A DNA stretch of 38,370 nucleotides from Porticoccaceae bacterium (lineage in GTDB: Bacteria; Pseudomonadota; Gammaproteobacteria; Pseudomonadales; Porticoccaceae): positions 1 through 38,370 of the forward strand of contig JALOAH010000044.1 of the NCBI GenBank assembly GCA_023228865.1. The letters run 5' to 3'. The translations under genes were made by a program, and so were the position numbers. Numbering within the stretch: the first letter of the stretch is position 1; each line of letters begins with the position of its first letter. Below, piece after piece: positions 1 through 38,370 of this stretch. Below the pieces are notes generated by a model, which did no database searches, was not told the DNA's origin, and saw only the letters and a program-made list of their open reading frames with translations.

Positions 1-125
1 GCGTGGATGGTGGTGCGCCCAATGCGCGGCAGACGTGGAACCTGGAGAAGAGCGACCGCAACAAGCCGTTTGAGGGCTTTCACCGCTCGAAAATTCCCAA
101 CGTGCTCGCCAACAAGCCCAAGTGA
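1..125 (+). CDS. C-terminal end of an unrecognised protein (partial)
   Basis: An open frame runs from base 3 to a TGA at 123-125 and encodes the last 40 residues of a protein whose start lies outside the window. The tail is basic and ends in ...VLANKPK. I do not recognise the family from so short a piece. It lies on the same strand as the CoA ligase that follows 91 bases later, so the two may share a transcript. That it is coding is supported only by the open frame and a sensible residue composition. Confidence 0.5.
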   Translation, partial: VDGGAPNARQTWNLEKSDRNKPFEGFHRSKIPNVLANKPK

Positions 126-216
126 CGCCGCCAAAGGCACGGCGATTGGCGTCCCTGGCTTGTTGTACAAAGGGTGGTAAGTGGTTAAGGGTGTTTATAG
201 CTGAAAAGGTTTAAAG

Positions 217-1878
217 ATGGGTAAGCGGGACGATAAGTTTAGACGCGCCGAGCAAAAATGGGATTCCTGGAAAATGCAGGAATACAGTCAGCATGACCGG
301 GTATTGCCAAAAATTATTCAAGATAAAGCTTTAGCCCTGCCGAATCAGGTGGTTTTCCAGTTTGGCGACAACCAGATCAGTTTTGAACAACTGCATGTGC
401 GTACCAATCAGGTTGCCCACGGGTTTCGCGAGCTGGGTGTGGGTTACGGCCAGCACGTGGCGCTGATGCTGCCCAACTGCGCCGAGCACATTGACTGCTG
501 GCTTGGCCTCAATAAACTCGGCGCCGTTGATGTTCCCATCAACGTCGCCCTGCGCGGCAACGGCCTCGCCTACCAAATACACCACGGCGACTGTGTTGGC
601 CTGGTGGCAGACGAGGACTATCTTGACCATCTCGACAAAATTATCGGCCAGTTGACCCATCTGCGCTTTGTCATTGTGCTGCGCAGACAGCCCGGCGCCG
701 CCAGATTACCCCGCTGGACGAATATCGACAGCCTGGATTACAGGGATTTTGTTAAACGTCCCGAGATATCTCTGGATGTTAATGTCAATTTCAAGGATCT
801 GTCGAGCATACTCTATACCTCTGGAACCACAGGGCCGTCAAAAGGGGTAATGATTTCCCATCACTACTGGTACCAGGCGGCGGCCTCCTCGGTGAATTAC
901 GCCAGAATCACCGAGGACGACATTTTATATACACCGATGCCTTTTTTTCATTCTGCCGCCAGGGGTATGACCATTCTGCCAGCCATACTCGCCGATGCCA
1001 AAGCGGTGATGGTGGAGCGCTTCTCCGCCAGCGGCATGCTTGACGACGTGCGCCGTTGGGATTGCAGCGTCGCCAACTATATTGGCGGCATGATTTCCAT
1101 TCTCATGAAGCAGGAGCCCAATGAGCGGGATGGCGATAATCCCCTGCGCTTGATGGTGGGTGGCGCAGCGCCAGCGCCCTTGTGGCAAAGCTTTCAACAG
1201 CGCTATAACACCATGCTGCTTGAGTTGTACGGCCTCACCGAGTGCTTGTTCAACCTGGTCAATCCCTTTGATAACCGGCGACCGGGTTCCTGCGGCAAGC
1301 CCATCAACGGCTACCGCGTCAAAGTTGTCGATGACGATGACAACGACGTGCCGCCAGGCACGGTGGGTGAGATTCTCGTCCAGCCGGAATCCATGTTTCT
1401 GGGCACCAGCGGCTACTACAAAATGCCGGAAGAAACCCTCGATCTCACCCGCAATTTCTGGTTTCACACCGGTGATCTGGCGCGCATGGATGAGGAGGGT
1501 TATTTTTATTATGCCGACAGAAAGAAGCAGGCCATCAGGCGGCGCGGAGAAAATATTTCTTCTTTCGAGGTGGAATCCGTGATCAACGAGCACGACGCCG
1601 TGCTCGAATGCTGTGTTGTTGGTGTGCCCTCAGAATTGGGTGAAGAGGACGTCAAGGCCGTGGTTGTGTTGAAAGAGGGCTGCAGTCTTGACGAGGTGGA
1701 GTTGATCAGCTGGTGCAAGACGCGCATGGCTTACTTTTCCATTCCCCGCTATATTGCCTACCGCAGCAGTCTTCCGAAAACCCCCAGCGACCGGGTGGAA
1801 AAATACAAACTCAAGGACGAGGGTGTCACCAGCGATTGCTGGGATCTGGAGCTGGCTGGTATCGACCTGAAAAAATGA
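217..1878 (+). CDS. AMP-binding acyl-CoA ligase (ANL superfamily)
   Basis: Predicted to activate a carboxylic acid with ATP to an acyl-adenylate and then transfer it to CoA, in the cytoplasm. At 553 residues it has the normal family length. Visible motifs are the phosphate loop YTSGTTGPSKG (about residues 200-210), YGLTE (about 338), the HTGD hinge-side motif (about 417) and the GEN turn that follows ADRKKQAIRRRGEN. The C-terminal A10 motif reads KTPSDRVEKYK, so the usual GK is DR; the lysine that normally sits there is an arginine, and a nearby lysine may substitute. Overall it resembles CaiC-like or generic 'ATP-dependent acyl-CoA ligase' proteins. The substrate cannot be read from sequence. 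The ATG at 217 follows an AAAGG-type ribosome site. The next gene is an MFS transporter on the same strand, which suggests an uptake-and-activation pair. Confidence 0.88.
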   Translation: MGKRDDKFRRAEQKWDSWKMQEYSQHDRVLPKIIQDKALALPNQVVFQFGDNQISFEQLHVRTNQVAHGFRELGVGYGQHVALMLPNCAEHIDCWLGLNKLGAVDVPINVALRGNGLAYQIHHGDCVGLVADEDYLDHLDKIIGQLTHLRFVIVLRRQPGAARLPRWTNIDSLDYRDFVKRPEISLDVNVNFKDLSSILYTSGTTGPSKGVMISHHYWYQAAASSVNYARITEDDILYTPMPFFHSAARGMTILPAILADAKAVMVERFSASGMLDDVRRWDCSVANYIGGMISILMKQEPNERDGDNPLRLMVGGAAPAPLWQSFQQRYNTMLLELYGLTECLFNLVNPFDNRRPGSCGKPINGYRVKVVDDDDNDVPPGTVGEILVQPESMFLGTSGYYKMPEETLDLTRNFWFHTGDLARMDEEGYFYYADRKKQAIRRRGENISSFEVESVINEHDAVLECCVVGVPSELGEEDVKAVVVLKEGCSLDEVELISWCKTRMAYFSIPRYIAYRSSLPKTPSDRVEKYKLKDEGVTSDCWDLELAGIDLKK

Positions 1879-1978
1879 TGCCCTGCCCATGACAGGCGCG
1901 GAGAAAACCAGACAGTTTGTGGCGCTTGTCATTATCGTTGCTTGAGGCCTTTTCAGCCTTGAAAACAGGAAAAAAATA

Positions 1979-3295
1979 ATGAATCACACTACGAATAATG
2001 ACGCTATGGTTGAAAAACCGGGCTACAAATTTGTCGTTTTGGGGCTGGTTTTCCTCCATTACACACTGAACTATATGGATCGGCAGATCATCGCCATTTT
2101 GTCCGTGCCGATCCAGAATGAACTGCACCTCAGCGACATGCAGCTGGGGCTGTTAGGGGGCTTTGCCTTCGCGCTTTTTTATTCCACCTTCGCCATTCCC
2201 ATCGCGCTGCTTGCCGATAGATCCAGCCGCAAGCGCATCATGGCTGTTGCCATTGCGGTGTGGAGCGGATTCACGGCTCTCTGCGGTGTCGCCACCAATT
2301 TTTGGCAGCTGTTTGTCTTTCGTCTCGGTGTTGGAATTGGCGAGGCCGGCGGCGTTGCGCCTTCCTACTCGCTGTTGTCTGACTACTTTCCTCCCAACCA
2401 GCGGGGGCGAGCGCTTGCCGTGATCAGTTCCGGCATTCCCATCGGCTCCGCTCTTGGCCTGGTGCTTGGCGGTGTTGTTGCCGAATATTATGGCTGGCGC
2501 ATGGCGTTTATTTCGGTGGGTCTGTTTGGCGTTCTTGTTGCACCCATGATCTGGCTGGTTATTCGCGAGCCAGTGCGCGGCCGCTATGACAATATCGGCA
2601 AGCCTGAGGCGCCACAAAAAATTATGGATACCTTTCGCTGCGTGGTCGCCTGCCCCAGCTTTTGGTTGTTATCCCTGGGCATGGGCACCGGTGCCATGGT
2701 GCTTTACGGTTTTGGCTTCTGGTTGCCGGCATTTTTTCAACGCAGCCATGATTTGAGTCTTCAGGATACGGCATTGTTATTTGGCGCCCTGGTATTGATT
2801 GGCGGCCTGCTCGGCAATTTTCTCGGCGGTTGGTTTGGCGATAAACTCGGTTCCCACAAACCGCAATATTACGCCTACGTGCCCAGCATTGCCTTTGTCG
2901 TCGGCCTGCCGCTACTCATCGGCGCGCTGTGGGTGGACAATCTTCCCCTGGCTTTTTTCCTGTTTATCTTTCCCCAGGCCTGTGGTGTGATTGCCTCGTC
3001 ACCCGTAGGCGTTGCGGTGCAGAACCTCGGCTCCCCCGCCACCAGAACCACCTTTATTGCCTGCTATCTTTTTGTGGTCAACTTGCTGGGTCTCGGCCTG
3101 GGAGCTGTTGTTCTCGGCGCACTTTCAGACCTCCTCGCCGAGCGCTTTGTCGAAGATTCCCTGCGCTATTCCCTGCTTGTCTGTGCGGCACTCCTGTACC
3201 CCCTGGCGGCCATTTTTTACGCCCTTGCCGGCAGGCGCCTGCCCCGCGACTGGTACGGAGGAAAACCCGATTCTCTGGCGGACGGCAAAAAGTAG
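1979..3295 (+). CDS. MFS transporter, Spinster-like
   Basis: A 438-residue integral inner-membrane protein with about twelve hydrophobic segments. The N-terminal signature (YTLNYMDRQIIAIL) and the loop between helices 2 and 3 (LADRSSRKR) are typical of the Spinster-type branch of the major facilitator superfamily. In proteobacteria this branch often sits beside aromatic, steroid or fatty-acid degradation genes. The arginine-rich cytoplasmic loop and the conserved glycine-rich helices (RLGVGIGEAG) are intact, so it should be functional. It lies 100 bases after the CoA ligase on the same strand; a role in importing that enzyme's substrate is inference. The start at 1979 is an ATG preceded by a GGAAAAAA stretch, a modest ribosome site. 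Confidence 0.85.
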   Translation: MNHTTNNDAMVEKPGYKFVVLGLVFLHYTLNYMDRQIIAILSVPIQNELHLSDMQLGLLGGFAFALFYSTFAIPIALLADRSSRKRIMAVAIAVWSGFTALCGVATNFWQLFVFRLGVGIGEAGGVAPSYSLLSDYFPPNQRGRALAVISSGIPIGSALGLVLGGVVAEYYGWRMAFISVGLFGVLVAPMIWLVIREPVRGRYDNIGKPEAPQKIMDTFRCVVACPSFWLLSLGMGTGAMVLYGFGFWLPAFFQRSHDLSLQDTALLFGALVLIGGLLGNFLGGWFGDKLGSHKPQYYAYVPSIAFVVGLPLLIGALWVDNLPLAFFLFIFPQACGVIASSPVGVAVQNLGSPATRTTFIACYLFVVNLLGLGLGAVVLGALSDLLAERFVEDSLRYSLLVCAALLYPLAAIFYALAGRRLPRDWYGGKPDSLADGKK

Positions 3296-3345
3296 CGTTC
3301 TACCTGGGCGCGCCAGTGGCATTCCTTTACATGGCGACAGGCTAC

Positions 3346-3497
3346 TAGTGTTGCTTCAATTTGATATTGTCTGCCATAAATAATCTTCAGACATCGCCAG
3401 CAGGGCTGGCTCCTACAAATAAATGATTATTCGGTAGGAGCCAGCCCTGCTGGCGATGGCAGCTCGATAAGACAAAATTAAATTGAAAGAGTGCTAG
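3346..3497. repeat. MITE/REP-like inverted-repeat element
   Basis: A perfect 25-bp inverted repeat (3392-3416 and 3434-3458) flanks a 17-base loop. It carries the GGAGCCAGCCCTGCTGGCGA-type sequence familiar from Pseudomonas REP palindromes. Outside it a second, imperfect inverted repeat is present (3355-3372 against 3470-3487, 16 of 18 positions complementary), and CTAG occurs at both outer edges. The nested arrangement suggests a small non-autonomous element rather than a simple terminator. Its right edge abuts the helicase fragment at 3498. It could still end transcription of the MFS gene as a hairpin, but it lacks a T-run. Confidence 0.7.
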
Positions 3498-3902
3498 CTG
3501 AAAAAAAGCAACAAAATTGCCAAAACCCTCAAGGACGCTCTGGCTCCAACGTCCAAGGTGCTGTTGACGGCCACACCGCTGCAGAACTCACTGCTGGAGC
3601 TCTATGGCCTCGTGAGTATTCTGGATGAGCGGGTGTTCGGCGATCTCGACAGCTTCCGCAGTCAGTATGGGCGAATCACCGATCAACAAACCTTTGCCGG
3701 CCTGAAACAGCGCATTGCTCCTGTATGCAAACGCACCCTGCGCCAACAGGTTCAGGCCTATGTTTCCTACGCCAAACGCATTCCGCTGGTGCAGACCTTT
3801 ACCCCATCCAGCGATGAACAGCGGCTTTATACATTGGTCTCCGACTACCTGCGCCGGACAGAACAAGAAGTTTGTTTTTACTTTTCAGATATGAATCACT
3901 GA
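3498..3902 (+). pseudogene. Internal fragment of an SNF2-family helicase gene
   Basis: The frame is open from 3498, just after an in-frame TAG at the edge of the repeat element, to 3902. It encodes the helicase motif III region KVLLTATPLQNSLLELYGL and the following linker of a Swi2/Snf2 ATPase. There is no Walker A or DEAH motif upstream and no RecA2 domain downstream, whereas complete relatives are around 1000 residues. The similarity ends near residue RRTEQ, and the last dozen codons look like out-of-context sequence. This is a relic cut at both sides, probably from an earlier defence gene. It is distinct from the intact SNF2 gene at 23355. An isolated functional peptide is unlikely. Confidence 0.8.
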
Positions 3903-4273
3903 AGCTTAAAATTTCGTCATCTCCTCGATTTCACATAAAAGTTTATTCAAGTGCCCATGGCCGCTGAAAAAGGAATAATGCGGCACAGCCAATGCCCGCT
4001 TTTGGGCGAAAGGAGTCATCTATAGCGCCGAAAATATGAGGTTTACTGAGGTTGCAGATTTGCCCTCGCTGGTTGCATGGCTCTTGAAGTTGCCTGAATT
4101 ACGCGCAATTACGCATAGGGCACCGAAACTCCGCATAATTTGACAGATTCTCGGTCTGCTTTTCCGAATTAAGCCCTTATAATTTAATTTCAGCTCACAA
4201 AATATAAGACAAAAATTAAACCTGTGATAAGCTCCGCTATTACCTAAAAAACCAGACTCTCAGAGGCACAGCC
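3903..4273. other. Gene-free stretch upstream of the hsd locus
   Basis: This AT-rich 370-base interval lies between the helicase relic and the HTH gene. No coding frame is credible. A TATAAT hexamer occurs near 4178-4190, and a TTGACA near 4139 is too far from it to pair as a standard promoter. The promoter of the HTH/hsd genes must lie here, but I cannot place it with confidence. Confidence 0.4.
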
Positions 4274-4477
4274 ATGATCCGCTGCCATCTCGCCCGCATG
4301 ATGGGCGAACACAAGATGCGTATTGCCGACGTTGCCAGAAAAACCGGGCTCAGCCGCGCCACTATCACGCTGCTCTATAAAGAGACGGCTCAGAAGGTGG
4401 ATCTCGAAGCCATTGAAAAGCTGTGCCTGCTGTTTGAATGCCAGGTAGGCGATCTGCTTGAGATGACCCAAGCATAA
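4274..4477 (+). CDS. Small HTH regulator (XRE/Cro-C1 type)
   Basis: A 67-residue protein that is almost entirely one helix-turn-helix domain. The recognition region reads VARKTGLSRATITLLYKE and is followed by the C-terminal VGDLLE signature common in small Cro/C1-type regulators. It lies 68 bases upstream of hsdM on the same strand. By position it is likely to control expression of the restriction-modification genes, as controller-type proteins do in other systems. That role is inference: no operator repeats were identified. It has no partner toxin-like gene next to it, so an orphan antitoxin is less likely. Confidence 0.75.
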   Translation: MIRCHLARMMGEHKMRIADVARKTGLSRATITLLYKETAQKVDLEAIEKLCLLFECQVGDLLEMTQA

Positions 4478-4545
4478 TCAGATTAGCGGGCATTAACCAA
4501 AAGTCGCCCTTACACGATGTGAATGAATTAAAACAGGAAAAATGA

Positions 4546-6117
4546 ATGACAAGCTCACAGCAACGCGCCGCCCTGCAACGCCAAATCTGGGCCATTGCCA
4601 ACGATGTACGCGGCGCCGTGGACGGCTGGGACTTCAAGCAATATGTGCTGGGAGCCCTGTTCTACCGCTTTATCAGTGAAAACTTTGCCAGCTACATTGA
4701 AGGCGGCGACGACAGTGTCAACTACGCCGAGTTGCCCGACAGCGTCATCACCCCGGAGATCAAGGATGACGCCATCAAAACCAAGGGCTACTTCATTTAC
4801 CCCAGCCAGTTGTTTGCCACGGTCGCCAAGGGCGCCAATACGAACGAAAGCCTGAATACCGACCTGGCCGCCATCTTTGCCGCCATTGAAGCCTCCGCCA
4901 GCGGCTACCCGTCCGAGGGCGACATTAAGGGTCTGTTTGCGGATTTCGACACCACCAGCAATCGCCTGGGGAACACCGTAAAGGACAAGAACACCCGCCT
5001 CGCCGCCGTGCTTAAAGGTGTGGCCGGGCTGGACTTTTTTGGAAACAATGGGGGCGCATTTGATGCAGCCCATATCGACCTGTTCGGCGATGCCTACGAA
5101 TTCCTGATCTCCAACTACGCCGCCAACGCCGGTAAATCCGGTGGCGAGTTCTTTACCCCGCAGCATGTTTCCAAGCTGATTGCCCAGTTGGCCATGCACA
5201 AGCAAACCAGCGTCAACAAAATTTATGACCCCGCCGCCGGCTCCGGCTCGCTGCTGCTGCAAGCGAAAAAGCATTTCGACGCCCACATTATCGAAGAGGG
5301 CTTCTACGGCCAGGAAATCAACCACACCACCTACAACCTGGCGCGGATGAACATGTTTCTGCACAACATCAACTACGACAAGTTCAACATCCAGCTCGGC
5401 AATACCCTGATTGACCCCCATTTTGGCGATGACAAACCCTTCGACGCCATCGTTTCCAACCCGCCCTATTCGGTGAAGTGGATCGGCAGCGACGACCCCA
5501 CACTGATCAACGACGACCGCTTTGCTCCGGCCGGCGTGCTCGCGCCCAAATCCAAGGCCGACTTTGCCTTTGTGCTGCACGCACTCAGCTACCTCTCCAG
5601 CAAGGGCCGCGCCGCCATCGTCTGCTTCCCCGGAATTTTCTATCGCGGTGGTGCCGAGCAGAAGATCCGTCAATATCTGGTGGACAACAACTACGTGGAA
5701 ACGGTGATCTCGCTCGCGCCCAACCTGTTCTACGGCACCACCATCGCCGTGAACATATTGGTACTGTCTAAGCACAAAACCGACACCAGCACCCAGTTTA
5801 TCGACGCCAGCGCCCTGTTCAAGAAGGAAACCAACAACAATATCCTTACTGACGCCCACGTCGAACAGATCATGCAGGCCTTCGACAGCAAGGCCAACAT
5901 CGACCATTTTTCACGCTCTGTTCCGTTAGACAAAATCACTGAGAACGACTACAACCTGTCGGTCAGTAGCTATGTGGAAGCGAAAGATACCCGCGAGCAG
6001 GTGGACATCACCCAGCTCAATGCCGAGCTGAAAACCACCGTCGCCCGAATTGACCAGCTGCGCGCAGACATCGATGCGATTGTGGCGGAAATTGAGGGTG
6101 AGGATCAGGACGCATGA
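4546..6117 (+). CDS. hsdM: Type I restriction-modification methyltransferase subunit HsdM
   Basis: The modification subunit of a type I R-M complex; it transfers a methyl group from S-adenosylmethionine to adenine N6 at the site chosen by HsdS. At 523 residues it matches the type IC (EcoR124I-like) size. It shows an N-terminal HsdM_N-type helical domain, the SAM-binding motif [10 protein letters not shown] (from about D228) and catalytic motif IV NPPY (N305). The start at 4546 follows an AGGAAA ribosome site; an ATG four bases earlier is in a different frame. The stop overlaps the hsdS start (ATGA), so the two are translationally coupled. All key motifs are intact. Confidence 0.96.
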
Positions 6118-7304
6118 GCGAGTTAAGCTTTATTGAGAGGCTGCTGGATGGGGTTGAGGTGGAGTGGAAGCCACTGGGCGAAGTCGGCGAGTTTATACGC
6201 GGTAATGGAATGCAAAAGAAGGATTTTGTTGAAGCCGGTTTTCCAGCAATACATTATGGCCAAATCTATACAAGATATGGTTTGTCAGCCGAAAAGACAT
6301 TCACATTTGTATCCAACGAATTGGCTGGAAAATTAAAGAAAGCCAAAAACAATGATCTCTTGTTAGCCACGACTTCAGAGAACGATGAAGATGTGGTTAA
6401 GCCACTGGCATGGCTTGGTGATGACGCTGCAATTTCTGGTGATATGATGCTATTTAGGCACAGCCAAAACGTCAAATATCTAGCCCACTTTTTTCAAACA
6501 AACACGTTTCAAGAGCAGAAAAGAAAATATATTACCGGCGCAAAAGTTCGTAGGGTTTCTAGTGGCGATTTGGCAAAAATACCTGTCCCCATCCCCTGCC
6601 CAAACAACCAAAAAAAATCCCTTGAGATCCAGGCCGAAATCGTCCGCATTCTGGACGCATTTACCGCCCATACCGCCGAGCTTACCGCCGAGCTTACCGC
6701 CCGCAAAAAACAATACAACTACTATCGCGACCAGCTGCTGAGCTTTCAAGAAGGGGAAGTGGAGTGGAAGACTCTTGGTGAGGTTGCGGAGTTTCGGCGA
6801 GGCACGGCTATTACTAAGAAACAGACTACAAGCGGAGATATTCCCGTAGTTGCAAATGGTCCATTGCCAACATACTTCCATGGGGAGCAAAACAGAGAAG
6901 GTGAGACGGTCGTAATTGCCAGATCAGGGGCGTATGCAGGTTATGTCAGTTATTGGAATCAGCCTATATTTTTAACTGACGCCTTTAGCGTTCATCCTGA
7001 TACGAAAATCCTTACCCCCAAGTTTGTTTACCACATTCTTCAGAATAAGCAGGACCATATCCACGCAATGAAGAAAGGTGCTGGCGTTCCTCATGTTCGA
7101 GTAAAGGAATTTGAGTCTTATTCTGTGCCCATTCCATCCTTGGGTGAACAAACCCGCATCGTAGCTATCCTCGATAAATTCGACGCCCTGACCAACTCCA
7201 TAACCGAAGGCCTGCCCCGCGAAATCGCCCTCCGCAAAAAGCAATACGAATACTACCGCGACTTGCTGCTGAGTTTCCCCAAGTCTGAAGATGTGGTGGC
7301 CTGA
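6114..7304 (+). CDS. hsdS: Type I restriction-modification specificity subunit HsdS
   Basis: The DNA-recognition subunit, 396 residues, built from two target-recognition domains and two conserved helical regions. Each domain begins with the repeated motif VEW-K-LGEV (near the start and again at about residue 219). The central conserved region (about 178-212, [12 protein letters not shown]...) and the C-terminal one (about 352-385, [12 protein letters not shown]) resemble each other, as in type IC HsdS. Two tandem TAEL repeats lie in the central helix, the spacer that sets the distance between the two half-sites. The recognition sequence cannot be predicted. Base composition in the first target-recognition domain is more AT-rich than in hsdM, as expected for horizontally exchanged recognition domains. 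Confidence 0.95.
6672..6695 (+). repeat. Two 12-bp tandem repeats encoding TAEL in the HsdS spacer
   Basis: The unit ACCGCCGAGCTT occurs twice in direct succession and is followed by a half unit. It encodes Thr-Ala-Glu-Leu twice. In the EcoR124 family, two against three copies of the same tetrapeptide are known to change the non-specific spacer of the target by one base. Slippage here would keep the frame. Confidence 0.9.
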
Positions 7305-7396
7305 TATGCACAGGACACTCGGGGAAGTAAGATACCCAATCCCAGCCCACAGCGCGTGCAGGGATTCTATAAAAACCAGGGAGCATGGAGGTTCCA

Positions 7397-8395
7397 ATGA
7401 CCAATAGCATCGAGATATTCCAATCAGACGACGGCCAGGTACAGCTGAATATCAGGCTGGAGCAGGAAACCTTATGGCTCACGCAAGCACAGATAGCTGA
7501 GTTGTTTCAGGTAAAACCGCAAAATATCACTCAGCATTTGAAAAATGTTTTTGATGACGGTGAGTTACAGGAGGCTGCAACTTGTAAGGATTTCTTACAA
7601 GTTCAAATAGAGGGTAGTAGAGAGGTTGAGCGTAAACGCAAATTCTACAACCTGGATGCCGTTATCTCCGTCGGTTACCGCGTTAGTTCATTCCGCGCTA
7701 CACAATTCCGCATCTGGGCAACCCGCACCCTGAAACAGCATCTGGTGCAGGGTTACACCCTGAACCAGCGCCGCCTGCAGGAGCGCGGCATTGAGTTTGA
7801 GCAAGCGGTTGCCTTGCTGTCGCGCACCCTGGCCAACCAGCAGCTGGTCAACCCCGCGGGTGAGGCGGTGCTCGCCGTCATCAGCGACTACGCCCGCAGC
7901 TGGAGCCTGCTGCAGGGTTATGACGAGCAAAGCCTGGGGGCATTGCCCAACAGGCAAGCCAGCATGCGCGCGCTGCTGCTGGATGATGCCCTGATCGCCA
8001 TTGCCGAACTGAAAAAGACGCTGATCGCCAAGGGCGAAGCCACAGCACTGTTCGGCCAACTGCGCGGCGCTGGCCTGGCGTCGGCTCTGGCTACTATCGA
8101 ACAGGGTTTTGGCGACGAGCTGTTTTACCCCAATGTGGCCAGCCGCGCCGCCCATCTGCTCTATTTTGTGATTAAGAACCACCCCTTGGCCGACGGCAAC
8201 AAGCGCAGCGGTTCATTTTTGTTTTTGTGGTATTTGCGCGTCAACCAGCACCTGTTGGCCAAGCCAGTTGAAGAGCTGATCAACGACAATACCCTGGTGG
8301 CGTTGGCATTGCTGGTGGCTGAAAGCCAGCCCGATCAGAAAGAGCTGATGATTCGACTGGTCGAGCACTTTATCCTGCTTAAGGCGGATAGCTGA
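7397..8395 (+). CDS. RhuM-family protein with C-terminal Fic/Doc domain
   Basis: The N-terminal half carries the RhuM-type signature ([46 protein letters not shown]). The C-terminal third carries a Doc-like Fic motif [11 protein letters not shown] at about residue 261, with the catalytic histidine, aspartate, asparagine and lysine in place. Fic/Doc domains transfer AMP or phosphate to target proteins, but the target here is unknown. I chose the ATG at 7397 because GGAGG precedes it at good spacing; the upstream in-frame ATG at 7385 lacks that. The gene sits between hsdS and hsdR, a position where such accessory genes are often found in type I loci. It is 80 to 90 bases from hsdS and 8 bases from hsdR, so it is probably in the same operon. 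Confidence 0.88.
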
Positions 8396-8403
8396 GAATA
8401 ACT

Positions 8404-11400
8404 ATGATTGATTACAAAACCATCGCTGAAACCAACAATTTCATTGTTCTGGATAAATACACCAAGTGCGCTCAGGTCAGTGAAACCTACCAAAGTGAAT
8501 ACGACCTGGAGCGGGAGTTTATTGCCGACCTGCGGAATCAGGGGTATGAATACCTGCCCGAGCTCAACACTCCCGAGGCTCTGCTGGTCAATGTCCGCAG
8601 CCAGCTGCAAACCCTCAACAGGGTGCAATTCAGCGACGGTGAATGGCTGCGCTTTGTGGAAACCTTCCTGGATCGGCCGAGCGAGGGCATCGTCGACAAA
8701 ACCCGCAAGGTCCACGACGACTATATTCACGATTTTGTTTTTGACGATGGCCGCATTCAGAACGTCTACCTGCTGGACAAGAAGAACCTCGCCCGCAACA
8801 AGGTGCAGGTGATCAAGCAGTTCGAGCAAATCGGCAGCCATGCCAATCGCTACGATGTCACCATATTGGTCAATGGCCTGCCGCTGGTACAGGTGGAGCT
8901 GAAACGGCGCGGCGTGGCCATCCGCGAGGCCTTTAACCAGGTGCACCGCTACAGCAAGGAGAGCTTCAACAGTGAGCATTCCCTGTTCAAGTACCTGCAG
9001 TTGTTTGTGATCTCCAATGGCACGGATACCCGCTACTTTGCCAATACCACCAAGCGCGACAAGAACAGCTTTGACTTCACCATGCACTGGGCGAAGTCGG
9101 ATAACGGCCTGATCAAGGATTTGAAGGACTTTACCGCCACCTTCTTCCAGAAGAACACTCTATTGGAAGTGTTGTTGCGGTACTCGGTATTCGATATCAG
9201 CAACACTCTGTTGGTGATGCGCCCTTACCAGATTGCCGCCACCGAGCGCATCCTGTGGAAGATCAAAAGCTCTCATGCCGCGAAAAACTGGAGCACCCCG
9301 GAAAGCGGTGGCTATGTCTGGCACACCACTGGCTCCGGCAAGACCCTGACCAGTTTCAAGGCCGCGCGACTGGCGACGGAGCTGGACTTTATCGACAAGG
9401 TGTTCTTTGTGGTGGATCGGAAAGACCTGGACTACCAGACCATGAAGGAGTACCAGCGCTTCTCCTCCGACAGCGTCAACGGCTCGGACAGTACCGCTGG
9501 ACTCAAGCGCAACCTGGGCAAGGACGACAACAAGATCATCGTCACCACCATCCAGAAGCTCAACAACCTGATGAAAGGTGAGGGCGATTTGCCGATCTAC
9601 AGCAAGCAGGTGGTGTTTATCTTTGACGAGTGCCACCGCAGCCAGTTCGGTGAAGCGCAGAAGAACCTGAAGAGGAAGTTCAAACGGTTTTATCAGTTTG
9701 GCTTCACCGGTACGCCCATCTTCCCGCAAAACGCCCTGGGCGCCGAAACCACCGCCAGCGTGTTTGGCCGTGAACTGCATTCCTATGTGATCACCGATGC
9801 CATTCGCGACGAGAAGGTGCTCAAGTTCAAGGTGGACTACAACGACGTTCGCCCCCAGTTCAAGGCCATTGAAACCGAGCAGGACGAGAGGAAGCTGACG
9901 GCGGCGGAGAACCGCCAGGCGCTGCTGCACCCGGAGCGCATTCGTGAGGTGTCCCAGTACATCCTCAACCACTACCGGCAGAAAACCCACCGCCTGCAGG
10001 CGGGTGGCTCTCGTGGCAGTGGGGGCTTCAATGCCATGTTTGCGGTCAGCAGCGTCGATGCGGCCAAGCTGTACTACGAATCCCTAAACCAACTGCAGAA
10101 GGACAGCGACAAACCCTTGCGAATTGGCACTATCTTCTCGTTTGCCGCCAATGAGGAGCAGGACGCCATTGGCGATATTGCCGATGAGAGTTTCGATCTG
10201 TCTACTATGAATGGAGCCATGAACAGCAGCGCCAAGGAGTTCCTGAGCGCGGCCATCGCGGATTACAACGCCTTCTTCAAGACCAGCTTCAGCGTCGACA
10301 GCAATGGTTTCCAGAACTATTACCGCGATCTGGCCAAGCGGGTGAAATCCGGCGACATCGACCTGCTGATTGTGGTGGGCATGTTCCTGACCGGTTTTGA
10401 CGCCCCTCGGCTCAACACTCTGTTTGTCGACAAGAACCTGCGCTTCCACGGTCTGATACAGGCCTACTCCCGCACCAACCGCATTTATGACGCCACCAAA
10501 ACCTTTGGCAATATTGTCACCTTTCGAGACCTCGAAAGAGCCACCATCGATGCCATCACCCTGTTTGGCGACAAGAACACCAAGAATGTGGTGCTGGAAA
10601 AGAGCTACAAGGAGTACATGGAAGGCTTTACCGATATCGTCACTGGTGAGGCGCGCCGGGGCTTTATGGCGGTGGTTGCGGAGCTGGAACAGCGCTTCCC
10701 CAACCCGGACGAGATCCACAAGGAAAAAGACAAGAAGGAGTTTGCCAAGCTGTTTGGCGAATACCTGCGGGTTGAAAACATCCTGCAAAACTTCGATGAA
10801 TTCGCCAGCCTGAAAGCCCTGCAAACCATCGACATGAATGACCCCCAGGCAGTGGAGGCATTCAAGGCGCAGCATTACCTGAGTGATGACGACCTGGCCG
10901 CATTGCAGAGTGTCCGCCTGCCCCCGGAGCGCAAGGTTCAGGATTACAAATCCACCTACAACGACATCCGCGACTGGTTGCGCCGCGAAAAGGCGGGCAG
11001 CGACAAGGATGAGTCCTCAATCGATTGGGATGACGTGGTGTTCGAAGTGGATCTGCTCAAGTCACAGGAAATCAACCTGGATTACATCCTGCAGCTGATC
11101 TTTGAGCACAACAAGAAGGCCAAGAACAAATCAGACCTGGTCGAGGAAGTGCGCCGTTTGATCCGCGCCAACCTCGGCAACCGTGCCAAGGAAAGCCTGG
11201 TGGTGGACTTTATCAATCAGGTGGATCTGGACGAGATTCCCGACAAGGCCAGCATCATTGATGCCTTCTTCACCTATGCCCGGGCGGAACAACAGCGCGA
11301 GGCGGAAGAACTGATTAGTGCAGAAAACCTGAATGCTGAAGAGACTCGGCGTTACATCACCACCTCGCTCAAGCGCGAGTACGCCAGCGATGCCGGTACT

Positions 11401-11526
11401 GAATTGAACGCCATCCTGCCCAGGATGAGCCCGCTAAACCCACAGTATCTGACCAAAAAGCAGAGCGTATTCCAAAAGATCGCCGCGTTTGTTGAGAAGT
11501 TTAAGGGCGTGGGCGGGAAGATTTAA
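8404..11526 (+). CDS. hsdR: Type I restriction endonuclease subunit HsdR
   Basis: The motor and nuclease subunit of the complex: it translocates unmodified DNA with ATP and cuts at a distance. At 1040 residues it is close to EcoR124I HsdR. The N-terminal nuclease of the PD-(D/E)xK class shows D151 and E165-x-K167 (VELKRRG). The helicase part shows Walker A (TTGSGKT, about residue 308), the DEAD-like motif DECH (about 408), the GFTGTP motif III and later the motif V/VI region ([14 protein letters not shown], then QAYSRTNR). The C-terminal helical region for HsdM contact is present. The start at 8404 is an ATG 8 bases after the RhuM-Fic stop. Confidence 0.96.
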
Positions 11527-11833
11527 TGGCAGGCAAAGCCATAATATTTGGCGAGCCTCGCAAAACTTCACTTGCCAATGGATTCTGGAGGCGCTCGAGG
11601 GATAGTATCCAAAGAGGCATTCATTGAAGCGTTAGTTTTTATTGATGGGAACAGTACGTGCTAATAAAACCTGACAAAACCTGAGATTCAGAGGATCGCC
11701 ATGACGCCACTGAGGCAGCTCACAAAAGTCAGTTTCGACTAGAAATAGAGAAGGCTTTTTTCATACCCTGCTGACTATTTGCTGACTATCCATTGGTGTC
11801 CGCAAGCAAGATTATAAAAAGGCCTTTAAGATG
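11527..11833. other. Gene-free stretch downstream of hsdR
   Basis: No credible gene. A 10-base direct repeat TGCTGACTAT occurs at 11769-11778 and 11780-11789, about 45 bases from the tRNA fragment. It might be a recombination-site repeat, but this is weak. No clear terminator follows hsdR. Confidence 0.4.
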
Positions 11834-11881
11834 TGGTAGCTACGACTGGACTTGAACCAGTGACCCCAGCATTATGAATGC
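11834..11881 (-). tRNA. 3' half of tRNA-Met(CAU), attachment-site remnant
   Basis: Read on the minus strand, the sequence gives an anticodon loop TTCATAA with CAT in the centre, a variable region TGGGGTC, a perfect T arm (ACTGG, loop TTCAAGT, CCAGT), a 3' acceptor strand and an encoded CCA. The D arm and 5' acceptor strand are absent: sequence to the right of the anticodon stem is unrelated, and only the inner three anticodon-stem pairs form. This is a fragment, not a functional tRNA. It is the expected footprint of a tyrosine integrase that recombines between the anticodon loop and the 3' end. The polarity places the element on the right, the side of the integrase gene. Confidence 0.85.
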
Positions 11882-11893
11882 ATATATAACAAT

Positions 11894-11943
11894 GTTACCC
11901 ATGCTTACCCAAGCAATATATAGGTTACTACCTATCTGATATT
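11894..11943 (+). repeat. Phased TTACY repeats beside the attachment site (left set)
   Basis: TTACCC occurs at 11895 and 11905, exactly 10 bases apart, and TTACT at 11935. With the set on the other side of the IS (13290-13328) this looks like arm-type or directionality-factor binding sites of the integrase. Function is inferred from position and phasing only. Confidence 0.4.
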
Positions 11944-11967
11944 GCTCTAGTTTCCTCAATTTTTCCC

Positions 11968-13271
11968 GAGGGTGTTCAAAACTCTGTGTCAGCCAACCAG
12001 CTTTCATAAGCTGATGTGATCATCAAGCCGACCCGGGAAGTGGATGGTCAATTGGGATAGCGTCAGATTCCAGTTCTGGATCGGATGCGTCCACCGCTCC
12101 GAGGCCTTCAGTATACCGGCGTAGAGCAGCTTCAGTAAGCTGTTTTCGTTGGCAAAGCCACCCTTGGTTTTGGTCAGCTTGCGGAATTGGCGGTGTACCG
12201 CTTCCACCGCATTGGTGGTATAGATCGCCGTCCGTACGTAATCCGGGTATTTAAAATAGGTTGATAAGGTGAACCATTTACTTCGCCAGGACTTGATCAC
12301 CATGGGATATTTGTCACCCCACTTCGCCTCCAGCTCGTCGAGGGCGGTCTCGGCAGCATTGAGCGTGGCGGCTTTGTAAACGCACTTCAAATCCGCCATA
12401 AAGGCCTTCTGGTTCTTTGAGGCGACATACTTCATCGAGTTGCGTATTTGATGGATGATGCAGTGCTGGATTTCCGTGTGAGGGTAAACGCTCTCTATGG
12501 CTTCAGGGAAGCCCTTCAATCCGTCTACGCAGGCAATGAGGATGTCTTTGATGCCTCGGTTATACAGGTCGGTCAAGACGCTCAGCCAGTGATGGGCGCC
12601 TTCCTGGTCAGAGAGGTACAGCCCCAGCAGCTCCTTCTTGCCTTCGATGTTCAGGGCGAGAATGGTGTAAATGGCCTTGCTGACGTAACGTCCGTTCTCT
12701 TTGATCTTGTAGTGAATGGCGTCCAGCCAGACGATGGGGTAGATGGCATCGAGGTCGCGCTCCCGCCAGGCTTGCAACTCCGGCAGCAGCTTGTCGGTAA
12801 TGGCATTGAGGGTGCCATTAGATACGCTGATGCCGTACAGGTCTTCGATATGGCCACGAATGTCCTGGTAGCTATTGCCCAAGGCAAACAGGGCGAGGAT
12901 TTTGCGCTCGATCTCATCGGTGAGGTGGGTCTGGTGTTTCTTGATCAGCTGCGGTTCAAAAGTACCAGCCCGGTCACGCGGGGTCTTTAACTCAAAGTTG
13001 CCAGCGGTACTTTTGACGGTCTTGGAAGTATTGCCGTTCTTGCGATTAGGTGTCTCTTCCTGGCCGAGATGGCTGTCGAGTTCCGCCTGCATAGCGGCCT
13101 CGGTCAACTGCTTGATCAGGGGTGTGAGCACGCCATTCTTGCCGGTGAGGTCTTGGCCTTCACGCAAGGCGGCGATGGCGGCTTCCATATCGAAAGTGGG
13201 TTTTTGTTTGGACATCGGTCATTCCTTTTTGCTGTAGGATAAAGAAATGACACAGAATTATGAACACTACT
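11968..13271 (-). mobile_element. IS256-family insertion sequence, 1304 bp, intact
   Basis: The ends carry imperfect inverted repeats (core 11973-11991 against 13248-13266, 17 of 19 matching, of the TGTTCAAAACTCTGTGTCA type known for this family). The direct repeat TTTTTCCC flanks the element at 11960-11967 and 13272-13279 and is an 8-bp target duplication. It encloses one intact transposase gene on the minus strand. The element has split the region between the tRNA fragment and the integrase gene. Confidence 0.93.
12004..13215 (-). CDS. IS256-family transposase
   Basis: A 403-residue Mutator/IS256-type DDE transposase. Catalytic residues can be placed at D165 (WLDAIHYK), D231 (ACVDGLKGF) and E338 (TTNAVEAVHR), with the family C/H motif CIIHQIRNS between the last two. 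The N-terminal DNA-binding region contains the usual SYQDIRGHIEDLYG helix-turn-helix. Length and motifs indicate an active enzyme. The start is an ATG with AAGGA seven to eight bases upstream on the minus strand. Confidence 0.95.
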   Translation of the reverse strand: MSKQKPTFDMEAAIAALREGQDLTGKNGVLTPLIKQLTEAAMQAELDSHLGQEETPNRKNGNTSKTVKSTAGNFELKTPRDRAGTFEPQLIKKHQTHLTDEIERKILALFALGNSYQDIRGHIEDLYGISVSNGTLNAITDKLLPELQAWRERDLDAIYPIVWLDAIHYKIKENGRYVSKAIYTILALNIEGKKELLGLYLSDQEGAHHWLSVLTDLYNRGIKDILIACVDGLKGFPEAIESVYPHTEIQHCIIHQIRNSMKYVASKNQKAFMADLKCVYKAATLNAAETALDELEAKWGDKYPMVIKSWRSKWFTLSTYFKYPDYVRTAIYTTNAVEAVHRQFRKLTKTKGGFANENSLLKLLYAGILKASERWTHPIQNWNLTLSQLTIHFPGRLDDHISL

Positions 13272-13289
13272 TTTTTCCCAATACCGAAA

Positions 13290-13330
13290 TTACTTGGGAT
13301 TACTCTCTTTTACTCGCTACTTGTTACTCC
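13290..13330 (+). repeat. Phased TTACT repeats (right set)
   Basis: TTACT begins at 13290, 13300 and 13310, exactly one helical turn apart, and again at 13324. Before the IS256 insertion this set lay about 350 bases closer to the integrase side of the tRNA fragment than it does to the tRNA now. The phasing suggests cooperative binding of a protein such as the integrase or an excisionase; no protein is proven. Confidence 0.4.
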
Positions 13331-13340
13331 GCAGCAACTC

Positions 13341-13522
13341 GATTCCCTGTCTTGTATGCCCCTGAGGGCGCCATATTCGCTCGATAGGCTGGTGGCCCGG
13401 TTGCGCTCTGGGCATGTGCTTGGGTTCGCTGGCACTCCCTCTACCGCAACCCTGTCACCGCCTTGGATGGTACTCCCCTAGAGCCGGGTTCAACCTCCCA
13501 CCGTATACCGCGCAGGTTGAAA
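13341..13522 (+). ncRNA. Candidate structured RNA (possibly HEARO/omega-RNA-like)
   Basis: This GC-rich segment has no convincing coding frame but folds on paper. There is a GCCC-CTGA-GGGC hairpin at 13358-13369. A long stem, 13391-13405 with 13445-13459, has 13 of 15 pairs. Inside it a GTGC/GCAC hairpin (13416-13435) closes a 12-base loop. A 3' stem TTCAACC/GGTTGAA lies at 13489-13495 and 13515-13521. The overall look, with TAGGCTG and GGTACTCCCCTAGAGCC segments, recalls HEARO RNAs that accompany IscB, but no IscB gene is present. That family assignment is from memory and uncertain. The strand is chosen from the pairing with G-U only on this strand and is tentative. Confidence 0.4.
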
Positions 13523-13653
13523 TTTCGTCTGATTATTAACCATATAAGTATATGATAATAAAAGATATTTACGTTGATCTGATGCCTTTTGCCATGCTTA
13601 AATTAGCTATCGATTACTACGTCGAGCTAAATAGCTTCACAAGGCAGGGTCAC

Positions 13654-14963
13654 ATGAGCAAAAGTCCGAACAAGATCACCAAGAAGGTGCTGGATGCCTG
13701 GGTCTTTGATGAAAAAGACCCTTTTCTCTGGGATCCTTGCCTCCAAGGTTTTGTTGTCAGGCTTAACGCGAACGGGTCGTACTCTTTCTTGGTCAAGTAC
13801 CGTACCAAATATGGTGACCGGCGCACGTACACCGTGGGGAAGTCATCAGCTATAACGGTTGACCAGGCGAGATCGCAGGCCGAGAAAATTCTGGCAAGGA
13901 TCGCGCTCGAGGGATTTGACCCCCTTGAGCAAAAGCAGTCTGACAGGAACGCATTGACCATCAACGAGCTACTCGATGCCTATCTGACTTCCGCCAAGTT
14001 CCAGGAAAAGGCGAAGTCCACGCAATCTACCGACGCTGGTCGACTTAACAGGCATATCCGCCCCCTGCTTGGAAAGGTAAGGCTGGAACAGCTGACCCCC
14101 GACCAAGTTCGCAAAGCTTTCGCCGGCATACGGGATGGCAAGACCGCATGCAGTGTCAAAACCAAACCCCGTGGACGGGCAAGGGTAAGTGGGGGCGAAC
14201 AGAAGGCGCCGCGCGGATGGCGATCAGGGTGCTCAGGGCCATACTAAACTGGGCAATCAAGGAGGGCTACACTGACCGCAACCCCGCCAGTGGGCTTGAA
14301 CTCGGAGCGGACGGGACAAGGGATGTGGTGCTTTCCTCCCTCTCGGAGTACCAGAAACTTTTTGGCGCCCTGGATAGGCTGGAAGCTCATCTTCAGATTT
14401 CCCCTGATCAGGCTGATGCTATCCGCTTGCTCGCATTCACCGGTGCCCGGCTTAACGAAATTGCCGCACTTAAATGGGGGCAGGTCGATCTTGCGCGCAG
14501 CATGCTTTGCCTGCCGCGCCATGCCCACAAAACGGGAAAGAAAACCGGCAAAGGCAAAGAGATTGCTCTCTCTGCTGTAGCCTTGGAACTGATCGCCCGT
14601 CGCACACCTGGTAAGACGGAGGAGTACGTCTTTCCTTCCAGCCGGGGAAACCATGCCCACATTTCTTTGGGGAGTAAACTGTGGGCCAGAATCCGTGCGG
14701 AGGGAGGCTTGCCAGAGGGAGTGACCAATCATGCGCTCCGCCACTCACTCGGCACATTGATGGCAAGCCAGCGTGCCCAGGGGCTCGAGATCATGGCCGT
14801 CCTCGGCCACACGCAGTTAAGTACTACCCTGAGATACATCCATGTGGCGCAAGATGCCCGCGTGGCCTTGGCGGAGAGGCACACGGCGGGACTAGCCGCT
14901 GCCCTTGAAGGAAAGGTGCCAGGTGAAGTGGTCAGCTTCCCTGGCCGCAAGGCTGCAGGGTGA
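13654..14963 (+). pseudogene. Tyrosine integrase, broken by a frameshift near 14190-14205
   Basis: Two overlapping frames together make a phage/island integrase of about 435 residues. The first frame (to 14247) contains the N-terminal arm-binding domain of the DUF4102 type (DAWVFDEKD, LVKYRTKYGDRRTYTVGK) and the core-binding domain. The second contains the catalytic domain: TGARLNEIAALKW with arginine I, HALRHSLG for the HxxR box, and LGHTQLSTTLRYIH with the histidine and the tyrosine nucleophile. The join falls at a run of five G (around 14190), where a one-base indel would restore GEGAARMAI-like sequence. I prefer the ATG at 13654 (MSKSPNK) to that at 13552, because the extra 34 residues look unlike the family. 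A sequencing error or a programmed shift cannot be excluded. Confidence 0.85.
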
Positions 14964-15588
14964 GCGGCGCGTGACTCAAGGCTTTCAAAATCGGCTTGTC
15001 GCTGGGGTGGTCGATTATACTGGCGGTGCTGGCCGCTGGTAACAGCATCACCGCTTGCGCCTCCCACCCCATATCCGCCGGGTTGCCGCCTATCCGCCGG
15101 GCCAGGTAGTAGCGACTGCAGGTTGTGGTGCGCAGCACATCGACCAGGAACCCGATCAACTCCACCCTCAGCCCCGTTTCCTCATAGGCTTCCTTGATGG
15201 CGGCAGCCCTGGTGCTCAAGCCATCGAGGCGCCCCTTGGGGAACGTTGCCGTGTACCCCCCGTAGGCGTTGGACGGCGCGAAGGCCCACACGCGGCCATC
15301 AGGCTCCACGGTCACCACCCCGGCTGCCGGCTTGAGGCCGGCAACAGGCTTGAAGTCGGGCTCCTCAAAGTTCAGGTTGCTGACAAGCGCCTCCCAGCCC
15401 TCGTTTGTGGTCGGCGCATCCGTCCATGAGCTGATGGGCACCCCATTGATGTGTTCAGGCATAGGGCCCTGGGGCACCACTTGGGCGAATGCGTTGGGGT
15501 CGGCCCATGCGTCGAGTGGCGTCGGGGTGCTGGGCTTGCTGAGCTTCACCGGCTTGCCGTGTTCGCCGGGTTTTGGGTGAAAAACCAA
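14932..15588 (-). CDS. Nudix hydrolase-like protein
   Basis: The C-terminal half contains a Nudix-type helix: GRLDGLSTRAAAIKEAYEET, followed by GL. Compared with the consensus G-x5-E-x7-RE-U-x-EE-x-GU, the first glutamate is serine and the arginine is lysine, while the EAYEETGL part that binds metal is intact. The N-terminal third is unrelated and proline-rich. Nudix enzymes cleave nucleoside diphosphates linked to another group; the substrate is unknown. I chose the TTG at 15588 because AGGAGG precedes it and it begins just past the stop of the upstream gene. An ATG at 15624 would overlap that gene by 34 bases. The 3' end overlaps the convergent integrase gene by 32 bases. Confidence 0.7.
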   Translation of the reverse strand: MVFHPKPGEHGKPVKLSKPSTPTPLDAWADPNAFAQVVPQGPMPEHINGVPISSWTDAPTTNEGWEALVSNLNFEEPDFKPVAGLKPAAGVVTVEPDGRVWAFAPSNAYGGYTATFPKGRLDGLSTRAAAIKEAYEETGLRVELIGFLVDVLRTTTCSRYYLARRIGGNPADMGWEAQAVMLLPAASTASIIDHPSDKPILKALSHAPLTLQPCGQGS

Positions 15589-15590
15589 GG

Positions 15591-15929
15591 CTACCCCTCC
15601 TGGAGTTTGTACAGCGAATCCCACACCTCATGGTAGAGATGGGCTCGCTCCCATCCCTGAACCCTGGATACCTCGTTCTTGAAATTGTCGTAATCCAGGT
15701 CTTCCACCAGTTTGGTCATGGCCTCCGCCACCTGGGATCTTAGGGCGACGGCTCGGAACCGGTAATCGTTGACCCGGCTGTCCTGAATCGGGCCGAGGCC
15801 GGGGATGTACTTTGCTTTTAGAGCCTCCAGGTCAGACTTGACTCGGGCTCGGATCGTCAGCGTATCGCCGCGTTTGTCGGATGGCTTTTGCACGATGCTG
15901 AAAAAGCCGATAGGTGTAATCAACCACAT
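15591..15929 (-). CDS. Conserved hypothetical protein, 112 aa
   Basis: A small soluble protein beginning MWLITPIGFFSIVQ. I recognise the pattern as a common hypothetical protein (features: RARV..DLEAL, DYDNFK, YHEVWDSLY) but know of no function. The C-terminal half is rich in acidic and aromatic residues. It lies directly upstream of the Nudix-like gene on the same strand, 2 bases before the chosen TTG start, so the two are probably one transcript and perhaps work together. It is divergent from the WYL regulator gene. Confidence 0.7.
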   Translation of the reverse strand: MWLITPIGFFSIVQKPSDKRGDTLTIRARVKSDLEALKAKYIPGLGPIQDSRVNDYRFRAVALRSQVAEAMTKLVEDLDYDNFKNEVSRVQGWERAHLYHEVWDSLYKLQEG

Positions 15930-16075
15930 GGCTGGCTCCTGATTGGCGAGATATGATGATAATCATAAAGATGACCATACTATATAAAAATATACCTGAA
16001 AGGTAGAAAAGTCATCGTTTGCCGCTTATACTCGGCCAGACAATAAAGGACAGCAAACGGGAACTTGTTCCAGGG
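15930..16075. promoter_or_regulatory. Divergent intergenic region with a TATGAT-N4-ATCATA dyad
   Basis: The region between the hypothetical gene (minus) and the WYL regulator (plus) is AT-rich. It contains a perfect 6-bp dyad (15952-15957 and 15962-15967) and a TATATAAAAATATA tract at about 15980-15993 that may include -10 elements. It is the natural place for an autoregulatory site of the WYL protein. No binding is shown. Confidence 0.35.
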
Positions 16076-16984
16076 ATGAGCCAGCACAGAATTGTGGATT
16101 TCGTTCAAGCTCAGCGGGATAGGCTCTCGTACATCGACCTGCGCCTCCGGTTTATGGGGGACATTCGCCGTCATGATCTGGTAAATCGCTTCAGCATTCA
16201 GGTGGCCGCCGCCACCCGGGATCTTCGCCTCTACCAGGAGCTTGCCCCAGGCAACATTGATTACGACCGCAGCGCCAAATGTTACATCCCGACGGCGGCC
16301 TTTAAGCCCCTATTCGATATTCCAGTGGAACGGGTGCTGACCTGGCTGGCCGATGGCTTCGGAGACGGTGATCCCCATGAAAACGTTGAAGGGGTGCCTT
16401 GCGTTACTCCAGGCAGGCTTACCAAGCCAAATCTCAACATCCTCGCACTGATTACTCGTGCCATCCATCGGGGACAGGCTTTACAAATCGATTACCACTC
16501 CATCAGCAGCGGCAGATCGCGCCGGGAAATCGTCCCTTCGGCATTGATCGATACGGGTCTGCGCTGGCATGTGAGAGCCTTTGACCGCAAATCCGGTGAG
16601 TTCAGGGATTTCGTTATCACTCGAATCCAGAAACCCGTGCTACTGCCGGATTCCGCTATCCAAAACCAGGAGTATGCCGAACACGACATTCAGTGGACTC
16701 GGGTCGTCGAGTTGGAGTTGGTGCCGCACCCGGATCAACCTCGCCCCGATATCACCGAAATGGACTATGGCATGCGTGGCGGCGTGCTGCGGATGAAGCT
16801 GCGAGCGGCAACGGCTGGCTACATCCTGCGGAAGTGGAGTGTGGACTGCTCACCTGACCACAGCCTGCGCGGCCATGAGTACCGACTTTGGCTTAAGGAT
16901 CACCTGGCGCTGTACGGCGTCAAGAACGCGGTATTGGCGCCGGGATATACGGAACAGATGAGCGGGAGAAAGCACATTGGATAA
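16076..16984 (+). CDS. WYL-domain transcriptional regulator
   Basis: A 302-residue protein from the chosen ATG at 16076 (MSQHRIVDF). Residues about 10-80 form a winged-helix-like region (RLSYIDLRLRFMGDIRRHDL, then a recognition-type helix IQVAAATRDL). Residues about 140-205 form a WYL fold (LQIDYHSISSGR, LIDTGLRWHVRAFD, DFVITRI), with a C-terminal WCX-like extension. WYL proteins of this architecture (BrxR/CapW/PafB relatives) sense a ligand, often nucleic acid, and repress defence operons. The frame is open upstream to a TTG at 16019, but the ATG start fits the domain better. The stop overlaps the helicase start, so regulator and helicase are translationally linked. Role as master regulator of the array is inference from position. 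Confidence 0.85.
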   Translation: MSQHRIVDFVQAQRDRLSYIDLRLRFMGDIRRHDLVNRFSIQVAAATRDLRLYQELAPGNIDYDRSAKCYIPTAAFKPLFDIPVERVLTWLADGFGDGDPHENVEGVPCVTPGRLTKPNLNILALITRAIHRGQALQIDYHSISSGRSRREIVPSALIDTGLRWHVRAFDRKSGEFRDFVITRIQKPVLLPDSAIQNQEYAEHDIQWTRVVELELVPHPDQPRPDITEMDYGMRGGVLRMKLRAATAGYILRKWSVDCSPDHSLRGHEYRLWLKDHLALYGVKNAVLAPGYTEQMSGRKHIG

Positions 16985-19900
16985 CGTATTCGATTTTCGC
17001 AATCAGCTTGTTGATGAATACAGTGCTTTCTCGCGCAGCTTTACCCGCATTGCAGCCCTGGACATTCTCCGCGAGGTCGAGCGTCAATACGATGCCGGTC
17101 GCTACTGGCCAGAGCCTCTGATCCAGATCAACCCCAACTACCAGCGTAAAGGCACAGTGCAGCAGCTGGTGCAGCAGGGGCTGTTGCACAAGACTTGCGC
17201 GGATATTTTTCAAACCGGCAAAGCGGAGCATAATCCGCAAGATCTGCACCTTTACGCGCACCAGATGGAAGCGCTTGCCAAGGGCCAAGATGGCCAAAGC
17301 TATGTGGTCACAACAGGCACCGGCTCAGGAAAATCCCTGTCATTTTTTATCCCGGTGATTGACCGCATCCTCAAAGCCAAGGCAGCTGATGTCACGCCAC
17401 GCACCCGTGCCATTGTCATTTATCCGATGAACGCATTGGCAAACAGCCAGCTCGAAGAGCTGGACAAGTTTCTGCACGGCTATCCGGAAGGGCAAAAGCC
17501 TTTTACCGTAGCGCGCTATACCGGGCAGGAAGGCAACGCTGAGCGTGAAGCGATCGCCAGTAACCCGCCCGATATTTTGCTGACTAACTTCATGATGCTG
17601 GAGTTGATTCTAACCCGTTACGAGGAAACGGACAGGCGTGTGGTCGAACACTGTCATGGGCTTGAATTTCTGATCCTTGACGAATTGCACACCTATCGCG
17701 GTCGCCAGGGCGCGGACGTAGCCCTATTGGTGCGCCGTTTGCGAGAGCGCTTGCAGGCCGATCAACTGGTGTGCATAGGCACCTCGGCGACCATGTCCAG
17801 TGCCGGCACGCTGGCCGACCGCAACAAAACTGTCGCCGCGGTAGCCAGCAAATTATTCGGCACAGCTATTTCTGAGTACGATGTGATTGGTGAAACCTTG
17901 GAACGGGTCACCGACCCAAGCATGGATGTGGCAGCCATTCGAGGCAAATTGAAAGCCCTACTCAATCAGCAGCAGTTCAGCTGGCCGAATTTTTCTGCTT
18001 TCCAGCAAGACCCGCTTGCTATATGGGTGGAACTCAACCTTGGTATCGAGTTGTCCCAGCATGAAGCACCTCGCCGAGCAAAGCCCATCACACTAAAAGA
18101 AGCAAGCCAACGCCTGGCGGCAGATGCGGATTGCAGCGAGCAACTGGCACGAGAAGGCTTGCAGCGTTTTTTGGTGGCCGCCCACGACATCAAAACAGAG
18201 CAGGGGCGGCCGCCGTTCGCCTTCAAGCTGCACCAGTTCATCAGCGGCCCCGGCAAGGTTCATGCAACGTTGGAAGCGCCACAACAACGCCAGATAACGC
18301 TGGACGCGCAACGCTTTGCGCCGGGACGTCAGGCCGAATCGGTACTGCTCTATCCGGTGCATTTTTGTCGCGATTGTGGCCAGGAATACCATCCCGTCTG
18401 GCGTTCCGAGCAGGGCAGGGTGCAATACAGCCCCCGTGAAATTGATGACATCACGGCGGATGACAATGAGGATGTGCGCTTTGGTTTCTTGTGCCCCGCC
18501 AACCCGCAACAGGCCTATAAGGGGCAGCTTGAAGATCTGCCTGAAAGCTGGCTGGATCTCACCAGAGCAGAGCCCAAAATCAAAGGCACTTACAAAAAGT
18601 CTGTACCCCTGGGCACCCGAGTCGACCCGCAAGGACTGGAGGGCCGAGGTGAGCAGTTCTGGTATATCCCCGGCAAGTTTCGGTTCTGCCTGAATTGCGC
18701 CGTGCTGCACGAGGCTCACGGCAAGGATATGAATCGGCTGGCCAGTTTGTCCGGCGAGGGTCGTTCATCGGCTACGACCGTGCTCACGCTCAGTGCCTTG
18801 CGCCAGTTGTTTGCCCAACAGGAGCTACCTGCCGGGCTACCAGATCCGCGCAAGCTGCTTGGCTTTTCCGATAACCGTCAGGATGCCGCTCTGCAGGCAG
18901 GACATTTCAATGACTTTGTGTTTCTGCTCACTCTGCGTTCCGGGTTGATTGGTGCCCTGCAAAAAAATCAGGGACTGCTCACCGAGGAGCACCTAGCCGA
19001 TGCCGTATTCAAGGCGCTGGGTTTTGACGCCGTGGATGCAGCCACTCTGACCGAATACCTGCGAACACCAAAGCTCATGGGGCTGGCACGGCAGGAAGCC
19101 CAACGAACCCTGCGTTTTATCATTGGCTATCGCCTGTTGCGCGATCTCCGCCGCGGCTGGCGCTTCAATAACCCGAACCTGGATCAGCTCAATCTGCTGG
19201 CCATCCGTTACCGTGGGCTGGAGGAATTTTGCGCTGAGGAATCACTGTTTGAAAGCAGCGGTTCCGTATTGCGTAAACTAAACCCACATAACCGTGCCGC
19301 GCTATATCAAATCCTATTCGATGAAATGCGCCGGGGTCTATGCCTGGAAAGCCGCTATCTGGACGCGGTGGAGCAGGACAAGGCACGCACCAGTGCGTTC
19401 AGTTATCTGCACGAACGCTGGGCCTTTGCCGCTGATGAAAAGCTGGAAACGGCCCGCTATCTGATCCTCGAAAAACGCCCGGAATACAAGGGCAAGCCGC
19501 GCACGGATCTGCTCAGCGGAGGCCCACGCTCCCGCTTGCTCAAGCAGATCAAAATGGCCGAGGTATGGAAGCAAACCGCCTTTGCAGGGCAAACCCATGA
19601 GTGGAAGGAAGCCGAGTGGGCTGAATTGATTCAAGCCATGTTGCAAGCGGGATTGCACAACTATGTGCACAAACAAGCCATTGACGGAAAAATAGTGGGC
19701 TGGCGTCTGAATGCCGCAGCGCTGGAGTGGTGCTTGATCGGCAAGAATAGCGGCGAAAGCCGCATCAATGCCTTCTTCCGGCAACTCTATCTCAACGTGG
19801 CCGGGCTGCTGCAGCAGCCGGGCCACCCGCTGTTTGATTTTGAAGCGCAGGAACACACTGCCCAGGTTGAAGCGTCACGCAGACAACTGCTGGAGCAACG

Positions 19901-22271
19901 CTTTCGCTATACCGAGAAAGATCGTCAAGACTGGGCCGACAACCCTGCTCACGAGGCTCCGCTTGAGCGTCTGCCGGTGATGTTCTGTTCACCCACCATG
20001 GAGTTGGGTGTGGACATTTCCGCACTCAATACGGTATATCTGCGCAATGTACCGCCCACTCCGGCCAACTATGCCCAGCGCAGTGGTCGTGCCGGGCGTT
20101 CTGGTCAACAAGCCCTGGTCATCACCTACTGCGCAGCCCTCAGTCCCCACGACCAATGGTTTTTCCGTCATGCCAGCGATATGGTTCACGGCGTGGTCAA
20201 GCCCCCCACGCTGGATTTGGCCAATCGCGATCTGCTGGAAAGCCATTTGCGCGCAGTCTGGCTGGCCAGTGCCCGGGTTGGGCTGGATACCAGCATCGCA
20301 CCACTGCTGGAGCTGGAGGCGCCGGGCAAACCCGTCAAGGCCGAATTGCACCAGCAACTGGCAGACCCCGCCGTTCTCCACCGTGCGCGGCAAAGTGCCG
20401 CAGCTGTGGTTGCCCAATTGCAGGCCGATCTGCAAGGCAACAGCTGGTTCTCCGATGATTATGTCAACAAGGTGATCGACGAATCACCACAGGCATTTTC
20501 CGGAGCGCTTGAGCGCTGGCGCGTACTGTTTGATTCCACCCGCAAACAGATGGAGATGGCCGACCACATCGTTAAAAGCCATACGGCCTCCCATTCTGAA
20601 CGCAACAATGCCAGCCGTCGCTATGGTGATGCGGCACGGCAGTTCGCCGTGTTGTTAAAAACCGGCAATACCCAGGGTTCCGATTTCTACACCTACCGCT
20701 ATCTAGCCAGCCAGGGTTTCCTGCCTGGCTACAACTTCCCTCGCTTGCCATTGATGGCCTGGATTCCCGCACGGGGTGGCAACGGCACCAATGGTAAGGA
20801 TGACGAAGGCAGCATGGTCAGTCGACCGCGCTTTCTAGCCCTGTCGGAGTTCGGCCCGCGCAGCCTGATTTACCATCAGGGCCGCATGTACCGGGTTGTG
20901 CGTGCCAAGCTCAACGTTGGCTCCGCCGATCATGTCTCTGGCAGCAGCCAGCTCAGCACCATCGCCTCACGCATTTGCAGTCAGTGTGGCTATGGTCATC
21001 TGGGTGAACCGGGTGAGGGGGAGCCGTTGGTGGATCGCTGTGAAAACTGCGATGCACTGCTTACCGATCACGACTGGGTGCGCGAGCTTTACCGCATCGA
21101 AACCGTGGAGACAGTGCCCGTCGAGCGCATCTCCATCAACGACGAAGATCGCCAGCGGCAAGGGTTTGAACTGCAAACCACCTTCCGTTTTCTACCAGGG
21201 CCGGATGGACAGATACAAAAAAGCCAAGCGGAAGTATGCCAGGGCGAAGACGTCATCGCCGGACTGGTGTACACGCCTGCCGCCCGGTTGTGGCGTATCA
21301 ACCGGGGTTGGCGTCGCCGCAAGGACAAGAACCAGCTGGGCTTTTACATCAACCCCATCACCGGCACCTGGAGCAAAAAGGACGACCCCAATGCTGAAGA
21401 AGGCAGCGACGCTGTTGATGAACCTTTGCTTGACAAGGTGCCCAACCAGCGCATAGTGCCCTTTGTTGAAGATCACCGGAATTTGCTGATCCTCACTCCG
21501 GTGAAAACCTTGCCGCTTGAAACCATGGCTACCTTGCAGGCTGCCATCAAGCGCGGCATTGAAATGACCTTTCAGATCGAAGAATCGGAACTGGTGGCCG
21601 AACCCCTCCCCACCAGTGATGAGCGCAAGGCCGTGATGTTCTACGAATCTGCAGAAGGCGGAGCCGGTGTGCTTACCCGGTTAACCACCGAGCCTGATAG
21701 CCTGGCGCAGGTGGCCAGTGCCGCACTTGAGCTGATGCACTTCAGCAAGCCGACCGAGCCCTGGTCGATGGCGTCTCTGGACAGCCTTGAGCAAAAATAC
21801 CAAGGCCTATCCATCTGCGAGGCGGGCTGTTACCAGTGTCTGCTCTCCTACTTCAACCAACCTGACCACGACAACATCAATCGCCGCAATCAGGATGCGC
21901 TGAACCTGCTGGTGGCACTGGCCAATGCGCAGGTTTCCATGGCCAGGGTTCCAGACTCGGCGCACACAACAACACCAGCACCGGATTCTGGCAGCAGCCA
22001 GTTATCCGAGTGGCTCAAAGCACTGGATCAAGCCGGCCTGCAGCGCCCTGACGCGACCAATGTTCCCATCAATCAAGGGGCTGCCTCCGCCGCAGGGCAA
22101 TACAAGGCGGCCCGTGCGCTGGTGTTTTTGGAACCCATCACAGCCGAACTGCGCGATACGCTGACCGACAAGGGCTGGCAAGTGCTTGATTTTTCTGCTC
22201 AGGTACGTTGGCCGGAGCTGCTTGCTCGCTATTCCAACGTCTTCGCAGGTTCTGGGGGGAGCACGCTATGA
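16977..22271 (+). CDS. Giant DEAD/DEAH helicase with DUF1998-type C-terminus (DrmA-DrmB-like fusion)
   Basis: A 1764-residue superfamily 2 helicase. Walker A TGTGSGKS is at 113-120, the DEAH-type box DELH at 235-238, the GTSAT motif III at about 268 and motif VI QRSGRAGRSG at about 1034-1043. A long insertion between the two RecA domains holds two zinc-ribbon-like pairs (CRDC near 464, CLNC near 570). The C-terminal 450 residues contain CSQC...CENC (about 1332-1358), ESAEGGAG (about 1555) and CEAGCYQC (about 1614), the cysteine cluster of DUF1998 proteins. In DISARM, DrmA is the helicase and DrmB the DUF1998 protein; here both seem to be one chain. DruE of Druantia is an alternative relative. 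The start is TTG at 16977, with GGGAGAAAG before it, overlapping the WYL gene by 8 bases. Confidence 0.88.
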   Translation: MDNVFDFRNQLVDEYSAFSRSFTRIAALDILREVERQYDAGRYWPEPLIQINPNYQRKGTVQQLVQQGLLHKTCADIFQTGKAEHNPQDLHLYAHQMEALAKGQDGQSYVVTTGTGSGKSLSFFIPVIDRILKAKAADVTPRTRAIVIYPMNALANSQLEELDKFLHGYPEGQKPFTVARYTGQEGNAEREAIASNPPDILLTNFMMLELILTRYEETDRRVVEHCHGLEFLILDELHTYRGRQGADVALLVRRLRERLQADQLVCIGTSATMSSAGTLADRNKTVAAVASKLFGTAISEYDVIGETLERVTDPSMDVAAIRGKLKALLNQQQFSWPNFSAFQQDPLAIWVELNLGIELSQHEAPRRAKPITLKEASQRLAADADCSEQLAREGLQRFLVAAHDIKTEQGRPPFAFKLHQFISGPGKVHATLEAPQQRQITLDAQRFAPGRQAESVLLYPVHFCRDCGQEYHPVWRSEQGRVQYSPREIDDITADDNEDVRFGFLCPANPQQAYKGQLEDLPESWLDLTRAEPKIKGTYKKSVPLGTRVDPQGLEGRGEQFWYIPGKFRFCLNCAVLHEAHGKDMNRLASLSGEGRSSATTVLTLSALRQLFAQQELPAGLPDPRKLLGFSDNRQDAALQAGHFNDFVFLLTLRSGLIGALQKNQGLLTEEHLADAVFKALGFDAVDAATLTEYLRTPKLMGLARQEAQRTLRFIIGYRLLRDLRRGWRFNNPNLDQLNLLAIRYRGLEEFCAEESLFESSGSVLRKLNPHNRAALYQILFDEMRRGLCLESRYLDAVEQDKARTSAFSYLHERWAFAADEKLETARYLILEKRPEYKGKPRTDLLSGGPRSRLLKQIKMAEVWKQTAFAGQTHEWKEAEWAELIQAMLQAGLHNYVHKQAIDGKIVGWRLNAAALEWCLIGKNSGESRINAFFRQLYLNVAGLLQQPGHPLFDFEAQEHTAQVEASRRQLLEQRFRYTEKDRQDWADNPAHEAPLERLPVMFCSPTMELGVDISALNTVYLRNVPPTPANYAQRSGRAGRSGQQALVITYCAALSPHDQWFFRHASDMVHGVVKPPTLDLANRDLLESHLRAVWLASARVGLDTSIAPLLELEAPGKPVKAELHQQLADPAVLHRARQSAAAVVAQLQADLQGNSWFSDDYVNKVIDESPQAFSGALERWRVLFDSTRKQMEMADHIVKSHTASHSERNNASRRYGDAARQFAVLLKTGNTQGSDFYTYRYLASQGFLPGYNFPRLPLMAWIPARGGNGTNGKDDEGSMVSRPRFLALSEFGPRSLIYHQGRMYRVVRAKLNVGSADHVSGSSQLSTIASRICSQCGYGHLGEPGEGEPLVDRCENCDALLTDHDWVRELYRIETVETVPVERISINDEDRQRQGFELQTTFRFLPGPDGQIQKSQAEVCQGEDVIAGLVYTPAARLWRINRGWRRRKDKNQLGFYINPITGTWSKKDDPNAEEGSDAVDEPLLDKVPNQRIVPFVEDHRNLLILTPVKTLPLETMATLQAAIKRGIEMTFQIEESELVAEPLPTSDERKAVMFYESAEGGAGVLTRLTTEPDSLAQVASAALELMHFSKPTEPWSMASLDSLEQKYQGLSICEAGCYQCLLSYFNQPDHDNINRRNQDALNLLVALANAQVSMARVPDSAHTTTPAPDSGSSQLSEWLKALDQAGLQRPDATNVPINQGAASAAGQYKAARALVFLEPITAELRDTLTDKGWQVLDFSAQVRWPELLARYSNVFAGSGGSTL

Positions 22272-22315
22272 ATCCAGTATCCTTGGCTGGTGCAACCTCC
22301 CGGCTTGGCCTGTGC

Positions 22316-22344
22316 TTGAAAAGAACAGGCGGCATTACTATACT
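22316..22344 (+). promoter_or_regulatory. Strong sigma-70-like promoter, TTGAAA-N17-TATACT
   Basis: The hexamers at 22316-22321 and 22339-22344 are near consensus with the ideal 17-base spacer. It lies inside the array, between the helicase and Abi_2 genes. It would start a transcript near 22350, just before the hairpin, and would allow this part to be expressed without the upstream promoter. Confidence 0.7.
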
Positions 22345-22349
22345 TCTAC

Positions 22350-22406
22350 CCAACAACACCCCCCACGCATCCCGTCAGCTCTGCGCACCCCGGGGGGTTT
22401 CTTTTT
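22350..22406 (+). ncRNA. Putative short RNA upstream of the Abi_2 gene (abiF-RNA-like)
   Basis: From the predicted start near 22350 to the T-run ending at 22407 lies a unit of about 55 bases. Its hairpin pairs CCCCCC (22359-22364) with GGGGGG (22392-22397), and an inner CGCA/TGCG stem (22366-22369 with 22382-22385) encloses a 12-base loop. Having its own promoter and terminator, it would be made as a separate small RNA. A conserved structured RNA motif near Abi_2/abiF genes has been described (abiF RNA); I recall this but cannot check the match here. It could instead be a leader attenuator for the Abi_2 gene. Confidence 0.5.
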
Positions 22407-22407
22407 T
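22359..22407 (+). terminator. Rho-independent-type hairpin with T-run
   Basis: The C6/G6 stem is followed at once by TTTCTTTTTT (22398-22407). It would end the short RNA, and perhaps most readthrough from the helicase gene, placing the Abi_2 gene and everything after it under attenuation. Confidence 0.65.
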
Positions 22408-22433
22408 CCGGTCTCCGATACACGGAGGGCCGG

Positions 22434-23342
22434 ATGTCTAAGATCCCCTATACCAAACCGGCCCTTGGCCTGGAACAGCAGATCCTGCAGCTCCGTGCGC
22501 GTGGCATGGTGATTGCCGACGAGCCGCTGGCGAAACACTATCTTGGTTACATCAACTACTACCGCCTGGCGGCATATTGGCTGCCATTTGAGTCGGATCA
22601 TGGCAGTCACCAATTTCATCCCGGCACCACCTTTGAGCAGGTGCTGGATAGGTATGTGTTTGACCGTGAGTTGCGACTGCTGCTGATAGACGCAATCGAG
22701 CGTGTAGAGGTCGCGGTAAGAACGCAATATGCCTATCAGCTAGGCCATGCCCATGGTGCTCACCTATTGCTCAACGCCAATCTGTTTCAGCCAAACCGAG
22801 GCAGATGGAGTTATACCGCCAACCGCCAGCAACTGGAGCAGGATGTCGTCAACAGCAAAGAGCTCTTTATCCAGCACTTGTTGGACAAATACAAAGAACC
22901 CCTGCCACCTGTATGGGCAGCGGTCGAAATCATGACCCTGGGGCAGCTCTCCAAATGGTATGCAAACTTGAAGCTTCGTGCTGATCGCAATCGCGTTGCC
23001 CACCCCTTTGATATGGACGAAACAAACCTTGCTTCGTTTTTGCACCACCTGGCCGTTGTGCGCAATCTCTGTGCGCATCACAGCCGCGTGTGGAACCGGG
23101 AGCTGGCGTTCACCTTCAAATTGCCGAATCATCGGCCTGCCGCCGTACTGGGCAGCCTGAACCCCGCCAGCCCGAAAAAGCTCTACAACACCTTGGCGAT
23201 ATTGGGCTATCTGCTCGACAGGGTCAGCCCCGGGCACCACTGGAAGAGCCGCCTACAGCAATTGATACAGGCCCACCAGATTCCAGCAAACGAAATGGGC
23301 TTTCCCGCGCACTGGCTACAACAGCCCTTCTGGCAAATATAA
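22434..23342 (+). CDS. Abi_2 family (AbiD/AbiF-like) HEPN protein
   Basis: A 302-residue protein of the Abi_2 family, which includes the lactococcal abortive-infection proteins AbiD and AbiF. Typical segments are present: LEQQILQLRARGM, HYLGYINYYRLAAYWLPF, DRELRLLLIDAIERVEVAVRT, and VWAAVEIMTLGQLSKWY. The HEPN RNase motif R-x4-H is seen as RNLCAH at 210-215, so it may cleave RNA when triggered. The ATG at 22434 has GGAGGG four bases upstream. It lies 12 bases before the SNF2 gene. In the array it appears as an inserted cassette with its own promoter and RNA, suggesting an embedded abortive-infection module. Confidence 0.88.
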   Translation: MSKIPYTKPALGLEQQILQLRARGMVIADEPLAKHYLGYINYYRLAAYWLPFESDHGSHQFHPGTTFEQVLDRYVFDRELRLLLIDAIERVEVAVRTQYAYQLGHAHGAHLLLNANLFQPNRGRWSYTANRQQLEQDVVNSKELFIQHLLDKYKEPLPPVWAAVEIMTLGQLSKWYANLKLRADRNRVAHPFDMDETNLASFLHHLAVVRNLCAHHSRVWNRELAFTFKLPNHRPAAVLGSLNPASPKKLYNTLAILGYLLDRVSPGHHWKSRLQQLIQAHQIPANEMGFPAHWLQQPFWQI

Positions 23343-23354
23343 AATGGAACCACA

Positions 23355-26141
23355 ATGACCCAAGCCAACTTCCTCCCCGGCAACCTGGTACGCGCCCGTG
23401 GCCGCGAATGGGTGGTGCAAAGCGACTCGCAACCCGACTGGTTGCGCCTGCGCCCGCTCGGGGGTGCCGACGATGACATCATTGCGCTGATTCCCGCGCT
23501 GGAATTCCAGCCGGTGGAGTCGGCCACCTTTCCCTGGCCCGATCCCACGCGCCCCGGTAACCACGCTGCTGCCCTGTTGCTGCGCGATGCCCTGCGCCTG
23601 AAACTGCGCGCCGGTGGCGGCCCGTTCCGCTCCTTCGGCAATATCGCCGTGGAGCCGCGTGCCTACCAACTGGTGCCCTTGCTGATGGCGCTGCGGCTCT
23701 CCACTGTGCGCCTGTTGATTGCCGATGACGTGGGTATCGGCAAAACCATCGAAGCCGGTCTGATTGTGCGCGAGCTGATGGATCGTGGCGAAATCAGTCG
23801 CCTGGCCGTACTCTGCCCACCGCACCTGGTGGAGCAGTGGCAAAGCGAATTGCAGGAGCGTTTCCACCTGCAAGCCGTGGCATTGACCTCCGCCAGTGCC
23901 AGCCGCATCGAGCGCAACCTGCCGCACGGCGTCAGCCTGTTTGATCATCATCCGGTGGTGGTGGTCAGCCTCGATTACATCAAAAGTGAGCGCCACCGTG
24001 ATTACTTTCTGGCCATCGCGCCCGAATGCATCATTGTTGACGAAGCCCACACCTGCGCCACCGGCAGCCAGGGTAAACAGCTGCGTTATCAATTGCTGCA
24101 ACGCCTGGTTGCAGATAGCGAACGCCACCTGATCATGCTCACCGCCACTCCGCACTCGGGTGACGAAGCCGCGTTCTACAACCTGATATCTCTGCTCAAT
24201 CCGGCCTTTGCCGGGTTGCAGGGGCGCACCTCCGCCAATGATCCGCTCCGGCAGGAACTGGCTCGGCATTTCGTCCAGCGCCGCCGCAAGGACATTGAAG
24301 AATGGCAGGCTGAAACCGACGCCGGTCGCGCCTTTCCCCGGCGCATGAAAACCGAAGTCACCTACCAGCTCAGCGGTGACTGGGGCGCGTTTTTCGATGC
24401 TGTGCAAAGCTACTGCCGCGAACTGGCGGAAACCATCGAGCAAAGCGAAAGCGGTGCCTCGCGCCTTATCTGGTACGCCACTCTGGCATTGCTGCGTTGT
24501 GTGGCCTCGTCACCCGCCGCAGCCGTCAAGGCGCTGACCACCCGCCTGCAAGGCACACTGGACAGTGACGATGGCCTGCACGACGAACGCCTGCACGATG
24601 GCGAAGCCGACGACCTGTCCGGCAGCGATCTGGAACCCCCCGGCCAGTTGCAGGACACCGGCCGCTTGCAAGCCCTGATTGCCGAGGCCCAGCGCCTGTC
24701 CGGCAAACAGGGTGACCCGAAACTGGCTGCCCTGATCCAGCACCTGCAAGGGCTGGTAAAAGACGGTTATCAGCCTGTGGTGTTCTGCCGCTATATCGCC
24801 ACCGCCCACTACGTGGCCGAGCACCTGCGTGCGCACTTTGGCAACAAGATCACCGTGGAGGCCATCACTGGCGACATTACGCCGGACGAACGCCGCGAGC
24901 GCGTCGATGCCATGGCTGACACCGAACAGCGCATTCTGGTGGCCACCGACTGTCTTTCTGAAGGCATCAACCTGCAACATCTTTTTACCGCCGTGGTGCA
25001 CTATGACCTGGCCTGGAACCCCACCCGCCACGAACAGAGGGAAGGCAGGGTAGACCGCTTTGGCCAGCAGGCTGATGAGGTGCGTTGCACCATGCTCTAT
25101 GGCCAGGACAACCCGGTGGACGGCTTTGTACTTAACGTGATTCTGCGCAAGGGCGAGGCCATCCAGAAAGAACTCGGCGTGCTGGTGCCCATGCCGGAAG
25201 ACGAGCAACGCATCAATCAGGCCCTGGTCAAGGCCGCCTTGATGAAACGCAGCGAACGCAAACACTACACCGCTGACCTGTTTGCCGATGCAGAAGTCAT
25301 CCTGCAGCCCCTGCAAGCCCAATGGCGCGACGCTCTGGACAAAGCCAAGGCCAACCGCACCGTGTTTGCCCAACGCCGTATTCGCCCCGACGAAGTGCTC
25401 CCCGAATGGCAAAAGCAGCAGCTTGCCCTGGGCAACGCCGCTGATGTGCAGCGCTTCGTGCACAGTGCCTGTGCCCGGTTAAATGCACCTTTGGAAAAAG
25501 CGCGCAACCACCATTTTCGCTTTCTGCCCCAGCACCTTCCCGAGGCCCTGCGCCAGCGGCTGGCGGACGAAGGTATTGACAAGCCCGTCACGCTGGACTT
25601 CACCGACCTGCACCGCAGCCACCCGCTGGTCACGGTGCTGGCCGAACACCTGCTGGAAGAGGCCCTGCAAGGCGCTGGGCAAAACAACGCACAAGCCATC
25701 GCCGCCCGCTGCGCCGCCACCGTCACTCAGGATGTGGAGGTGGTCACCACTCTGTACCTGCTGCGTCTGCGTCACCAGCTAAGCTATGTACGCCGCCGCC
25801 AGCCGCACCAATTGATGGCCGAAGAAACCGTCACCCTGGCCGTACAGGGGCGCAGCAACCCGCAGTGGCTCAGTGACGACAACGCCGCCGCGCTATTGCA
25901 ATGCCAGCCCAGCGCGAACCTGCCCGCCGCGCAAATGCAGCAACAGGTACAGGCCGCCCTGGATTTTCTGCAGGCCCAGCCCGCGCGCCTGCAGGCACTG
26001 GCACAGCAGCGCGCCGAGACCCTGCTGGATGACCACAAACGGGTGCGCGAAGCCGCCCGCGATGTGGGCCAGTACAGCGTTACCCCCTGTTTGCCGGTGG
26101 ATGTGATCGGCGTGTATGTCCTGCTACCCGATTCCCTGTAA
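23355..26141 (+). CDS. SNF2-family helicase, DrmD-like
   Basis: A 928-residue Swi2/Snf2 ATPase. Walker A is DVGIGKT (125-131), the DEAH box is at 229-232 and motif III is LTATPHSGDE. The C-terminal RecA domain carries ATDCLSEGINLQ, then AWNPTRHEQREGRVDRFGQ (about 555-571), the arginine-finger motif. The C-terminal 300 residues are helical and glutamine/alanine-rich, without a recognisable nuclease. Such stand-alone SNF2 proteins paired with an Eco57I-type methylase are the DrmD/DrmMI pair of class 1 DISARM. The stop is 9 bases before the methylase start, so they are co-translated. Likely a DNA translocase; whether it acts on invading DNA is inference. Confidence 0.9.
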   Translation: MTQANFLPGNLVRARGREWVVQSDSQPDWLRLRPLGGADDDIIALIPALEFQPVESATFPWPDPTRPGNHAAALLLRDALRLKLRAGGGPFRSFGNIAVEPRAYQLVPLLMALRLSTVRLLIADDVGIGKTIEAGLIVRELMDRGEISRLAVLCPPHLVEQWQSELQERFHLQAVALTSASASRIERNLPHGVSLFDHHPVVVVSLDYIKSERHRDYFLAIAPECIIVDEAHTCATGSQGKQLRYQLLQRLVADSERHLIMLTATPHSGDEAAFYNLISLLNPAFAGLQGRTSANDPLRQELARHFVQRRRKDIEEWQAETDAGRAFPRRMKTEVTYQLSGDWGAFFDAVQSYCRELAETIEQSESGASRLIWYATLALLRCVASSPAAAVKALTTRLQGTLDSDDGLHDERLHDGEADDLSGSDLEPPGQLQDTGRLQALIAEAQRLSGKQGDPKLAALIQHLQGLVKDGYQPVVFCRYIATAHYVAEHLRAHFGNKITVEAITGDITPDERRERVDAMADTEQRILVATDCLSEGINLQHLFTAVVHYDLAWNPTRHEQREGRVDRFGQQADEVRCTMLYGQDNPVDGFVLNVILRKGEAIQKELGVLVPMPEDEQRINQALVKAALMKRSERKHYTADLFADAEVILQPLQAQWRDALDKAKANRTVFAQRRIRPDEVLPEWQKQQLALGNAADVQRFVHSACARLNAPLEKARNHHFRFLPQHLPEALRQRLADEGIDKPVTLDFTDLHRSHPLVTVLAEHLLEEALQGAGQNNAQAIAARCAATVTQDVEVVTTLYLLRLRHQLSYVRRRQPHQLMAEETVTLAVQGRSNPQWLSDDNAAALLQCQPSANLPAAQMQQQVQAALDFLQAQPARLQALAQQRAETLLDDHKRVREAARDVGQYSVTPCLPVDVIGVYVLLPDSL

Positions 26142-26150
26142 GGCGGCCCA

Positions 26151-29100
26151 ATGAAAAAAATCCACAAAGCCCACGTCGCCCTCAACCTGCCCAGCCTGCG
26201 CCTGGAAGGCGCCTTGTTCCTACCCGATCAACTGGAAAAAGCCGCACTCGGTCAGGCTGCCCGGCAGCAGGAGGCCGACTACCACACCCCCAAGGGTCTC
26301 AAGCTCAAGGACGACTACAGCCGCGCCTTCCAGATCGCCAGCGCCCAGTGGCAGCACTTTGCCCGCCTGTTCGAGCGCACCGACCTCGACCCGCAGCAGG
26401 CCACCACCACCTTTGTCCAGGAACTGCTGCGCGACGCCTTCGCTTACCACCGCATCCAGCCGGTGGCCGGGCTTACGCTGGGTGAGCGCCATTACCCCAT
26501 CAGCTTGCTGGCAGGGCAGTTGCCCATCGTGGTGGCCCCGCACCACCTGGGCCTGGATACCCCGGATGAGCGCTTCAGCATTACCGGCTCCGGCAGCCGC
26601 AAAAAAACCGCCTTCCAACTGGCGCAAGAGTTGATCAACGCCAGCGACGAACACCTCTGGGCCATGGTCACCAACGGCAAGCAACTGCGCCTGCTGCGCG
26701 ATGCCGCCACCCTCACGCGCCCCAGCTTTTTGGAAATCGACCTGCAAGACCTGCTCAGCGGCCAGCGTTTTGCCGAATTTGCCATGGCCTGGCGCCTGCT
26801 GCATGCCAGCCGGGCTGGCCAGCCCGGCGAGGCGCCCACCGCCTGCATTTGGGAAGCCTGGCGTGAAGCGGGCAAGGAAGAAGGCACCCGCGTACGCGAC
26901 GGCTTGCGCCAGGGCGTAACCCAGGCCCTGCTCACCCTGGGCAGCGGCTTTTTGCGGCACCCGGGCAATGATGCCCTGCGCCGCGACCTGCAGGAAGGCC
27001 ACCTCAGCAAGGAAGACTACTTCGAGCAACTGCTGCGCCTGATCTACCGGCTGATTTTTCTGTTTACCGTGGAAGAGCGCGGCTTATTGCATACCGCCGA
27101 CGACAGCAAAACCGCCCAGCAAGCACGCCGTGCCTACGCTGAAGGCTACGCCATGGCCCGCCTGCGCGATCGCGCCCTGAAACGCCGCGCCCGCAACCGC
27201 TTCGACGACTTGTGGCAGGCCGCCCGCATTGTCTTCAACGCCCTGAGTGACGGTGAACCCCGGCTGGCCCTGCCCGCCCTGGGTGGCCTGTTTGCCCGCA
27301 GCCAATGCCCGGCACTGGATGCCGCCAGCCTCAGCAACGCCGACTGGCTGCTGGCCATCCAGCACCTGCGCTGGGACAACGCCAGCGGCAGCCTGGCCCC
27401 TGTTGATTACCGCAATATGGGGCCGGAGGAACTGGGCAGCGTGTACGAAAGCCTGCTGGAACTGGTGCCTGAGGTCGAACTGCCCGCCCGCCAGTTTGGC
27501 TTTGCCGGGCTGACCAGCGACGGTTCTACCCAGGGCAATGCCCGCAAAACCAGCGGTAGCTACTACACCCCGGATTCGCTGGTGCAGGAGCTGATCCAAT
27601 CCGCGCTGGAACCGGTGATCGAACAGCGCCTGGCGGACAACCCCGCCAACCCGACTGAGGCACTGCTTAACATCAAGGTGATCGACCCGGCCTGCGGCAG
27701 TGGCCATTTTCTGCTCGCCGCCGCTCGCCGCCTGGCCGAACGGCTCGCCGCCCTGCGCCGCAGCGAAGGCGCGGTAAAGCCCCAGGATTACCGCCACGCC
27801 TTGCGCGAAGTGATCAGCCACTGCATTTTCGGCGTAGACCGCAACCCCATGGCGCTGGAACTGTGCCGAACCGCCCTGTGGCTGGAAGGCTTTGAAGAGG
27901 GCAGGCCGTTGTCTTTCCTCGACCATCACCTGCAATGCGGCGACGCCCTGTTGGGCCTGACCGACCTGAAGGCGCTGGAAAAAGGCATTGCCCCGGCGGC
28001 CTTCAAGCCGCTGTCTGGTGACGATAAAGTCACGTGCAAAAAACTGGCCCAGCTCAATAGCGCGGCACTGAAAGATTTGGAAAGGAAGCGGGTCGCCAAT
28101 GCCTTCGGGCAACTGGGTGAAATCGATGCCGCCGCAGGCCTCAGCGAACTGCAAGCCCTGGAAGCCCTGCCGGAAGACACCCCACAGGACATCGCCAAAC
28201 GCGCCGCCACCTATCAAGCCTTTCAGCAACAGGCCGCCAGCAGCCGTCTGGCCCACGCCGCCGATCTGCTGCTGGGCGCCTATGTATTGCCCAAAACCGA
28301 CATCACCGCCGCGCACATCCCCACCAGCCAAACCCTGTATCTGGAACTGTTCAGCGATCAGCACAACGCCCAGCACCAGCAGCAACTGCAAGCCGCCCGC
28401 AGCGCATGCCGTGAGGCGCGGGTATTCCACTGGCCGCTGGCCTTCCCGCAGGTGTTTGCGGAAGGGGGCTTTGATTGCGTACTGGGCAACCCGCCCTGGG
28501 AGCGCATCAAACTGCAGGAAGAGGAATTCTTTGCCACCCGTAGCACCCTGGTGGCAGCGGCCAAAAACAAGGCCGAGCGCAGCCAGCGCATCGACTGGCT
28601 GGCCCAGGGCCAACTGGCCAGGCACATCTATCCCGATCAGGAACACAGCGAACTGGGCAGCGTCGCTGAGCAACGCCTGTATCAGGAATTTCTAGGTGCC
28701 CGTCGCACCGCCGAGGCCGCCAGTGCCTTTGCCCATGTCAATGGGTCAGAGGGTGGCCGCTACCCGCTCACCGGCGTGGGCGATGTCAACACCTACGCGC
28801 TGTTTGCCGAAACCATCAGCCAGATCACCCGCCCCGCAGGCCGCGCCGGTTTTATCGTGCCCACCGGCATCGCCACCGACGATTCCACCAAGGCATACTT
28901 TGGTGCCATCGCCACCAGCGGGAGGTTGGCCAGCCTGTATGACTTTGAAAACCGCGAAGCGATCTTTCCGGGCGTGCACCGCAGTTATAAATTCTGCCTG
29001 CTCACCCTGGGCCAGTCCGCCGAAGCCGAGTTTGCCTTCTTCCTCACCCAGACCGCGCAACTGCAGGATGCCCGCCGCCGCTTTACCCTGGGCGCGGACG

Positions 29101-30662
29101 ACTTTGCCCGCATCAACCCCAACACCCTGACCTGCCCGATCTTCCGCGCCCGCCGCGATGCGGAACTGACCCGGCAGATCTACCAGCGCGTCCCGGTACT
29201 GATCCGCGAGGCGCGCCCCGGCCAGCCGGAGCAGAATCCCTGGGGTATTTCGTTTATGGCCATGTTCCATATGTCCAACGACAGCCACCTGTTCCACGAC
29301 GCTGGCGGGCAGGGAATGCTGCCGCTCTACGAAGCCAAGATGATCCACCAGTTCGATCACCGTTGGGCCAGCTACGCGGCCAATGCCCGCGGCCAGGCGG
29401 GCAAGGGCGACGTGGCCAGTCGTGATGTGACCCTGGTGGAAAAAGCCGACCCGGACTTTGCCGCCACGCCACGCTATTGGGTGAGGGCACAGGAAGTGCG
29501 CCAGCGGCTGGCGGACAAGGGCTGGCAGCGGCAGTGGTTGTTGGGGTGGCGGGATATTACCAACGCCACCAACGAGCGCACGGTGATTGTGAGTGTGGTG
29601 CCTGTGAGTGGGGTGGGGAACCAGATGCCGCTGATGTTTCCTTCCGGGCAAGACGATCTGCGCATATATGCGGCCTTGGTGGCGAACCTCTCGTCCCTGA
29701 CGCTCGATTTTTTTGCCCGGCATAAAGTCGGTGGCACGCATCTGAATTATTTCATTTTCAAGCAGATAGCTGTGCTACCCCCGGATTGCTACACCAACTC
29801 CGACCTCGCCTTTATCGTACCCCGCGTTCTGGAACTCACTTACACCGCCTGGGATATGCAACCCTGGGCGCAGGATTTGGGCTATGACGGCGAACCTTTC
29901 CCCTTCGACCCAGACCGCCGCCCCATGCTGCGCGCCGAACTCGACGCCTGGTACGCCCGTGCCTACGGACTGAACCGCGACCAGCTCCGCTACATCCTCG
30001 ATCCCGCCGATATCGAAGGCCCAGACTACCCCTCGGAAACTTTCCGCGTATTGCAGAAGAACGAGTTGAAAGAGTTCGGTGAATACCGCACCCGGCGGCT
30101 GGTGCTGGAAGCGTGGGATAAATTGGAAGCGGGAGAGCTGGATTCCGTTCAAGAGCTTTATCGCGTAGCGGCTCATCAGCAGTACGCGCCATCGCCCAAT
30201 AAACAGGAAATCGCGCGTCGATCAACGGCCTATGCGCAGTATTTTCCAGACACCGTACCCTGCTGCGAGTCTGAGGATTGGTTGGCGGGTCTTGTCTGTG
30301 ATTTGGTGATTCAAGGTGGCCCCATATCCGAGCAGGATTTACGCATGGTATTGCTGACTCAAGTTGACGCAAGCGAGCACAGTGAAGCATTGTCACAGTG
30401 GTGCTCACAAGAGAGACTGGAACGTTTACCGGCGGTTATGAGATGGCTAGAAAGCTTGTTCGAGGTGCCGCTGGGGCAGTCGTTGGAAATAACAAGGACT
30501 GAAAACTTAAGCAATGTCATCGGTGATGCCCGTACCCGTGAGGTAGCCGAGCTGTTGCTTAACACATACAAAAATCAACAGCGGCTACTCGATTCACTTA
30601 AAACCAGTGAAAGAGCAGACGGCGACATGGCCCCCTCTACAGAAGTCCATAAACAGGCATAA
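26151..30662 (+). CDS. Large adenine-specific DNA methyltransferase, DrmMI-like (Eco57I type)
   Basis: A 1503-residue N6-adenine methylase. SAM motif I is DPACGSGHF (from D512), the motif IV box is NPPW (780-783), and a GVDRNPMALELCR motif II region lies between them. The first 450 residues are an N-terminal helical region, and the part after 900 is a target-recognition-like domain (IVPTGIATDDSTK, FENREAIFPGVH). Length and order match class 1 DISARM methylases and the PglX/BREX relatives; BREX is excluded because PglZ, BrxC and BrxL-type genes are absent. It probably protects host DNA. No nuclease domain is visible in the chain. The end overlaps the upstream-extended frame of the next gene, but not its preferred ATG. 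Confidence 0.9.
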   Translation: MKKIHKAHVALNLPSLRLEGALFLPDQLEKAALGQAARQQEADYHTPKGLKLKDDYSRAFQIASAQWQHFARLFERTDLDPQQATTTFVQELLRDAFAYHRIQPVAGLTLGERHYPISLLAGQLPIVVAPHHLGLDTPDERFSITGSGSRKKTAFQLAQELINASDEHLWAMVTNGKQLRLLRDAATLTRPSFLEIDLQDLLSGQRFAEFAMAWRLLHASRAGQPGEAPTACIWEAWREAGKEEGTRVRDGLRQGVTQALLTLGSGFLRHPGNDALRRDLQEGHLSKEDYFEQLLRLIYRLIFLFTVEERGLLHTADDSKTAQQARRAYAEGYAMARLRDRALKRRARNRFDDLWQAARIVFNALSDGEPRLALPALGGLFARSQCPALDAASLSNADWLLAIQHLRWDNASGSLAPVDYRNMGPEELGSVYESLLELVPEVELPARQFGFAGLTSDGSTQGNARKTSGSYYTPDSLVQELIQSALEPVIEQRLADNPANPTEALLNIKVIDPACGSGHFLLAAARRLAERLAALRRSEGAVKPQDYRHALREVISHCIFGVDRNPMALELCRTALWLEGFEEGRPLSFLDHHLQCGDALLGLTDLKALEKGIAPAAFKPLSGDDKVTCKKLAQLNSAALKDLERKRVANAFGQLGEIDAAAGLSELQALEALPEDTPQDIAKRAATYQAFQQQAASSRLAHAADLLLGAYVLPKTDITAAHIPTSQTLYLELFSDQHNAQHQQQLQAARSACREARVFHWPLAFPQVFAEGGFDCVLGNPPWERIKLQEEEFFATRSTLVAAAKNKAERSQRIDWLAQGQLARHIYPDQEHSELGSVAEQRLYQEFLGARRTAEAASAFAHVNGSEGGRYPLTGVGDVNTYALFAETISQITRPAGRAGFIVPTGIATDDSTKAYFGAIATSGRLASLYDFENREAIFPGVHRSYKFCLLTLGQSAEAEFAFFLTQTAQLQDARRRFTLGADDFARINPNTLTCPIFRARRDAELTRQIYQRVPVLIREARPGQPEQNPWGISFMAMFHMSNDSHLFHDAGGQGMLPLYEAKMIHQFDHRWASYAANARGQAGKGDVASRDVTLVEKADPDFAATPRYWVRAQEVRQRLADKGWQRQWLLGWRDITNATNERTVIVSVVPVSGVGNQMPLMFPSGQDDLRIYAALVANLSSLTLDFFARHKVGGTHLNYFIFKQIAVLPPDCYTNSDLAFIVPRVLELTYTAWDMQPWAQDLGYDGEPFPFDPDRRPMLRAELDAWYARAYGLNRDQLRYILDPADIEGPDYPSETFRVLQKNELKEFGEYRTRRLVLEAWDKLEAGELDSVQELYRVAAHQQYAPSPNKQEIARRSTAYAQYFPDTVPCCESEDWLAGLVCDLVIQGGPISEQDLRMVLLTQVDASEHSEALSQWCSQERLERLPAVMRWLESLFEVPLGQSLEITRTENLSNVIGDARTREVAELLLNTYKNQQRLLDSLKTSERADGDMAPSTEVHKQA

Positions 30663-30666
30663 GGTA

Positions 30667-32604
30667 ATGGACGCTACGATTGGAGAAGCTCAGAGAACCA
30701 GTCGTACCCAACCAAGGGTGTGGGTAGAAACGTTATGGCTGCTCGAATCTTTGGAGTCGGAAACCCCGCTGCGGGAAGTTTCCCTGCGGCTCGGTTTGAA
30801 CCTGGTACTGTCAGAACCCATAGAGGGTAGCCTGGGCCACGGTGTAGGAAAGACGGCCTTTTGCCAGTTACTGCGTTTCGTGCTAGAAGACCCCCAATGG
30901 GCCGCTGGCACTCCCTTGCGTGATGAGCTGTGCAACGCTATGCCGAGTGGTGCGGTTGCCGCACGTGTATATATTGAGGGCGAAGCTTGGACGGTTTTGA
31001 AGCCCTGGCAGCACCAGAAACGCTATCGTGCCGCCAGAGGTGCAAGGTGGCAGCAACTCGCTAGAAATGAAGTGGCTAGTGAGCACGAGGCCTATGTACA
31101 GGCGCTCGATGAAAAACTGGTCAAGATTCTGCCGGTTCAAAATCTACCTGGCTCAAACCAACCTATCCAATGGCAGCATCTTCTTGCTTGGTGCTCCCGC
31201 GATCAGGGCAGTCGCTATCAGAGTTATTACCACTGGCGCCTCGAAGGTGCCGGCTTCACCTTGCCTGCGCAGTCACCCGCATTGGTAGTCAAGATAGTCC
31301 TTGGTCTGCTCAAGGATGCTTCTCTCCATAACGACCTGAAAAGTAAAGAATCTAATCTCAGCCAGTTGCGTTCAAACATAGCTAATCTGGAGCGCCGCCC
31401 GGCGGACTTGCTTGCTTATGTAAAGCACCAGCTGGCAACTGCTTTGGGCGCTGATGAATCCTCGCCTTTTCGCGCGGCCTCCTTGTTTGATGAATCCTCA
31501 TTGCATGGCTTGGCTAAGCAGCAGGTTGCCAAATGTACCGAAGAGCTCCAACAACTTCGGGAGCAGCGCAATAACCGTGAGCAGGAAAGGCTGGCTGTGC
31601 TTGACCAATGCGCACCCTTGCGAACTCAACTAAAGGCAGTGGCAAACCGGATTGCGCAATTGCGAGCGGCTATCAGTGGTAATCGTGCGGAAGTCGAGCG
31701 CCTTAAGAAAGAACCGGAAGCCCTGCAGGAAAAGTTGACCCTATTCTGCGAGCCAGGTAATCGGCTGCTGCGTGATTGCGATTATGTTCAAGAGCGGATT
31801 GATGTCGTACAACTCAGCTCTATTCGCGATGCCAGGGAACGTCAGAAAAAAAATGGGGATTACCAATTGGAACTGACTCAACAGGCAAAGTTTCTGAAGG
31901 AGCTGGAGCAGAAGCTGTCGCCTTTCGATGCGAGAATCGCTAACCTCACAAATTTACTGGGCGACTTCAGCAGCCTAGAAATAGATGTACATAACAGAAA
32001 GAAGCGATTGGAAATGGGTATTGCTGAGCACGAGCACTATGAAAAAATCATTGCCAACCCGTCGGAATGGCAGGAATTGGCCAGACTGAAACACCAGGAG
32101 ACAACGTTGGACAGTGAGATAGGCCAGATCAAACTGGCAATTCATGACCAGCAGGCGTTGTATGCCGATCGCAAGCGAACCTTGAGAAATGCGGCAGATT
32201 CAATTGCTAAGAGTATCCCCGGGTTTACCTGGGGAAATTTTGATTGTGACAAGACACCTCCTTTTCACATGGGGCCAATGCATTCGACCACCTATGGCGT
32301 ACTGGAGACGCTCGCCGGTGACTTGGTTTGCCTGCTGGATAGTGGACATCCTGAAAGCCTTCATCCCGGATTTTTGTTGCACGATTCACCAAGAGAAGCG
32401 GAGATGAGTGAGTCTCTTTTCTGGGCGCTTTTACAGGTGGCAAAGAACAATCATTCCACTTCCAGTCAATATATTGTCACTACTTCCACGGAAGCCTCGT
32501 CAGATTTTGAAGAGTTTGTAAGAGTGCGACTTCATAGCCGGGAGGAAGATGGCTTCTTGCTTAAGAAACGAATCGGCATGGATTTCCGGCCGCTGAATCT
32601 ATAA
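30667..32604 (+). CDS. SMC/Rad50-like coiled-coil ATPase
   Basis: A 645-residue P-loop ATPase from the chosen ATG (MDATIGEAQ) with AAGG immediately upstream. A GTG at 30607 would overlap the methylase by 56 bases. The Walker A motif GHGVGKTA is near residues 57-64. A long helical region (about 250-520) reads as coiled coil with heptads such as KCTEELQQLREQRNNREQE and RLKKEPEALQEKLTL. A C-terminal Walker-B-like segment FLLHDSPREAE is typical of DUF2326/Rad50-like ATPases. No zinc hook CxxC was found. The partner is likely the DUF3696 ATPase that follows. I do not recognise it as a named defence protein. Confidence 0.75.
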   Translation: MDATIGEAQRTSRTQPRVWVETLWLLESLESETPLREVSLRLGLNLVLSEPIEGSLGHGVGKTAFCQLLRFVLEDPQWAAGTPLRDELCNAMPSGAVAARVYIEGEAWTVLKPWQHQKRYRAARGARWQQLARNEVASEHEAYVQALDEKLVKILPVQNLPGSNQPIQWQHLLAWCSRDQGSRYQSYYHWRLEGAGFTLPAQSPALVVKIVLGLLKDASLHNDLKSKESNLSQLRSNIANLERRPADLLAYVKHQLATALGADESSPFRAASLFDESSLHGLAKQQVAKCTEELQQLREQRNNREQERLAVLDQCAPLRTQLKAVANRIAQLRAAISGNRAEVERLKKEPEALQEKLTLFCEPGNRLLRDCDYVQERIDVVQLSSIRDARERQKKNGDYQLELTQQAKFLKELEQKLSPFDARIANLTNLLGDFSSLEIDVHNRKKRLEMGIAEHEHYEKIIANPSEWQELARLKHQETTLDSEIGQIKLAIHDQQALYADRKRTLRNAADSIAKSIPGFTWGNFDCDKTPPFHMGPMHSTTYGVLETLAGDLVCLLDSGHPESLHPGFLLHDSPREAEMSESLFWALLQVAKNNHSTSSQYIVTTSTEASSDFEEFVRVRLHSREEDGFLLKKRIGMDFRPLNL

Positions 32605-32642
32605 ACCTATGACCAGCTCAATGATGCCAACAGGAAACCATC

Positions 32643-34034
32643 ATGCTAACTGAACTCAGAATTCAGAACTTCAAGGCCTGGAATGATACGGGAATAATTC
32701 GTCTGGCGCCGTTGACAGTCATTTTCGGTGCCAACAGTGCCGGGAAGAGCAGCCTGGGGCATTTGCTGCTGGCCTTGAAACAAACTGTCCTTTCTGTTGA
32801 TCGTAAGCGCCCCTTGCATCTGGGTGATGAAAACGCGCTGATCGATCTCGGCACCTTTGCCGAGTGTATTCACAACCACGACCTCACTCAGCCTTTGCGT
32901 TTTGCGCTGGGTTGGCAGTTGCCAGAAAAGCTCGAAGTCCGTGATCCCCTCACACGGGCAAAGTTTCAGGGCGACCACTTGCATCTGACAGTCAGCCTGC
33001 TGGCCGACAAGCGAGAGCAGCCTCGTGTCCAGCAGATGAGCTATCAGTTAGCGAGTGGTGATCAGCTGCAGCTGGAAGTGAGCTACGCCAACGATACACT
33101 TGCAAAGCCCGAAATCACTTCAAGCCAGCTGAAATTGGTGCGCAGCACCGGCCGGGTCTGGCCACTGGATGAACCAGACAAGTTCTACCGTATTTCCGAC
33201 CAGAGTCGCGCCCGCTTTCAGAACGCCGAGTTTTTATCGGATTTCGCGCTGGCAACCGAGGGTGCGCTGGGCAGAGTCTGTTACCTTGGCCCCCTGCGAG
33301 ACCACCCCAAACGCATCTATTCGTGGTCTGGCGAAACGCCGGATAGCGTTGGTCAAAGGGGCGAGTTCACTATTCCGGCGATTCTCGCCGCGAGCGCTGA
33401 GCAGCGTATGCTCAGTCGTGGTTACAAGAAAAAGCAGTACCCCTTTGATGCGTTTGTTGCGCAGTGGTTAAAGGACTTGGGCGTGATCGACAGCTTCACC
33501 GTCAAGCCGGTGGCCAAAGGGCGCAAGGAGTATGAGGTGCTGCTGAAAACTCATGGCACCAGCAGCGAAGTGAAGATTACAGATGTGGGTTTTGGCGTGT
33601 CTCAGGTGTTGCCAGCCCTGACGCAGGCCTTTTATTGCCTGCCACATTCGACTGTATGGATGGAGCAACCGGAAATCCATCTGCACCCTCAGGTGCAGGC
33701 TGAACTGGCCGATGTGTTTATTGCGGCCACCCAGGCGCGTGAAAACGGCAGGGAGCGACATGTGCAGTTGATTGTGGAAAGCCACTCCGAGCATTTTCTC
33801 AACCGTATTCAGCGCCGCGTGGCGGAGGGCAGCTTAAAAGCAGAGGACGTAGCTGTGTATTTCTGTCGTCGGGGTGGTGCCGCCACCGAACTGGAACCGC
33901 TGCGCCTGAACAAGTTCGGCGAAGTTGAAAATTGGCCCATTAACTTCTTTGGCGATGAGATGGCTGATATATCGGCCAGAACGCTGGCCGCCATGCAGCG
34001 CAAAAAAGAGCAGCGCAAGGAATCTGGAGAATGA
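32643..34034 (+). CDS. DUF3696-type AAA/ABC ATPase
   Basis: A 463-residue ABC-class ATPase. The N-terminus MLTELRIQNFKAW leads to Walker A GANSAGKSS (29-37), the signature-like DVGFGVSQVLP, Walker B WMEQPEIHLHP (about 338-348), the IVESHSEHF histidine switch and the C-terminal FGDEMADI that defines DUF3696. Relatives sit with nucleases in many defence clusters and use ATP to gate a partner. Here the partner is probably the PIN-like protein, whose start overlaps this stop (ATGA at 34031-34034). The gene starts 38 bases after the coiled-coil ATPase. Confidence 0.85.
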   Translation: MLTELRIQNFKAWNDTGIIRLAPLTVIFGANSAGKSSLGHLLLALKQTVLSVDRKRPLHLGDENALIDLGTFAECIHNHDLTQPLRFALGWQLPEKLEVRDPLTRAKFQGDHLHLTVSLLADKREQPRVQQMSYQLASGDQLQLEVSYANDTLAKPEITSSQLKLVRSTGRVWPLDEPDKFYRISDQSRARFQNAEFLSDFALATEGALGRVCYLGPLRDHPKRIYSWSGETPDSVGQRGEFTIPAILAASAEQRMLSRGYKKKQYPFDAFVAQWLKDLGVIDSFTVKPVAKGRKEYEVLLKTHGTSSEVKITDVGFGVSQVLPALTQAFYCLPHSTVWMEQPEIHLHPQVQAELADVFIAATQARENGRERHVQLIVESHSEHFLNRIQRRVAEGSLKAEDVAVYFCRRGGAATELEPLRLNKFGEVENWPINFFGDEMADISARTLAAMQRKKEQRKESGE

Positions 34035-34567
34035 TGCGCGCGGTAATTGATACCAATATATTGCTGATCGCCAACGGACAGCATGGTGATGTATCGCCTG
34101 AGTGCGTTACGGAATGCGTCAACCTTTTGCAGGCGATGCAAGCGAATGGTACTGTGGTGATTGATGATGGTTACCGCATTCTTGGGGAATATCAGCACAA
34201 GACTCGATTGAATCCCCCCAAGGGAGTAGGCGATGTGTTCCTCAAGTGGCTGCTGCGTAATGCCGGCAACCCGGTACATTGCGCACAAGTGGCCATAACC
34301 GAGAGTGCAGTCGATGAATTCGCCGAGTTTCCCGTCCCGACTCTGCAGCCAATGTTCGATGCGCCAGATCGCAAGTTTGCCGCCGTTGCCAATGCGCATC
34401 CTGATAAGCCGCCGGTATGGCAGGGCGCGGATTGTAAATGGCTTGATTGGTGGCCGCATTTGCAAATGGCGGGTATTGGTGTGGAGTTCGTTTGCCCGAA
34501 TGATGCCTGTCGCTTTTACGCCAACAAGTTTCCTGACAGACCGGTTCCGACGTTGCCTCTGGGATAA
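34031..34567 (+). CDS. PIN-like nuclease
   Basis: A 178-residue protein with the PIN fold pattern: V-I-D7-T-N at the start, E53 in GEYQHK, D113 in DRKFAAVA, and D134 in ADCKWLDW. These four acidic residues are the usual metal site for single-strand RNA cleavage. It is longer than toxin PIN proteins (about 130-140) and has no antitoxin gene next to it. Instead it is translationally coupled to the DUF3696 ATPase, which may restrain or activate it. Predicted cytoplasmic; target RNA unknown. Confidence 0.75.
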   Translation: MMRAVIDTNILLIANGQHGDVSPECVTECVNLLQAMQANGTVVIDDGYRILGEYQHKTRLNPPKGVGDVFLKWLLRNAGNPVHCAQVAITESAVDEFAEFPVPTLQPMFDAPDRKFAAVANAHPDKPPVWQGADCKWLDWWPHLQMAGIGVEFVCPNDACRFYANKFPDRPVPTLPLG

Positions 34568-34570
34568 TCC

Positions 34571-35254
34571 ATGACCGACTTCTGCCGCTTCCCCCACACC
34601 CCACATATCGCCTGGCTCGGCGAGGGTATGCCGCGCGATGACAAGGTGCTGGCGCCCCATGAAGTCGAGGCCTTGCTGTCGGGGCCGGTGCGCGTGGAAG
34701 AAAAGCTCGACGGCGCCAATCTGGGTATATCGCTTGGCCCCGACGGCGCCCTGCGTGCCCAGAATCGCGGCCAGTATCTGACCGAGCCGTTTACCGGCCA
34801 GTTTTCGCGACTCGGCTCATGGTTGGCCCAACACCAATGGGCCTTAACCGAAAAGCTGACTGGCGACCTGATTTTGTTTGGCGAGTGGTGCGCTGCCAAA
34901 CATTCGCTGGATTATGAAAACCTGCCGGACTGGTTTGTACTGTTCGATGTGTATGACCGTAAGGCACAGCGCTTCTGGAGCAGTGCCCGACGCAATGCAC
35001 TGGCGGCAGCCCTCGGACTGTCGGTGGTGTCCTCCATCTATGAGGGTGGCGCCAGCCTGTCAGACCTGAAAAAAATCCTCACCACCAGCACCAGCCGCTA
35101 CCGGAATGGGCCACCGGAGGGCCTGGTGATCCGCCAGGAATCCGCCGACTGGTGCGAAGCACGCGCCAAGCTGGTACGCGCCGAATTCACCCAAACCATC
35201 AGCGAGCACTGGCGTAGCAGGGCCATTCAGTGGAATCGAGTTAAGAGCACCTAA
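34571..35254 (+). CDS. RNA ligase family protein
   Basis: A 227-residue nucleotidyltransferase with the motif I lysine K45 in EEKLDGAN, motif III-like LFDVYD, motif IV PEGLVIR (about 182-188) and motif V AKLVRAEF (about 198-205). These are the RNA_ligase (PF09414-type) signatures; DNA ligases have extra C-terminal domains that are missing here. It would join RNA ends through a ligase-AMP intermediate. It starts 3 bases after the PIN-like stop, so nuclease and ligase are co-expressed. RNA repair of self transcripts or tRNA is a reasonable role but is inference. The active lysine and other motifs appear complete. Confidence 0.85.
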   Translation: MTDFCRFPHTPHIAWLGEGMPRDDKVLAPHEVEALLSGPVRVEEKLDGANLGISLGPDGALRAQNRGQYLTEPFTGQFSRLGSWLAQHQWALTEKLTGDLILFGEWCAAKHSLDYENLPDWFVLFDVYDRKAQRFWSSARRNALAAALGLSVVSSIYEGGASLSDLKKILTTSTSRYRNGPPEGLVIRQESADWCEARAKLVRAEFTQTISEHWRSRAIQWNRVKST

Positions 35255-35269
35255 TTTAAGGAAGGCCGT

Positions 35270-36502
35270 ATGCCCTTGTTTATGACATTGACCCATGAGC
35301 GACTATGCCAGTACATCGAAGCTGCCAAGCATCATGTCATTCTTGCCGCACCCGGTATTCCGGTAGAAGTAGCAACGGCTTTGCTGGATGCGCAGAAGCG
35401 GCTTGGTTCCGGCAAGGTAGTGGTGGTGTTGGACGTATCGGCGCGGGTTTCACGGCTTGGCTATGGGGATTATCGAGCCGTTGAAATGCTTGCTGAGGGC
35501 GGCATCAGTGTCCGCCAACATTCAGGCTTGCGTATCGGCGCGCTGATTTGCGACGAGAGTGGCTGGAGTTTTACCTCATCGCCCCGGCTTGTGGAGGTTG
35601 ATCCGACAACGGACAGTGAGGCGTTCAACGCTATTGCGCTCACGGCAGCACAAGTGATGGTGTTGCGTGCCGAACTTCCGCCGGTAAGTGGCAGCATGGA
35701 TTCGCAGTCGGCTCTTGAGTATCCCGTTGTTGGCAGTGAACCCCTTGCCGAACCTACACTTGGCGCAGTCAAGCGAGCGCTGGATATAGCGCCGCCGCAG
35801 CAATTTGATCTGGCTCGTCAAACACAAGTGTACGCAGCCCTCATTCAGTTTGTTGAGCTCACTTTCGAGGGCTTCAATATCCAGAGTCGCCGCATCCAGC
35901 TGCCTAAAACCCTACCGCTGATTTTCAGCCAAGATAAGGCATTGAAGGACAGGGTCAGCGCATCACTGAAGGTGCTGGACAAGATCGAAAAGCCCGCCGC
36001 GCTGCGGGAGCTCACCGAGCGGCTCGACGAACTGAGGGCGGCGTATCTTGTACCGGTGGGCCAGGCTGGCCGAGTCATGCTGAAATCAAAGCGGTCACAA
36101 TTCGAGGGTGAGCTCAACGGGCTGGAAAAACGTCTGGATAATCTCAAAGAGGATTTGAAGAAGGATTTGCAGGGCGCGCTCGACAAAGTCGTTGATGCAA
36201 TCGTTCCGGATCTGGTTCGTGCGGTGATGGCAGATCCGCCGCCGCGTTTTCGTGGGCTCTTCCCAGCCACGCAAGCGTCTGCGGAAGTTTATGTTCGTGA
36301 AGAACTCGGCAAGTCGTTCCCTAAGGCGGAAGAGCTGGTGTCAGGGATGAAGATTCATAAATTTTATAAAGACGTCACCTACGAAACACTAAAGAACAAG
36401 GAGTTTAGTGAGCGCGTGATGCGAGAAATTCCTCAATCGGTGCTGGATGGCGCCTTGCTCCAGGAAGATTTGGCCGCCAAAGCGGGGAGGGCTACATCGT
36501 GA
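35270..36502 (+). CDS. PLD-like protein with degenerate HKD motif (DrmC-like)
   Basis: A 410-residue protein whose first 110 residues look like a phospholipase D-type domain: HVILAAPGI, KVVVVLDVS, VEMLAEGGISVRQ, then L-R-I-G-A-L-I-C-D-E-S, and the strand FTSSPRL. The aligned HxKxxxxD box reads R88-x-G90-x4-D95, so the histidine and lysine are lost. The remaining 300 residues contain coiled coil (EGELNGLEKRLDNLKEDLKKDLQ) and helical segments. In DISARM, DrmC is a PLD-family protein; here the fold seems present but probably without catalysis, perhaps as a DNA-binding or structural partner. The ATG at 35270 follows AAGGAAGG. Confidence 0.7.
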   Translation: MPLFMTLTHERLCQYIEAAKHHVILAAPGIPVEVATALLDAQKRLGSGKVVVVLDVSARVSRLGYGDYRAVEMLAEGGISVRQHSGLRIGALICDESGWSFTSSPRLVEVDPTTDSEAFNAIALTAAQVMVLRAELPPVSGSMDSQSALEYPVVGSEPLAEPTLGAVKRALDIAPPQQFDLARQTQVYAALIQFVELTFEGFNIQSRRIQLPKTLPLIFSQDKALKDRVSASLKVLDKIEKPAALRELTERLDELRAAYLVPVGQAGRVMLKSKRSQFEGELNGLEKRLDNLKEDLKKDLQGALDKVVDAIVPDLVRAVMADPPPRFRGLFPATQASAEVYVREELGKSFPKAEELVSGMKIHKFYKDVTYETLKNKEFSERVMREIPQSVLDGALLQEDLAAKAGRATS

Positions 36503-36533
36503 GTCTGGCCATGATAATCGGAGCCGGTTGCAC

Positions 36534-37319
36534 ATGAACCCCCTGCAACGCGCCCTGCTAGAAAAGGCCGGCAATGATCACGGCTTCGAATATGTGCTGC
36601 CCGCCCCGGACGACAGGGTAAATCTCGCCTCGGCCCGTCATCGCGCGCAGGTGTGCATCAGCGTCAGTGAGGGATGCTATTCGCTTGCGTTTACTTCGCC
36701 TGCACCCGGTCTGCTGAATGCCGAGCTGGCGCGTAGCCTGCCTACCTTGCAGCGCAGCGGCGATGGTTTCATCGCGCCCGATCAGCCTGCGCTGGCCCAA
36801 CTGCTGCGCCGTGCCGCTGAGCTGGCCCATGCACTGCCCAATCAGGCGGTACATGACTTTGAGGCCAGTTTGACGCAGGAGCTGGAGCAGTTGCCCGACG
36901 CACTCAAGAACACCGAAGTCGAGCGTCTGGTGCGCCAGCGTATAGGTCAGCAGGCCTTCCGCAATGCCATGCTCGATTACTGGGGCAGTGCCTGCGCGGT
37001 TACCGGCATCGCCCTGCCCGAGGTGCTACGCGCCAGCCACGCGAAACCCTGGGCGGAGTGTGACAGTGATGCCGAGCGCCTGGATGTGTTCAACGGCTTT
37101 TTGCTGATTGCCAACCTGGATGCCCTGTTTGATCGTTTTCTGATCACCTTCAATCATCAGGGAAAATTGGTGACCGCCCCAAGCCTAGGATCGTCCGATC
37201 TGGCAGCCCTTGGCCTTCAGGCCCCGCAGCACCTGCGCTGGCTTGCGGCGGAACACCTGCCTTACCTGAAATACCACCAGCAACAGTTTCACAAACTCTG
37301 GCGATGTGGGCTTAGCTGA
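36534..37319 (+). CDS. HNH endonuclease
   Basis: A 261-residue protein from the ATG at 36534 (MNPLQRALL); the open frame begins at 36447, but that overlaps the PLD-like gene. An N-terminal domain of about 120 residues has unknown function. The C-terminal HNH_2-type domain reads YWGSACAVTG, H169 in ASHAKPW, N187 in NGFLLIANLDALFDR, with aspartates 196 and 200. Proteins of this form are common restriction nucleases next to methylases. It is the only clearly intact DNA nuclease of the array and may be its effector. It is 31 bases after the PLD-like gene and is the last gene of the run. Confidence 0.85.
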   Translation: MNPLQRALLEKAGNDHGFEYVLPAPDDRVNLASARHRAQVCISVSEGCYSLAFTSPAPGLLNAELARSLPTLQRSGDGFIAPDQPALAQLLRRAAELAHALPNQAVHDFEASLTQELEQLPDALKNTEVERLVRQRIGQQAFRNAMLDYWGSACAVTGIALPEVLRASHAKPWAECDSDAERLDVFNGFLLIANLDALFDRFLITFNHQGKLVTAPSLGSSDLAALGLQAPQHLRWLAAEHLPYLKYHQQQFHKLWRCGLS

Positions 37320-37521
37320 TGGAGCGGGATGCACATCATTGGGATTTCTGAGCCTCGGTCATAACTCGGCAAAGCCCAAAGGCTGCCGAGATCAACTGGC
37401 CACAAATTGGCCGGGACGTTTGCAGCAGTAGGCGCTCGTCTTCTGCGCCTGTACCGTGGGGGTAGAGACGGAAAATCCGGAATACCTTCTGAACCAGGTC
37501 GATATGTACTGATCGATAACC

Positions 37522-38226
37522 TCAGCCCTGCAAGCCGTAGGCCGTGCTGCGTCCCCCGCCAGCCGCCTTGGTGAGAACCCCCAGGGCTATCAGCTCGTTG
37601 ATATCCCGCAGGGCGGTATCCGGAGAACACTTGCACAGGGTTGCCCATTTCTTGCTGGTGAGTTTGCCCTCGAAACCATCTAATACCCGATTGAGCACTT
37701 TGGTCTGGCGCTCGTTCATCGGTGTGCCGGCCCAACGTCGCCAGAATCGGGCCTTTCTCAACACGTCATCCAGTGTCTGCTGTGCATTCCGCAGAGCCTG
37801 CATGAGGGAGGTCAAAAACCAATGGAGCCATGGGGACACATCGAGGTTTCCCTTTTGTGTCTGCTCCAGGATGTCATAGTAGGCCTTGCGCTCTCTCTGG
37901 ATTTGGGCCGACAGGCTGTAGAAACGCTGTGGGCTGTGGTCTGCCCGCGCCAGCACCAGGTCGCCGAGGGCGCGCCCCACACGGCCATTGCCGTCGTCAA
38001 AGGGGTGAAGAGTAACGAACCAGAGGTGGGCGAGTCCCGCCTTGATGAGAGGTGGTTCGGATGTCTCGCTGTTTAGCCAGTCCAGAAAGCAGGTTATCTC
38101 CCGATCCAGCTCCTCTGCGGGTGGCGCCTCAAAATGCACCCGCTGCCGCCCGATGGGCCCTGACACCACCTGCATTGGCCCATTTCCATCATCGCGCCAG
38201 GCGCCGACACGGATCTTGTGCAAGCC
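37522..38226 (-). pseudogene. Fic-domain protein, 5'-truncated
   Basis: The frame encodes 233 residues: a fragment beginning GLHKIRVGAWRDD, the Fic core HPFDDGNGRVGR with the full catalytic set, and a C-terminal winged-helix region (TALRDINELIALGVL). Complete relatives are about 370 residues and carry a DUF4172-type N-terminal domain of about 130 residues that is missing. Upstream the only start in frame is a TTG at about 38223, and a TGA stop lies shortly beyond. The sequence upstream of 38227 looks like an insertion-sequence end. It is probably a relic, although the remaining Fic core could be translated. The gap to the HNH gene (37320-37521) holds nothing I can identify. Confidence 0.75.
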
Positions 38227-38370
38227 TGTTCGGCGACAATTAAGATGACCGGTCGTATTGCCTCAGTAAAAAACCAAACTACTTGCTAAGTTGACTCGCC
38301 AGGACTGTTCCATCTTTAACCGCCCATTAGCTGGGTCATTTTAAGCTGATAGCTCTGTTCCCGTAATCTC
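38227..38370. mobile_element. Possible end of an insertion sequence (IS21-like), truncated by the window
   Basis: The segment starts with TGTTCGGCGACAATTAAGAT at the point where the Fic coding sequence is lost. It contains loosely repeated TTAAG-TGA type words (AATTAAGATGA, TTTTAAGCTGA) as in the multiple terminal repeats of IS21-family elements. No transposase is inside the window. The family guess is weak. Confidence 0.3.

Follow-up and report, generated by a model that had tools for sequence, protein, structure and literature searches.

Gene organization of the locus

The whole stretch of DNA analyzed here (the window; 38,370 nucleotides from a Porticoccaceae bacterium) contained eleven open genes in one co-directional run on the forward strand with short gaps (positions 16019–37319), which bore out the array reported in the preliminary description. 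The run began with a WYL-domain regulator (16019–16984; Pfam WYL, 45 bits), followed by a YprA/DruE-like helicase of 1764 aa (16977–22271), an AbiD/Abi_2 gene (22434–23342; Pfam Abi_2, 190 bits; PADLOC AbiD, 246 bits), a BrxHII/DrmD/DpdE-like SNF2 helicase (23355–26141), and a PglX/DrmMI-like adenine methylase (26151–30662). Downstream of these genes were an SMC/DUF2326-like ATPase (30667–32604), a DUF3696 ATPase (32643–34034), a predicted PIN-fold ribonuclease (34031–34567), an ATP-dependent RNA ligase (34571–35254), a PLD-fold-like protein (35270–36502), and an HNH endonuclease (36534–37319; Pfam HNH_2, 46 bits).

Core genes

The YprA protein carried the motifs GTGSGK, DELH, and QRSGRAGR together with five CxxC pairs and showed 72% identity to a protein from an Acidithiobacillus caldus plasmid. 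It matched the PADLOC DruE profile at 298 bits and the DrmA profile at 53 bits, and its placement nearer DruE than DrmA comes from these two profile scores. The helicase and DUF1998 parts lie within one protein, as previously described, but the view that this protein is a fusion of DrmA and DrmB in a DISARM relative found no support, since the one-piece form is typical of YprA and DISARM is the exception (PMC12458937). The SNF2 helicase (GIGKT and DEAH motifs) matched DpdE at 712 bits and DrmD at 290 bits, and the methylase (DPACGSG and NPPW motifs) matched DrmMI at 236 bits; PADLOC by itself would name the core genes DruE, DpdE, and DrmMI.

We examined 50 loci, eight of which were left unscored owing to a contig end (L058, L060, L071, L074, and L079) or to no match for SNF2 or methylase despite remaining sequence (L062, L063, and L121). 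Two loci, L009 and L131, were both from Acinetobacter soli, and only L131 was counted. The plasmid loci were hand-picked rather than random, with 12 records fetched besides those already included, among 66 records with a YprA match. The core order YprA–SNF2–methylase held in 42 of the 45 loci with enough sequence, with the window showing YprA–(AbiD)–SNF2–methylase. Distances among the SNF2 helicases and among the methylases followed those of YprA (Mantel r = 0.97, n = 43, and r = 0.885, n = 21, respectively); thus, these two proteins, along with the HNH protein described below, diverge in step with YprA across related loci.

Accessory genes

In a tblastn search of 32 genome loci, each comprising YprA plus short flanks, five contained a relative of the WYL regulator, and a WYL gene was annotated upstream in Croceicoccus. 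AbiD, which had been regarded as a built-in gene, is better described as an inserted cassette: none was found between YprA and SNF2 at the other scored loci, and a relative (29%) followed the HNH gene of L081. The SMC-like ATPase, with a GHGVGKT motif and a conserved LLHDSPREA motif, matched DUF2326 at an E-value of 0.0025 in a Pfam search up to E 10. In Paraburkholderia and Mesorhizobium, such a gene takes the fourth position in operons resembling ARMADA I. Its distances did not follow those of YprA in the way the core does (Mantel r = 0.31, n = 13, 41/1999 permutations).

The PLD-fold-like protein lacks the HKD motif, as noted in the preliminary description. Its interpretation there as a decayed DrmC was not sustained: no PADLOC model matched at 0.001, and a distant relative is located between pglX and pglZ in a BREX operon. 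Foldseek matches of its predicted structure (pLDDT only 70.7) were TrmBL2, SauUSI, PLD, Zucchini, and NucT, with E-values from 6e-5 to 5e-3. A Pfam search up to E 10 gave no useful match, and alignments of this protein and the SMC-like protein against PDB sequences likewise returned nothing useful. Searching genome contigs for the PLD-like protein yielded four loci, and it occurred in three of the five ARMADA loci having the full ATPase–PIN–ligase triple.

The ATPase–PIN–RNA ligase triple

The DUF3696 ATPase contains Walker motifs, matched HEC-03B of PADLOC at 426 bits, and recurs with the next two genes. The PIN gene overlaps the ATPase gene, and its product matched HEC-03A at 84 bits. A PIN/VapC fold was predicted for this protein: Foldseek of the model against PDB gave no match at 0.001, and a second look (VIA) returned VapC chains. 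No useful Pfam match was obtained for it up to E 10, and the Nitrosospira PIN protein matched PIN_3 at 0.18. The ligase matched Pfam RNA_ligase (PF09414) at 119 bits (cut-off, 27) and retains the complete nucleotidyltransferase motif set (KLDG, ILFGEW, EGLVI, and KLVR), which was mostly kept in six aligned relatives. Its closest solved relative was PAB1020 (27 bits), no PADLOC model matched it, and phage records contained five distant matches with identity below 30%.

There were 19 ligase matches in 18 genomes: the 11 genomes with E < 1e-70 were tallied, six had weaker matches (1e-36 to 1e-29; two inspected), and one had a partial match only; a partial second match in G832 was left uncounted. 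Of the 17 places with a ligase, 16 had the ATPase–PIN pair immediately before it. In five ARMADA loci, the triple occupied a constant place between the methylase or SMC gene and the PLD or HNH gene; in one genome, a Type I restriction–modification (R-M) operon carried it between hsdS and hsdR. Four genomes, as well as plasmids of Aeromonas and Tistrella, had the triple without adjoining ARMADA or R-M genes; it was also complete next to fragments of ARMADA (L116 and the Azotobacter plasmid locus L006) and present on a conjugative plasmid. In L113, the ATPase was split over two open reading frames. Neither the ATPase nor the PIN distances followed YprA (Mantel r = −0.07 and −0.10, 5–6 loci each), and the ligase did so in five ARMADA loci (r = 0.88, 21/1999 permutations). 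Together, the SMC-like ATPase, the DUF3696 ATPase, and the PIN protein look exchangeable and uncoupled from the core in these small samples. The three genes thus move as a group, whether within one of several host operons or outside any, and, as judged from sequence, they constitute a mobile three-gene unit consisting of HEC-03 of PADLOC plus an RNA ligase. In the literature, HEC-03 was found in rumen-microbiome and osteoarthritis contexts (search listing), we found no paper joining DUF3696 with an RNA ligase, and titles and abstract beginnings among the listed matches on RNA ligase with PIN or antiphage terms contained no such cassette.

We tentatively propose, while rating it less likely than not, that the triple is a reversible RNA-restriction cassette comprising an ATPase sensor, a PIN RNase, and an RNA ligase, nested in the manner of prrC and located here in an ARMADA lineage that exchanged Vsr for HNH: upon infection, host RNA would be cut and then resealed by the cassette's own ligase, so that the cell would stall and recover rather than die. 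Two other explanations, both rather improbable in our judgment, bear on this proposal. The triple could chiefly be an addiction module in which ATPase–PIN is the toxin and the ligase, by repairing the cuts, the antidote, so that a defense island is stabilized and no response to phage is involved. Its completeness beside ARMADA fragments, its presence on a conjugative plasmid, and the single ligase family common to ATPase/PIN pairs of two subfamilies are consistent with such a module; however, its repeated location in R-M-type operons and the HEC-03 entry of PADLOC suggest defense, and A. soli retains ATPase–PIN without the ligase. This absence also counts against the proposed cassette, since it indicates that the ligase is not strictly required, although the helicase and methylase of that locus are in pieces. 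Alternatively, the ligase could join ends other than those produced by PIN, either on host RNA cut by phage or other defense enzymes or by joining RNA to block its function. No sequence feature binds the ligase to a single substrate, and an ATPase–PIN match was found in neither of the two inspected loci of the weaker ligase group (L118 and L119), whereas in the close family the ligase nearly always directly follows ATPase–PIN.

Loss of the Vsr motif and the downstream HNH endonuclease

The C-terminal part of YprA (residues ~1632–1764; 21870–22268) corresponds to a degenerate Vsr-type nuclease domain, with the same position and flanking pattern as in intact relatives. The motif DF...DG[PT]xH of related intact loci was absent from the protein of the window and was missing in 24 of 47 YprA rows. 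On a quick tree, this loss mapped to a single change in one clade (support 100) that includes the window and within which YprA identity falls to approximately 40%; the sister lineage has an intact Vsr motif and an HNH gene. Downstream HNH genes were found in 21/23 degenerate-Vsr loci versus 2/19 intact-motif loci, a comparison that does not tally independent changes, since Vsr loss was one event, and in which HNH may have been missed in three intact loci, where the stretch after the methylase was 2.0 kb (L120), 2.6 kb (L065), or 2.7 kb (L084). Excluding these three gives 2/16; the SMC gene occupies most of that stretch in L065 and L084. The two degenerate loci without a neighboring HNH were L078, in which the contig ends soon after, and L124, in which IS21 abuts the methylase and HNH was not among the matches on that plasmid.

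HNH distances tracked those of YprA (Mantel r = 0.92, n = 21, 0/9999 permutations). Among 399 genomes of one order, 14 had an HNH match aligned from the N-terminal part (one a fragment, in G836), 12 of which also had YprA; the other two, G832 and G836, carry the ligase. On plasmids, YprA was also present in all eight records with HNH match coverage of at least 80%. An HNH gene stood further off in intact-Vsr loci L082 and L083, and three of the five intact-Vsr genomes of the order searched had an HNH match (G952, G906, and G1010, but not G1057 and G931); its presence therefore does not imply a dead Vsr. Separately, GmrSD proteins were located behind the core in L061 and L083, both of which have an intact Vsr motif.

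These patterns are read as one nuclease replacement, in which Vsr was lost and a separate downstream enzyme seems to be the cutter now. According to section 8 of PMC12458937, the Vsr domains of Druantia I and II YprA are likewise predicted to be inactive, which would fit an explanation in which YprA no longer needs a nuclease and HNH is an unrelated passenger, as would the HNH genes accompanying intact Vsr domains. We consider this explanation unlikely, because HNH was retained almost throughout a clade of such depth and in step with YprA, whereas a passenger would be expected to exchange as the SMC gene does. The lineage holding both nucleases would thus be a survivor of an apparent effector replacement.

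Interpretation of the gene run

In terms of gene content and order, the run matched ARMADA Type I, so that both the relation to DISARM and the lead to ARMADA in the preliminary description were correct. On present sequence evidence, the run is of the ARMADA kind, a type of bacterial anti-virus cluster named only recently, and it is neither DISARM nor a single eleven-gene machine. An integrated, extended ARMADA in which every gene cooperates is very unlikely: the single run with short gaps, the constant position of the triple, and the tracking of YprA by the ligase favor it, but the SMC gene and the triple were found together in no other scored locus, the inserted AbiD was peculiar to the window among them, the SMC-like, ATPase, and PIN proteins do not diverge with YprA as the core does, and the triple also occurs beside fragments of ARMADA or away from it. 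The earlier claim of six further built-in genes is accordingly reduced to HNH, the only one that acts built in. In this way, measured co-divergence told machine genes from passengers in a large defense operon.

We give roughly even chances to the more specific reading that these genes form a DNA-defense operon of the ARMADA Type I-like sort, from a sub-lineage with a replaced DNA cutter and a separate RNA-level module. At the DNA level, self DNA would carry the mark of the methylase, and phage DNA that is unmarked or replicating would be located and unwound by the two helicases, SNF2 and YprA; with the terminal Vsr domain of YprA dead, cutting would fall to an HNH protein brought into the complex. 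At the RNA level, the DUF3696 ATPase may sense either that infection has occurred or that its host operon has been disabled, and would then free the PIN nuclease to cut an essential RNA, with tRNA as the likeliest target; the ligase may then reseal the breaks, allowing low idle toxicity or cell recovery. The end chemistry of the PIN cuts is assumed from general PIN enzymology. The SMC-like ATPase, AbiD, and the PLD-like protein would be optional additions. Two features appear to be new: the loss of the Vsr motif with apparent HNH replacement in one clade and the mobile ATPase–PIN–RNA ligase unit.

Comparison with known systems

ARMADA Type I (Bell et al., 2025, preprint; PMC12458937) shares with the window a one-piece Druantia-like YprA followed by a BrxHII-like SNF2 helicase and a PglX-like methylase. 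Type I is defined by the YprA clade and two shared genes, with an active Vsr described as typical, and the main text predicts active Vsr domains in ARMADA I and II; HNH appears in that main text solely within one reference title. In contrast, YprA in the window has lost the nuclease motif, HNH has been added and is nearly fixed in the clade, and the AbiD, SMC-like, and ATPase–PIN–ligase cassettes are present. Because the predicted active Vsr is lacking, we use the label ARMADA Type I-like. For ARMADA Type II, no UvrD or RelE match (GajB-like fourth gene) was found among the eleven proteins.

DISARM class 1 and the window have in common a helicase of the YprA family and genes resembling DrmD and DrmMI, but in place of separate DrmA and DrmB there is a single helicase nearer DruE, and the PLD-like protein lacks both a PADLOC match at 0.001 and HKD. 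Druantia III was rejected likewise: a DruE-like protein is present, but no DruH was found among the PADLOC matches listed (for four proteins, the best 25 families).

The triple contains both adjacent genes of HEC-03, a two-gene PADLOC-DB candidate (HEC, Hma embedded candidates; PMC10855318), but differs in having the RNA ligase as its third gene. PARIS similarly pairs an AAA_15-type ATPase, AriA, with a nuclease, the Toprim protein AriB, which cuts tRNA and leaves a 3'-OH (PMC12409363); however, the partner in the window has a predicted PIN/VapC fold rather than Toprim, AriA models scored at most 79 bits, and the window has its own ligase. VapC toxins, which are PIN proteins, cleave either tRNA within the anticodon loop or 23S rRNA (PMC13273310).

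PrrC/EcoprrI resembles the arrangement here in that an RNA-cutting factor is nested in a DNA restriction operon. The prrC gene lies between hsdS and hsdR, the position also taken by the triple in one relative. An anticodon nuclease gene, prrC is housed within a Type I R-M operon, and with EcoprrI the repair kinase and ligase are supplied by phage T4 (PMC3874165). PrrC is a single protein, whereas the triple has a separate ATPase and PIN protein and encodes a ligase beside the nuclease. If the triple acts as proposed, it would be a defense unit that brings the repair of its own damage, in contrast to classical PrrC, for which the repair enzymes are phage-owned, and it makes testable the question of whether RNA-cutting defense can be reversible instead of suicidal.

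Gene content and assignment of the operon

The window carries a single run of 11 open genes at 16019–37319, all co-directional, in agreement with the eleven-gene run of the preliminary description. Eight of the 11 proteins were named by Pfam profile search, and catalytic motifs were found in the helicases, the methylase (DPACGSG and NPPW), both ATPases, and the ligase. PADLOC identified the DUF3696 ATPase as HEC-03B (426 bits) and the product of the adjoining gene as HEC-03A (84 bits). The HxKxxxxD motif was not seen in the PLD-like protein of the window, for which a predicted model of modest quality (pLDDT 70.7) resembled PLD-fold proteins. The PLD-like protein also has a distant relative (30%) that separates pglX from pglZ in a BREX operon (L010, 15989–17245) carried by a plasmid of Acinetobacter towneri; judging from this sequence context, the family may be common to PglX-type systems.

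The array had been taken for a relative of DISARM. In PADLOC, the top match of the methylase was DrmMI (236 bits); the SNF2 helicase matched DpdE at 712 bits versus 290 for DrmD, and the large helicase (16977–22271, forward strand) matched DruE at 298 bits versus 53 for DrmA. A relation to DISARM was upheld, but DISARM membership was rejected. In ARMADA Type I, the reported gene order is YprA, BrxHII-like helicase, and PglX-like methylase (PMC12458937). The window shows this order with AbiD interposed between YprA and the SNF2 helicase, and the earlier suggestion of ARMADA as a lead thus held. Assigned by gene content and order, the operon is a real and well-delimited ARMADA Type I-like operon with nested cassettes aboard.

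Upstream of the run, a Type I R-M operon (4546–11526) encodes HsdM, HsdS, a PADLOC PDC-S23 protein, and HsdR. The PDC-S23 gene lies between hsdS and hsdR, the position occupied by the ATPase-PIN-ligase unit in locus L112. A Mutator-type transposase gene (12004–13215, reverse strand) separates this operon from a phage-type integrase spread over two overlapping frames (13552–14963), with the N-terminal and catalytic parts separate, which is likely the broken integrase of an island. A Fic-domain protein with a DeoR-type HTH is encoded just beyond the HNH gene (37522–38223, reverse strand).

Co-divergence of the operon genes with YprA

ARMADA-like loci were collected by YprA search of three overlapping genome sets, with matches in 9 of 369, 14 of 398, and 17 of 399 genomes, and hand-picked plasmid loci were added; 42 of the 50 loci examined were scorable. 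We compared the pairwise uncorrected protein distances of each gene with those of YprA and assessed the correlations by permutation. The distances correlated with those of YprA for the SNF2 helicase (r = 0.97, n = 43; 0 of 1999 permutations as high), the methylase (r = 0.885, n = 21; 0 of 1999), and the HNH protein (r = 0.92, n = 21; 0 of 9999). The values were r = 0.31 for the SMC-like ATPase (n = 13; 41 of 1999) and, in small samples, −0.07 for the DUF3696 ATPase (n = 6; 1256 of 1999), −0.10 for the PIN protein (n = 6; 1074 of 1999), and 0.88 for the ligase (n = 5; 21 of 1999). Therefore, the working set of the window's clade is YprA, SNF2, methylase, and HNH. The view of all eleven genes as one system was abandoned because the SMC-like, ATPase, and PIN distances do not track YprA. 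SMC exchange is exemplified by loci L076 and L077, in which YprA is near-identical (branch lengths 0.02 and 0.03) and the nearest SMC proteins are those of L064 and L061, respectively.

Vsr decay and proposed replacement by HNH

Bell et al. predicted the C-terminal Vsr domain of ARMADA I and II to be active (PMC12458937). In the window (21870–22268) and its relatives, the DF...DG[PT]xH motif of this domain is gone and the flanking pattern is kept. HNH was found 3′ of the methylase in 21 of 23 scorable degenerate loci (at up to 5.8 kb, with cassettes intervening) versus 2 of 19 intact loci (L083 at 2.9 kb and L082 at 7.7 kb), three of the HNH-free intact loci (L065, L084, and L120) having little sequence past the methylase or SMC gene. 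Since GmrSD genes occur near two intact loci, absence here means only that no member of this HNH family is present. In the two degenerate loci with no neighboring HNH, the contig stops soon past an ORF read as DUF262-like (L078, whose genome, G003, encodes an HNH of the same family on a different contig, close to its start), or IS21 abuts the methylase (L124).

The Fisher test of this distribution gave p = 1.2e-7, a figure that overlooks kinship, because the Vsr state changes once on a quick tree built without the Vsr columns. On this tree, the 24 degenerate YprA rows formed a single clade (support 100), and the window operon belongs to this clade, in which the nuclease appears to have been exchanged. 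The Vsr motif is intact in the sister lineage (L082, L083, and L084), and all three of its genomes had an HNH match (on the same contig in two and on another contig in G1010), as expected if HNH was gained first and Vsr decayed later. Two other genomes with intact Vsr from the same taxonomic order (G1057 and G931) gave no match in the HNH search. Across the 399 genomes of one order, 34 had any HNH match at 1e-15; 14 of these matches align from the N-terminal part, 12 with YprA in the genome and the other two with the ligase. All eight plasmid records with HNH coverage of at least 80% also carry YprA.

The ATPase-PIN-ligase triple and other cassettes

Strong ligase matches (E < 1e-70) were obtained in 11 of 399 genomes. 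The ligase accompanied a complete ARMADA core in three (G956, G003, and G831), lay beside ARMADA fragments in one (G836), stood ahead of an ARMADA-type HNH represented by its N-terminal part in one (G930, contig of 3.3 kb), and was located between hsdS and hsdR in one (G1059). In four genomes (G934, G801, G842, and G1026), it had no matched ARMADA gene and no R-M gene was seen adjoining, and in G832 it was cut off by the contig end. Together with Nitrosospira, the window, and four plasmids (two being near-identical Aeromonas copies), these gave 17 places, in 16 of which the ATPase-PIN pair was directly 5′ of the ligase; the sole exception was the truncated G832 contig. The ligase tree (16 rows) required at least five changes between ARMADA-linked contexts (fragments included) and others, with many forks weakly supported. 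Ligase identity to that of the window was 59–67% in five aligned relatives, and the L117 ligase was more distant. The ATPase/PIN pair, by contrast, comprised two subfamilies, with PIN identity to the window protein of 25–27% in L001 and L003 and 57–69% in four others.

Variant arrangements included an ATPase split over two ORFs (L113), a complete triple preceded by the N-terminal remainder of a helicase (158 aligned residues) on an Azotobacter plasmid, and a ligase-like remnant between methylase and HNH on an A. caldus plasmid. In Acinetobacter soli, ATPase-PIN is followed directly by HNH with no ligase, and the helicase and methylase of the operon are in pieces. In the window, GC content is 0.62–0.65 over 26001–30000 and 0.50–0.53 over 30001–33000; this drop near the methylase/SMC junction (region 26151–33000) is expected of an inserted cassette.

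At L057, an ARMADA-like locus whose Vsr motif is intact, the genes past the methylase (8313–11308) encode an AAA ATPase of another kind, a small downstream PIN-like protein, and a DUF4325 protein. By our reading, the small protein, which has no Pfam match, appears to start like a PIN domain, and this set is perhaps a parallel embedding. A Phd/VapC toxin-antitoxin pair between SNF2 and methylase on an A. caldus plasmid (L005, 15186–15820) indicates a further insertion point in ARMADA-like operons. In two ARMADA I-like loci, a UvrD-family ATP-binding gene (L067, 6108–8789) and a gene for an annotated ATP-binding domain protein (L127, 4647–7349) lie past the methylase or SMC gene, recalling the GajB-like fourth gene of ARMADA Type II.

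Comparison with known defense systems

ARMADA defense was described as direct and non-abortive, with all four genes needed in a Type II system (PMC12458937), and the core of the window operon would act in the same direct, non-abortive manner. Functional coupling has been reported for ZorE and DruE (PMC13192584). This coupling is a parallel for an HNH protein working in trans with a YprA-family helicase.

PIN enzymes leave 5′-phosphate and 3′-OH ends. Such ends are substrates for ATP-dependent ligation, with no kinase or phosphatase needed, and the triple itself encodes neither. The same ends are left by AriB-type two-metal nucleases (PMC12409363), and VapC PIN toxins are described (PMC13273310) as metal-dependent RNases that cleave tRNA in the anticodon loop or 23S rRNA in the sarcin-ricin loop. 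For the triple, we infer a trigger, an RNA target, and resealing. PrrC is countered by repair enzymes that belong to phage T4 (PMC3874165), whereas in the triple the ligase is encoded with the nuclease.
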